Source: Amphibalanus amphitrite (Eukaryota; Arthropoda; Thecostraca; Balanomorpha; Balanidae). Taken from it: 64,000 nucleotides of DNA. The notes beneath the pieces were generated by a model. It was not told the DNA's origin. It was given only the letters and a program-made list of their open reading frames with translations, and made no database searches. The position numbers were made by a program, and so were the translations under genes. The stretch is from positions 296,501 to 360,500 of the forward strand of contig NW_024881617.1 in assembly GCF_019059575.1 (NCBI RefSeq), given 5' to 3'. Shown in pieces: positions 1-64,000 of this stretch; within the stretch, counting starts at the first letter, position 1, and the number at the start of each line of letters is the position of its first letter.

Positions 1-1560
1 ATTTGTTTGAGATATTTAAGATATCGAGTGCAAATTATCCTATGTGCTTCTAACGAGGTATTACGCATTGGGCTATGGATCCGGCCGGGAGATACCTACG
101 TACTAATTTCTCCGACGGCTGCACCGGAGACGACCGGAGCCGAGACTGCACTAAGCCGACAACGCAGCTGTGAAATGTGTTACGGAAATTTGACCAGTAG
201 CACGTATTTTATTGGTTTGCCATTACAAGGCGGCAGCACCGGAGTCGACCGGAGCCTATGCTAGCTCGACCCTTTTATTGGTTTGCCATTAACAAGGCGG
301 CAGCACCGGAGTCGACCGGAGCCTATGCTAGCTCGACCCTGAGACGACAACGCTTTGAACGCGCGCTCAACTCAAACGCAGCGCTAGCTGAATATGCTAC
401 TGAAATTTGACCAGTATTTTACTGGTTTGCCATTAACAAGGCGGCAGCACCGGACTCGGGTGCGACCGTAGCATAAACAAGTTATTCATAGACGGCGACG
501 CAGTGTGAAATGCGTGCTAATAAATTCCAGAAAACGCAGTTTTGCACGTGTTCATCGAAAACGCAGCACCGGAGACGACCAGAGCCGAGACTGGCTATGC
601 ACTGAGCCGACAACGCAGCTGTGATGCCTATAAACGACGGAAAAGTCGAAAATAGTGCAGCCTTTTCTTTACATAGTCTGCCGTTTAATACGAAGAACCG
701 GCAATGCCGATAAAACGACCGGACAAACAAGCCAACTTGTGTTACCTAAAAATGTGGCATGTGGCGTGCCAACATGGCGTACTCTAAGTAATAGCCGGTA
801 ACACTTGGCATGGCCGGAGAAAAATCCAACATGTCCTGAGCCAGTGCAATTGAGAGGCCTTTATGCTACTGTCTCATGCCAGAAAACGCAGCATTTAATG
901 CGTCAGGCTGCCCTGTGTGCCGGAGACAACCGGAACTTGACTACTAATGGAATAATATTGCCAAGTGACGCGTACGTCTGCTCATTTCGTTAGAGAAAAA
1001 AGCAAACCATAGACGCACGGGGCACGCGTTAAGCGAGCCCTGTACTGAGGCAGCAATGCATAATGAGTCGTGTTACCCAAGGCTACTTTGTGTTACCAGA
1101 GTTTTATTATTTTTTTTTTTTTTGCAAAACGCCCGGAGACGACCGAGGTTGAGGAAAGCGATGCACTGAGACGCCGGTGGAAAAGCTCATATGTACTAAT
1201 CCATTGCAAAATTTTCATGCCAGGCTGCTGTAATAGCTGTAGTGATGTAGCTGTAAGTTATTTTTCCATCACTCACTTATGTATCTGCGTCCGAATCTGG
1301 TCAATGCGAATCGCCCCATGCGGGAGAGAGGTCAGTAAGTCAATGCCCAGTGGGCAGGTCGGCCGGACTAGTGTCCGGGCCGCGCCGGCCAGGCACCAGA
1401 CGCCGATAAATGCCCCGAGGCATGAGCAGCTGATGCGGCTGGCGACCGTCCATGGCACAGACGGGGAAGGAAACCGGTAGGCGGGAACGGAATTAGACCG
1501 TCCCATGCAGCTCAAAACTCAGCGAGAAGTTAGTTTTGCTTGATTGGTGCTACCTATAGG
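1..1560. other. Repetitive noncoding sequence
   Basis: A word related to GCAGCACCGGAGACGACCGGAGCC recurs through the first 1150 bases, alongside the tandem units at 205-475. Short open frames here are not convincing. No gene is recognised. Confidence 0.5.
205..475 (+). repeat. Tandem repeat of about 66 bp
   Basis: Copies start near 207, 273 and 417, each with TATTGGTTTGCCATTA (or CTGG) followed by CAAGGCGGCAGCACCGGAGT and CGACCGGAGCCTATGCTAGC. The third copy is separated by about 75 bases and diverged at its end. Confidence 0.75.
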
Positions 1561-1618
1561 TCAGTTGGTGACATACCAGGGAAATAAGCTAAAATTAGAG
1601 CACTCTATTTATTGCTCC
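1561..1618 (+). repeat. 58-bp inverted repeat, left member
   Basis: Reads TCAGTTGGTGACATACCAGG and on to ATTGCTCC. It matches the reverse complement of 7478-7535 with two differences by eye. It probably marks one end of a larger element enclosing the hAT-like insertion. No clear target duplication was found. Confidence 0.75.
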
Positions 1619-2536
1619 TGCCCCATGTTGAAGAGATACCCCTAAAAGCGTGATCTTTTATCGGCCCTTACGCAGCAAGGCAGTAATTCTCAGACCGGTG
1701 GATGGTATCAATAGAAAGAGAATGCGTCAAGGATTAACATGAATTAATTAAAATAACATTAAAATGTTAATTAAGCGTGGAAATTAGTCCCAAACATAAG
1801 CTAATTATTGCTCCTACCTCGGCGACGGCGCTCCCCGCAGTCGGCGGAGAAGCTAAAATAAAAGCCACCATCCTCCTCCGCAAGTCAATTTTAGAGCGGC
1901 CGAGTGGGCCGATGCGGGGCCACCAAACTGAGGTGAGACGTGGCTAGTAATTGCAAACCGCCATAGAAATCAATATCTTAAGACGTACAATATGGGATGA
2001 TTACTCTGAAGCTGGAGTGAAAGCATGAGTAGATTGCAAGAAACAAAATGCATAGATTGGTTGAATTATGTACAATAGGCACAGCTCAGATGAAGCCATT
2101 TCTATGATGTTGACATATGACATAACCCTTCCTCTCCTCACCTATGACCTAAGTGCATTGGCAGTTACCGGCATAGTTTTTGAGCACGAGTGCAATTCGC
2201 CATCGGACCGCAATACATGTTGCTAGGCTGCTGCAATTACAACGAACATACGAATACTGCCTTCATTTGTAGACGTTTGTTTTTTAGGCGGTCTTTGACG
2301 TGCAAGGGGGCATACCTGTCGACAACTTGAGTTTCTCCGAATTTCAAAAACTCCCAGAATTTCAATTCCTTATGCACTGTTGTAGGTACAGCTATGTTCA
2401 CAAGTTTTCGTTTCCTCCTGTTCTAAAAAAGGATGATATTTGTCGATTTCGTGCGTCGCTGATAGGAGGGTGCGTTTAATAATTAGGCCCAACGCTTTCT
2501 GCATCCGCGAGTGGGTACCTTCAAAAGGGAACAACA
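1619..2536. other. Noncoding sequence between nested elements
   Basis: Includes an AT-rich stretch at 1735-1775 (TTAATTAAAATAACATTAAA) and a second ATTGCTCCTACCTCGG motif at 1806. It has no gene or sustained frame and presumably belongs to the element bounded by the 58-bp inverted pair. Confidence 0.45.
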
Positions 2537-2544
2537 GTTTCCAT
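2537..2544. repeat. Target duplication, left end of hAT-like element
   Basis: GTTTCCAT, matching 5468-5475. Confidence 0.75.
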
Positions 2545-2639
2545 CAGACTTGTGATCAGCTCAGTTGAGCCGGCTCAAAAATCAGCTCAGCTCATGAGCC
2601 GGCTCAACATTTTGCCAAATTGTTGAGCTGTGAGCTGAG

Positions 2640-2965
2640 CCGGCTCAGTAATGCATTGAGCTGAGCTGCTGTCTGAGCTGAGCTGAATGAGCTTGAGCTG
2701 AGCTGAGCTGAATGAGCTTGAGCTGAGCTGAGCTGAGCTGAGCTGAGCTGAGCTGAGCTGAGCTGAGCTGAGCTGATTGAGCTGAGCGAGCTGAGCTGAG
2801 CTGAGCTGAGCTGAGCTGAGCTGATTGAGCTGAGCTGAGCTGATTGAGCTGAGCTGAGCTGATTGAGCTGAGCTGAGCTGAGCTGATTGAGCTGAGCTGA
2901 GCTGAGCTGAGCGAGCTGAGCTGAGCTGATTGAGCTGAGCTGATTTAGCTGAGCTGAGCTGATCT
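2640..2965 (+). repeat. Subterminal AGCTG pentamer array (left)
   Basis: Long run of GAGCTGAGCTG units interrupted by GATT and AATGAGCTT variants. The stretch just before it (2570-2655) carries three GAGCCGGCTC palindromes. Confidence 0.9.
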
Positions 2966-4125
2966 TGTTCTAATTCTTTTCAGTTCATGCTTGGAAATTA
3001 ACTCAGGATTTGATGCTTCAGCTATGAGCTAGCTATGGAGTGAGCAATTACACTGCCTTCGTGATCGCACTTAAAAATATCAAAACTCTAAAGAAATCAA
3101 TATTAATCACTAATCAAGCTTAATTTATTTCATCCATATTGCATGGAAATTGGAAGACCAGGGTCTTGGCCAATTTACAGGCTAATACAGCCAGTCTCAA
3201 GTTTCAAGTCTGACTGCAAGATGAATACCTACTGTCAGGCTTTGATGCTTCGCCTTGACACTCTGCTCCGCAATGTACAATTCAGCATTCTTCACTTTGT
3301 TATTTAAGCAGTTATTTAAATTAATTTTATCGATAAGGGTTCTTACCTCTGCATAAAATATTTAAAATTAGGAATTAGCAAATAATGTTCCTCTTCGTTG
3401 GTTGAATGTGGGCTAAGCAACCATATCCTATTGAAAGTGGGGTGGGGCTGGGGGCAGAGGCGCTAACTGGAACTCTCACCTTCTGATGTCCATAATATGG
3501 GAAAAGCTCCCTTATTCACACGCCGACTATGAATTCTAATTGTGTTGACATTGCCTTGGTTGAGATCAGGGTGGTGTTTGGTTTCACTCAAGGTTTCACT
3601 GATAACAGCACGCTGCTATCACACGTGTCAAATGGGGTTTCCATGGAGATATAAACAAACTCTTATCTCCAAGTTCCAACACTACCCCAAAATGTAACGT
3701 CAGCACCTGGCAGGGTGCCAAGAGCGGATGGCGGCGTGGGCGCAGCTCTCGGCCGTGAAACACCGCCTAGTTGAGATGATTCCATGGCGTTTTTTTCGTC
3801 TAGCAGATTTTCGTCCGACTTTTCTTCGTCTGGCATTTTTTCGTCTGTACATTTTTTTTCGTCTGTAAACTTTTTCGTCCAGACTTTTTTCGTTCGTATA
3901 TTTTGAACTTATATGTTATGTTAACATCGCGGGTGCACACTCTGATAACATGTGATAACACTGCCAAGAACAGTCCATTTCATGTAACTATAGTCTGAGT
4001 CCAAGTAGACGCACGACTCGCAAAGTCTCAAGGTCTTAATGAGCTTATCTCTTTTGCCCATTGTGTAAGTTGCCTCGCTCCTTGTTAGAGGAGACTTACT
4101 TATGCGCCAAGAGTTGGTCTGTTTT
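2966..4125. other. Interior of the hAT-like element, no gene seen
   Basis: Mostly AT-rich sequence with no sustained reading frame or recognised domain. It contains the TTTTCGTCT-rich stretch annotated separately at 3787-3905. Confidence 0.5.
3787..3905 (+). repeat. Imperfect tandem repeat of a TTTTTCGTCT-type unit
   Basis: Six to seven copies of T-runs followed by CGTCT, CGTCC or CGTTC, spaced about 15-20 bases, ending near a TATATTTTGAAC stretch. Confidence 0.75.
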
Positions 4126-4129
4126 TTAA

Positions 4130-4994
4130 CCCTCGCCCGTATTGGTGTTTTTCCAGCCGCGAACGTATAAGGGGGCGGGGGTCCGTTGGACCCCCCTTGC
4201 CGTTTCGTCCCTGATCGAGCTAGAGCTTCGCGGAAAAAACGAGCGTGCTGCCCGCGACGAGAGGAAGCCGATGATACCAAATTTTAAGGTCCTAGGTTAT
4301 CGGTTGACCTTCCAGGTCAGGTCAATGACCCAAAAGTCGGGAAAATCGGGACCTGTTAGAACGTCGTAAAACGTGGCTGCTATGGGGTTTTTCGGGGTGC
4401 TGATCACGAATATCATGTTAGTTATGATCACTGATGATGTCTTTATGCATTGAGGCCAGGTCGGGTCAGGTCAGGTCAACCAGTAAGGATTTTGCCGGGT
4501 ATTCGTAGTAGCCTCTGACAGCTTCGTAACATGTTACGAAGGCACCAAAACTGCTTCGTAAATGTTCAAATGGTTGCTAAATTCGAATTCAGCTCCAAAA
4601 ACTAGCCTAGAAACATGTAAAACTCGAAAAAGTGAACCGAGGTCATCAAAGGTCAATGACCTGACCTGACCTTCCGGTGACCTTGACACCCACCCTAATG
4701 CATGGGAGCAACATCATATCCCATGTTTGAACACTTGAAACCACAAAAAGACTGCTAACGCGCGGCTAATGCGAGCCGACATACGCCGAATCGCGATTCC
4801 GGCCAAACATGGTCTCGAAAAGTAGGTCACAGGTCAAAGGTCATTAGGGTCAGGGTCATGAAATTTTCAGGATAGGTGTAAAATTGATTATCGCGAGGGT
4901 ACTGAAAGTTTCGTCGCGATCGGCCGCTTTTTACGCGAGTTATTCGCGAAAAACAGAGGGGGGTCCGTTCGACCCCCCCCTATACGGGCGAGGG
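4130..4994. mobile_element. piggyBac-like TTAA element, copy 1 (MITE)
   Basis: 865 bp between TTAA at 4126-4129 and TTAA at 4995-4998. The ends are inverted: CCCTCGCCCGTAT on the left and the same 13 bases inward from the right. TTAA targets with CCC-starting ends are the mark of the piggyBac superfamily. Just inside each end is a G-run/C-run palindrome (GGGGGTCCGTTGGACCCCCC on the left). The interior has many GGTCA words and no transposase. It is nested in the hAT-like element. Confidence 0.78.
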
Positions 4995-5040
4995 TTAAGC
5001 ATGTCCGATTTAAAAAGAACGACTGAAGGATCCAAGCGTG

Positions 5041-5420
5041 AATTTAACTGAGCGTAAACTGAGCTAAGCTGAATTGAGCGGAAACTGAGCTGAGCTGAAC
5101 GGGAACTGAGCTGAGCTGAGCGGAAACTGAGCTGAGCTGAGCGGAAACTGAGCTGAGCTGAGCGGAAACTGAGCTGAGCTGAGCGGAAACTGAGCTGAGC
5201 GGAAACTGAGCTGAGCTGAGCTGAGCGGAAACTGAGCTGAGCTGAGCTGAGCGGAAGCTGAGCTGAGCTGAGCTGAGCGGAAACTGAGCTGAGCTGAGCT
5301 GAGCGGAAACTGAGCTGAGCTGAGCTGAGCGTGAGCGGAGCACAGCCGGTTTGAGCGGAGCGTGAGCTGAGCTGAGCCGTGTTAAACTGAGCGGGAGCTG
5401 AGCGGGAGCGGATAAAACGG
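5041..5420 (+). repeat. Subterminal minisatellite (right), GCGGAAACTGAGCTGAGCTGA type
   Basis: About 12 units of GAGCGGAAACTGAGCTGAGCT with variable numbers of the AGCTG core. It shares the pentamer with the left array of the same element. The long minus-strand frame (SAQLSS repeats) is only its translation. Confidence 0.9.
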
Positions 5421-5467
5421 AGTTGAGCTGAGCGAGCTCACTTTTTTCTTGAGCTGTCACAAGTCTG

Positions 5468-5475
5468 GTTTCCAT
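5468..5475. repeat. Target duplication, right end of hAT-like element
   Basis: GTTTCCAT, matching 2537-2544. Confidence 0.75.
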
Positions 5476-7477
5476 TTATTACACTATGGGACATGTGACA
5501 AAATGACCACTGGAACACGCATGAAACGGAGCTCATATTCCTAAAAATGTCTACAATCACTTCTTTTCTGACACTATTAGCAAATACCATCTCAAGTTAG
5601 GTGGTTGACAGACAGTCAATGGAGATCTGAGGAGACTGAGTGATGCCAATTCACCACTTAACTGATAATGAGGGCCAAGGGAAGAGAAACATGCAACATG
5701 CACAACTGACAACTTGACAAGTGACAAAACAGTACCACTATTGCGCAGTGCACAACCAAATTACAGCAGCCAGCCCAAAAAATGCTTTTGGTGGTTAATT
5801 GCAAAACAAGTCACTAATAAATGTCTTAGTTGCAGCTGAACACTGCACAATAATCACACTGTTCACACATTGAGTGAGATGCCACAGGTGTTTTGAATCA
5901 CACTTTGGTTCAACTGCAAATCTGAAGTGTTGTCATGAGGTTCATGCCTCCATGATCACAGCACTTTGGTTGTGGTTGACATAACACTTGTAGTCTGCAG
6001 AGTTCCACATGAACTGCAGACACCTCATCTGGTGGTCTTCATGTTGCTCAACTTCTTCAGGAGGCAAATGTCGACCACCCAGCGGAAGCATGGTCCTGCA
6101 GAAAAGAAAGGTAATGCATAAGGTACAAACATTATCTGCTGAAACAGCTCCTTCTGTTGGCTGTTATTAAACTTTTAACATAGGTAACATAACAACATGT
6201 ATTCTATGTATATTACATTTGTTGAAGTAAAATACTGCCGGCTATTTCAAAACCAGAAAATGAAATTATATTGTGGCATAATTCACCTGCTCAGGTATCA
6301 GTATCAAATAATTATTAATTTAATATTTGGCATATTCTATATAACACATTCATAGAATATTCTACTTCACGTCACAAGGACTCACAATCTTTCTGTTGGG
6401 TGTTTGACGCATTAACTAAGTTTGTCTTAGGTTTTATTATTGCAAAAAATTCATATTGCAATATTGTATCAAAATACTGCCAGCAATAACAAAACAAGAA
6501 CATGAAATGCCAATGAGCAAGCCGCCTTTCCTTAAAATGGATTACTTTGAAAGGAATTTTAGTTTCTTTTAAGGAAAAGGAGAAATGATTATCAGGTAAT
6601 TATCAGAAAACCACTCAACCAGCAAGTGGCTGGGTGGTTTCACAGCAAACATCAAGCCAAAACATATGCTTACATCTATCTAACAACTGAGCCATTTGAC
6701 TACTACAAGGATATGTGAGCAAAATAAGAATCCAATTATCCAATGTTGACTTCCTTGCAAAGTTTATGCCTTATTTTATGAAAATGTGTCACTAGAATAT
6801 GATACTTATCATCGAATATTATCTAATTTACGATTTATTTCGATCGGAATGCACATGGAGTCCCGCGCCATTTTCGTCGACGATGAATATGATCGTGTTT
6901 CATGAAGAGATAAGGGGTTTCAATGGTCTTTCAAAGCAATAATTTGATGCAAAAATTTGTAGGAAATAATATGAAGCTGGTTCAAATGGCCATCAACCAT
7001 TTAAAACACCGAAAATACTCACAAATCCGTCCCGACGACCACGCAGCACCGCGCACGCCACACTACTGGCACAATGCCAAAACTGTTGTCACAGCGGAAA
7101 TGTTTTTTTTTTCTCGATTGCAATTGTGGAATTATTTATTAAACAGAAGATGATCTTTCCGAAAAACCGACTGATTTCATACACAGATGCATGGAAAATA
7201 AAAAAATCCCTGTAAGTTTATTTGTATTGTTTTGTCGATTTTGACATGCTCCTAGTTTGCAGCCATATTTCGATATGTTCTACAGGGAGTTCAGAATTAT
7301 TTCAGGACCAATCTTTTCCTCATTCATTTTCCCGTCGATCATGAAATTTTTAGAGCGGAACAATTGGTTTCCAGGCGGTCCGAGCGGTTTTCGTGAGAAG
7401 GGTGCAAAAATCGGCGTCATTTTTAGAGCCTCGACACCAGCTCAACACAGGACCCTATGGGAGACGGTGAAGTAGCG
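5476..7477. other. Noncoding, AT-rich sequence inside the 58-bp inverted pair
   Basis: No reading frame over about 75 codons and no recognised domain. The last 300 bases (LERNNWFPGGPSGFREKGAK in one frame) form a short open stretch next to the inverted repeat that I cannot assign. Confidence 0.45.
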
Positions 7478-7535
7478 GGAGCAATAAATAGAGTGCTCTA
7501 ATTTTAGCTTATTTCCCTGGTGTGTCACCGACTGA
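7478..7535 (-). repeat. 58-bp inverted repeat, right member
   Basis: Reverse complement of 1561-1618 with two differences. Together they span about 6 kb, roughly 3 kb of which is the nested hAT-like element. The flanks beyond the pair do not show an obvious direct repeat. Confidence 0.75.
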
Positions 7536-8199
7536 GGTACTTAGGTAATTTACAAACGAGCCTCCTAAAATGCGAAAATCATGCTGCTAGACCGGAGGTT
7601 GACGAGGGCCGGGAATATTGCGCGCACACTGCACAGCACAGACTGTCAAGCTCGCACGTAACGCGAAACATTAAGATGTCATCAGCGATGAGACCAGACT
7701 TGGAAAGTCCAAGCAAAGAATCTAGATGCAATATCTGCTGATCGGCAATGCGGCCGCAAAGGTATCGACATAGTTATCACTAATGCGATCTCCAAGACAC
7801 CTCACCTCCAGTGCTGTCAAGCAGCAGCAGTGTCGAAAAAAACACGACACGTCACGAAAAGCAGGAAGCGCCGCGCTCAGCCCACGGCTCAGTGGCTGAC
7901 TGCTCTCGGCGGCGCTGCGAGCGCGAATGACCCGGGCTCGGGTCATGCGGACCTGACGAGCGGGCGGTATGACGCAATCACATGGGCGGCGCTCGCCCTC
8001 ACCGCGGAGAAAAAACATTATCAGTTGACTTATAATGTTACATTTAAGAACCCCCAAAATTGCAACCTCAATAACGGCACAACGGTTGGGCCGATTGAAT
8101 TGAAACTCGGTACACAGTTAGGTCTCCATCAGATAATTCATCTGCATGTGTTAAGGTTGGGGTGCTACAGCACGTGCGCACGTGCAGGGGGCGCTCCCA
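7536..8199. other. Unassigned sequence before the 128-bp repeats
   Basis: Moderately GC-rich around 7830-8000 with overlapping short frames on both strands. No domain or splice structure is convincing. Confidence 0.4.
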
Positions 8200-8450
8200 G
8201 ATCTCGAGAACGGCTGGGCCGATTGCGCTCAAATTTGGTACACGGTTGGGGACCAGTTAGTAGGGTGCCGTGCAAAAGTCAGTTTGGACCCCGCTTGCAC
8301 GTGCGCACGTGCAGTGTGCCGCTTCCAGATCTCGAGAACGGCTAGGCCGATTGCGCTGAAATTTAGCACATCGCTAAAGACCGGTTAGTAGGGTGCAGTG
8401 CACAAGTTAGTTGGAGGTACCCCCTCGCAATTTCGCACGTGCAAGGCCCA
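8200..8450 (+). repeat. 128-bp repeat array A (about two units)
   Basis: Units start at 8200 and 8328 with GATCTCGAGAACGGCT. Each reads on through CTCAAATTTGGTACAC and GTAGGGTGC. The palindrome TGCACGTGCGCACGTGCA (two CACGTG E-boxes) sits between units. Open frames here are translations of the repeat. Confidence 0.9.
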
Positions 8451-8553
8451 TCCTCTCGCTCGCTCCGTTAGTCGCCCAAAAGGCGTTTTACTGGTATGTA
8501 GTTTTGCCTGATTACGGAGCGAGCGAAGCGAGCGTAGTCTTTCCTTAGATTAA

Positions 8554-9752
8554 CCCGCGCCCTGGTGGGGTCTGTTTATAACGCGACCTGGTGGGGGGGG
8601 GCTATTTTTTGCCCCCCCCCCCTCGTATCTCCGAAACTACTGGACGGATCCGCAAAATTCAAACGGCGTTCGAAAGGCCTGTCAAATTTGTTGAGGGAAA
8701 CCAAATTTCATTGACCTCGGGGTCACCGATGACGTCACAGGTCAGGTCAAAGATGAAATGTTTCACCGTTCACGGGTCTTCTAGGGAATGCGCTATAACA
8801 CCGAGGAAAACGCATTTTGTCGAGAATCAGCGATAGGGCGTCAGTTGCCTAGTAGATATGTTGCTATTAGAGGTCACTGACAATACCAGGTCACGTCACA
8901 GGTTAGGTCACCAAGGGTCACAGGTCAGGTCACATGAGCCCAACTTTACTAAGGTTGTGTGATGCATGTTTTATGGCCAATTTTTCATTTCCAACTCAAT
9001 GGTGTTGGTTATAAGACTATCAGGTACGGCTTAGGTCACTTTCTGGTGAAGTTCAGGTCAAGGTCAGGTCAAGGTCAGGCCAAAAAAGGTCAAATTTTAA
9101 AGTTGATAGTTTTGCATAAAATGGGTATTGATTCGATGCAGCTTGTCACGGGGAGTCTAATGGTGGTCTTTGTTTTGCGCTACGGGGTCTAGAATTGCTA
9201 AAGATTGAGTTTGAAAATTTGACGTCATCAATTTTGAACAGTTTTTTCGCTATAACTTCGCCAAAAAAGAGGTATCAATCTCAAATTTGGTATGTGGATG
9301 GAAGGCGGTAAGGACTATCACATATATTCCGGTTTTTGCGAAATTCAAAAAACTTTTTGGATTTTTCATTCATTATATCCAAAAAAATTATTTTTTGATT
9401 TTTGGGGATCAAAATCCAAAAATTTCAAAAATCCGAGATAGCAGTTTTCTAGCCCTGTCAATTCTACAGCTTTCATGTCCTTATCATTTTTCTGTATTTG
9501 CAAAGCTATAGGCCTGACAGCTCTTCCCGCGAAACCCTTTTTTGGGTCGAAAACGGCAGAACATGACGTCACTCTGACGTCATTTCCGGCCAACCTATCA
9601 TAGCCTTTGGAAAAAAATTTTGGTCACCATGTGTGAAATTGATGTCCGGGAGGGTACTGAAAGTTTGGTGACGATCGGTGCAGCGGTTCTGGAGATATAT
9701 CGAAAAGTCTGGAGGGGGGGCAAAAAATAGCCCCCCCCCACCAGGTCGCGGG
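8554..9752. mobile_element. piggyBac-like TTAA element, copy 2 (MITE)
   Basis: 1199 bp between TTAA 8550-8553 and TTAA 9753-9756. The left end is CCCGCGCCCTGGTGGGG and the right end read inward is CCCGCGACCTGGTGGGG. It has subterminal G/C hairpins (GGGGCTATTTTTTGCCCC). The sequence GAGGGTACTGAAAGTTT near the right end is shared with copy 1. The interior is rich in AGGTCA. The uninterrupted flank CCTTAGATTAACGGAAATTTC exists at 10438-10458 in a sister repeat, showing the empty target. Confidence 0.82.
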
Positions 9753-10069
9753 TTAACGGAAATTTCTGAGTATGAGCGGCCGGCCGGCCGGCCGGCCGTG
9801 CGGACGCTTTTGCGAGGCTTATATCTCAGCAACCACTTGACCGATTTACATGCGGTAAATTTTGTAGGGTAGCTTCATTCCTTCTACCAAGTATTGGACT
9901 ATTCCCGATGCATGTGGGTGACCCCTTATGCACGTGCCACGTGCAAAATGAAGAGGTGTCAGTTCTGTAATTGTTGCAATATCTCGGTAACTACTTGGCC
10001 GATGGCGCTCAAAGTTGGCATGTAGGTAAGCACCCACTAGGCACTGCATATCCATGTGCCAGAGTTGGG

Positions 10070-10345
10070 GTGCTGCTGCACGTGCGCACGTGCAGGGGTC
10101 GTTTCCAGATCTCGAGAACGGCTGGACCGATGGCGCTCAAATTTGGTACACAGTTAGGGATCGGTTAGTAGGGTACCGTGCACAAGTCAGTTGGGACCCA
10201 TTTTGCACGTGCGCACGTGCAGGGTGCCGCTTCCAGATCTCGAGAATGGCTGGGCCGATTGTGCTCAAATTTGGCACATTGCTGGAGACCAGTTAGTAGG
10301 GTGCCGTGTACACAAGTCAGTTAGAGGTACCCCCTCGCAATTTCG
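10070..10345 (+). repeat. 128-bp repeat array B (two units)
   Basis: Units start at 10108 and 10236 with the same GATCTCGAGAA start and the 18-bp TGCACGTGCGCACGTGCA palindrome before each. It lies within the first copy of a larger, about 690-bp duplication. Confidence 0.9.
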
Positions 10346-10367
10346 CACGTGCAAGGCCCACCCTCTC

Positions 10368-10425
10368 GCTCGCTCCGTTAGTCGCCCCAGAAGGCGTTAT
10401 ACTGGTTACGGAGCGAGCGAAGCAA
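10368..10425. repeat. Imperfect hairpin TCGCTCGCTCCGT / ACGGAGCGAGCGA
   Basis: 13-base arms with a loop of about 30 bases. Related copies are at 8456-8532 (complete) and 11180-11195 (left arm only). Confidence 0.7.
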
Positions 10426-10754
10426 GCGGAGTCTTTCCTTAGATTAACGGAAATTTCTGAGTATGAGCGGCCGGCCGGCCGGCCGTGCGGACGCTTTTGC
10501 TAGGCTTATATCTCAGCAACCACTTAACAGATTTACATGCGGTAAATTTTGTAGGGTAGCGTCATTCCTTCTACCAAGTATTGGACTATTCCCGATGCAT
10601 GTGGGTGACCCCTTATGCACGTGCCACGTGCAAAACGAAGAGGTGTCAGTTTTGTAATTGTTGCAATATCTCGGTAACTACTTGGCCGATTGCGCTGAAA
10701 GTTGGCATGTCGGTAGGCACCCACTAGGCACTGCATATCCATGTGCCAGAGTTG

Positions 10755-11145
10755 GGGTGCTGGTGCACGTGCGCACGTGCAGGGGTCGTTTCCAGATCTC
10801 GAGAACGGCTGTACCGATGGCGCTCAAATTTGGTACACGGTTAGGGACCAGTTAGTAGGGTGCCGTGCACAAGTCAGTTGGGACCCATTTTGCACGTGCG
10901 CACGTGCAGGGTGCCGCTCCCAGATCTCGAGAACGGCTGGGCCGATTGTGCTCAAATTTGGCACATCGCTAGAAACCGGTCAGTAGGGTGCCGTGCACAA
11001 GTCAGTTGGGACCTATTTTGCACGTGCGCACGTGCAGGGTGCCGCTCCCAGATCTCGAGAACGGCTGGGCCGATTGTGCTCAAATTTGGCACATCGCTAG
11101 AAACCGGTCAGTAGGGTGCCGTGCACAAGTCAGTTGGAGGTACCC
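10755..11145 (+). repeat. 128-bp repeat array C (three units)
   Basis: Units start at 10795, 10923 and 11051, exactly 128 bases apart. It carries one more unit than array B, showing recent unit gain. The two inner units are nearly identical. Confidence 0.92.
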
Positions 11146-11224
11146 CCTCGAAATTTCGCACGTGCAAGACTCACCCCCTCGCTCGCTCCGTTAGTCGCCC
11201 CAAAAGGCGTTATACTGGTTTTAA

Positions 11225-12237
11225 CCCTCGCCCTGGCAGGGGGGGGGGTCGATGCGACCCCCCCTAAGGTTTTTCGAAGAGCCAAATTTGGCACAGCCTA
11301 TGGGGCAACCTTTTTACATATGACCTGAAAAATTCAGGTCCGGGTGACCTTGGGTCAGGTCACCAGGTCAGAAAAACCGGTACAAGGTCATGGTCAAATT
11401 TCAATTTTCTTTTTGCACCTGTCCAACTCACAGTTTTTGACTGATTTCCTTCAAACTTTCAGGATGTGCTAAGTTCACCGAGTTGTATAACATATAGTTC
11501 GGGTTTTTTGAGTTCACTGACCTGAGGTCAGTTAGAGGTCATTACGTCGTAATGTTAAGCCTATGGGAAAATACTAAATTCGGAAAATACTGGTGATATC
11601 CGCTTCGTTCTATCACTTTTGTGCTTTGAAACCACAGTACATAACAGCAGGTCACTTGGTGCTTCTTTTTTTGGTGTACTTATCCATGGGTCAGGTCAAA
11701 TGAGGTCAACTGAGGTCAAATCACGTTTTTGCCAATAACTTGGCACATATTGACGCTAGAGCTTAAAAAATGGTGTCATTGTGTTCCTTGTGATCAGCCG
11801 AATCGAATGATATGCAATATGATGCAATTTGGTTAACTTGAACTTAATTAATTAATTAAAACTTAAAACTTAAAAATTAAGAAAAACTTTAAGTACACTT
11901 AAGCAAGCTAAAAAGTATATTATTCGACGCGCCTTGGCGTGCTGAGTTCACTGGTGCTTTTCTTTTTGCTCTATCTTAAATAGATCAAAAGTTATAAGCG
12001 AAAAACTTTTGACCTGTTTTTAGCGAAATTTTGACATTTATACCCCCCAAAACCCCCCTAAATATTGACCTAGAGCAACCAAATTTGCACAGGGGCGAGA
12101 ACTCCAGGGGGCCCACCTACCTACCAAATTTGGTGTTTCTAGGTGCCATAGGAGCCAATCGCGAGGGGGGGGGTCGCATCGACCCCCCCCCCCCCCTGCC
12201 AGGCCGTGTTATGAAAAATGCCCTGCCAGGGCGAGGG
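11225..12237. mobile_element. piggyBac-like TTAA element, copy 3 (MITE)
   Basis: 1013 bp between TTAA 11221-11224 and TTAA 12238-12241. Both ends read inward begin CCCTCGCCCTGGCAGGG. The left then runs straight into a G-run and GTCGATGCGAC palindrome. The right has an extra CATTTTTCATAACACGGCC before the same palindrome, like the duplicated end in copy 2. The interior has repeated AGGTCA and an AT-rich stretch around 11840-11890. Confidence 0.8.
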
Positions 12238-12241
12238 TTAA

Positions 12242-12499
12242 GTTGTAGCCCAGCTGTCTAGAAATGTCTACGCATATTTTTGTAGGGTTGTATGGCCCAA
12301 AAATAAACTGGCGTGCAGTAATCGATAAAGTGGTAGAACTTGACCGATTGCGAAATCTGTTATCCAGTAACTTTTCCAGTAACTATATCCCCGCGGCATG
12401 TTTCATGTCTGCCTTAATATGGTCTCTGCTTCGTGATTGCGGCCGCCGTGAGTTGAAGAGATAGTGATGACCCTATCCGCAGTTTATGCAGGTTACGGT
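12242..12499. other. Short unassigned stretch
   Basis: Unique-looking sequence between the third TTAA element and the GC-rich region. No gene seen. Confidence 0.4.
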
Positions 12500-13380
12500 G
12501 TCGTAACCGGAGTTACTATCCCTCATACCGTCGGCACAGCCTCTGGTTGGCGCGGCCTCACCGGCTTACTCACTGGGGAAGTGCGGACGGCAGAGTGTTG
12601 TGGGCCGCCGCGCTGGTCGCTGACCGTTCGTCGCTGACCACTGTCCGGTGGTGACCGCCGGTGGCCGCTGCCCCCGGCCCCGTTTCTCCACGTCTCTGTC
12701 TGACCGTCTGCTGTGGGGAGTGAGAGTGTCGTCAGTGAGCGCAGACGGCAGCGGCAGTCAGTTCCTCTGTCTGGCGGTGACCGCCGACGGCTGCCTCTCT
12801 CTCCGCTCGATCGGCGTGCCCCGCCCCGCGCCCCCGGCGGCGGCCGCCCCGCCCCCAGAGGCCGGCCGACCCGCCGCTCCCCGGCCAGTGTGCAGCGGTG
12901 GCTGCCGAGCGACGGCGGCGCTTCCGAGGAACCGGCAGACTCACCAGGGATTTCGTGACTGGCGTGAGCCGACCGGTAGTGGCGGCTGATTCGTGCTGGC
13001 GTGTGCATGGACTTCTGAGGTTCGTAGGGAGTGCCAGCCTTGGTGATATCTTCACTCGTGTGTGGATTTGGAAGTCTTCTGTGGTCGGCCAAGGTTTGTG
13101 GAGGCACTTTGAGGTGCTCTGAAGTCTGTCAAAGTTTCTCTCGATTAGCGAACGATTGACATTTAATGGACATTTGAAGATCTACAACCTTGGTAGGCCG
13201 CTCGCTAATAATCAGTGTTAGTCTACGTCATCCGCTATCGCCTTGGTCAGCTGGAATCGGTGTGGACTACTCTGATCTACCAAAGCAACTGTGGTCTGCC
13301 TGCCTGGGCCAAGTGCGACAGAAATTCAACTTGTGTCTTCCTGAAGCCTGTGTAGCCACTGGATACCATCGGTCGCCATG
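12500..13380 (+). promoter_or_regulatory. CpG-rich region with a possible first exon ending in a start codon
   Basis: From about 12500 to 13000 the sequence is very GC- and CpG-rich. The downstream part ends GGTCGCCATG immediately followed by GTAAGTGAAG at 13381. An ATG as the last codon of an exon with a near-consensus donor gives phase 0, the same as the other three first-exon candidates. This would be a mostly noncoding leader carrying only the initiator Met. The 5' edge is not visible and 12500 is only the start of the GC-rich part. Open frames on both strands here look like by-products of base composition. Confidence 0.35.
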
Positions 13381-16300
13381 GTAAGTGAAGTTCATTGGGT
13401 ACAGGGCCCCACCCTTCGTCGTGACATGTCAATAAAGGCGGGTGAGACGAATGACACGGTGGCACGCGGTACTCGCACCTGTGCAACGGACTGGGCGAGG
13501 CAAGAACTGGGCGGGGCGTGGTAGATTCGCTACCACTCACACTTGTGTTCGTCACGACGCACCAACGGAGCTGGGGATCCGCTAGCTCGGCATAAGTGTC
13601 CCAAAGCATCCAACGCCAGCCTTCTAAAGGACGCCGGAGCACACCGGGGTCCAGGAACCATCGTTCAGGAACCATCGCTCAGGAACCACGGTTCAGAAAC
13701 CAGTGTCCGAGAACCAGCTCTGATGCATATGTAGTCTCGGACAGCCTGGGGCAGACACTACCGGCCACAGACGGCATGGTAATTGACGTATCAAACATTC
13801 AAATGTGATGCCAGTCTGTTTAAACGCGGGCGTGGGTCCTAGGGTTTTGAGCTAGGTTCTGTCACGCGGTTTGACGAACGGTTGTCGTGTGACCTCGATT
13901 GGTGGCGTGACGGTTTTCCAAATTATGATGCAGCGACGGGTGTTGACGGGGCTGTGTGTCGATTGATGACAAGTTGTTGATTGTCCGTCTGGTCACGTCG
14001 AGGTAACCAACTAGCTGTTATCGCTAGAGAGCTGTGAGAAAGACGTGACATTTGGGACGCTACTCGAGCTTGTGTGCTTGTCGAAACTAGTCCATTCAAT
14101 GGCAACGGACATTGCCGGCGCTAATAACATGACCGTCACTGTCAACATCAGTCTGACGGTCTGTCTGAAGGGGATCGATTCCCAGCCATGCCGCCTCCCG
14201 TGCTCCTCTCCATTCTGCGCAGTATTCTCAGCCTGGATTTCCCATGCTCGGATGGTGTGGGGCCGCGCCTGCCTCGCCTGTCTGACGGAGGGCCTGCTCT
14301 GATCGCATTACTGCCCGGTGTGTTCGTGTACCGGCCGGGGCCCGGGTTTCAGGCGGTATTCCAAGTACGGAAACAGAGCCTCTATCCGTCCGCGCAAGAC
14401 CGGATGTGAAGCGATGGTCGGTCGGTGCGGGGGCGATCCGCCGGCTGTAATCCCTCCTACACGCGGCGGGAATGAGAGACAGCCGCGTCACGCTGACCTA
14501 AGGCCAGCGACTGGTGATTGAGAAGGGCCGCAATGCGCGACCGGCGCACTGTCGAGCATTTTTGTCATCCGTGCGGCGTGGTCCCGCCTTTCGCGACACG
14601 GCTGGATTGCGACACCCCGCCTCCGTGCTAGCGCTGCAGCTGAGGCCGTCAGTGGTACCGGTTTACCTGTCTATATCGACTCCGGTACGTGTTTGCGTGC
14701 GCGTGTGTGCGGCGTGTAGTAAACTTTCGCGGCTTGTCACTCGCCCGCCGCCGGCTGTCAGCCAGCTTCGACGTCGAGTGGTGGCGAACTCGGCGCGCTG
14801 CGGCATTTCGACAGCGCCCCGGGGCGTGGCGCAAGCGATTCCACTCGCGGCCAAATCACGGCGCGGCCCGAGCAGAGGCTGTTGATTTGGACGGCGAGCT
14901 GCGGCGGGGCGGATCTTTTCCTGGCGCACGTGTGCAGTCCTGCAGCCAGCAGAGGTTCTCACGACCTCTGCAGCCGACAGAGCTGCAACGACGATGTCAG
15001 GGACGACGACAGCGTTACCAGGGACAGGGGCGGTTCAGTTCAACACACAGGTGTTGACGTCGGTCGACTAGATGGGCGACCCCGCGGATGCCGGGTTTCC
15101 TGACATTGTTCGCGGAACGCCCGGTGATAGAAACCGCGACCTCGCCGCGCACAATGTCGACAGGAATGTTGCAGGGTCGCGCAAGATGTTCGACAGATGA
15201 TGTCATAAAGCTGCCGCTGTGGTGGTCGCTGCCAGCACGCACTGCAGAAGACACCTGCGCAGCTTGTGGTGTACTAGACTCGAGAGCCTAATGCGTGCGT
15301 GCCGCTGCGGCTGATGGGGAAAGGTCGACCTCGGTTTACCGGTAACCGTTTTCCTCACGCTCCTGTAGCGTGGGTGGCCTTTTGCGTCGGACTTTTAGCA
15401 GACTTGTGCTCTTTTGCGCACATTGTTTGTGCTTCTTGGAAAGCAAGCATATGTGGGTCGCTTACAGATCCTCTTGGCTGGGGCATACCGTGACTTCAGG
15501 GAGCCGGCGAAATTCAAGTAATTGTAGCGTTGCAGTTTGCTGACATGGTTAGTGGTCACTACGTTTTTTTTCATTGCATAGGTTATAACTTCCATGCTTT
15601 CGTCACAACTGACTCCGTCGTATTCACGGCTCCATTGCTCAGCAACCATGACGCCACTGCCGGCGTTTCCACAAGCAGCGGCACCCACAGCTTTTGAAGC
15701 CATGGAAGCCCCAGCCTCTCCACGACGCCCATGGGCAGCGATCGAACGATGCCGGCCTCGTGTCCAATGTTAGACGGCTCCGCGCCAGGGATGCTGAGCC
15801 GGAGGCACCGCGTCGGGCCCGTTACGTCATGAGATCCCGTCTGCCCTGACCCTGCGCCACCCGTACGTGACCGGTGTTCGAAGAAGCCTCCTCTACCCCG
15901 GCTCCAGTCGGCCGGTGCCAAGGAAGGTCGCGTGGCAGGGACAAACCGGCAGCGTATGGGAAAAATGGAAAGATAGCGAGCGCAGGTGTTTGGAATGCTG
16001 GTTTCGTGTGAGTTTGCTCCGATTCTCGCATGCATTGTTGATTCTCAGCGTTTCGAGTGAAATGGTTCATTCGTTTTGCATTCCTGTGGGGATGTATAAC
16101 GCAATTACGGAGCTGAACTGTCAAGGGACGGTAAAAGGGCTGTAAAAGCAAATCCTGTTCGATAATCTGTCAAGACGACTGTCTCATTAATCACTGCTTG
16201 TGTATTTCTTAACCGCCGGCATTCAGTTAGAGTAGACGGTCCGTCGCCTGATCTTCTCCGATGATGCTCACCTCTATTGGCTGCTCATTGTTGACGAACT

Positions 16301-18474
16301 TTATCTCCATGCGTCGGTTCCCCAGCAGTCAATCGTAGAGCGGTGCCGTTTCCTTATAGTGCTGGTCGACTGACCCAGGTAGCGCTGTATTTAGCTGTGG
16401 AGCTGGCTGGTGTCGTGTATGTGGGCTCCCTGCCGGCGTCGATCGGCAGCCCGGTGGACGGGAGCCGGTCACGAAACGTCGGCCCCTCAGTCACGATGTG
16501 TGATGGAGTGTTTCAGACCAGACCAGGCTAGACGGGGATGGTCTGGGACTGTGCTGACTGAGCTGGATTGGTCTGGGTTGGGACGGAGATGGTTCAGGAC
16601 TGTCATGGTGTGATGTGCATTCAAGTGTCATCGGTAGATTTTCAGGACGGAATAGACTGTATAGGCTCAGCGATTACAGAGCTTGAAACTGGCGGGCTGG
16701 ACTGGAGGACAGGGTTGGTGGAGTGCCTGCATGTGGACTCTGTTGTAACAGGTGGCAGCCTGACTGGGAGACCTGCTTCAAGTGCGGCTTTTTGTTATCT
16801 CGCCCAAAATATCACATCCGGAGCGGCCATTTTATTCCCTATCCCTCTCGGCCACATGGATTCGTACGTTCTGCATTGACCTTCGTTGAGGTTTGTTTGA
16901 AAATGATTTAAATTGTCTCCAACCATATTTTTTCCTTTGACTTTCCTTCCTTTCTGCTTTTGCTTGTTTTCCTCATTTATCTTATTCAGACTCTGTTTCC
17001 CGCTTTTCTTAGGACATCTGTACGTTGCTAACGAATGCATTTCACTCATTTAGGTACAGTGGAAAGGAAAATGGCAAAATATTTTTTTTCCAAGGAATGC
17101 GCAAGTGGCGCCACATTAGAGATGCATTAAAGAACCGGTCATTACGCTGCCATTTTCCTGGTTTGTGAAGTTCTCATGCGCTGCTTTCCGGTATTGTGCA
17201 TTGATTGTCGAACAGCATGCAATGTTCCGGCGGAAATGCTACTCCTCAAAATAGAAGACTTGTTCGTTTAATGATCAGACGTCCCTGTCTTGCAGTGTTA
17301 TCCTGAGACAGCCGTGTATCCTGGAACCAGCCTGGAAAATCAGTTCCATATCGCCTACTCATCCATAAGCATCGTAACTTTGATAGACGTATCCCTCTTT
17401 CCGCTCGATTTCCTGTATTTGCTGTTGATTGGGTGTTCCTGTGCTGCTCTTATTGTTGCCTTCCTGTGCCACAGAGTGGCTGTTACCCAGCACGGATAGA
17501 TGTACGGGGGGGGGGGGGGAAGGGTGAGCTAATGAATGGAGCGCACTGCGCTCCATTCATTAGTTATGGATGGGCTTTGTCAAAACATTTTCCTGTCCTG
17601 ACACTCCCGTTTATGATAAGGATAGTACCTACGTGCCGATTAGTAGAGCGTAGCACGACTCTCCATGGTCTCCCAAATCTTCTGCCAAGGATTTTAAACG
17701 ACCCATTTACGTCTTGAGATCATATCACCCAGATTATGCTGATAGACCCACAACCTTATGGTGCTGTGTGTCCCACCGCAAAAGCCGTCCACTTTCCACT
17801 CAATTATAGCACGTCAGCGTCGTATCGCTTTGTGACGCTGCATATTTACTCTGCGTCTAATTCGCTGACGATCTCCAGAAGCTATTATCCGAGGGTAATG
17901 GCGCCGTCAGAAGCTCCGACCGCCCCGGGACGGTAATCCACCTGAACTGCACGTCATGGGGCCCAAAGAGCGCGCCATGTGGCAGAGGAACTCGATCGGG
18001 CGATATCTAGGAAGAGTGGGTAAGAGGGAATGCTGCGCGATGCTTGGTATGCCGGGGACCAAGGCCAGTGGTGTCAGCACAGGATCTACATAAGAAGGCT
18101 ATGACAAGTGCAGGTGTACCAAAATAGTGCGGACAGGGACTGTGGATAAGGGCCGAGTGTGGTGTTTTCATTCTTAAATATCGTGCATTCTTAGCCTCGG
18201 GAGGATTGAACATGACGTTATAAATATGAAACTGACAGTGTGGGCCATTCATGCTGCTCAAAACTTTTGGTGTTTAAACGGACACCTCTATCAATCACGA
18301 TTTTCTTGTTACTCCTGTCCACCGATTTGATTCATGGACCAGCACCTGCACCGAGATACTGCGTGCCTGTTCCCAGCTGAAGAGAGAAGGGAGGAGGGGT
18401 GCGCTGACGCCCCTGCTGCCGCTCGTCACCGGATGGCGGGCTTCACCTCTCGCAAATGACGCCGTCGCTGACAA
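13381..18474 (+). other. Presumed intron or intergenic sequence
   Basis: Alternating GC-rich (14200-15250) and AT-richer parts, with many short overlapping frames on both strands but no recognised domain. The GC-rich patch may contain another regulatory island. The perfect palindrome at 17529-17563 is listed separately. Confidence 0.4.
17529..17563. repeat. Perfect 35-nt palindrome
   Basis: Arms CTAATGAATGGAGCGCA and its exact reverse complement, separated by one C. A run of 14 G (17506-17519) lies just ahead. Confidence 0.92.
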
Positions 18475-18729
18475 ATGATCGGCGGCGGCCGCGGAACAGA
18501 CTGGGGTGCTAGTTCGCGCGTCGGCCGCCAGGCGGCGGGTCGCGCGGTGGCGGCGCTCGGATCGATGTTAGCTGGAGGCGAGGGTGAGCAGTGCCGAGTC
18601 GGCTGCGGCGTGAGAGTGACCCGCCCGGTGCCCGCGCCGTGCTCGCCGTGCTCGCCGTGCTCGGCCTTGCCCCGTGCTGCCCCTGTGAGCCACTGTGTGA
18701 TTAAAGTGGCCGGTTCTAGACCCAGAACC

Positions 18730-19020
18730 ATGACTGAAGAGGCGCGTACCACCCCGGGCACCAAGCCGACCACGTTTACGTCGTTTCGTAATGTCGAGGA
18801 CAGTGACCGTCGGGCGCGACGATACGAGCTCGAGGAGCGTCGTCGGCAGGCGGGCCTGCCTCGGTACGGCGGCTCGAGTTTCTCGACGGCCGACCGGCCG
18901 GCCGGCGGCGGGCCGACGTACCGTCTGGCTAGTCTGGACCGACTGGCACACCGGCACAAACTGTACGCCTCCGACGCCACCGACCTGAACGGCAGCACCA
19001 ATGGGGACGCCGAACATGCA
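18730..19020 (+). CDS. Candidate first coding exon, basic low-complexity N-terminus
   Basis: ATG at 18730 (context GAACCATGA, A at -3) opens 97 codons up to a strong GTAAGT donor at 19021, phase 0. The peptide begins MTEEARTTPGTKPTTFTSFR, has a highly charged segment (DRRARRYELEERRRQAG), then a Gly/Ser-rich part, and ends NGDAEHA. The reading frame stays open upstream to an ATG at 18475, which has a poorer context, so a longer N-terminus is possible. The region from about 18350 to 19020 is CpG-rich. The family is not recognised. Strand and phase match the septin exon at 53860, and the likeliest reading is a distal alternative first exon of that gene. An independent gene is not excluded. Confidence 0.58.
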
Positions 19021-22000
19021 GTAAGTGGAAGCCAGTGGGCGGGTCTTGTTATGATTTTAGTATGTCCATTGGTGCCGGATTTTGTCACATGGCGGCTAAT
19101 TTTGCTCGCTTTTGGAGGCGGCGATGGGCGTTAATCGCTTTAGAGTTACGAATACGAATCTTGACTAGACCAGCGAATGAGGAAACAAACCGACATGACC
19201 GGCGTTGTAGCAACAAAACAGGCTACAACAGGAAGGGATCAGGATAACCGGCTACGGCCACATTCTCCCCGAAGTTAGCTCATGACGGAAGTAACACGTT
19301 CCGGGGATAAACCCTTCTCACCGCCGGCTCACACGTGAGGCGTGAGAATCTCTGCCGCTCTGCAGGGTCTCACCACCGCCCATTTCCGCGCTGTGTTTAA
19401 CGTGCGCCTGTGAACCTTCGGTCGCTGGCTTGTTGACCGCCCAGGCCCAGTTATCACACCCGGTACCGGTGTTTTCCTTTCCTCGTGTAGCGGCGAATGG
19501 CGGCGGGTGGGCGCAGGAGCTTCGGTCGGTACCTTCCCTCCAGCTTCGGTAGGAGCCCGCGGCCGGGCCGGCCTCGTGAGGTAGCGGCTCATCGGACCCG
19601 TTCCGTGCCGTCCCGTCCCTTACCGTGCCGTCCCGGACGGGTGTAGCGTGACGATGGTTTTGGCGATTGTTCCACACCGCGTGCTGTTTCGCCTCATCGG
19701 ATCGAGTGGGGTTGGAACTGGACGGAGTTATGATGAGTCGACACGACTCAGCTCGACTCGAGTCGTGTCTACCTGAGTCGTCCCGATGGGAATCGAATCG
19801 AGCCGTCTTTAGTTAGGCAAAACGTCGTCGATCGGACTCATCGCCAAACCGGCGAAGCGTGGTCGCATGTCCGATACCGCTCCCCATGGCCGTATATGGA
19901 GCCAGCGGGCCGTGAAATTCGGGGGCCGCCGGCCGGCGCTGCTGGCGATACTGTTGATACTGAGGGAGGCCGCCGGGCACCGCGCGTGCGTGTGTGTTCG
20001 GTCTCCTGACTGTGGAGCACAGAGGGTGATGAAGCTCCCCTCTGTTACGACGGGGCGCGCGGAGGGGCTTCTCCCCCGCGGGAGCGGGGCGCGACTGATC
20101 GATGCCAAAGGGACGGGGAGGTCTCTGATGCCAGGAGCACGAACCGTAACCGTGGCCGCTCTCTGATAACGCTGTTGTCATCTGCTCGGCCGTGGGTCAT
20201 TCTCACCGGTATCGGCCCGGAGAGGTAGCCAAACATCAAACTTATCGGTTGTGTTTCTTTGTAAACTTATCAGTCGCTGTCCTATGTCGATTAATAGCGA
20301 CATCGTGTCGCCACTAGTGCCACTTTCGTAATCTTCTACCTTCCGCCTCATCCATTATCTGCTATGTTTGACTTTTGTGTGACACTCCCGACTTTCTGGT
20401 ACCCTGGCACGTGCCAAAGGCGCCACAAACAGGAGAAATAGCAGCGGAGGCGGAACGGAGTTGGGACGGCGGCAGACGGCGGCGAGGGTCCCCTCCGTCT
20501 CGGTGGCTATTTCTGCTCGCCTTGCGTCGTTGAGCGGCACGGCGGCGACTTCTGGCGTGTGCCTGTGAATACGGCGCTGTCTGTCCGCGCTTCCTCCGCT
20601 CCCCTCTCCCTTCGTGGGTTCGCTTCCCCGGTCACCCTCCGTCCCAGCGGTGCTGTCATGTCACATCTGCAGAGGGTTGGCTGTTCCACGGATATAAAAA
20701 CGGGTTGACAAAAAATATAGGTATGGATTAAAAAAAACTTCAAAATGTTAGCTGACACGGATGAAATGCGTGGTTGAGGAGATCTCAGTCGATGCGTGAT
20801 GTGGGTTTACCCTGCATGAACGTTCATGTGCCCGAGCGGAGATAGTTTATGTCACAGGTAACCTTGATGAAGCGGCCGCACCCAGGCGCCGCGGGGCGTG
20901 GGTGCGAAATTAGCGGCCGTATCTGCTAGCCGGCACCCCGCGCCCGGCGGGACGAGCGGCGCTGAACAATTTATGTGACTAGCCGGCTGTAAAGTGACGC
21001 CAGCCCGGTCGCGCAACGACGCGCCTCTGCTAGATCGCTTCCTCTATACCTGAGTTACCACTGTTACACCGCTTCCTGTTCCCGAGTGACAGCGCCTCGC
21101 CTCGCGGGTCGCGCCGCGGCGTTACGGTGTCGTGCTTTTAAATTCATTTGCACGCAAACGTCGCATCGATAAAGACGAGCGCTGCTCCCGGGAGCCAATG
21201 TTTGGACAATTGGGGTGAGTTAGGCGCCAGGATGCCGCGTCCATCGTCGTTATTCTGAGTTACTCGGCCGGAGCGCGCGCCGACTCGAGCGGGTCTGTTT
21301 GGACGAGCTGGATTCGTACGGTCGCCTGAGGTCAATCTGCGTCAGTTTACTGCGGCGGTGACGTATTTTTATGTCAGTTGTGCAACTGTGTGTCGGTCGA
21401 TGCCGGTCCAGTTCCGTTGAGACTGGTCTGGTTTCCTCTGTCGGTCTGACCGGGATTTCTGTCGGGAGGCTGAGAGACAGCAGACACGTTGTACGCCGAG
21501 CGACCTCGACTCGGTCGAGTCATCTGTTTAGCTGAGCTGTCGGGCCGTTGGGCCTGGCCGTCGCTCCCTGGGCCCGATGTTTAGACCATTCGTCTGAATG
21601 AGAGGTCCCCATGGCGTCATTACGCCCCGGCGCGAGTCGAACGGGATAAAGTCCGGCGTTTGGCACCGACTTCGGTCTTCATGACCCCTCGCTAACCCCG
21701 AGCTGGGTCAGTGACCCTAGGGACCCACGGTACACGGAATAGTCATATGCTGACTGGTGGGCCTATTTGGGTAGGAGCTGTATTTCTAAATGTTGGCATT
21801 GTTGATTTTGGTAGTTATTTATCACTTGCTGGGTTCTATCCCTCCCAATCAGTACACCTAAAACAAGGACGTATCTATAGAAAAGTTTTGATTGGCTCAA
21901 GACAAAATCGTTCTGTACGCTGGATGTTTGGCTTTGGTTACTTAGATGCTTCAGTCACTTTTGTTTATCAAACTAGCTTGTCCGTTGAGTACCTACATAC

Positions 22001-23079
22001 GATTTGGTGGAGTGACCTTTGCTATCTGCTATTCGTTAGATCCGTCGTGTCTTCACCGGATTACAGTCAAGTGAATGCTCGAGATATCTTAGATATCGGA
22101 CATCCTCCGGGATAACCTAGCGGCTCGAGATTCTCATAGTTTTGCTGAGTAGTAGGCGTGTCTCCCAACAAATCCCACCAATGGCTTAAATTTGTTCATT
22201 CCGAACACTCACCACTGGATGCATCCAGCGTGACATGTCACAACATCCAGCACACCACATCACGTGCTAGACGTGATGCCAGACCAATGTGACACCCGTG
22301 ACGATTGCTGCCTCGTCGTGTAATCGTGACTTCACTTTTGTGACGTCCTGCATTGGGAGGCTTGGTGATCTTTATGATACCGATAGACAATGGAACACTG
22401 AGCTACTGTGTACAATGATATCTACGTTCCTTGGGAATCGGGATGTTTATGCCGTATTGGTTTGGTTAAAATCTGGTTTCTATCCTCTAGGTTATTACGC
22501 TTAGAGGCAATAAAATTGGGTCCTCTTATTTTTTTTTCGGTGTCGTTCGTGCTGCTGATTTTAAGCGTAATAACGCACTTCATTTAGATGTTACCTTGAT
22601 TATTACAGCTCGGCCTGAATTCATCAAACCACTCTTCTACATCCTAAAACAGCGCCGTCCATTTATAATTGTTCATTCTAAAGTCGGCCTCATGCGCGGA
22701 GGTTTTGTGCCCGCCGCGCTCCACCCTTGCGCTGCTGAAGCCCGCTCACGCGCGCGGCGCCGAGCGGGCGGGTGCTGGCCGTGTCGATTCTGTAGCACGT
22801 GCTCCGGTGGGCGCCCGACGCCCCCCCCCCTCCCCAGTTCGGCCTCACAGACACGCACGCCTCGGCCGCTCAATGTTCAGGTGTCACGCCTGAGCGACGC
22901 AGCCTGTATAGCACCGCACCGCGCCGCCAATAGATGGCAATGTAAGGGCAGGGTGTCTTGCGCGTTGCATTGTGGTCTCTGCTCCCTTCTTAGCTCTCCA
23001 CGTCCGCCGTCCAGTGATCCTATAGGCGCGTGCAGCTGTGCGTCACTGACCGTCCCAAACTGCTTCCAACCGGCCTAGC
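19021..23079 (+). other. Presumed first intron of the distal septin transcript
   Basis: Starts with the GTAAGT donor. Contains GC-rich patches (19450-20180, 20870-21120) and a 10-bp hairpin GACACGACTC/GAGTCGTGTC near 19739-19768. Open frames at 21711-22115 and 22596-23078 show no recognised domain. Confidence 0.4.
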
Positions 23080-23272
23080 CCCAGCCGACCTCCGCCACCA
23101 GCCGCTCCCCCCTCATGCTGCTTTTGACTGCCCCCAGCTGGCCTCTGACCGTCCCAGCCGCCCCCGTCGCCAACCGCTAGTCGCCCCCACCCCAGACCGC
23201 TTCTGACTACCCCTAGCCGCTACTGGCCGCCCCAGGCGCCCCTGCCCCCAGCCGCTAGTTGCCCCTACCCTC
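23080..23272 (+). repeat. C-rich minisatellite, CCGCTACTGACCGCCCCAG type
   Basis: Degenerate units such as CCGCTTCTGACTACCCC and CCGCTACTGGCCGCCCCAG. A matching fragment lies at 24683-24712 on the far side of the 686-bp duplication, as if the duplicated block sits inside this repeat. Confidence 0.7.
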
Positions 23273-23274
23273 CC

Positions 23275-23960
23275 GAGCGCTGTTCGGCAGCCGGCTATTT
23301 TGTGTGCAGGGTATGACGTATTTCGCGAGCCGACGTCACAGGCGGTGACGTCGGCTCGCGCGTGAGCCGAGCGCCAACGACAAACTAACGGGAACCCTCG
23401 GACACCCTCGGGGCATAAACCGCGGAGTAGCATATTGAGCGAGTCTTATAAGGAAAATTCATATATTTTCGTTTCTCAAATAATAATCACGGTGTCTCTT
23501 ACCTTTTTACATATCATTTAGGCTTACCTAACCCTTCAGTTGCCAAATATCTGCAATTTATTCAAGCGAAGGTATTTTCAGTAAATATCAATGGTATAGA
23601 CCGAAATCTTTTGAATAAAAACTCCAACCAACAGAAATAAAAATAACTTAATTTGTTCCAACCATTTCCTCCAAATAAACAACATAAAAACCCACTTTTA
23701 CACACATCATTCATAATAAAGCATACTAACACGCCGCTTTTGACAATTGCGGCGTCGAGTGGCGCGCTGCTAGCGCTCTTTTTCGATCGCAGAGACCCTG
23801 CACGCGCGCGAGCACACTACGTCACGTCCGGGGGGCACAGGTATATGCAAAATCGCAGTGACGTAACACTTTTCTCGCTTCTCATTGGTCAATAGCCCGT
23901 TGCCGGGGTAACGTGCACGTATGTGAGCGCGGGCAAGAGTACTAGCCGGCCGCCGATCAG
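23275..23960 (+). repeat. 686-bp direct repeat, copy 1
   Basis: Starts GAGCGCTGTTCGGCAGCCGG, ends GTACTAGCCGGCCGCCGATC. Same length as copy 2, with about a dozen single-base differences by eye. Contains the palindromic block CCGACGTCACAGGCGGTGACGT and further CGTCA words. Confidence 0.92.
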
Positions 23961-23976
23961 GGCTCCGGCCGCTCCT

Positions 23977-24662
23977 GAGCGCTGTTCGGCAGCCGGCTAT
24001 TTTGTGTGCAGGGTATGACGTATTTCGCGAGCCGACGTCACCGGCGGTGACGTCGGCTCACGCGCGAGCCGAGCGCCAACGACAAACTAACGGGAACCCT
24101 CGGACACCCTCGGGGCATAAACCGCGGAGTAGCATATTGAGCGAGTCTTATAAGGAAAATTCATATATTTTCGTTTCTCAAATGATTATCAGGGTGTCTC
24201 TTACCTTTTTACATATCATTTAGGCTTACCTAACACTTCAGTTGCCAAATATCTGCAATTTATTCAAGCGAAGGTATTTTCAGTAAATATCAATGGTATA
24301 GACCGAAATCTTTTGAATAAAAACTCCAACCAACAGAAATAAAAATAACTTAATTTATTCCAACCATTTCCTCCAAATAAACAACATAAAAACTCACTTT
24401 TACACACATCATTCATAATAAAGCATACTAACACGCCGCTTTTGACAATTGCGGCGTCGAGTGGCGCGCTGCTAGCGCTCTTTTTCGATCGCACAGACCC
24501 TGCACGCGCGCGAGCACACTACGTCACGTCCGGGGGGCACAGGTATATGAAAAATCGCAGTGACGTAACACTTTTCTCGCTTCTCATTGGTCAATAGCCC
24601 GTTGCCGGGGTAACGTGCACGTATGTGAGCGCGGGCAAGAGTACTAGCCGGCCGCCGATCAG
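23977..24662 (+). repeat. 686-bp direct repeat, copy 2
   Basis: Offset 702 from copy 1, with a 16-base spacer. Ungapped match by eye. The palindrome here is more regular: CCGACGTCACCGGCGGTGAC followed by GTCGG. No gene is seen in either copy. Confidence 0.92.
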
Positions 24663-24712
24663 TGCGCTGACTAACGTGACTGCCGCTAGCCGCTACTGAC
24701 CGCCCCAGCCGC

Positions 24713-26744
24713 CCCCTCCCGTGGTGCCGCGCGCCGCCCTCGGGCCCAGTGTTTCCGGTCCTTTGTGGGTACACGTGCGTGACGGGCTGGACTGGGATCG
24801 ATTTACAGTGTGACCGACCGAGGGCGATCGAGATGAGGTCGGGTACTATTGGTGGTGGGGCGAGTCACTAGTGAAACAACGGTGGTGGTAGTGTGGCGAG
24901 TCATAGTGGAGCGGTACGTATCGGTGGCCAAATGAGTTAGGTATTATTTCCGTCGCAACTTGAATAGTGAAGAGTTGTTTCCGTTCAGTGTTCACCCCAT
25001 TAACCCCTCCTTATCACCTCAAGAGTGAGGCTCATTTGGGCTCATTACCGACCGCCACTGACCCGCTGGGATCAGTGGCAGCGGAAGGGACGCGCCGGTC
25101 GCTCCGCCGACCCTTCCGCCCTGTCACATGACACCAGACACATGACACCCGAACCCTACGCCAGGTACGCCAGCCCCATACCCTCTCGTGTGCCGTACCA
25201 GCCGTACTGACCTCTGTCCAGACCGGTGTCAGCAGTGTGCAACTGTGCACGACGTGCAAACTGTGCAGAGGGCGCCACTGTCACACCCGCTGCACTGGGT
25301 AACGAGCACGCGCAGGGGCGGTGGAGCACTTAGCGGCCTGCGGCGTACCTTAGCGGAGCGGAGTTTAGCGGAGTGCGGCCCATTGCAGATGTGTCCGCTG
25401 AGAACTCCACGGCGCTGCCACCGAAAAAATAGCGTCTGCACGCCGGAAGCTAGCAGAAACGGTCCCCCTGTCGGTGACATTTTCATTATTCATCCCGAAT
25501 ACCCGTAGTTCAGCGAGCTGTGTTTGAATACAAAGTAGACGGAATGGCTGACGATGCCCCCAGGACAGGTCCGCAGGATGGGAGTGGTCCGGCCAATTTT
25601 CTAAGTGGTTTGTTGGACGGATGAAGCTGTAGGTTTTCTGGCGCAGTCGGCATGTTTATCGGATTTGGCGACTTTTCTGGTAAGACTCGCGGAGGAGCTT
25701 ATGTCGGAAACTAATGGCACAATCTCGATCTTGGGGAAGTAATCTATTGGGTCGTGACTTCCGATGGCCTATATCTCAGATGAGACGGTCTCATCTTGCG
25801 AAAGATGAATGATGCCTGGCTTCGGTAAAGCCGCCAATGTTGAGCTGTCCTCAGGAATGGATGGAACCAAAAAGCTCTTGACCATCTTGGTGATCTTTTA
25901 TAGCAGAGCCAGCCCCTAGCCGACTTTGCTCGTCAAAAATAGCAAGATCCTTCGCTGACCTTTGTGCGATAGGATCGCAAGTCGCAACCCTACAGCGCTG
26001 GGGAGCGACCTGCCGCCAACAACGGTTCTTACTGAGAACAGACAACAGTATTACGCGCTCTATGTCTTTTCAAAGCAAGATGGCTTTCTCCGTCTCCTGT
26101 GTCTGCGGGATTGCATTATTATGTACGCTGGTCATAGCGCCGATGACCTACGAAGTCCGGGCGCCCGAAACCCCAACTCATTATCCAAGATTTTTCGCTG
26201 GGGAGGAGATGCCGCTCCTGACCTGTCGTTGAGGAGTTGATCCTCCAACATCAGGCTGATCTAGACTTGGCTGTCTTGAGCTTTCAACACTCCACTCATC
26301 TCGACCTACCGATCCCACCCCCGTCACTTGCCAGAGCTGACCGTTCCGCGGTCTGACAGCCGCTCCGCCCTGATGGTGTCTCGGGCGCCGCTCAGGCACG
26401 GAGGAGACTCACGGCTACGCCTAGGGCCATTAGCGAATCAACGGCCGCGGTGCACGCGCACTGTGCGGCACTTCGCGGGCCTTATTAGCGGTATAGAGCA
26501 GAGGCTAGTGACCTAGTCTTGTCAGGCTCTGATGAGATGCGTGTGATGATGCACCGCGGCAGGCGGAATTGGGGTACGACACTTCGACTTGGGTCTCAGT
26601 GCAGTGTTGGTGTGATTTGTGTCTCGGTGTGACACTTCGAATTTGTTCTATGATGAAACAAAAAAATAGTTTTCCTTTCAAGTTATAAGCCTGTCACGTT
26701 CCTCTGAAGCTGAGACATACTGGATCTTCAAGTCCATAATAAAG
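24713..26744 (+). other. Presumed intron sequence
   Basis: No recognised gene. 25520-26520 has short frames on both strands, none with a recognised domain. Confidence 0.4.
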
Positions 26745-26755
26745 AAAATGTCAGG

Positions 26756-26961
26756 ATAACGAGGCTTGAAATGATCTCACGCATGTCAAAGTGTTTTTAT
26801 TTCAGGCTAAATAAATATCTAAAACAGTAAAACAAGCTTTCGGCATTACGCCATCATCAAGTTTGGCGTAATGCCGAAAGCTTGTTTTACTGTTTTAGAT
26901 ATTTATTTAGCCTGAAATAAAAACACTTTGACATGCGTGAGATCATTTCAAGCCTCGTTAT
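26756..26961. repeat. Perfect 97-bp fold-back (snap-back palindrome)
   Basis: Arms 26756-26852 and 26865-26961 are exact reverse complements, with a 12-base loop ATCATCAAGTTT. The inner arm reads GCTTTCGGCATTACGCC. The whole is flanked by the 13-base direct repeat AAAATGTCAGGAT at 26745-26757 and 26999-27011, like a target duplication. As RNA it would form a long perfect hairpin. Confidence 0.95.
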
Positions 26962-27011
26962 ATTAATAATAATCATGTCATCCATCCTCGCCCACATAAA
27001 AATGTCAGGAT

Positions 27012-29370
27012 TGTTGAGCAAGCTATGGTGAAAGTCGCAATCTATCATGTTTCATTAACTTAAGTTTCATTTAATTATGCCACCAAACATGTCTTGCTCA
27101 GCACTAATTAAACTTATTCAGCAGTACTCAACTAATTCACCGATAGCGTCTGACGAGGAAGCAGGAAGCCGCTGTAGTGCCGGGAAGGAAGCCGTCCCAG
27201 TTCCCCGATCGGACGGTCCACCGGTATGTGTCTGCATGGGCGGCCGGTGTCCGAGTGACCCGGGCTGATGTGTTTACCGTCCGTCACCCGGCGGGGGCGG
27301 CGCCTATTGATGATGACGGCGTGCCGGCGTCTGTCTGATGACGCCGGCGCGGGATGCCGCGCTGACGCCCCGGCGCCAGTCGACGAGTGATGACGGCTCG
27401 CGCAGCCGCCATGGCGACTGATGACGTTCCCAGCAGCGGAGCTGTTTCTGTGGTGTAGGTAGTGGTACTGAACTACCGGCTTATCATTGGTATTCTAGAC
27501 GGTTGGTTTATCGAGATGTTCGTAAACAGATTACAGATTTTCTGTGATCTCTTGGACACGACCGTTCAAAGTTAAACAATCATCGTGAACGTTCGGCTCT
27601 TGGAATTTGATGCACTTAGTAGCGGCATTCAATCACTGTCAGTGATTTTTTCTGCTACTCTGTTGGGGGTCCAGACATTTACAGAGCCGATGAAACGCGT
27701 TGTTGAAATCTGAAGTATGTACTTGAAGATAATGAAGATAAATTGTGATGTAGCCCTCTGAACAAAACAGGCTGATGTGTGGATGATAAGAGGTACGGAA
27801 AGGTAATAGAACATGCTTCATTGATTGCACTATAAACGTTAGCTATTCGGTTCAGTTCCGCTTCAGTCGCGGCCTTCGATAGCGGTCCTTGAAACGCCCT
27901 CGTCGGGTACGCTTGCCGCTATATACGCTGTGATGTGCTAACGGCGAGCACGGACTGTATTTAGACACTGGCAGTTAATTATTATTTATTTTGGTTAATG
28001 ATGAGGAGGCAGGAGAGTCTGTTGGAGCGGATAGAATAACCTGAAATAGACGAGTCTTGCTACAAAAACCTCGTTTTTGTGACAGTGATTATTCGTGCCT
28101 GTGGATCACTCGATGTCGCCCCACTACCGTCGTTCGGTGACAGACAGCGACACACGCGGCTTGCCGTCGGCTCCGTCTGCTGTTACCGTGCCGTCGGCGG
28201 CGACGGGGCGCGCCTGTCCCGTCGGTGACTAATCGGACGCCCCACGTCGGCAACGTCGCGTCGTCTCTGACGGCCGGCGCTGGCACGGACGCGCCCCGGA
28301 TCACGGTATGCGACCAACGTCCGCCGCTTCCGGCAGCCGCTGCCAACGGCGGAGGAACAACCGCACCGTGGTAGACGGACGATGGTCTGGAGGTGACGTT
28401 CCGGAGTGTCTCGGTCGTTACTTTTTGTATATCTGTCCTTTTTCCTATTCAACGCTGCCCTCTGGACTTCGGGTAGCTAGCAACGCCTTTTATATGGTAG
28501 CTTGTTCATTGTTCAATTTGTCTATACGATTCAGCTATCATTCTTAGCGAGTGGCCATTATTTCACAATTGCTTCAGGCTATGCAAATAGAGATGAACTT
28601 TTCAGCGTAAAGAAGTCCACAACCGTCCAATTTTTTTGACAACACGAACCTCGTCCTCCACATCTGTCCATGATCCACTCTCGTATGCTCTTTTGAAACC
28701 ATCGTCTCCGTCTTCCCTCTACAGTTCTACACCCTACATCCTGGCGTCTTACTCACACCCCTTTCCCCGCCACAGCCCATCATGCGCCACCACCGTTATC
28801 GCACAGCTGTGGCGGCGGTCGTAAGCCGGCGCGGAACACCACCACATCTGTCTGACGTTCGGGGAAGGGAGATCAGCGGAACGGGGAGGTCTGTGGTCGG
28901 GCGATTATCATGCGCCGTGCGTGTCGGGGTGGATGGAAGGGAGTGACGTCCGCTGGCTACACGTAGACGTGTGTCACAGTCCTGTCTCGGTCTGTCGTAG
29001 TGAGTGATGGGATGTCGGAGCTGGGCGTTGCTCTGAGTGTCGGTGATGAATGATGGAGAGTGGTGTGAAAAGTTTCGTTGAAATTTTTGCTACCGCCGTT
29101 TATCAGCGGGCTCTTGTATGTTTTTATGTGAATGAGAAAGACATGACCATTCTTGGCTTGTGAGATTATCATTCGGTAACTTTGGCATGGATTAGGTAAT
29201 GCATCCTGGGCATTCGAATACTGATACAGCACATAAATGTAAGAGTAACTTTCTTGTGGAGTACTTTGAACGTGACTTACGGTGTAACCTTTGCCTCTTT
29301 CAATTGACACCACCACATTCCAATTCCGCCCCTTCTCCGCGGCTCATTTACGATCACCCTCTTCCTTTGC
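27012..29370 (+). other. Presumed intron sequence
   Basis: Includes a GC-rich patch with repeated TGATGACG words (27305-27430) and another at 28090-28400. No recognised gene on either strand. Confidence 0.4.
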
Positions 29371-29372
29371 AG

Positions 29373-29378
29373 ACATTT
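29373..29378 (+). other. Candidate 6-base microexon
   Basis: The bases ACATTT lie between a strong acceptor (CCCTCTTCCTTTGCAG, AG at 29371-29372) and a strong donor (GTAAGTACG from 29379). In phase 0 it would add Thr-Phe between a distal first exon and the exon at 53860. The signals are seen directly; use as a microexon is inference. The donor and acceptor might instead be isolated cryptic sites. Confidence 0.25.
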
Positions 29379-32300
29379 GTAAGTACGCACCGCAAAGGGT
29401 CGTGTTGACAGCTTTTCTCGTTCGTTGAGATGTACGATGCGTTTCTTGGAGAGGTCCTCGACGGTCGTATAACCGGTCTGAATCAGTTCGTCTGTCTTGT
29501 GGTCGGTACCGCCCGCGCTTTGTCGGCGCATTTGAGCCTGCCCCTAAAGTGACCGTGTTTCGAAACCCTCAAGTGGCCGACCGGACGCCTTCCGTTCGTA
29601 TTACAGTGCGTGGCCACGCTCGTTGGTCAATCAACTCTGCGACTGATGTGTTTATAAATTGGGAGCGTGCGCGCAATTCGTTCACCGTGCAGACGACGTC
29701 TGCCGTTGCAGCTGCGGCTGCGTCTAGTGTCGGCGTCCAGATCTATCCCAAGGCCGCCCCAGGCAGGACAAATATGCGTAGCTGTTCGGACTCGCCTTCA
29801 ACCCTGGCCTTGAACCTGACCTGGCTTGCTGACATTAATCCAACCTTGAGCCTCGTCGGAGCGCTTGCCTCCGCCCCGACTGGCCTGAATCCGCCCTGCT
29901 CATTAGAATGCATCGGTGACCGGCGCTTACCCTTCCCTCTCTGACCGTGCCTGCCTGTGTCGGCCCTGTCTGTGAGCTCTGCAAACTCCCCTCAACTGGC
30001 GGTGACGGGGGCGGCAGTACCCCAGGGCACTCAGCTGTGTATGATGTAGCGATTGGTCAGCAGAATGGACGGAAATGCTGGCGGTCATTGCTGCGGTGAC
30101 TGCTGGGAGGGAGGGTACTGTTCAGTGAGCCAGACAATAGACCCGGGCCGTGATGGGTCTAATGGACTGTGCGGATGGCCGTGAGGATCCAGCGGCCCGT
30201 GGGAGATTTGCCGACGGGATCTCCGACTTTCCATTGGCCTATCTGTTATGGTGGGTCGTGAACATCGACTATCCAATGAACTGTGATGTGCTTGTCCGAT
30301 TGTGTATCGTTCTTTTTTCGACAGTGTTAGTTGCCCGGTCAACGTCCATGGTTTGTCTGGTCAAGGACCGTGATTTGTCCCGTCAGTGTCCGTGATTTGC
30401 TGTGTCGATATCCTTATCAGACCGGTCGTTGTCCGTGATTTGTCCGATCGTTGTGCGTGATTTGTCGTCAGTGTCAGTGTGATTTGTTTGGCCATTAGTC
30501 CGTGGGATAGCCAATAAACAGATCACTCAGACGGGGCCTTATCGCCCTTATCCCATGCTCGGTGATCGACCGTGACTAAAGAACCTTGGTCTGTCCAGCG
30601 AATGAGATCTGCCGGCGTTACGATGCTCCAATGCGATCATTTCACTCCTGCACTGAGCCCCTATCTGGATCCCGGAGCTACAGGGCGGATCCCTCATACG
30701 GGGCTACCGACCGGTCCAGTTAAGATCGCACTCAGGGACGAGCAGGCCACGAAGATCAACGATTCTGACAAGCCTGCACTGCGTCATATTATGACCCAGG
30801 GGCGGTATGCTACTCATTTGCCGCCAACCCAAACCAGTCGGGCCATTTACAGCTTCGTGATTCACGTAATGTAGGTTCCGGTGAATCAGCCCTTTCCTGT
30901 CATAAAATCGCCGATCGCTCGCTCACGCCCCACGCCATTCTCTGTGACGGGGCGTTCTCGATAGGTCGGTCCAGCCCTAAGTCCACCGATGCGCCTTGCT
31001 GGAGCTGTCCGATGCGTCGTGTTGGCTACATGGATAGCGTGTTGTTCTGTATCGGTGTCGCCAGCTATGGACCGTCCATCGTCGGCGCGGCCCTTCCCGT
31101 CTGTTTGGAGACGTGCGACCCTTCAGTCGCCACCCCCGCTGCACGATGTCGTAGGTGTTAGAAGTGTGCGCTCTGCCGTGCGAAGGTGACAGACTCTGAT
31201 GGAGGTTTGGTGATGGATAGGCTCGGCGTGGGCGGTCAGACCTCATCGAGACGAGGTCAAAGCTGTGAGGACTTTTGGGGCACCGTTTGGGTTGAAACGC
31301 TGATGATAACCGCAGAAATAGGAAGATATGTCGCTGATTTGCTTACGAAGCTACAACTGCTAATTTTGTGCTTTTATATTCCCTCAAAAAGCCAATACGT
31401 TTTTTAAAATCACCTTTCAAAGTTCAAGTGCTAAGCTCGGCCGCTACTGGATTGTGTAACATTTACTTTCGCTCTCTCTCCCAAGCACATCCCATCTTTC
31501 ATCATCAACCAATAAGTCCCTTTGTCGATGGCCCGGCCTTCAGTACCATCCTCTCACAGCTTCCGCCATTAAAGCTATTCAGACTCTACATAAAGCCGCA
31601 TACCGCGGCAGGTTCAATGCGACCTGCGTATTCACCGTGACAAATAGCTGCCCGTCAGTCATCGCCAGCTGTGTGACTTTCCTCGGCCGTATCTCCATAG
31701 TTCAGGCAGTCTCTCATCTTCCGCTTACGGAGCCGCCGACCATGAGACGCTAATACCATTTCTCAGCGTTAGCCACGGCGATTTAACATATAGCCGACCG
31801 ACGGCGGCACCGTCGCACTGTCACGAGGCACTGTCGCTGGGTTTCGTCGTGCTCCGTGTCTTTATGCGTCGGTAGCTACCTGGTTGTCACAGCACGCTCT
31901 ACTCACCTAAGCTCTGTGTATCCATGAGTAGCACGACGTGCAGCGATGTCCGCCGTGCTCACCTGTCTCCTATAGGGACGTCCGATCGGTCGCGCGCCCG
32001 TGTCGTTGGGAGCCGCCCACGCGGAGCGGTGGCGGCCGGCGGCCGGTTCGCTCAGGTACGGCTGGCGGGGGCCGGCCGCTGCCGCCCACCGGCTGCCAGT
32101 CGACCGCCATAGCCGGCGCGCACGGCACCGCGCCTCCGCCGCCGCCGTCGTCGCACGAGTGCTGTGGGTTTGCCGGGGAAGACGGTGTCTGGTGACACGG
32201 TGGTGATAGTTGGTGACAAGCTGGTGATGCTCTGGTGACGTTTGGCGACGTCCGGTGGCTGCAGCCGGCGACGACGACACGCTGCTGATCGCCAGACCAA
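29379..32300 (+). other. Presumed intron sequence
   Basis: A degenerate GTCCGTGATTTGTC-like repeat runs from about 30345 to 30495. GC content rises from about 31900 into the CpG-rich zone before the exon at 32543. The frame at 29549-29944 has no recognised domain. Confidence 0.4.
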
Positions 32301-32542
32301 CGGACCGTGACCTGCGGCGTAATCCAGCCCCTCGAGGCTCGGGAGTAGAGGCGCATTCACTCCGCTGACTCAGTGGTCGTTAGCTGTGTCGCTGCGTCGC
32401 ACGTCTCCGCGGAACGGAGGACAGGTGGCGCGTGTGTCTATCGCCGGCCGCCTCACCTCGTATTGTCCTGTTCGGTGATCGTGCAGAGTTCGCGTGACGC
32501 GCGCCGTCGTCGCGTCAGGCTGCACCCCGGCCGCGTGGCGCC

Positions 32543-32701
32543 ATGGCGTCCCAGTGCCACCAGTGTGAGGTGCTGCTTGGTCCGAACCTGAGCAAGCTGC
32601 CCAACGGCCTGCGAGCGCATTACCACAGCAAGCACGCTCTTCAGACGGTGGGCCAGACGCCACCGCCCAAACCGAACCGCTCCCTGTCTGCTGTATCACA
32701 G
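32543..32701 (+). CDS. Candidate alternative first exon with a zinc-finger-like Cys/His motif
   Basis: ATG at 32543 in a good start context (GGCGCCATGG) opens 53 codons, ending at CAG before a GTGGGT donor at 32702 in phase 0. The peptide begins MASQCHQCEVLLGPNLSKLP. Cys5 and Cys8 followed by His26 and His31 give a C-x2-C-x17-H-x4-H spacing, with a Leu three residues before the first His as in classical C2H2 fingers, but the loop is about five residues longer than usual. A Pro-rich linker (TPPPKPNRS) follows. The surrounding 700 bases are strongly CpG-rich. The phase fits the septin exon at 53860, 21 kb downstream. It may instead start a separate zinc-finger gene whose other exons were not found. 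Confidence 0.55.
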
Positions 32702-33799
32702 GTGGGTCGATAGTAGGTGGGGATCCGGGAATGGGACGGAAACTACGTGGGCTTTGCCCCTCTCGAGGCCCCTTTGGGATATCACGTCCCTATTGTCTGC
32801 TTCAGTGCAGCTGGGAACGTCCAGGGTAAGCCTGCCGCGCGAGCGCAGGGGACAAGGCCTTCCTTTGGTAGTTATCGGTTTACTACCCGGCCCTACGTTC
32901 GTATTTGGCGAGAGCCGGACGCAGCACGCGCGCTGTAACCTTGAGCTTCGGTGCACCGGCGGCGATGCGTTGGGCATTCAAATGTCTCGTCCTCCGTCGG
33001 CCGCCGTGACGTCTTGGAAAGAACCGAAACAACATTGGACTCTCGCCGTGGGGTGCGGACTTGCTGCATTGTGCGAGAGTCTCGAGTTGACGGTGAATAC
33101 TGTTTGCGACCTATGCAATGCAGCGGTTGAAGCTACGTGTGGGCGTCCGTCGTAGGCGTTAGTATTGAGGTACAGTATGGAGTGACACTACACGAACAAC
33201 GAACATCCGTCCCTTGTTTAACGTTAGACCCTGGAAAGCACCGTTAGTCGTTCTTGCAATATATCTGGGTGTATCACGACAGGTGGTTCGATCAGCAAGC
33301 TTGTTGACCGTCTTGCAACCAGCACAGCCATTTGTATTCGACAGCAACGGCTGCGATGACCTTTGGAGACAATCGCGTTATCTTTATTGCAGACTGGTAT
33401 TGGTCGACCTACGCCGTACGGTTTGTCAACAAGGTTGCTGCTTAGCACCTGTTAGCCCAAACTTTCATCTGCAGTTGGTCACCTCCCAGCTAGCAGTTGA
33501 CTGAAGCTGCTCGCAGTGACGCTCCCCTCGTCGTGACTCGTCTCATGGAGTCGTGACGTCCGGGTGTGTTCAGTACACAGAGCTCAGCGATGGGGAGGGG
33601 GGGGGGGGGAGAGCCTGACTCAGGGGCGGGGCCGTGAGTTGCAGTCTCTGATAAGGCGGCCCCTGCTGTCTGGATGGACGGCCGGGCCTGTAAAGCAGCG
33701 TGTCTGCTGTGACGCCGGCTCTGTAGATCCCGCGACACGCCCCTTACCGGTCTGCCGTCACGGGAGTCGAGCGCGTCGGCTACCATGACTGAAACTGTA
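32702..33799 (+). other. Presumed intron sequence
   Basis: Starts with the GTGGGT donor. Contains a 13-G run at 33597-33609. No gene recognised. Confidence 0.4.
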
Positions 33800-33925
33800 A
33801 ATGGCATACGGGGTATCGAACTCGGGTTACGGTCACACCAGCTGCTGAATGGATCGCCAGCTGAAATACGATCTGAGTGTTGTTACATGCTCAGCCAACC
33901 TTCTAACCACTTTCTGGCCTTCACC
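33800..33925 (-). mobile_element. Possible tRNA-derived SINE
   Basis: On the - strand GGCCAGAAAGTGGTTAGAAG (near 33918-33899) resembles a Leu/Ser-type tRNA A box. About 75-85 bases later, CCGAGTTCGATACCCC (near 33826-33811) resembles a B box. The spacing is longer than in a tRNA and there is no complete cloverleaf. The rest of the unit and its tail are not defined. Confidence 0.3.
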
Positions 33926-34332
33926 AGCGACAGCTGAGCTCTAAGCTTACTGATGTCAGGCTGCTCAACACCTTTCTAAACTGCTTGCTTGCTTCTTCCA
34001 TTCCACCCTCTCCTTTTTCAGTTGGGGAGTGGCTGACTAGAGGGCCCAGCTGTCGGCCCACTGCTGTGCCTGACGCGTGTCTCGAAGAGGGAGAGGGACA
34101 CGCTCGTGTCGCGCTGGCTATGTGCGGTCAGGGCCGCCCGGAAGAGACAATAGGCACATGGAGAAACACGCGGACTTCTGTCCGTGCCGCCCGCCTTCTT
34201 CGGCTCCGTGACTTTGACGGAGATTTGCGGCCTCATGTCCGCTACTGCGTTCAAAGAAACGTTATGGTCTATTGTTCAATCAATTTTTTTGTTTCTTTCG
34301 GTGCAGTTTCTTCAGTTCAGCGGTAAGGCTTC
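33926..34332 (+). other. Presumed intron sequence before the LINE
   Basis: Unique-looking sequence, with no gene seen, ending at the LINE target duplication. Confidence 0.4.
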
Positions 34333-34350
34333 CCGATAGCTTGCTAACTT
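34333..34350. repeat. Target site duplication of the LINE, 3' side
   Basis: CCGATAGCTTGCTAACTT, identical to 40864-40881. It adjoins the element's A tail, so the final T bases are ambiguous. Confidence 0.9.
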
Positions 34351-35001
34351 TTTTTTTCCACGTTTATTGACAAATCGTACAAATATGACACAAGTACATC
34401 TATAATAATCGAAGGCTCTCCAGCCCAACAAGGACAATCTCTGTCATGGTTTCTGACGCCGGTTTTCCGTCTATGCTAAACGAGCGCCCCAGATTGAGGC
34501 GTTTAAACTCGCAAACGCCTGATATGCACCGACACAATAGGGCTTTCAAAACCCCCACAACGTGCGAGTAATATTTGGCAAGCGTACACCCTATAGCTCG
34601 CCGCCACCACCACGCGACGTGGTGTGGCCCGCCTGGCCAAGCCGGGGCGTTGTCCCATCATGGACTAAAGAAAACGCCCCGGCCCCGGGGAGATCTGGGG
34701 GATACCTCCCCAGCCGGGGAGAGCTGTGGGTTACCTCCCCGGCGCTCCAGGCGGGCCATCAGCCACCGCCCGCGCCGCCCGGCGAAGGGGTATCGCGGGC
34801 GGCGCCCCCTATCCACCGGCCGGGCATGCGAGCCGTCGACTGGTAGGGCCGGCGCCCCGCACGCCCGGCCGGCCGACCGGCCCCAGTCAAAGAGGCCGGT
34901 CCCGGGTTGGCCCGGATGGGTCATGGGAGCGGTGGCTGATTTTTTGCAGTTTTTTTCCATACATTTATTATACAATCACCGTGAACCACACACACACACT
35001 A
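34351..35001 (-). other. LINE 3' UTR
   Basis: About 650 bases after the ORF2 stop, ending in a short A run on the - strand. The middle (34600-34920) is GC-rich with several GGGG/CCCC blocks (CCCCGGGGAG, CTCCCCGGC) that can pair with one another. LINE 3' UTRs often contain the structure recognised by the element's own reverse transcriptase; that role here is inferred. Confidence 0.6.
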
Positions 35002-38000
35002 TCATATATTTGCGGTATGCTCTGTGGGCCGAGGCGAGCCAAGGAGCCAGTTGGTTTCGCCCCTTCTCTGACCTATTCTTGTCGACCACTTAGCATTAAA
35101 AGAGTTCATTTTATTGTTCACCTTTGCCCAATACATCTCACTTGTCTGATCTATCGTAAGTATGGTTATAAGTGTGTCTACCGAAAGTCTCCTCCCAGAG
35201 TAAATCATGTACACGCCTACACTAACAATATGGTTTATAATCGCATTTTCTGTGCCGCCTAGAATTACCTCCTTCACCCTGGTTATCCTTTCTGGTGTGC
35301 TTATCTGAATTCTGGTCAACCACGCTTCAACATTGTCCCAGAAAGCCTTAATCCTCGAACAATACCAGAATTTATGTTCTATATTTTCACGCTCCGTACA
35401 ATAACTGCATGAATCGGTTCCCATTAATCCAATTTTGTTGAGAAAGCTGTTTGTTCCTACTGTTCTTGTAATGATTTTATACCTAACTGCTCTATACTGC
35501 TGTGGAGTGCCCCTGAGACTTCTGTATATTTGTTGCCAATCGATTTGACCCAGCCTTCTCTCCCAGGACATTTCCCATATGTTTCTGACATCTCTCACTC
35601 TTTCCTGTCTGAAGACATTTTTTAAATGTGATGTACCCGTGTTTCTAGAAATAATCAAGCTTATTAATGGATCTATACTTGGTCCAAATAACTTCACCTT
35701 TTCTCCCGATTCCTTCCATTCTCTAGGTAAGCTACTTATTAGTGTTGCATAATCCAGAAAAGTGGTTGTAATGTTGTAGGTCCGTTTTAATTCCTCAAAA
35801 CCTAGTAAAGATCCATCTGTTTTTAATAAGTCATTCAACGATCTGATGCCTTTGACATACCATTCTTCAATCCATGAAGTTTTGAACTTAGTAGTATCAG
35901 AAAAAAAGATAGCTGTGGAGTTTAGCTCCTCGACACCTAGCTTCTGTGAGCATATTTCCCTGAAATTTGCTAATGCTATCATCACGTCTCTCCAGAATAG
36001 ATTCTTAGTACGAGATGCCTTTCTTTTCAAAGCTGTTTGACCCATTTGCCAGAAATATATATTTTTACCCGTACTTTTCTGTGCAACTGCGTTCCATATT
36101 CCTTGCTTTACAATGCACCTCCTAATCCAAGATAGCTTCAAGGCTCTCATATAACTTGTTAAATCAACCATGTCCACTCCTCCATTGAGATGGTTTTTCA
36201 TCAAAGACTCCCGTTTGATTTTTTCTCCTTTTCCATGCCACAGAAAGCTGAAAAGAGTCTTGTTAAGATCTTTGATAATTTTTTTTGATGGGTCAGGGAG
36301 CGTTGTGAGCAGGTGACTAATCTTGGAGATCAGCATCGATTTTATTATTACCACTTTTCCTTCCAGTGATACGTTTCTGAACTTCCATTTCGTTATTTCT
36401 CTTTTGATTTCCTTTACCTTCTCTGTGTACAGTTCTGTTACTTTTTGCAGTTCATTATCGAAAGTGACCCCTAGGACTTTAATCGTTTCACTCCACTTTA
36501 CAGCTAAATTTCTCTGAAGAAAACGATTTTCTCTGCATGCCTTCCCTATCCACATAGCTTGAGTCTTATCGAGGTTTGGACTTAGTCCCGAATACTTCGC
36601 GAACCATCCTATCTCTTGGAAGAGTTCCATCATGCTTGTTTTCTCTGGTTCGAGTAAACAAATCGTATCGTCTGCATACATGAGCACTTTGTGTTCCTCA
36701 TTGTCTATTTTAATTCCTTTGATAGCTGCATTTCCTCGAATCTTTTTCGCTAAAACGTCCATCACAAGAATAAACAAGTAACAACTTAGCGCATCCCCCT
36801 GTCTACAAGACCTTCTTAGCATTATTTTACTCGACAAATGACCATTATACAAAATTCTGGAAAAAGCTCCAGCATACAGTGTGTTGAACCAATGTGTAAT
36901 ACTATGCGGAAAGTTTTTCTGCTCCAGGACTTTTTTAATGAAAGTCCAACTGACTGAATCAAAAGCTGCTTCTATATCCAGACTTACTAAGACCCCGTTC
37001 TTTTGTTCTTGATTCAAGAGTTGGATAACGTCGTAAATCATCCTGATATTGTCCCCAATAAATCTCCCTTTTAAATAGGCAGACTGGCAATCCTCGATTA
37101 TGTCTCCTAGCACGAGTTTTAATCGATTTGCAATAGCACCTGAAATGATTTTGTAGCTAGTATTTAGGAGTGTTATTGGTCTATATGACTTGATCAAATC
37201 TCTGGGTCTATTTGGCTTAGGTAACAACACGATTATTCCTTCTTTTAAAGTTAGAGGAACTGTACCCTTTGTGGCACTCTCAACTACCATAGCATGAAAA
37301 AAGTGTTTTATGTCTGCCCAGAAGAATTTGTAAAACTCTACGGAAAAACCGTCACTACCTGGAGACGTTCCATTTTTCATTCTCTGTAGCGTTGATCCTA
37401 ATTCTTGCATGTTCAACGGCTTATCTAGATTGAGCTTGTCATGGTCATTTACTTTTTTAATATCCATGTTTGATAGATATTCATCGTAATTAACTCCCTC
37501 TAAAAACTCATCCTCACTTTTGAACCTTTTTTGATAAAATCTACGGAATAGATCAAGAAATTCTATTTGATTCCTTGTGCAGCCTGCTGACGATCTGATG
37601 CATGGTATCCTCTTACTTTCGTACCTCCTTTTTTCTAATGTAAGAAAATACTTTGTTGGTTTTTCCGCATTTTCCCTCCATACAGCTCTCGCCCTAACCA
37701 AACTCCCTTCCAACTTGATCCTCCTTACGTCTTCCAATTCTTTTTTCTTGTTTTGTATCTGATCGTACAATGAGTGAGTACCTAAAGCGTCAAGCTCTTT
37801 CTCTAAAAGAAGTATATCTCTTTCCAATTGGTTTTCTCGCCTTCGTTCCTCCCTTCTCTTCCTAATGCCGAAAGAGACTGTTTCTCTTCTTAACGTCAGC
37901 ATCAGAGTTTCAAAAAACAAAGATGAATCAATTGTCATTTCTATCTTTGTTGAGGTCTCCAAAATGTAGTCATGTGCGTATACGGGAAGAGCGTATTCTA

Positions 38001-39060
38001 CTACCGTACTCTTAATCGTATCTTTTATCATTTTGACGTAATTTTTGTCTCTTAACAATGATGCATTGAATTTAAAGAGTCCTCTTCCCCTCGGCTGCTT
38101 TGAGAAGTCCACCGTCAATGTAATAATAGAGTGATCCGATCTATAACCTGGTTGAATGTCCGCCTCATCAACATAACTTTCCAGAGCAGCACTAGTAAGA
38201 AACATATCCAGTCTCGCCTGCTTTACTATTGGGTTTCCAACCCGCCAAGTATATCTTCGGTTTTCAGGATTTTTTTCTCTGTATATGTCTATCAATTCAT
38301 TTTGTACCATCATTGCTTTTACTGCTTCTCTAGCTCGAGTGTTGTTTTCTCTTCTATAGTTAAAGTTATCTAACTGTTGATTTAGAGTTACATTAAAGTC
38401 ACCCCCGATAACGACTGGTGTATCTGCGTCCTCTATGGTTGCATTAATGCTCTCGCTCAAAAGTTCGAAGAAATTGGGCTCGTCTGTATTCGGGCCATAA
38501 ATTGCTACCAGACATAATTCGAATTCTTTCTGGATTTTTGCCTTTGTAATGATGAAGTTTCCTCCTTCATCAATCATTGTCTCTCCGAATTCTACGTCTA
38601 AGTTTTTCGTAAGTATTGCGACTCCTCTTGCATTGTGCGTGTATGGTGCTACTATGACTGATGATCCCCAAGCGTTCCTAAAATAAGGCACCCCTATCTT
38701 TTTGCAGTGGATATCCTGTAGGAAGCAAATATGAAAGTCCTGGTTTCTTAGATATTGGAAAACATCCTTTCTTTTCTTGAAATCACCTAACCCTCTGCAA
38801 TTAAAAGATGCGAATCTAATTGCACTCATGGTGAAGTTTTTGCGTTCCTTTCTTTTTTCCAGACCTTTGCACAACTCGCTTTGACCCACAGAGACTCCGC
38901 TTAAGCGCGATGGTACATTGAAACATGGTAGCAAACAAACATGGTACAAACCTTGTAGCCTGTCGTTTAAGACAAATACAATATACATGTGAAAGTGTAT
39001 GCCATGGCAAAGGTTGTATGAAGAGCCATTGACATGTGTTCCTCGTTCCCTCGTTCCCAT
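35002..39060 (-). CDS. LINE ORF2, APE endonuclease plus reverse transcriptase
   Basis: Open for 1352 codons from the first ATG, but the real start is probably Met78 (ATG at 38829-38827), directly before IRFASFNCRGLGDF, which opens the apurinic-type endonuclease domain. That gives about 1275 residues. The endonuclease shows FLQDIH (metal-binding position is Asp116, where Glu is commoner), NxRGVAIL, AIYGPN, GGDFNV and RSDHSIITL. The reverse transcriptase (about 560-830) shows GRFIGDNIRMIYD, AFDSVSW (Asp near 698), SCRQGDALSCYLF and YADD (Tyr795). A C-terminal C-x2-C-x7-H-x4-C motif (CSYCTERENIEHKFWYC, about 1216-1233) matches the Cys/His knuckle of L1/Tx1 ORF2. It nicks the target and copies the element RNA in place. 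All catalytic motifs look intact. Clade assignment is by motif style. Confidence 0.94.
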   Translation of the reverse strand: MGTRERGTHVNGSSYNLCHGIHFHMYIVFVLNDRLQGLYHVCLLPCFNVPSRLSGVSVGQSELCKGLEKRKERKNFTMSAIRFASFNCRGLGDFKKRKDVFQYLRNQDFHICFLQDIHCKKIGVPYFRNAWGSSVIVAPYTHNARGVAILTKNLDVEFGETMIDEGGNFIITKAKIQKEFELCLVAIYGPNTDEPNFFELLSESINATIEDADTPVVIGGDFNVTLNQQLDNFNYRRENNTRAREAVKAMMVQNELIDIYREKNPENRRYTWRVGNPIVKQARLDMFLTSAALESYVDEADIQPGYRSDHSIITLTVDFSKQPRGRGLFKFNASLLRDKNYVKMIKDTIKSTVVEYALPVYAHDYILETSTKIEMTIDSSLFFETLMLTLRRETVSFGIRKRREERRRENQLERDILLLEKELDALGTHSLYDQIQNKKKELEDVRRIKLEGSLVRARAVWRENAEKPTKYFLTLEKRRYESKRIPCIRSSAGCTRNQIEFLDLFRRFYQKRFKSEDEFLEGVNYDEYLSNMDIKKVNDHDKLNLDKPLNMQELGSTLQRMKNGTSPGSDGFSVEFYKFFWADIKHFFHAMVVESATKGTVPLTLKEGIIVLLPKPNRPRDLIKSYRPITLLNTSYKIISGAIANRLKLVLGDIIEDCQSAYLKGRFIGDNIRMIYDVIQLLNQEQKNGVLVSLDIEAAFDSVSWTFIKKVLEQKNFPHSITHWFNTLYAGAFSRILYNGHLSSKIMLRRSCRQGDALSCYLFILVMDVLAKKIRGNAAIKGIKIDNEEHKVLMYADDTICLLEPEKTSMMELFQEIGWFAKYSGLSPNLDKTQAMWIGKACRENRFLQRNLAVKWSETIKVLGVTFDNELQKVTELYTEKVKEIKREITKWKFRNVSLEGKVVIIKSMLISKISHLLTTLPDPSKKIIKDLNKTLFSFLWHGKGEKIKRESLMKNHLNGGVDMVDLTSYMRALKLSWIRRCIVKQGIWNAVAQKSTGKNIYFWQMGQTALKRKASRTKNLFWRDVMIALANFREICSQKLGVEELNSTAIFFSDTTKFKTSWIEEWYVKGIRSLNDLLKTDGSLLGFEELKRTYNITTTFLDYATLISSLPREWKESGEKVKLFGPSIDPLISLIISRNTGTSHLKNVFRQERVRDVRNIWEMSWERRLGQIDWQQIYRSLRGTPQQYRAVRYKIITRTVGTNSFLNKIGLMGTDSCSYCTERENIEHKFWYCSRIKAFWDNVEAWLTRIQISTPERITRVKEVILGGTENAIINHIVSVGVYMIYSGRRLSVDTLITILTIDQTSEMYWAKVNNKMNSFNAKWSTRIGQRRGETNWLLGSPRPTEHTANI

Positions 39061-39138
39061 TAGCCCAAAACTCTATACAGGTAATCCCTATCCTATCCAT
39101 ATATAGCCTAACCGCCTTGATTGACTTTGAATGGCACT

Positions 39139-40713
39139 TCATTTCAGGTAGGAGCGTATATCAGATGCTCCTCTCCTCAAACCCGATTCCCCTCGCACCA
39201 AACCTTCCCGTTGTTCTTTATCTCTATCAGTCTGATAAACCTGTTTTGCTAGAAGGGCCCGTTGGTAGGCGCCCTCTTGACCCTCACTTCTTCCTTCTCT
39301 CGAAAGATGTCGTTCTGCCTGCGCCTTCCCATCGTCCCTCTGTCCCGGAGGAACGCTTGTAGTCCGCCTCACCACTCTATCGCGCACACCACCGGTCCCC
39401 CTCCCCTTCCCTGCCCCAGCCACCCCACCTCTGGCCCTCGCTTGACCCGAGCTCCCATCCCCACACGGAGGTGAGTTCAGGTGCACTGGGAGGGCGCGCG
39501 CGCCGCCCCGACCGGACGGCTCACCGTTGACCACCGGCTGCTCTCTCCTGTCGATGTCGGCGTCTCGTTGGTTGACCTCCCCCTGGCCGCCGGGACGCCG
39601 TGCCAGAGGCGACTCCAGGCCAGGGGTTCCGTGCGACCCCGAGCCGTTCCTCCTATGCCCGACCAAAGACGCCGCCCCAGCGGTCCCGTCAGACGGGTCA
39701 GGCATGTCGACATCCCGCTGGTCCGCCCGGGGGCCCGCCGCGGCGTTCGTCTGCTCCGGCAGAGGCGGCTCTCGGGCCTCGCTACCCAGCTCGCACGTAG
39801 GCAGAGTCGTGGTCCGCTCGGCTCCCACGCTCTCTCCCAGCACGGAGGGACCGGACACCGCGGGCAGCTCACCCGCTCGCCCAGGGTCACGTGACCCCGG
39901 CCGGTCGGTCTCAGGGGCGACCCCAGGACCCGCCTCCGGGGGAGGCACCGGCTCTGTAGAGACATTTCTCACCAGCTGTGCCAGGAAGTGTTCTGCTTCC
40001 TCTCTGTTTTTGGCCCGCATGAGTCGCTCATTTTTTGATCTTGCAAACAGCACTTCTCCTCCTCTGGTTATAACCGTTGAGATTTTTCCTTCCCTTCGCG
40101 CTTGGAGGAGTAATTGAAACGCCTCCTGCCTCATCGGGGTCAGGTTTTCATTAATGAAAACTTTGTGACCTCTCAGCTTGTACTTGTTGCGAAATATCTC
40201 ATCTCTGATTGATCCCCTTTCGTCACTGGCAAAAGTGATCAGCACTCGGTTTCGTGGCAGGACTTTTGCGGAAATGATATGAGCTGGGTGTACTTCGAGC
40301 TCCAGCATTCTATTTATCATCGCTGACATTGCCGCTATCATTCCGCGTTCATTTTGTGGGATATGCAAGTCCTTCCCTGAGAAAATGAGCTGTGTTCTTC
40401 TTCTCAGTTTCTCACTATCCTCTTTTTCCTGTTCTAGCTTGGCCACTCTGTACGCGAGATTTTGCCAATCGTTGTGCAGTTCAGCTAGCGCCTTTTCCAG
40501 CGAGTTCGCCTTTTGTGTCGTTACCGTAATCGTTTCCAATGCAAAGCTCAAAGATTGTTCTATTGCCTTTATCCTTTCATCAAGAGCTCTTTTGATCTCC
40601 GTTACAGCCTCACCGGTTTTCTCCTCTATGAATGCTTTGAGCTCTTCTATCGTTCCTTCCTCTTTCTCCGGAGTTCCCGATTCGTGTCTTCTTTTCCTCT
40701 GTTTTGTCATCAC
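39139..40713 (-). CDS. LINE ORF1, L1-type nucleic-acid-binding protein
   Basis: A 524-residue protein read right to left. Residues 1-12 are basic. Residues about 15-100 form a heptad-rich coiled coil (EELKAFIEE, LEKALAELHNDW, VAKLEQEKEDSEKLRRR), which in L1 ORF1 proteins drives trimerisation. Residues about 104-175 (TQLIFSGKDL, HIISAKVLPRNRVLITFAS) resemble the RRM of L1 ORF1. Residues about 180-245 (KVFINENLTPMRQEAFQLLL, GEVLFARSKNERL) resemble its C-terminal domain, and together these bind the element's RNA. The remaining 270 residues or so are a Pro/Gly/Arg-rich tail, much more GC-rich than the rest, with no domain recognised. It precedes ORF2 on the same strand. The stop is TGA at 39141-39139. 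Confidence 0.9.
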   Translation of the reverse strand: MMTKQRKRRHESGTPEKEEGTIEELKAFIEEKTGEAVTEIKRALDERIKAIEQSLSFALETITVTTQKANSLEKALAELHNDWQNLAYRVAKLEQEKEDSEKLRRRTQLIFSGKDLHIPQNERGMIAAMSAMINRMLELEVHPAHIISAKVLPRNRVLITFASDERGSIRDEIFRNKYKLRGHKVFINENLTPMRQEAFQLLLQARREGKISTVITRGGEVLFARSKNERLMRAKNREEAEHFLAQLVRNVSTEPVPPPEAGPGVAPETDRPGSRDPGRAGELPAVSGPSVLGESVGAERTTTLPTCELGSEAREPPLPEQTNAAAGPRADQRDVDMPDPSDGTAGAASLVGHRRNGSGSHGTPGLESPLARRPGGQGEVNQRDADIDRREQPVVNGEPSGRGGARALPVHLNSPPCGDGSSGQARARGGVAGAGKGRGTGGVRDRVVRRTTSVPPGQRDDGKAQAERHLSREGRSEGQEGAYQRALLAKQVYQTDRDKEQREGLVRGESGLRRGASDIRSYLK

Positions 40714-40863
40714 GGCCAGTCACCGTAGGCACTTTAACATGTAACCAAAACCACAGCACTTTGGTTACTCTCTTTCACTCTGCCTCGCGCTCACTGCTCT
40801 CACTTGACGGCCCGCGCGGAGCGCACGCGCGCACGTCCGCTCGCCTCGGCTGACCTGCCGCAA
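40714..40863 (-). promoter_or_regulatory. LINE 5' UTR, probable internal promoter
   Basis: 150 bases between the 5' target duplication and ORF1. The outer part is strongly GC- and CpG-rich on both strands. LINEs carry an internal promoter here. No specific factor site is claimed. Confidence 0.5.
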
Positions 40864-40881
40864 CCGATAGCTTGCTAACTT
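40864..40881. repeat. Target site duplication of the LINE, 5' side
   Basis: CCGATAGCTTGCTAACTT, identical to 34333-34350. It marks where the LINE 5' UTR ends and host sequence resumes. Confidence 0.9.
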
Positions 40882-43800
40882 GATTGGTAAGCATTGCGAG
40901 ATCGCATGACGGTGGTCGTGGAGCGAAAGTAGTGACTGCTTTGGCGACGTTCTTGATTAACTTCGCAGTTTGGTCGGTGATCTCAGGGTGAGTTCACCTT
41001 GCAATGATAACATGTCACTGATGGCGCCCGCTGATAACGAGTGATGGCCGGAGATCAGCGGTGACCTCTGGTATCTCGGCGATCCAACGTGCACTTACCG
41101 CCTTTCGTGACCGCCGCTGGCGTTTCGCGGCGGCTGCGATGGCGTCACACAGATTATCTGTCCGTCCTCTGCGGGTGATCCCGCTGCAGGAGCCGCCTCT
41201 CCCTGCAGTGCGGGGCCGACGATACCCGCTATCGCGCTAAGCTGCGACCCACTGCCATTCTCCTGGTGGGATGAGCGGGCCTCCGGCGCCGATTTCACAA
41301 TGCCGAGATACGGTTTGATCGGTGAGATGAGCCCAGACTTCGCAGCGGTGAGGATGAATCATCAGCTTATTGCGGCGGCAACATGCGTAGATGCTATCAT
41401 GATATCTTGCTGCCTTGAGATCATATTGCACACTGCGCAGGTCACAGGATAACACGGCCTCGCGAGGCAGCTATAGTATTACTTAGTGTACACATAAACT
41501 AATGCTAGAAATGGACCATTATCTGTCACCTCCTGGTTTTTCCAGACATAATGAAGCTCGTCATCTAGATGCCTTTGCCTGCTCCATCCCTTCCCTGTCC
41601 CTGAGATGTTTCCATTACAGACTAAACTATAAGCTATTTTCTACCACTCCTGTGTCATGTCCGGATGCCTTCGTAATGAGATGCCAGATGGTCACTGGTT
41701 AGGGCGACTACGAACCCTGGGATGAGAGGCCATCACAGGTCAGTAGGCATTGGACACTCCTTCAACAATCGAAAGGCTGCTCGAGGCTACTCGGGATCCC
41801 GCTCCTTCGGTCGGTGTTGATCGTGAGCGGTGGTTAGGTCGGTTTCGGGCCATTCCGGGCCGAGGCGCCGCGGCGACTCACGTGTCTCTGCAGTCCCGTG
41901 TTTTCCGTGTGATCGCCAATCGGTACTGTCGTGGTCGCTCCAGATCGTGTCCAGTCGCCGTATATGGCAGTCAGGAATTCCGGACAGGCGGTGTCGGCAG
42001 GGCGTCGCTGGATTAGTGGGACCGTGGGGACCGACCGGTGCAGGGTGGGGAGGGCTCAACAAGTGAGACTGCCGTTAGTTTTTATATGAATAACATTATG
42101 CTGGGTGTTTTTTATTCAAAGTTAAGTCGCCCTCTGGCTTTGATCCTAGTGTAACGGTTTGCTTCTGGTGATAAGGATGAAACGTGGAGATGGAACAAAA
42201 AAATGCACCGATTCGTCGTGACTGATCGCTGATCAGTCATCAAAAAACATCATTGGTGTTGAGGTTGACATAATCCAGACAGAGTCGTAATGAAGTAGTT
42301 TATGACAGCTTTGTAGTTTACCTGGACGAGTTACAGTTTACACCGGAGATTAATGGCTTACACCTTTGGGAGGAATTATAAACATGAGTGGGAAATTCTT
42401 CTTGTAAGCAGGTGAACATCCGGGACACATTTGGAACGTGTATGGGTGATACGTGAAACTGAACGGTAGTTGCCTCCCACTAGGATCTGGTCTGAAGTTT
42501 ACGGCAAGGCTGTAGTAGTTGACATCACTGTATATAATTAGGGTGTTTCGTTGCGTCATGCGCGGTTGTTATCTTTCCGCCCGGCTGGTGGTCGTCCTGG
42601 TGCAAACATGACTGTACTATGTTGCACTGTCTCAGGCTTAGCGAAGCGTCCTGGCAGTAGTCGGGGCTTTGCCACGGTAAATGCACTCGACCAGCTTGGA
42701 CTATTGTTTGGTTACAGACTACAGTTCAAATCAACCTAACTTGGGATTACTCATGACGTGCTAGCTACTGTTGGCTGGTCAGTGAACTTCGCCGTGTCTT
42801 CGTTGGTTCAGGAGTCGTTAGGATTATACTTGTGGAATAGCTTGATTCAACAATCGACGCTGGATTCGTTCGTCAACAATGTCTGCCTCTTGTGTGGTGG
42901 CAGCTTTTATCCCAAATATTTGTTTCACCATTGGAATGCACAATGCAGATAAATTAGCGAGGACTTGTGAGTTTTGCCAGTGCATTCCAATCCCTGTGAG
43001 TTTGAAGTAACACACCCAGTGAACATTGTGGATCGCCGTGGTGATACGGTACTGCCTTGCGGAGCTGGACCGACTGACCTGGCCAATTGTTGGTTGACCG
43101 TCTCGGGGAGCGGTCGGGCCGACGAGCTGCGGGCAGGCTTATTATACCAGCAGAGCGCGACCCCCCGCCGCCCTGCCACGGCGCCTTTGTCAGCCACGAC
43201 GGCCCTAATTGGTCGGAGCAGCACACCACTTAGTCATCGCTGACGGCCTGCCGCGCCTCTCAGCCGGCTCTCCCCTCCCCTCCCCTCTGCTCTTCACCCC
43301 TCTGCACACGACCGACTGATGCCTACCACTCTCTCCCCGTCCCCACTGCACACAACACACAACCGTCAACCGCTGCCACGCCCCTCAGCGCAGCGGTACT
43401 GGTCTGAACGCACTCCTGCGTCTTCCAGCCAACACTGGGCGTGTTCCTTTACACCCGGGATGTCCGTGGCTCTTTCAGAAAATCTTAGATTGATGCGCCG
43501 ACGGAGTGACAATTTCAGTGAGCGTTAGACTAATATTTAGTTTATTCCTCGTTTGTCACTTCGTAAGATGTCCTTGGCTGTGTGGTAGGTATAGTGTGAC
43601 TGTCTATGTCCCGAGTTTGTACCTGTCACGTGGCTTAGACTGTCAGATACAATCTTGGTATGTGCGATTATGCTAATGGTTTGAGAGTCTCCAACTTGTT
43701 TGCATGAGCAACACTACTGTTTGAGACAGTTGCCATATCAACCACGACGCCTTCTAAAGTCACAGTTCCACTTTGGCTTGGCAATTCAGTAACTCTTCAA

Positions 43801-46800
43801 ATGGCTAGTCGTGTGCCCCGATAAGACCCTGCAATCCCTTGATGCCTAAAAAGCGTTCTAGGTTCAATGTCTCAATCATCTCAATCGGCGCCTTTCCCTG
43901 CCCTGTTCTCGCTCCTCCCCTCCGTCCCCTTCGGGTCTGGCGGTGTCTCTTGCCGGTCGCAGCTGAGCGTCCGTTTGAATTTCGCCCGGGGCTCCCGCGC
44001 TTGCTGCAGCTGACTCATCGTCGACTGCAGCCAGCCTGCCCGCCGCGCCGTAGCGGGCCAGGTGCAGACCCAGACTGGCAAGGAGTGGGAGGGGGATGGG
44101 GGGGGGGGCGTGACCGGCCAGACTGGTCGGTCGGCAGTTCATGCTTGGTTCTTCTACATATGCAAGAGTATGACTTGCATGGCAACATGTCCTGAAGATG
44201 AAATCCGTAACCATGTCCCTTCGTATCTAAATAAAGCTGTCGAAGAAATAGTTGAGGACAAAGTTATTTTATCTGAAATCTTATCTTAACTCAGTGATGC
44301 TCAACGTTTCATATAAGACTTAGCGTATTTAAGCTCCTTCAATCGTTTCGCCTCGAGCAACGCTAAGCCGTTCGGCATGCACTCCCATCCTCGGAACGCG
44401 GAGCCCTTGTCCTGTCATTGTGACCCGGATTCAGGGCATGTTGCTGGGGATTACGCACCGCCGGCCTGGCCTCATGTCCTGTAGCTTTGTACTGGACCTG
44501 ACAATGGGGACGCTGGCGGGCCTCGGCGAAAGGACGGGGCTGTTGGGATGGGTATACGCGGTATACGGAGGAATGTGGCGTGGGGACGCGTCACCTTGGA
44601 CCTGTGAAAATAGAGCGGACGTGACCTGTTCCGCGACGTTAAGTTGTTAGGATAGTCCTGGAAGGGATGTGACTGGCTTGTCATTGCACCATCAGTACAG
44701 AGGACAGCTAAGCTATCACCACTGTCGATCTGATGTCGCGATGGCCTTGTTACTGCCGTAAAGCATGTTACCGTCTAGGACTGGCCATGAGTGAGCATTA
44801 CAAGACAGATTTCCGGCGAGAACTTTGGAAGTATGCTACTCTTATGCATGTTTTGCCATTTTTATGTGATATAGCTGCCGCATTGATAGATGCCCTCTGA
44901 GGCCTAACATTGAGCGTTCTACGGCTAGGGATTACCATCGGGAGCAGGAACAGGAACTCTAGCAGAACAGATCCACATTTGTAACTCGGTGCGTTCCCGC
45001 ATGGAAGTGCGACTGGCTGCCCCTCAATACCACTTCCTTGGGGACGGCACCCACCGGACACAGCGGCCGCCTATTCCCGCTCTCTTTCCGCTTCCTCCGG
45101 CACCCGGTGCCGACCCCGGTGCGGCGCGCTGATTCGTCCAGCACCTGCGCGCGCCAGGTGCTAGACGGGAGGGAGGAGCGTGCCGCCCTCGGGGGCTGCG
45201 CACCGCACCTGGCGCTACCTAGGGGGTCGGACCATCGTCTGACGCTGGCAGTGCGCCAGACGAGGTCAGTAGTGGTGGTGGTGCTGTGAAACTGGTGACG
45301 TATTGGGTGTTTTGGTGGTGTGTTGCACGGTAGAGAGCGGAAGAAGACATGCCGGCTCTTAGAGAGGTGGGTAATCCAGTTGGGGGAAGGTGCCGTTGCT
45401 ATTCTTGGCCCCATTTGTAGCTGTTTGGATTGAACCGGACGCTGTCAGCTCAATGCCTGTGTTATGTCATGCCAGGCCTTGCAATGCATGTGATGTCGTT
45501 TCCGTGATTTGTCAACAAAGTCAGCAAGAAACTTGCAAAATCTTATCAGTTGTATTCTTCACTTTCAATGTCTGCAAAGACCCGGTCTTTTGAAAGATGC
45601 ATGGCGCTGGCAGCTCACCTTGAGAAAATAAATCCAGCACACGACTGGCGTAATAAAACCGGCGAGCATCACGTCGCAAATCTGTGCCGGTTTTCCAGTT
45701 ACCATTACATCCACCTGGCTTGTTGATCCACCGACGCAAGGCTAAAAATGGCCCCGACCAGAGCTTACAACATGTTCGTTCGACAAGGCTGGTCGGATAG
45801 CCTTGAAGCACGCTTCCCAGTGCGCGCTAAGTCGCTGGACGTTTCACATTTGGACTGATTCTCCGGTCAGACGTTGATTGATAGGTGTGAGGCAGTGTTT
45901 GTCGTGCCGTTGCATATGAGACTGGGAAAATTCGTGCTACTGCCGCGCCGGCCGACCAGCGCAGTCTGCGAAATTCGTGCAACAATAGTCGTGTTGACGA
46001 CCCCGCGATGGATGTTAGCGTGACGCGTTGCACGGCGAGCAGCTGCGCGCATGTTTGTTTCCTTATTGCTGTTTTGAGAACTTGTCGGAATTCACCTTTT
46101 TTAGTGTACTGGTTCAATTGTTTCTTGCGTTTGTGGTGCCATAAAGGTTTTGACTTAGCATTTCAACTCGTAGACTGTTTAGTGTTTACCTCAATCTAAA
46201 GAATTACGACGACAAAAAAACTCCACGTCCACGCATTTTGTATTATTCCCACATCCCGTCATACTTATAGTGGTAGAACAACGTACTATAACACCTTTTT
46301 TTGCTAGGAGCCAACACTCCATTGCCTGTCCAGTCTACCCCTCACCAGATCCTGTCCTTCACTCGACACCGTCGTCAATCACCATAGACCTCTTTTAGCG
46401 GCCCTGACATGAGTGATGGCCGATGTGCCCTCCCCAGTCCCCAGGGACGGGGTGGGTCGCGGCAGCACTTATCGAGTGAATCACTTCCAGATGGGGTGAC
46501 TCAGCGTTGCTGTTGTCGGGAGAACACATGGACCTACAATATACGACTCTTCACTATAGATTTGTTGAGACAAATTTACAGTTAAGACCATGGTTTAGTT
46601 GAAGCTCTTTTTGTGTGAAAGATGTACAAACGAAACCTCCTTGTCATCCTATCTGCATTTGAAATATGATAAAACCGCAATTAAGCTTCCAATCTTCCGT
46701 CTTTTGCTGGGGTGCTCGCGTGTTTTCCTTGGCGTGAGCAGCCTTGTCACGGCTAATTCCGGTATTAATTCCTGCTGTCTCTCCGGAGACCTCGTGCGTG

Positions 46801-49800
46801 CTGTGGTAGGTTGGCTGATGGACCACTGCGTCTCTATTTCGGTCCCTCTCCGTGCCTGGTTCCGTTTACCGGCAGAAGACACAGGAAGCTGGCGGCGGGC
46901 CGAGCGTTTTTGTCACGTGCGCCTCCTGCCCTGCGGCCAAATCGTTCTTGTCGGCCCGGGTGAGGCTGCAAAATGTCGATTTGTTTCTCCACCGCGGGCG
47001 GTTTCTGTGCGACAGGTGATCGATTTCTCTGGCGGCCCGCGGTAACGTCGGCTAGATGAGCTGATTGTTTATGTTAGAAGATGTGCCCGCGGGCCGTCTC
47101 ACGTCAAATGCCGCCCGCGGGTATTGAACGGACTCTCTGTTGGGGATTGACTCGCTCGATTTCGCTAGAGCTGCACTACCCGAAGCTAACGGGATAATAT
47201 GTTTTATCATTCTCTTGGGATTTTTGCAGTTTGCTGCAGCGTGCAGACTGAAAAATAACGAATTAACGAATTACGCGGCGTTTTGAAAATGAATCGTTCA
47301 ATGACAAATTCCTGTGGCATTTTGAGTCGGTTCATTCGAATCGCCTGTTACACTGTTTTTTTTACTCTCGGCACTGCCCTCATTGACCTTCCTTTTGCCT
47401 AACCTCTCCTCTCCTTTTGCCTCTGACGGGGGGGGGGAGGGGAGTCAGAGTACTGAGATTCGCGAACCGACAATACAAGGTACTGCTGGTTGAGGAGGGA
47501 TTGCTATCAATAGGCAAGGGAGCAGCGAAAAGAGCAGAGCTGGGGGTTAGGGTGGTTGTTTTGGGCGTTGGCTGTACGGTGGAAGGTATATTTCGCTGGG
47601 TAGTGTAAAAGGCTAAATGTTAGGTATGATGGACAACGGTGTTCTGAGAATACAAATCAGCCCTTCAGTTTTGTTTAGTAATGGTTGAAGGCCAACAGAG
47701 GCTGATTTTCGTGGGCGGGCTGATGGACAGCACAGTGCGCCCGCCGGAAAACAGCCTCTTGCGTTTTTGGGCGTTCACCTCTTTACACGGATGTCATTTA
47801 GACAATCATCGTCATTTGACCTTCAGCGCCTTATGGCGCCGGCAGTCAGCCAGACGCACTCTGAGGTCAAAGGTGCGACCCGGGGTCAAAGGTGACGGTC
47901 GACCGCACGCGCCGTCTGCTGCTCACCCGTGACCCGGCGACCTCACCGGCCCAGCCCCGCCAGAGGCCGCCAGCCACCCACGCCACTGCCTCAGCTGCCG
48001 TCAGCGGGGCTGGCTCGAGAACAAAAACCGTCCGCGAACCGACTCGCGGACGGCCTGACCCCGGCCCGCGTTTGTCGGTGCGTCGTTTTTGCGGCCGTTC
48101 GCAGTGCGCCATGTTTATGCGCGGCGCGGCGGGTAGGCCGCCGCCCGCGCCCGCTGGCGGGTCTGTTTGCTGACTCTGCACATCGAGAACGACGGCGGAT
48201 GTAAGCTATGTGCGCCGAAATGGCCGCTAAATCGGCCGCAGGGGCGCGATCGAGAGCCGATCTGTCGGCACAGAGACGCCGTCGGCGGCGGCGCAGCTCC
48301 AGACGAGCGCCGACGCCCGACCCGGGAGAGCGGCTGGCGAAAACGCCTGGCCGCTGTCGCCGCCGCCGCCGTCACGGTCGCAGTAGGACAGGTTTATTGT
48401 TGATTGGACGGAAGTGGCTCGCTGCCTCAATTTGTTCCGCCGCCCAAAGTCACAGAAATGGGGAAATGGATACGTGACCGTGACGGTTCGAGCTGTCGGT
48501 GGTCTTCGTTAAAAGCTTTTAACATATGATTTTTTTTTCTCGGCAAAACAAGAAAAAGTGACTCCTGTTAGTGAGGTGCTGTGATTTTTCTACATAGACC
48601 GATTGAATCCTTGAATCAAATCTTCGAGTCGAGTGACATTCGTTCTTCTTCAGAGATTCGGCTTTCATACTCTAGGTACCTTTTTCGGTTTCACCTACGG
48701 TACGGTACCCTGAAGTCATGAACTATGAACGCAATGTGGCATGGCCAACTGTTGCGGTTTTACAGCTGCCGGCTGAAATGAATGACATCGCTGGAAACTT
48801 CCGGTCGTTCTGGAGACATTGCCCGCTGGTCACTCATGCTTCGTCGGAGCTGGCTGCGCCATAATCGTGTAAAATTCACGGACGGTGCGCCGGAACTGCG
48901 CCATTCGCCGAGTGCGCGACGTAAACGCCTCGTTGAACTTGTCTCCATGAGCTTACCTGTCTAGGAGCTTTGAGACCTGCTCTAAGCTCCACCCTCCAGC
49001 GGCTCTGAGCGGCCAGTGACGTCACAGGACGGTCTGATGATGACGTCACTCCGGATGTGGAGCTATTCAGGCGAGGATTGGCACACATACGCATGCACAA
49101 TCCGAGTTTCCTGTCGGTGAAACAGCATTGAGCCAGTCAGTCGGTCTTTGGCGGTGAAGCAGGAAAAACAAGGTAGGCATTAGTGCAAGCTAATGTTGAC
49201 TTGTTAAGTTTCATTTGTAGCGTTTAACCCGTTAGCTAACCCGTCATCGGTAAGTTTATGCATAGTTAATTTTGGCATTTTTCTTCGGATTTCTGTTCCA
49301 ATCTACCTACGACTCGTCTAACTTCGTCATTCGTGTTCCCTCCACAAATCTGTGCCTTGAAGACCTGTCCCAATCGGTCTCGGCCTTCGATCAAGCATCT
49401 CTTCATTTGGAGTCGAGTTTCCCGCGTGAATGATTTTGAATGGGCCCGCACTGTCAGCTCGTGTCAGAGAGTTTCTTTCGGCGACCCGAGCGTGTGACCC
49501 TGGCTCGCGGAGAGGTTTTCCACTGGTGCGTTTCCGTATTTGGTTCCGCTCTTCAATTCCCAGATTCGTTTGTGTGGTGGTATTGGTGAAACTTGCCGTC
49601 TTCTCCAATAGCTCACCGTCCAGTGTTATGTCGGTCTTCGTATGCGCTATCTCGATCATCTCGCGATAATCTATCCATTATATCGGCGGTGGTACCAGAT
49701 CTGTTTTAGATAGGAGGCACTATGCATACGTTGAATCGGTAAGCTTCTGTTGCTGTCTAAACTAACTTTGGGCTTGCTGTATGTTGTCAGAGAATATTTG

Positions 49801-52215
49801 CATATGAATTAAATCGGCTTGAATATAGTATCAGAAAGCTTGCATCAGATTACAGCATCTAATTTTCACATCCCATTTAGGCCAAAGTAATTTACCATGG
49901 CACTTGTCCTTTCTGTTCTGTCTAAGTCACTACGAATGTTACAATTGAGACTTCCTGCTGCCCATTAACCAGTCTCCTGTTTACCGTCTGTCGTAGTTCT
50001 ATGGCTCTAGCTCTATAACCACGGCCCCGTTAAGCCCTTCCTGTTGCCTATCTACCGACAGTGGCCTCCTGTTTACTGTGGGCCGACTGTGCCGCCATTC
50101 CGACTGGTACTGATACCATCTCCTCGCGTGGCAGTGGGTCCAGTACCGCCGCCCGCGACCCGTTACCTCCCACCGGAGCCGGGCCGGCCCATCTGGGTGT
50201 GTCTGGGTCATACTGTACCCATGGCTCTACTCATACACCAGCACTCATACCTGTGCGGCTTTTTGTTCGCGTTGTGCGCTTTGAAATAAGCAATTAATAT
50301 GGTCGCCTAATTAATATCTATTCCCGAATGTATAACTTTACGTTGATCATGTGAGAGACAACGACGCACGCTTGTCATTTCATGAATACTTCTTTGATTT
50401 CTACGACTCCCTAGGCCTAGACGCTCCATCTCGCCTGTTTTCGTAGCTGGCAGTCGACCGCGCACGTTCATTCCCGTACGCACACCAGCCTGAATTACAT
50501 TACGTGACTGGGTAGCCGGCTGCACTGATTGCGTCCGCAGGCCTATTTGAACTCGTTAGGGCCATTGTGCACGGAGCACACGGCCGGACCGAGACCTTGA
50601 GAGGGCGGACCGTCTGGGGCTCACGGCTGGGAGGGAGGAGGGAGGCTGTCAGTGTCCAGCGCTCGTGAGAGTTGGTAATTGGTGGGCGTCTCCCCGGCGT
50701 CATAGGCTGAAGAGCCGTCACAGACTGATGGGACTTAGCGGGCTTCGTTTGGCTTCGGTGACCGGCGGTGGTATCCCTGGCTGTCAGCTCAGGCTGGCGT
50801 GGGATGCCGACTGACCGCTGTGACTGCTCTTGGAGGGGCTCTGGCGACCGCTGGTGTGACCGTCGAGTTCATTGAACGCATCAATCAGCTACCTGGCGGA
50901 AACCGTTTCGGTGTGGCCAGTTATCAATAAGTATCGTTTGGATTCAGTCCATTGTTGCACTTCTATTCCTTTATTTTTTTTATTGTCATCGCCTCCATGA
51001 TAAACCACGACACAAATGATGTGTGAATTTTCATTTTCCATGGATATGCCCGCTTTTAGTTTGATTCTGTCTCTTGCGGATTCCAATCCAATTACCTCCT
51101 CAGATTCATCTCGTGCCTTTCAACTCGACCATTCGCTCCACATTTCTCCCTCAGACCCAGACATAACCCAGGCAGTCATCACCCCCCCCCCCCAGACGTC
51201 TGACCAGGTGTGGTGAATGCTTCCGTGTGCGACCCCGGTGCCTCATCCCACCGAGGCGCCACGCCAGGTGTTCCACATCACATCCCACCCAGACGCCGCT
51301 CGGGATGGATCGACGCTCCCTGAATACTCCCTGGAGGCTCCTGGGCTCGTCTAGGTCGCTCGCCGCTGTGGCGTGGCTCCCGCAACCCATTCGCCCGCCG
51401 CCGCCCCTGGCCGCGCGCCGCCGCAAGGCAGTCGTTGATCGATGTAACAGGAACGTTGGACCGCCTGCTGCGTGGCTCTACTCGCTGATGAGAAAATTGA
51501 GACGCAAACTGGCTGTGATTTAGTGCGCTTCCGATACACAGCCAAGGGCTATGCACATGTGTATTGTGTAATTAACTCAAAGTTATGACGGGACCAAGAT
51601 CTCGATGATTTTGAAGCTGTTAAAACTTAAAGCATATGTAAGGCACGGTGGAAGATATGTTTTGTAAAGCATATCCGTAATGATATTTTGTAATTGTCAA
51701 GGGGTGATTTAATCGGCTATTTGTCAGTGCATTTGTCTCGTTCCACGTTGTTGAAACATCGTGCCGCGGGCCGGTACAAGCTGCCTGCAGTGACACAGGT
51801 GTCAGTGGGGCTGCTGATAGAGGTGTACCGACCTCACCTCATCAGCCCCGCCCCCGCCCCCGCCCACGCCCCGGCCGGGACTTGTCTCCGCCACCGGGCG
51901 CCCCGCCGTCTGACGGAGACGGAGCGCTGGCCGGACCGGCAGCACCTCCTACCTCCAGCCGTTAGTCGCCTGCTGCCGCCGCCAGCCGCCTATACCTCCA
52001 CCAGCCACCGCCATCCGTTAGCCGCCTGCTGCCTCCGCCAGCCGCCGTGCTGTCTGTCCAAGATGGAGCGACTGCCAGTAGGACATCGTTACACAACATC
52101 GTACATTACACAACATCGTACCCGATTGCTGCTGCCCGGGGCCCGGACACCTGGTGACTATGTCCGGAGGGCTGCTCGGCGGGCTGCTGGCGGGGCCGTC
52201 GTGACCTGTGGCCAG
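40882..52215 (+). other. Long presumed intron
   Basis: No recognised gene on either strand. Minor landmarks are an 11-G run (44098-44108), a GC-rich zone at 47850-48400 with the hairpin CCGTCCGCGA/TCGCGGACGG (48028-48053), a 12-C run (51182-51193), C-rich repeats with GTTAGYCGCCTGCTGCC (51960-52046), and a doubled TTACACAACATCGTAC (52089-52104, 52106-52121). ORFs such as 51694-52236 and 48208-48477 reflect base composition. Confidence 0.4.
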
Positions 52216-52402
52216 GTGGTTTTACTTTGCACTTAATTTTCGTGTTAATATTTCCTTTTTGTGTGTTAATTTGTGTTTATGTTTTGTGGGAAAGGCGCTT
52301 TGATTTAAGCATTTTGCTTTTGCGCCGATCCGCGATTATTTTTTCCGATGTTTTTCGTTCTTGGTTACCAAAATACACTGAATGAATGAATGAATGAATG
52401 AA
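52216..52402 (+). mobile_element. Probable 3' tail of a CR1/L2-type LINE
   Basis: A potential stem AGGCGC/GCGCC (near 52291-52325) is followed by AT-rich sequence, ACCAAAATACAC and six copies of TGAA (52379-52402). Stem plus short tandem tail is typical of 3' ends of LINEs such as CR1 and L2. No reverse transcriptase is present. Confidence 0.4.
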
Positions 52403-53859
52403 AAGGAACGGGCGCACGGGTTGTCTGCGGATGGTGGGGAAAATGAGGGCAGGGCTGGTGGTCAGGACCCCAGGGATTCTTATGTGGTAAAGGCCACACC
52501 GTCTGTTTTTGGGTAGAATGTAGGAAACAAGGAATCTCAGGTCAGGTGATCGTAAATGGAGCAGACGAGACATTACAGATTGAGAATGTTTATAGTCAAC
52601 CTATCACACCCTTTTACTTAGAAGCCACCTCACAAACGCCCAGAGCTGCATCGGCTATTGGCGGCTTTATAAGCCACCGTTGACCACCACAGCATGCAAC
52701 TCCCACGAGTTGTTTCGGTTGGGCGTGCCGCGGGTGCCTTAATTCTCAGGGTGATTGACTCTCACGAGTTCGAGGTCCCCCGAGGCCGTGACAGGCGCTG
52801 GGGCGACGCCCTCAGAACCAGCAGTCTAGCGCCGCTCGTCACTGTTGATGTAACGAGCTTTTAGCATTTCCACAAAAAAAAAAAAATGATTTGACACAAA
52901 TTTGCAAATGAAGGTCTAGCTTTGAACCGTGACATTTTTCCTGGCGATGATTCTTTCACGTCCATTCATGGGACTTTGGCCTGTTGCCAATACTGTGACT
53001 GGGAGTCGAGTTTGTCGACCCTGCTGTTCGCAGTGGTGTAACCCACAATGATTTACCTTCCTCTCTAAACTGCACATGACCAGGCGACCAAACGAGCTAG
53101 CGCGGTGCCGCCGGAGCGCCGCCACCCGTTTCGTGACAGACCTCATCGTGTGTCCGAAACTGACCGCAGACTGCGCGCGGCAGCGGCGGTTACCATGGCA
53201 ACGAGACTGGGCCGAGAGACTCGCAGTCTATCGGCCCCTTTCGCCGGTGAGGCGTGAAAGCCGCCGAAATGAGGCAACCTGTGTGTGAAAGACCTCCGCC
53301 CCGGGCCTGGGTAAAAGACCCCAGGAATCCGCCGCGAAAGGCGCCTGTGAATAGGCTGAGAGGAAGGACGACGGTTTGTCCAATGAGGAAGAAACCGGCG
53401 GGAAAATTGGCGTCGTAGTGTGGGTACGATGAATTCCTGTTGGTGTCGGTCGGTTGTGGTGTTGGTTTGTGTAGGTTTGTGGTGCGGTTCGGGACGTTCT
53501 CCATACGCACGGTTTGTGGTTACGTCTGTCTGTGGTCTGTGGTGGTGTGCGGTTGTCCTGTGGAGCGTGGTGTTTTGACTAGTCTCGTACGGTGGTCGCT
53601 TGCCTGCGGTTTGTCCGTGGTTTGCTGACGCATCGATGGCAGCTAGGTGACGATTTGTTGACGAATACGATAGGGTCAACCTGCGACATTTGATATCCCT
53701 CACCAAAATGAGCCGTGATCAGTCTATCTGTGATGAATTCTTGCAATAGCACTTTGTAATTCTTGATTGTGTTACTGTGCATCTTGATCAAGTTCCATAG
53801 CTTGACGGCCTTATCTAAAGATGGTCTGAGCTAACGCCACGTTTTCCTTGTGTCCACAG
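52403..53859 (+). other. Presumed intron ending at the septin acceptor
   Basis: No gene recognised. The last 30 bases hold the T/C-rich tract and AG used by the exon at 53860. Confidence 0.45.
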
Positions 53860-54012
53860 TTGCAGAATAAACGAGAGATGTTCTTCCGAGGCGAGACGCC
53901 GCCATCGGTGGCGCCGCCGCCCGTGCCCAAGGAGATGAACAACACGCCGGCCGCCCCCGCCCCCGCCCCCGCCAAGGAGGTGCGAGAGAACAACAAGGAG
54001 AACAGGCCGGAG
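53860..54012 (+). CDS. pnut: Septin N-terminal linker exon
   Basis: Open 51-codon exon between acceptor TGTCCACAG (AG at 53858-53859, preceded by a T/C-rich stretch) and donor GTGAGG at 54013. It is phase 0 at both ends, so it joins in frame to the exon at 59516 and to any of the phase-0 first exons. The peptide starts LQNKREMFFRGETPPSVAPP, runs into a Pro/Ala-rich repeat (PAAPAPAPAK) and ends NNKENRPE. It is low-complexity and probably disordered, like the variable N-terminal extensions of Peanut. An in-frame ATG (53878-53880) offers a fallback start. Membership in the septin gene rests on strand, phase and position, because the peptide itself is not diagnostic. Confidence 0.78.
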
Positions 54013-56769
54013 GTGAGGTGAACAGCTGAACATCGCCTGTTCACTGCCCGAGGCAGTTCTCTGGGGCTCCGGGGGCGGGTTTAGATGTGACGCTAGCTTG
54101 GTATTTTGGTTTTGAATGCGGGCTTAGTGTATCTCTTGGTCACGTGTTTGATGTGTAGGCTAAATGTGTGTTTGTGTATCTCTGTGACATCTTTGTTAGA
54201 TCCCAGTGTCAAATGTGTGTTAGTATAATCTCTACGGCATCTTTGTAAGAGATTTTCAGCTCGGATGTAGCAGCCTGTACCAGTTTCGGGCTAATCGTAT
54301 TGCCGACAAATTGTCGACAGTGTCTCTTCGTTCTATCCAATTTGATAACAAGTTGGAATTAGATCTGGTTTGCATCATCCTATCACGCACATATCGCATG
54401 TGTATCGGCCGTTGTGGCGTGGAGGTATTGGGCTAGCGTCGGTGTTTTGTCAGTGGCTGACCCAGATGACCCCAGCGTTTACACTTGCTGAGGCTACAAT
54501 CCCTTCCGTGCCGTGTCACCCTTGACCTCTGTGGTCCCTCATCCGCCTGTCGCTGGGGTATTGAATAGTGAAGGGTAGGGTCTGTCGGGGATGAAGGGGG
54601 CGGGGTAACGCGGCACACCACACAAACAGCAGAGGTTGCTTGTCTCACAATGAGTGTTTGTGACGAAGGAGCATGCCTTGCTTGTCTGTAACCAACGTAG
54701 CAACATCATTGTGTTCGACAAAAGGGGATTTAGAGGTTGTTTACTGAGTTCGTGATGCATCATAATCACTTCACTGGGTCACTGGGAAGTTGATCGCAGT
54801 GCTGAATGACGCCCAATGTCTGATTGACTGATTCCTACCTCGTAATGACTGCGAGGGACAAAAAGTGACATGAGAAGCCCACATGTTTTGTATGTTTTTT
54901 TATGTTTAAGTCCATTCGTCGCTTTTTGGAAAATTTGGCGGGAAGTTAAACACGTCAAATGTTAAGTACTTGAAAACGTACTGGGGAAGTATTTTTCCCC
55001 GCTAACGGTCCCATTTTATTCGAAATTTGACGTGTATTATCCGTATGCCGTAGTCATCAGATACGCCGCTGCCTAATCGTACCCAGTACCCACCCTTGAA
55101 CGTTGGATGGGTGTCACGCTTGTTTTTTAACGGATATTTTCTCCCGGCATACAAGTGTCTGTACCTGTCTGTGCCTCATCCTATTCATTGAAGACTTTGA
55201 TTGTCATTAGCCGGTCAAGTTCACAGCATTGTTCCCTGGGACGCAAAAACCTTATCCGCGTGCTCAAAAACGCACGAAGATACCGCGACCTGTAAACCAA
55301 TGGAAAGCGTGGGTGAAACGCACCCGGTGCTTTGAACAAGCGTCTTTGAAGCGTTTGCTGAACGGAAGAAACGCGAGGCATTCATTCTGGCCTGTAATGT
55401 TGCATTGTTTTTTAGTTCCGTTCATTGACAGCCCGTCAAGCTCCTGCATGCCGTTGGAGCCTGTCATGGCTTGGGAGGCAGGTGAAATGTGGCTTTTTGT
55501 GAATACCTTAGCAATCAGCACGGCAAGCTCCAGTCTGGGCCCAGTCAACCGGGCCTGCAAAAGCTGGTGATGATAGTCTTTGATGACGGCGACGCGGCAC
55601 TGAATCAAGCCAGAAGATGGTGTGTCAGCTGCCGCCTGTTATTGGTGATAGCGTGCTGGTGCTGGTGATCGCATGTGGTCCTACTGGTGCTGATTACCGT
55701 GACACCAGGCAGCACCAACCACGATTGGTGACTGGTGCTGGGGAGAACGATCCCTTGCTGAAAAGAGCGGTTTGTGATGCGTTTTCTCGACACGCCATCA
55801 GCGCATAAGCTCGTGGTCCCGATGGAATCGCGTGAGGTTATCGTCAGAACTCAGCTGTGGGAAGACCAACGAACCACAGAAAACTGTCCATAGAAAGGCT
55901 AGCGGTATGGATGGCCTGTTGACAAAACCTATAGAAAGCAACGCGCCGATTGTTATAAATAATTGGTGGCAGGGGCACTGGTACTGTCCTTCGCCAACAG
56001 CAGTTTGAAAGACTCGTCACCTGTCAAACCAGTCTCAAACATTTGAGAGCGGAACAAGACGTCGAATGGTTTACGGCTCAACTATTTAAATACCTGGACT
56101 ACTCTCGATATTGAACTACATAGTGTTTGTGTTAGCTTTATTGAACTTTTACGGTGGCTACTTTCTCTTTTATATCCCTCAATGGAGAGGGAAAGCAGGT
56201 TGTGCTCCTGACGTCAAAATGTGTCACTTCTCCAAAGTCCATCTCATCCCCCGCTGTTTACGTTATGCCGTAAACACAATCCATCAAGGAGGTACCGTGC
56301 ATCTGCGGGGCATCGCCGCCGTCGCAATAAATTCATTGTTGGGGCTGGCCATATTTCAATTAATTGGCTATTTGTCTTTGCATTCCTTCGCATCGATTCA
56401 TCACTTCCTACGAGTCAGCGGCGCTGCTAACCAGAAAAGCAATTAGGATTTGGTATTATCTTCTAATTATGCGCAGTTACAGTCGTTCCAATCGCACACA
56501 CGCATATTAGAAATGCAGTCAGAATTCGTTTGATACGATTAAGTCTGTTTCTTTTCATCCATCTCAGCTATCGTATTTCGTCGTTGACCCAATCACACTA
56601 TGGTCACCACTTATATCCAGAATCCCTCCGCAGCAGCATCATTCAGCCCATCTGCACGGCGGTAATTAGTTACCTTCCCGGACCTCACAAGCGGTCTAAC
56701 ACACCGTCCAACCTTGTGTCACACTAGTCACACCTGGCGGATCAGCGCGGCCCACTAATCGGTCCGGAA
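54013..56769 (+). other. Septin intron, proximal part
   Basis: Begins with GTGAGG. No gene recognised. Short frames on both strands lack known domains. Confidence 0.5.
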
Positions 56770-57167
56770 TCAGTCCAGTCCGGCGGCCTCCCTCGACAGT
56801 ACCTGCTCAGGCGGTGACGGTGCGACCGGACCTCGCACGGAGTCGGCCGCGCGGTGTCGGGGCGGACGGAGCGTGTGCGAGCGACTCAGTCGGTCACTGG
56901 GCCGCGGGCGGTGTGGAGAGGGGAGGTGGACACGGTGTGGACGGTGTGGAGAGAAGTGGACAGTGAGGTGGATTGTAGTGCTGTGGACAGGTGGTGGTGC
57001 AGTGAGGACAGTGCAGCTGGTTGAAGTGGACAGTGAACGGTGGTGGCCAGAAGACCTCCCACAAGCAGCATTTCCAGCGGTCTTTCGTCTCAGCTGTGAT
57101 CGACCGATCCCGTCCGACCTCAGCTGACCTGCCATACCGCCCGAACCGCTGTGACGGATCTCTCGCT
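56770..57167 (+). promoter_or_regulatory. CpG-rich upstream region of the proximal first exon
   Basis: Dense CpG at 56770-56920, then a G-rich stretch with GTGGACAGTGA-like words. No TATA box is obvious. A promoter role is inferred from composition and from the coding exon that follows. Confidence 0.4.
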
Positions 57168-57326
57168 ATGGCCCCGGGCGTCCAGCGTGGAGGCGGCCCG
57201 CAGCCCTCGCAGCTACCGCTGCCACAGCGTCGCCGGCAGCTGGATCGAGGCAGCTCTGGACTGTCGCGCAGTGGTCTGGACCTGACCGGCAGCCAGCAGC
57301 ACCTCAATGGGGGTCCAGGCGGGAAG
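57168..57326 (+). CDS. pnut: Candidate alternative first coding exon of the septin (nearest promoter)
   Basis: ATG at 57168 opens 53 codons, MAPGVQRGGGPQPSQLPLPQ followed by a basic, Ser/Gly-rich tail ending GGPGGK, up to a GTACGA donor at 57327 in phase 0. This would splice in frame onto the septin exon at 59516 and skip 53860-54012. The 400 bases upstream are GC- and CpG-rich with repeated GTGGACAGTGA-like words, consistent with a 5' UTR and promoter. No homologue of this short peptide is recognised. The case rests on the donor, the phase, the CpG context and its position 2.2 kb ahead of a certain septin exon. It could be a chance ORF. Confidence 0.6.
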
Positions 57327-59515
57327 GTACGACGCAGAGGTTATTGTTAGAGGTTATTGGAGGTTGCTCCCCCGTCAAACCAACGGGGGAGTCCTAAATT
57401 AATTATACACGAAAAGATGAAAGCGAGGGATCGGAATAGTTAGGTATGAGTTATGACGGGATGAGCGTAACGAAAGCTACAGCATTATACCGATTTTAAT
57501 CCTTCATGCAATGTATTATTCAAATTCTGTGATGCAAATTATTGTTCATTTCTGTTGCTTGTCGACTTACCTAACCCCGCCAGTCTGTTGCGACAGTGAT
57601 GGTGCTATAAATATGCTGCATTTTTAGACAGTCTTATCGTCGGTACTTGTTTGATGTGGCCACATCGTCAACTTCTATCGCAACAGCTGGACTTTGAAAA
57701 TGTGTGCTGCATTTGCTGGACAAGGTTTGAATGGCGAAAACGGATTGCAACGGCTGGAAATCTGCTATGCCTGTCTATGCAGACCAAAGTTTACCCATGC
57801 ACCGTCACGCTGGACGTCACGGCCGCTGGTGCGTCACGTTTTGCACGCCGCGTGACGCGGTGGACTCCGTCATGGCGCTTACTTTATGTGGTGGCCAGGG
57901 TCTCGTGCTCAGCGATTTCTCAGGTGATGTGAATATGCAGAGGGCCATTTGATCATTTGCAAGTCATTAGTGTGGCTTGATGGTTTTTATATCATGTTAT
58001 CATTGTCATTGTTAAAATTCATTTTCTCAGCCATTGCAACCAAGCGAATGGGTTCGTCGAATTTGGCCCAATCCCATCTGTCCGGTCTTGATAGGGCCAG
58101 CGATATATGCTGACACGCTGGCTTGATTCGCCCTTTTTACTTACGAAACGCCCTTAATTTCACTAACAATAAAAACGTCGAGATGGTCACTTTCACCCTG
58201 GTGTTTTGCGGTTGATTCCATTTGCGCTGATGACCGGTATCAGCGTGTCTGAAGCGATTAGAACATTAGTCCCGCTGTGTGCCGACATCATCCCCATGTT
58301 ATTCGCCAATCTCATCTCTCAAACGAGCCAACATCTCTCCTGGCGTGTGAGGCCCGCTCGGCTTACAGCTCTGAAATTGGTGACGCGTGAGTGGAACATG
58401 AGCGAGGGACCGGGGCCTCCATGGGTCCGGGACAGAGTCCAGATTGCAATCGTCCTCCGTTGTTAATGCTGTCCGTCTATTGAGGCCCTGCCGGGTTATC
58501 GATCTTTTTATCCGCCTCTCCGCGCCTCGCGATGCTGGTGGTTTTTGCTATTGTTCGTCGAGTTAGTCGGCTGGTTCGCGATCGAAGATCGAAGGCTATA
58601 GAAGGCAGCACTAGGAGCGCTGGAGTTTTTATTCGCGGGTGATGACGCCGCGTCAGGCTTCTTGCGAGGCTCACGCTGCGCTGGCGTGGTACTGTCTGAT
58701 TTAGGATATATGTTTGTTGGTTGCTGCTGGTCAACGAAGCGAATGAAGAATAGCTCAAACGTGTCATATCATTGCGATATGACAAGATTAACACGAGTAT
58801 CTCATTCTCCACGCCATGGACGAGACGTGTTCTCGCAGCGCAATCCACCATGGAATAATAATGATCCACGCGTGCTATGGCGCATGCCAAATGCCAGAGT
58901 CTTTCGCTCCTTTCTTCCCTCTTCCCTGGCCGATCCATTATGGAGGGACTGTGATTTTCATTCGATGTTGCACGGTCCTGACGGCCTTGGTCGTAATGCG
59001 ATGTGTGCTACCATCCTTCATTGCCAGCGCAAAAACTGTTATGCATCCGCTACCATCCTTTTGACCTGCAAAAGTCTGTTCGAATTGTATTATAGCTACT
59101 TTGCTGTCATTTCGTTTTTTTAGAGTAAAGTTTTTGCAAAGTGTCCTTGACCCAGCGGGCCAACCTCGAACCAACTGCCAGTCATTTTCACTGACCATTT
59201 ATTATCACGCATGACTTCGCAAACATATGCTGATCTCTCACCTCGCAGACCTTTCTTTGACCTATCCAGTGACCTTATCATAACGTAGTGTTACCATTGT
59301 CCAGGTAACATTATGTTGAAGAATAGAGGAGCGTGTAAGTCCGAACTAACTCTCTTTCTTGCTGCCTCACCCCCAGGCTCGCCAAATCTTCCAACTGTGT
59401 CTGACCCGCCACAGGAGACGTCCGTGCAACCTCCGTAGTCCATCTGACTATCTTTAATCCGCTTCAGCTAGTGCCGAATCTCCCTCTGACTCCACCCTTC
59501 TCCATCTCTTCCTAG
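57327..59515 (+). other. Septin intron, distal part
   Basis: Begins with a GTACGA donor and ends in the T/C-rich tract and CCTAG acceptor of the conserved exon. No gene recognised. Confidence 0.5.
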
Positions 59516-59723
59516 GTGGCGCCGAAGCCGGACCACCCTGAGCCTTCCAAGGGCCCGGCGCCGGAGCCGCCGCGCCGTGCCGACGAACAGAACCGTGAGC
59601 GGCAGCGAGGTCCTCAGCGACGCACCAAGCAGCTGGACGGCTACGTGGGCTTCGCCAACCTGCCCAACCAGGTGTACCGGCGAGCCGTCAAGAAGGGCTT
59701 CCACTTCACGCTGATGGTAGTCG
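59516..59723 (+). CDS. pnut: Septin-7/Peanut-type septin, conserved internal exon before the P-loop
   Basis: Septins are GTP-binding proteins that assemble into filaments at the cleavage furrow and cell cortex. The exon is open in phase 0 from an AG acceptor (59514-59515, after a pyrimidine-rich stretch) to a GTGAGT donor at 59724. It begins with a Pro/Lys/Glu-rich linker of about 45 residues. The linker is followed by the block [20 protein letters not shown] and then FHFTLMVVG, which is the signature stretch of the Septin-7/Peanut group (polybasic helix and first beta strand of the GTPase domain). The exon stops after the first base of the Gly codon that opens the P-loop, so the GxxGxGKS motif must come from the next exon. 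None was found between 59724 and 64000. An H replaces the Glu usual in GFEFTLMVVG. An 18-G run follows 28 bases after the donor. Family identity is very secure; the exact subgroup is inferred. Confidence 0.93.
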
Positions 59724-62700
59724 GTGAGTGGAAATGAGAGAAGGGGAAGGTGGGGGGGGGGGGGGGGGGTGAAAACGAGGTGGTTGGGAAATGGAAGAAT
59801 AAAAGGTAGAAGAGAATCATGAAGGACACTCTACAACTGCATCTGATAGGAAGGAAACCTGACGTCACTTAGTAGGATTCGGGCGGATAAAGAAGATAAG
59901 CACAAGGAGAAACGGTCGATCGCTTAGTTTACACCCAACCATTTGTTGCAATTACCTACGCATCGTGGGCCTGTAATTAGCTGAGTATTTAGGTGAGCGA
60001 TAGATTATGCTGTTGTGATAAGGACATGTGACAAATGAGTTGTGCATGAGTAGGCTTGCATGCACAATAATTGTTTTGAGTATTGTGGAGGAAAACCGTG
60101 AGAACGGAAACCTTGATCTTTGTATTTTCCTCTTCTTACTTACACGTTTTCGTGTGAATGGAAAGCATGCTATGTCTACAACTGATTTATTTCATCATCC
60201 AGGATAAGTGCCAACATCTGCGCCAGTTTTGATTATTATTAGCACCATAATGTAAACAGATTTACTTGCCTCACCGGCTTATTTCTCGGAGTTGCTCATT
60301 CACGGCTCTCAGAAGATTGATTCACATCCATTCCATCACGTGATTTACTTTCGTGCCAGTCACGAACAATCAGTGTGGCCCTCGCTCCTCTCATGTTAGG
60401 AACCCGTGGCTCTGGTCCTTGGACCTGTAGAGGGCACCCTTCCTCTCTTTTCTCCATGAGTGTGCCGTTCCCATTCCGCGCCCGGTGCCGGCACCGACGC
60501 CTTGGGACGCGGACGGTCAGGATATTAGAGGACCCGCGGGAGCAGCCTTGGCTTTATTGCCGTCGTATTTCACCGTCGCCCAAATAGCCTGCGCCGTCTG
60601 CTGCCGCTGGAAGGGGCTACGGATCGCAGGGAGTGGATGAAGTTGGGCCGGTTCCATTCCATCCCATGTCGCAGAGATGGGAGGGACGATCAACAAATGG
60701 AAGGAATGTAGCCACGTAACTAGCCATGGACGCTGCCCACTCCACCCAATACCACATGGACGAGAGAAGAAGGCACGCAGCTTGCAAGGAATGTGTTCTC
60801 TGAAACGGTCACAGATACTGGTTCATTGCATGCTTCTGATGGTACCGCGTCTCGCTCTAATGCTGAACGCCTTCAGTGCATGCAGCATCGGAAGTCTACA
60901 CTCTCCGTCGCCCTCAGATCCGGCCTATCGCCTGTTTACACCTGCCACCCATTCCGAGATTAGTCTGTTGGTGTGACGGTGGCATTGCCGTTCGCAGTTC
61001 GCAGTTCGCACCGCAGTAAAAACTGTATCGCCTTCTTGCGTTCCCGTCGCGACTTGGTGACGTAGTGTTTGTTTGTGCCCTAATGCGTACTACCTTTTAG
61101 ACCAGTAGAGCGAGGGAATGTCGGCGTGAGATTCTGCTCTCCACAGGGTCAATGTTTATGTTAGATAGCGCTAACTATGTGTGCGTAGGGATAGCGTGCG
61201 CTATGCGTGCTTGTCCGTTTGCGATAGGCCTGGCTAGCGTGCGTACCCAACGCTTTGTCGATAACTGTTGTGTGAATATCACCACCCTCAGGCTGGTCAC
61301 TCTCCCACATTGTCACCAGCTCGTTAGGTACTGTATGGTGGGTTAACGAGCCGGGAGGGTCAGTCATATCTCACCCGCCAGTAACCCACTAATTGGGGCG
61401 TGGGCTCGGTCGGCGTCACGCTGGCCTGCCGTCACGTCACGCTGACCTGCCGTCACGCCCGGCCTCGCCGTGACGCGGCCTGCTCCGTCACAGCGTGGGT
61501 GTGGCGCTGCCCTTGTGATGAGAGCGTGATGCTGGTGTTTGGTTGTGATTGAGCACCTGGGCGTGGCTGTGGCCTACCTCGTGGTGCCTGGATTGGCTGT
61601 GCTGCTTTCAGATTGTTGGAAAGTTGGTTATGGGGATGACGTGTGCATGGTTGAAACATTCGCACAGCCTTCAAAATAGAGATGCTTTCTTTTTCTAGCA
61701 TTCATCCAGTTTCAGCTTCAGACTGATGTTGAACTAAATGAAATAGTTGAGCATCGATCGGCTTCGTGAAACGATCGATGCTTGTCTCACAAATTCGCAC
61801 CTGTTTCGCGGTGCATATTTGATGACGTCAGTGGCTGGAAGTGCGGTCTGGCGCAGTTTGCCGCAGCGTGTTTGCCGCCGCCTTCAGGGAAGACCGTTTG
61901 ATGACCGTTCCCAGCCGGTGGTTTCCTTGCCGCCGCCGCCGCCGTGTTTGCTGTGGGAACCCGCAGATCGCTTCCGCTCGAGGTCGTCTGTGACTGGTGC
62001 GGCGGGCGGTCGTCGGACGGTCGGACCTTCCCTCCGCCGGTGAACCGTCGGTGACGGCGGCTGACGGCCGACCTGCCCGGGGCGGGGAAACGAGCTGGGC
62101 GTGCCGGCCGCCTCCGATGGCGCGTTTCACCACGCACTCGTGTGAACTCGATTTTTTTGTGTCATGCTGTGCGATTTAAAATCGAGAATGCCGGCTCCGT
62201 TACGCTTTTCAGAGCTCCCAATAAGGCTCTGATTACTTTTCTTTCATCTCGCCACCGCCTGCTAATAAGCGTCAATTATTTCAGACAATGATTCCTCCCT
62301 TCAGCCGCCCTCGTTCTTCACATACTGTTCAATGCTCAGTGATGAATATCGGTCATGAATGTTTCCGCAGGCACGGCTCTGTTTCGTCTTTTTTATTGAT
62401 GTTCCCAATTCGGCCCGGGCCGTAGCATCCAGTAGGTGGAATGGACGACCAAACGAATACGACAGTCGGCCCTCAGCATGAAAACGGCTGGATGCCGGAC
62501 AGACACCCCCAACACCAGTCCGGACGTTCCGTCTCACTTCCTGCAACGAGCCGGGGGGAATGCGAGGACGCACGGGAGATCGCCAGACTGATATAAAATG
62601 AAATCACCTTCTGCACCGTCTGAGAGCTCAGAGCCGCCTTTGAACTACCAGACAGATGCTTCTCATTGGCTACCTTCCGGCGAATATCCCGGAGCAGATG

Positions 62701-63251
62701 TGGCATGGAGAGCGTGTCGGCGACAGATGCTGAATCGAACAGACATTGTATCGGCGACAGGCGCTCTGTCTGACTGCGAGCGGCGCAAAGGCAGGTGTCG
62801 GAACCGGACGCTTCATCTGGTTTCATCTGTTGTTCTCTGTCGCGCTCACGAGTCCAGGCTAGTGTGTGTGCTGTGCTGTGAATGTGATGACCACTGAAAT
62901 ACTCCCGCCTGTTTGAACGTAGTCAAAGCCGGGGGTCATTTCGTACTAGCAATGCTAGCAGTTCAAAATACTGCAATTCATACCATTTTATTGTAGCCTT
63001 TCACAGAAACAACGAGCAAGCTAGGTGTAGGCAGAGAGTGTAGCTGACCTGATAAATTCGAATTGACCATGGCACTTCGGTGAATTCCGTTTGATCGCCT
63101 TGAAGTGATGTTTGCTCTGAATCCCGGACTTCATGCTTCATGTTTAGATTGCCTGGTTTAGGTGCTCTTCACCTGTATTTACTTGTTGAACCAGGCTCTG
63201 TTGGCTGTCAGACTTGCCTCCGACTTATGTTTTGCTTCTCCGATCTCCATA
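59724..63251 (+). other. Septin intron following the conserved exon
   Basis: Begins GTGAGT, with an 18-G run at 59752-59769. No P-loop exon was found by eye. GC-rich part at 61900-62120 without recognised coding. Confidence 0.5.
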
Positions 63252-64000
63252 TACGAGGGGGTATCGAAAAGTTCTGATCATCACATAGAAGATATAGACC
63301 GATTTTGATGATTTTTGGTTGGTATTATATTTGGTTCTTAAGAACAATGTTCCCGCAAAGAGGATCCTGAGAAGTGGTTTTATCTTATGTAGGAGAGACT
63401 TAGAAGTAAAAAAGATGAGTATTGGGCCCATTGAGGACCGAACCTTCATCCAACTAATGCATTTGAAACGGTATCACACTGAGAAAATACATCAAGAACG
63501 TGAAATTAGTTTATAGCGAGGAAAGCCCATCTAATGCACTTACCGAAAATGAAGAAATAGGTTGCATGACCCTTGCAGGGGAGTCAAGAAGTGAGTGACT
63601 ACCAGTGACTGACAAGGTGGTGACTGTGAAGGAAGTGGAAGACCTCATCTTTACAGATCGTCGTGTGACCTTTCAGATGATTGTGCAACAGAAAGGTCTC
63701 AATGCTGGCAAAGCCTGAAAATATTATCGGCGAAGAACGACAGACGATAAAGGAGTCAGCCCGCTTAGAAGTTCGTGTGTCTACTTTGTTCAAGAGAAAA
63801 ATGCGTCTAGGCCTTTCGAAATGAAAACTAGGCTTTTTTAGGAAATTGAAGACATCTTGGATCATTTATTGACTTGTGACGAATGCTGGGTCTATGTGTA
63901 TGATCCAGAGACAAAAAGATGATCAAGCAGTTTAAGCACGGCACATCTGTCCTTCATAAAAGGCGAAGATGCAGAAGCCGATATGGAAGGTCAATGCTAT
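63252..64000 (+). pseudogene. Decayed mariner transposase element, cut by the window end
   Basis: Begins TACGAGGGGGTATCGAAAAG, a mariner-like inverted-repeat end next to TA. Degenerate frames then follow the mariner transposase order: HLKRYHTEKIHQERE (N-terminal helix-turn-helix region), VTDKVVTVKEVEDLIFTDRR followed by VTFQMIVQQKGLN (second helix-turn-helix), and CDECWVYVYDPETKR, equivalent to the GDExWVHxYDPExKR block holding the first catalytic Asp. Stops and frame changes interrupt it (for example near 63596, 63717, 63838 and 63919), so it cannot make transposase. The 3' end lies outside the window. Confidence 0.8.

Follow-up and report, generated by a model that had tools for sequence, protein, structure and literature searches.

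The question raised by this locus of Amphibalanus amphitrite is whether one septin gene is furnished with several interchangeable first exons, each behind its own promoter, giving septins with different N-termini on a common GTPase core. The window, meaning the whole stretch of DNA analysed, comprises 64,000 nucleotides (C120:296501-360500) of an 807.55 Mb assembly in 2644 contigs. The exons considered are listed below by window position, each with the evidence on which it was placed.

12700 to 13380, plus strand: e1, candidate untranslated first exon with a lone ATG at 13378-13380; sequence, upstream limit arbitrary.
18730 to 19020, plus strand: e2, alternative first coding exon of 97 codons with a phase-0 donor; haplotype changes and a homologue in the duplicate gene.
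32543 to 32701, plus strand: e3, alternative first coding exon of 53 codons with a phase-0 donor and conserved CxxC and HxxH; haplotype changes and a weaker collinear homologue.
53860 to 54012, plus strand: m, internal coding exon of 51 codons, phase 0 at both ends; collinear homologue in C956/C1004.
57168 to 57326, plus strand: e4, alternative first coding exon of 53 codons with a phase-0 donor; haplotype changes.
59516 to 59723, plus strand: s, common exon carrying a linker, a polybasic region and the start of the septin GTPase domain, and ending in phase 1; haplotype changes (6/0) and the Pfam Septin match.

The assembled core was identified by comparison with the PDB, where its best match was human septin-7 (7m6j_C, 508.7 bits). 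The best scores in the other groups were 395 bits for septin-2, 309 for septin-3, 298 for septin-9 and 279 for septin-6, and six septin-7 chain sequences headed the match list above the best septin-2. By this bit-score test, rather than by a tree, the gene was assigned as a septin-7/Peanut orthologue. PF00735 scored above its cut-off exon by exon and in the e2 form, and the Pfam Septin match starts within s. No Rfam family was found at gathering scores.

The six splice coordinates of the sequence-only reading were all correct, with donors after 13380 (ATG|GTAAGT), 19020 (GCA|GTAAGT), 32701 (CAG|GTGGGT) and 57326 (AAG|GTACGA) and acceptors before 53860 and 59516. In-silico splicing bore out phase 0 at all four donor-acceptor joins, and each spliced form stayed open through s and six downstream exons on the same contig, the gene being covered in the 3' direction as far as C120:369999. 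All four exons had been supposed able to use either acceptor. Exon e4, however, lies downstream of 53860 and can therefore join 59516 only, which limits exon m to the e1, e2 and e3 forms.

Two arguments of the sequence-only reading lost most of their weight. The chance of phase agreement, put there at 1 in 80, cannot be taken at face value and was rejected as evidence. Among 161 GTRRG donors between 12500 and 59515, an open ATG was available in phase 0 for 46, in phase 1 for 57 and in phase 2 for 40, and the phase argument is weak because matching candidates can be picked from so many donors. CpG-rich islands had been noted at all four exons; by CpG count in 300-bp windows e1, e2 and e3 do stand at the 97.8th, 99.2th and 99.0th percentiles, whereas e4 reaches only the 81.7th. 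With that value, and a CpG observed/expected ratio of 0.99 across the whole window (that is, no CpG depletion), the CpG argument is weak as well.

Evidence for coding was sought in the substitutions between haplotypes. Contig C331 matched the C120 region at 94.1% identity in chained aligned blocks and was taken as its other haplotype; mean allelic diversity in another barnacle is given as 5.5% in the available text of PMC8270832. Between C120 and C331 the synonymous and amino-acid changes numbered 11 and 1 in e2, 8 and 0 in e3, and 9 and 0 in e4, a sum of 28 synonymous changes and 1 amino-acid change; the shared exons had 2 and 0 (m) and 6 and 0 (s). Under random placement, with transition bias ignored, P was 4e-6 for e2, 2e-5 for e3, 1e-5 for e4 and 3e-4 for s. 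Exon m, with too few changes, was not significant by itself between haplotypes (P 0.055).

A six-frame scan covered the haplotype-aligned part of the window (34159 columns in 1-59500, the C331 stretch extending only to about window position 15184). The top segments were e2 (9.5), e4 (9), e3 (8) and the antisense shadow of e4 (8). Exon s scored 5, equal to minus-strand segments at 53199-53300 and 43966-44088, and the septin exons 3' of the window scored 4 to 10 among the segments listed. When mismatches were relocated within 500 bases in 40 replicates, the maxima were 5 to 7.5 and no segment reached 8 or more. The substitution pattern and this null ruled out e2, e3 and e4 as chance open frames. 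By these comparisons e2, e3, e4 and s were shown to be protein-coding, and, judged by the same changes, at least three coding first exons are kept by selection in the septin-7 gene. The proposal of four real first exons thus stands for e2, e3 and e4, on haplotype changes, scan and null, and not for e1, which has nothing beyond its motif.

Exon e1 codes for a Met codon alone before its donor. Its identity in C331 is 94%, equal to the aligned-block average, and so adds nothing to the motif. It had no match in the C956 and C1004 stretches at E 1 (blastn, word size 7; about 25 kb of sequence 5' of the duplicate's e2 in C956 and 9 kb in C1004), and a genome-wide DNA search returned only itself and C331. 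It may be an untranslated 5' exon belonging to the septin-7 gene or to e2 transcripts, or no exon at all; it may also be a chance frame picked for its phase. If it were joined to m, translation could start at its own ATG or at the seventh codon of m, a Met.

A second gene of septin-7 type was found on C956 and C1004. Core protein identity between the two genes is 84% (C956) and 83% (C1004), with Ks of 0.98 and 1.06. A study of genome duplication in barnacles reports, in the part of PMC11331182 available, a paralogue Ks peak of 1 for A. amphitrite, and the two septin-7 genes fit a genome-duplication pair. The order e2-e3-m-s is kept in both C956 and C1004, the duplicate's e2, e3 and m all end at phase-0 donors, and s is present in all four copies. 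Between the duplicate's haplotypes, synonymous and amino-acid changes were 22 and 0 in e2 (here 131 codons), 4 and 2 in e3 (P 0.04) and 7 and 2 in m.

The three upstream exons differ in how firmly they were matched to the duplicate. Exon e2 was firmly matched in both C956 and C1004 (E about 2e-19), its peptide matched genome-wide at four septin-7 places only (E 0.001), and LPRYGG-SFS and YRLAS-DRLA-RHKLY are kept. Exon m was matched at E 0.002, or 2e-6 and 2e-5 in a second comparison, and keeps LQ-KREMF--GE. The weakest of the three was e3, matched within 119 kb at E 5e-4 and 1e-3; under other search settings it was missed in C956 and placed at a spurious site in C1004, and neither e3 nor m found the duplicates when searched against the whole genome. 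Although its length differs, e3 retains its last residue, Gln, together with CxxC, LP, R and YHxxH. The pairwise scores of e2, e3 and m between C120 and the duplicate were reached by 0 of 5000 shuffles. Position, phase, start and residue pattern together make homology of the two e3 exons likely.

No homologue of e4 was found in C956 or C1004. Between m and s, where e4 sits, the duplicate has the following:

C956:24268-24306 (L039:5269-5307, minus strand) and C1004:147220-147258 (L045:2221-2259, plus strand): candidate exon of 13 codons, phase 0, identical in both haplotypes.

This candidate lies 3' of a GC-rich stretch and is without similarity to e4; a relation between the two was ruled out, as 3050 of 5000 shuffles scored as high. 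No other conservation with the duplicate was found between e2 and s at E 1e-3, in a comparison that also missed e3 and m. The forward alignments listed to C956 and C1004 fell on septin exons and two other window places only (about 4.1-5.0 and 9.0-9.2 kb). Over all comparisons, the sequence in common with the duplicate's contigs outside the exons lies at about 4100-5000 and 9000-11300 and probably consists of repeats.

The N-terminal peptides were examined for domains and structure. That of e2 is a 97-residue Arg-rich module with YRLASxDRLAxRHKLY, that of e3 a short one in which CxxC and HxxH are conserved, C5, C8, H28 and H31 being invariant across three sequences, and that of e4 a 53-residue Gln/Gly/Arg-rich stretch. 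A Pfam search of five proteins gave, besides the septin domain, only matches below curated cut-offs, among them BetR in the e2 form (E 0.32) and HMG14_17 in the duplicate's e3+m form (E 0.014); the e3+m form itself had no Pfam match. PDB searches with the duplicate's e2 and the C120 e3 gave nothing below E 0.4. AlphaFold, run without an alignment on the e3 peptide alone, gave an uninformative model with a mean pLDDT of 57.1.

The account that best fits these observations, and that we consider highly probable on genomic sequence, is a septin-7/Peanut gene whose alternative first exons, with separate promoters, put different N-termini on a shared GTPase core. A set of phase-0 first exons that share one acceptor is the structure expected of a gene with alternative promoters. 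Each of e2 (18.7 kb), e3 (32.5 kb) and e4 (57.2 kb) would have its own promoter and begin its own transcript. Exons e2 and e3, and possibly the Met-only e1 (13.4 kb), would be spliced to m and then to s, and e4 directly to s with m skipped. The GTPase core from s onward would be common to all forms, and the proteins would differ only by an N-terminal extension, which could be the e2 module, the e3 module, the e4 stretch or m alone. Through these ends, septin filaments may be directed to partners, cells or stages that differ from form to form. The suggestion of several promoters giving different N-termini thus gains from the coding status of e2, e3 and e4 and from the retention of e2, e3 and m in the duplicate, and loses e1 and the phase-chance argument; a single gene probably makes septins with different N-terminal ends.

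The points at which the frames begin bear on another reading, in which one promoter, at e1 or further upstream, serves the whole gene and e2, e3 and e4 are alternatively included internal cassette exons. In its favour, the frame of e2 is open upstream of its ATG for 86 codons in C120 and 73 in C331. Against it, in-frame stops lie 16 and 24 codons upstream of the e2 ATG in the duplicates, 15, 15, 14 and 14 codons upstream of the e3 ATG in the four copies, and 7 codons upstream of the e4 ATG in C331 (54 in C120). By these distances the start of e2 rests on the duplicates and that of e4 on C331. The three exons also have an ATG each, in frame with their conserved codons, and the cassette arrangement is judged unlikely.

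It is less likely still that e2, e3 or e4 belongs, as a first exon, to a separate non-septin gene nested in this one. Other genes would have room in 45 kb of intron, and the joins to the septin exons are those predicted from splice signals; however, e2, e3 and m keep their order beside the duplicated septin-7, the donor phase matches the septin acceptors, and in the haplotype-aligned part of the window no other segment scores like e2, e3 and e4 except the antisense shadow of e4. That the exons, e1 apart, are chance open frames chosen for their phase is barely credible: the 46 of 161 donors that allow a phase-0 start would make such a choice easy, but for e2, e3 and e4 the pattern of substitutions and the relocation null speak against it, as does the conservation of e2 and e3 in the duplicate.

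The arrangement of alternative first exons resembles vertebrate SEPT9, in which, in the available portions of PMC3236340 and PMC8801916, one septin gene has several promoters (predicted, in the barnacle), varied N-termini and a common GTPase core. For SEPT9 a luciferase assay confirmed an alternative promoter inside the gene, tagged isoforms differ in their localisation (PMC3236340, in part), and the N-terminal extension contacts microtubules and F-actin (PMC8801916, in part). Unlike SEPT9, which is of the septin-3 group, the present gene, known here from sequence, is of the septin-7 group. Its GTPase core is like that of septin-7 and Drosophila Pnut, the best PDB matches being all septin-7 chains.

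Among the matches listed from the open-access literature, no report was found of a septin-7/Peanut gene with alternative coding first exons, nor any description of a CxxC-HxxH metal-binding module in septins. The available part of PMC5765355, on Pnut, has nothing on the N-terminus or first exon, and that of PMC6323724 has no alternative coding first exons. No open-access paper was found that treats septin, barnacle and cyprid together. Alternative N-termini are known for another septin and look new for septin-7, and public gene models may list such isoforms already.

The septin complement of the genome was surveyed by a profile search of the contigs, which gave 41 septin exon matches on nine contigs. 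One exon each of C43, C62 and C717 was compared with the PDB. That of C43 had septin-1/2 first, that of C62 had septin-7 and septin-1 near-equal, and that of C717 had a chain labelled Septin-2 (8dkt_B) first, followed by chains of the septin-6 group. C1298 and C636 were taken, from the profile matches, as haplotypes of these contigs. No gene of the septin-3/9 group was recognised, no septin-3/9 chain coming first for the one exon each of C43, C62 and C717. The C62 locus (C62:973114-980292, G000), found on a single contig and near-equal to septin-7 and septin-1 in the exon tested, is a further divergent septin gene.

By analogy, the N-terminal diversity that in vertebrates belongs to SEPT9 may in this genome fall to septin-7. 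A wider proposal, speculative and somewhat doubtful, is that in an arthropod lineage without a recognised septin-3/9 gene septin-7 took on a promoter-coded N-terminal code that predates the gene duplication (Ks about 1) and has survived in both copies, e3 being a small metal-binding CxxC-HxxH module. In the available text of PMC8801916 septin-7 is the only group with a single human member and, in the model organisms reviewed there except C. elegans, takes inner positions in hexamers and octamers. If septin-7 has interchangeable N-termini, a cell could give all of its filaments a new label by its choice of promoter. N-termini coded by isoform, as in SEPT9, would then have arisen in a septin group other than that of SEPT9, and the duplicate pair would be a natural experiment on which N-termini cannot be dispensed with.

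The two haplotypes of the window differ by an insertion in the e3-m intron. A LINE-like element lies on the minus strand at 34351-40863 with two long open frames of 526 and 1356 aa. It is missing from C331, and a target duplication of 18 bases flanks it (34333-34350 and 40864-40881); the insertion is therefore polymorphic.
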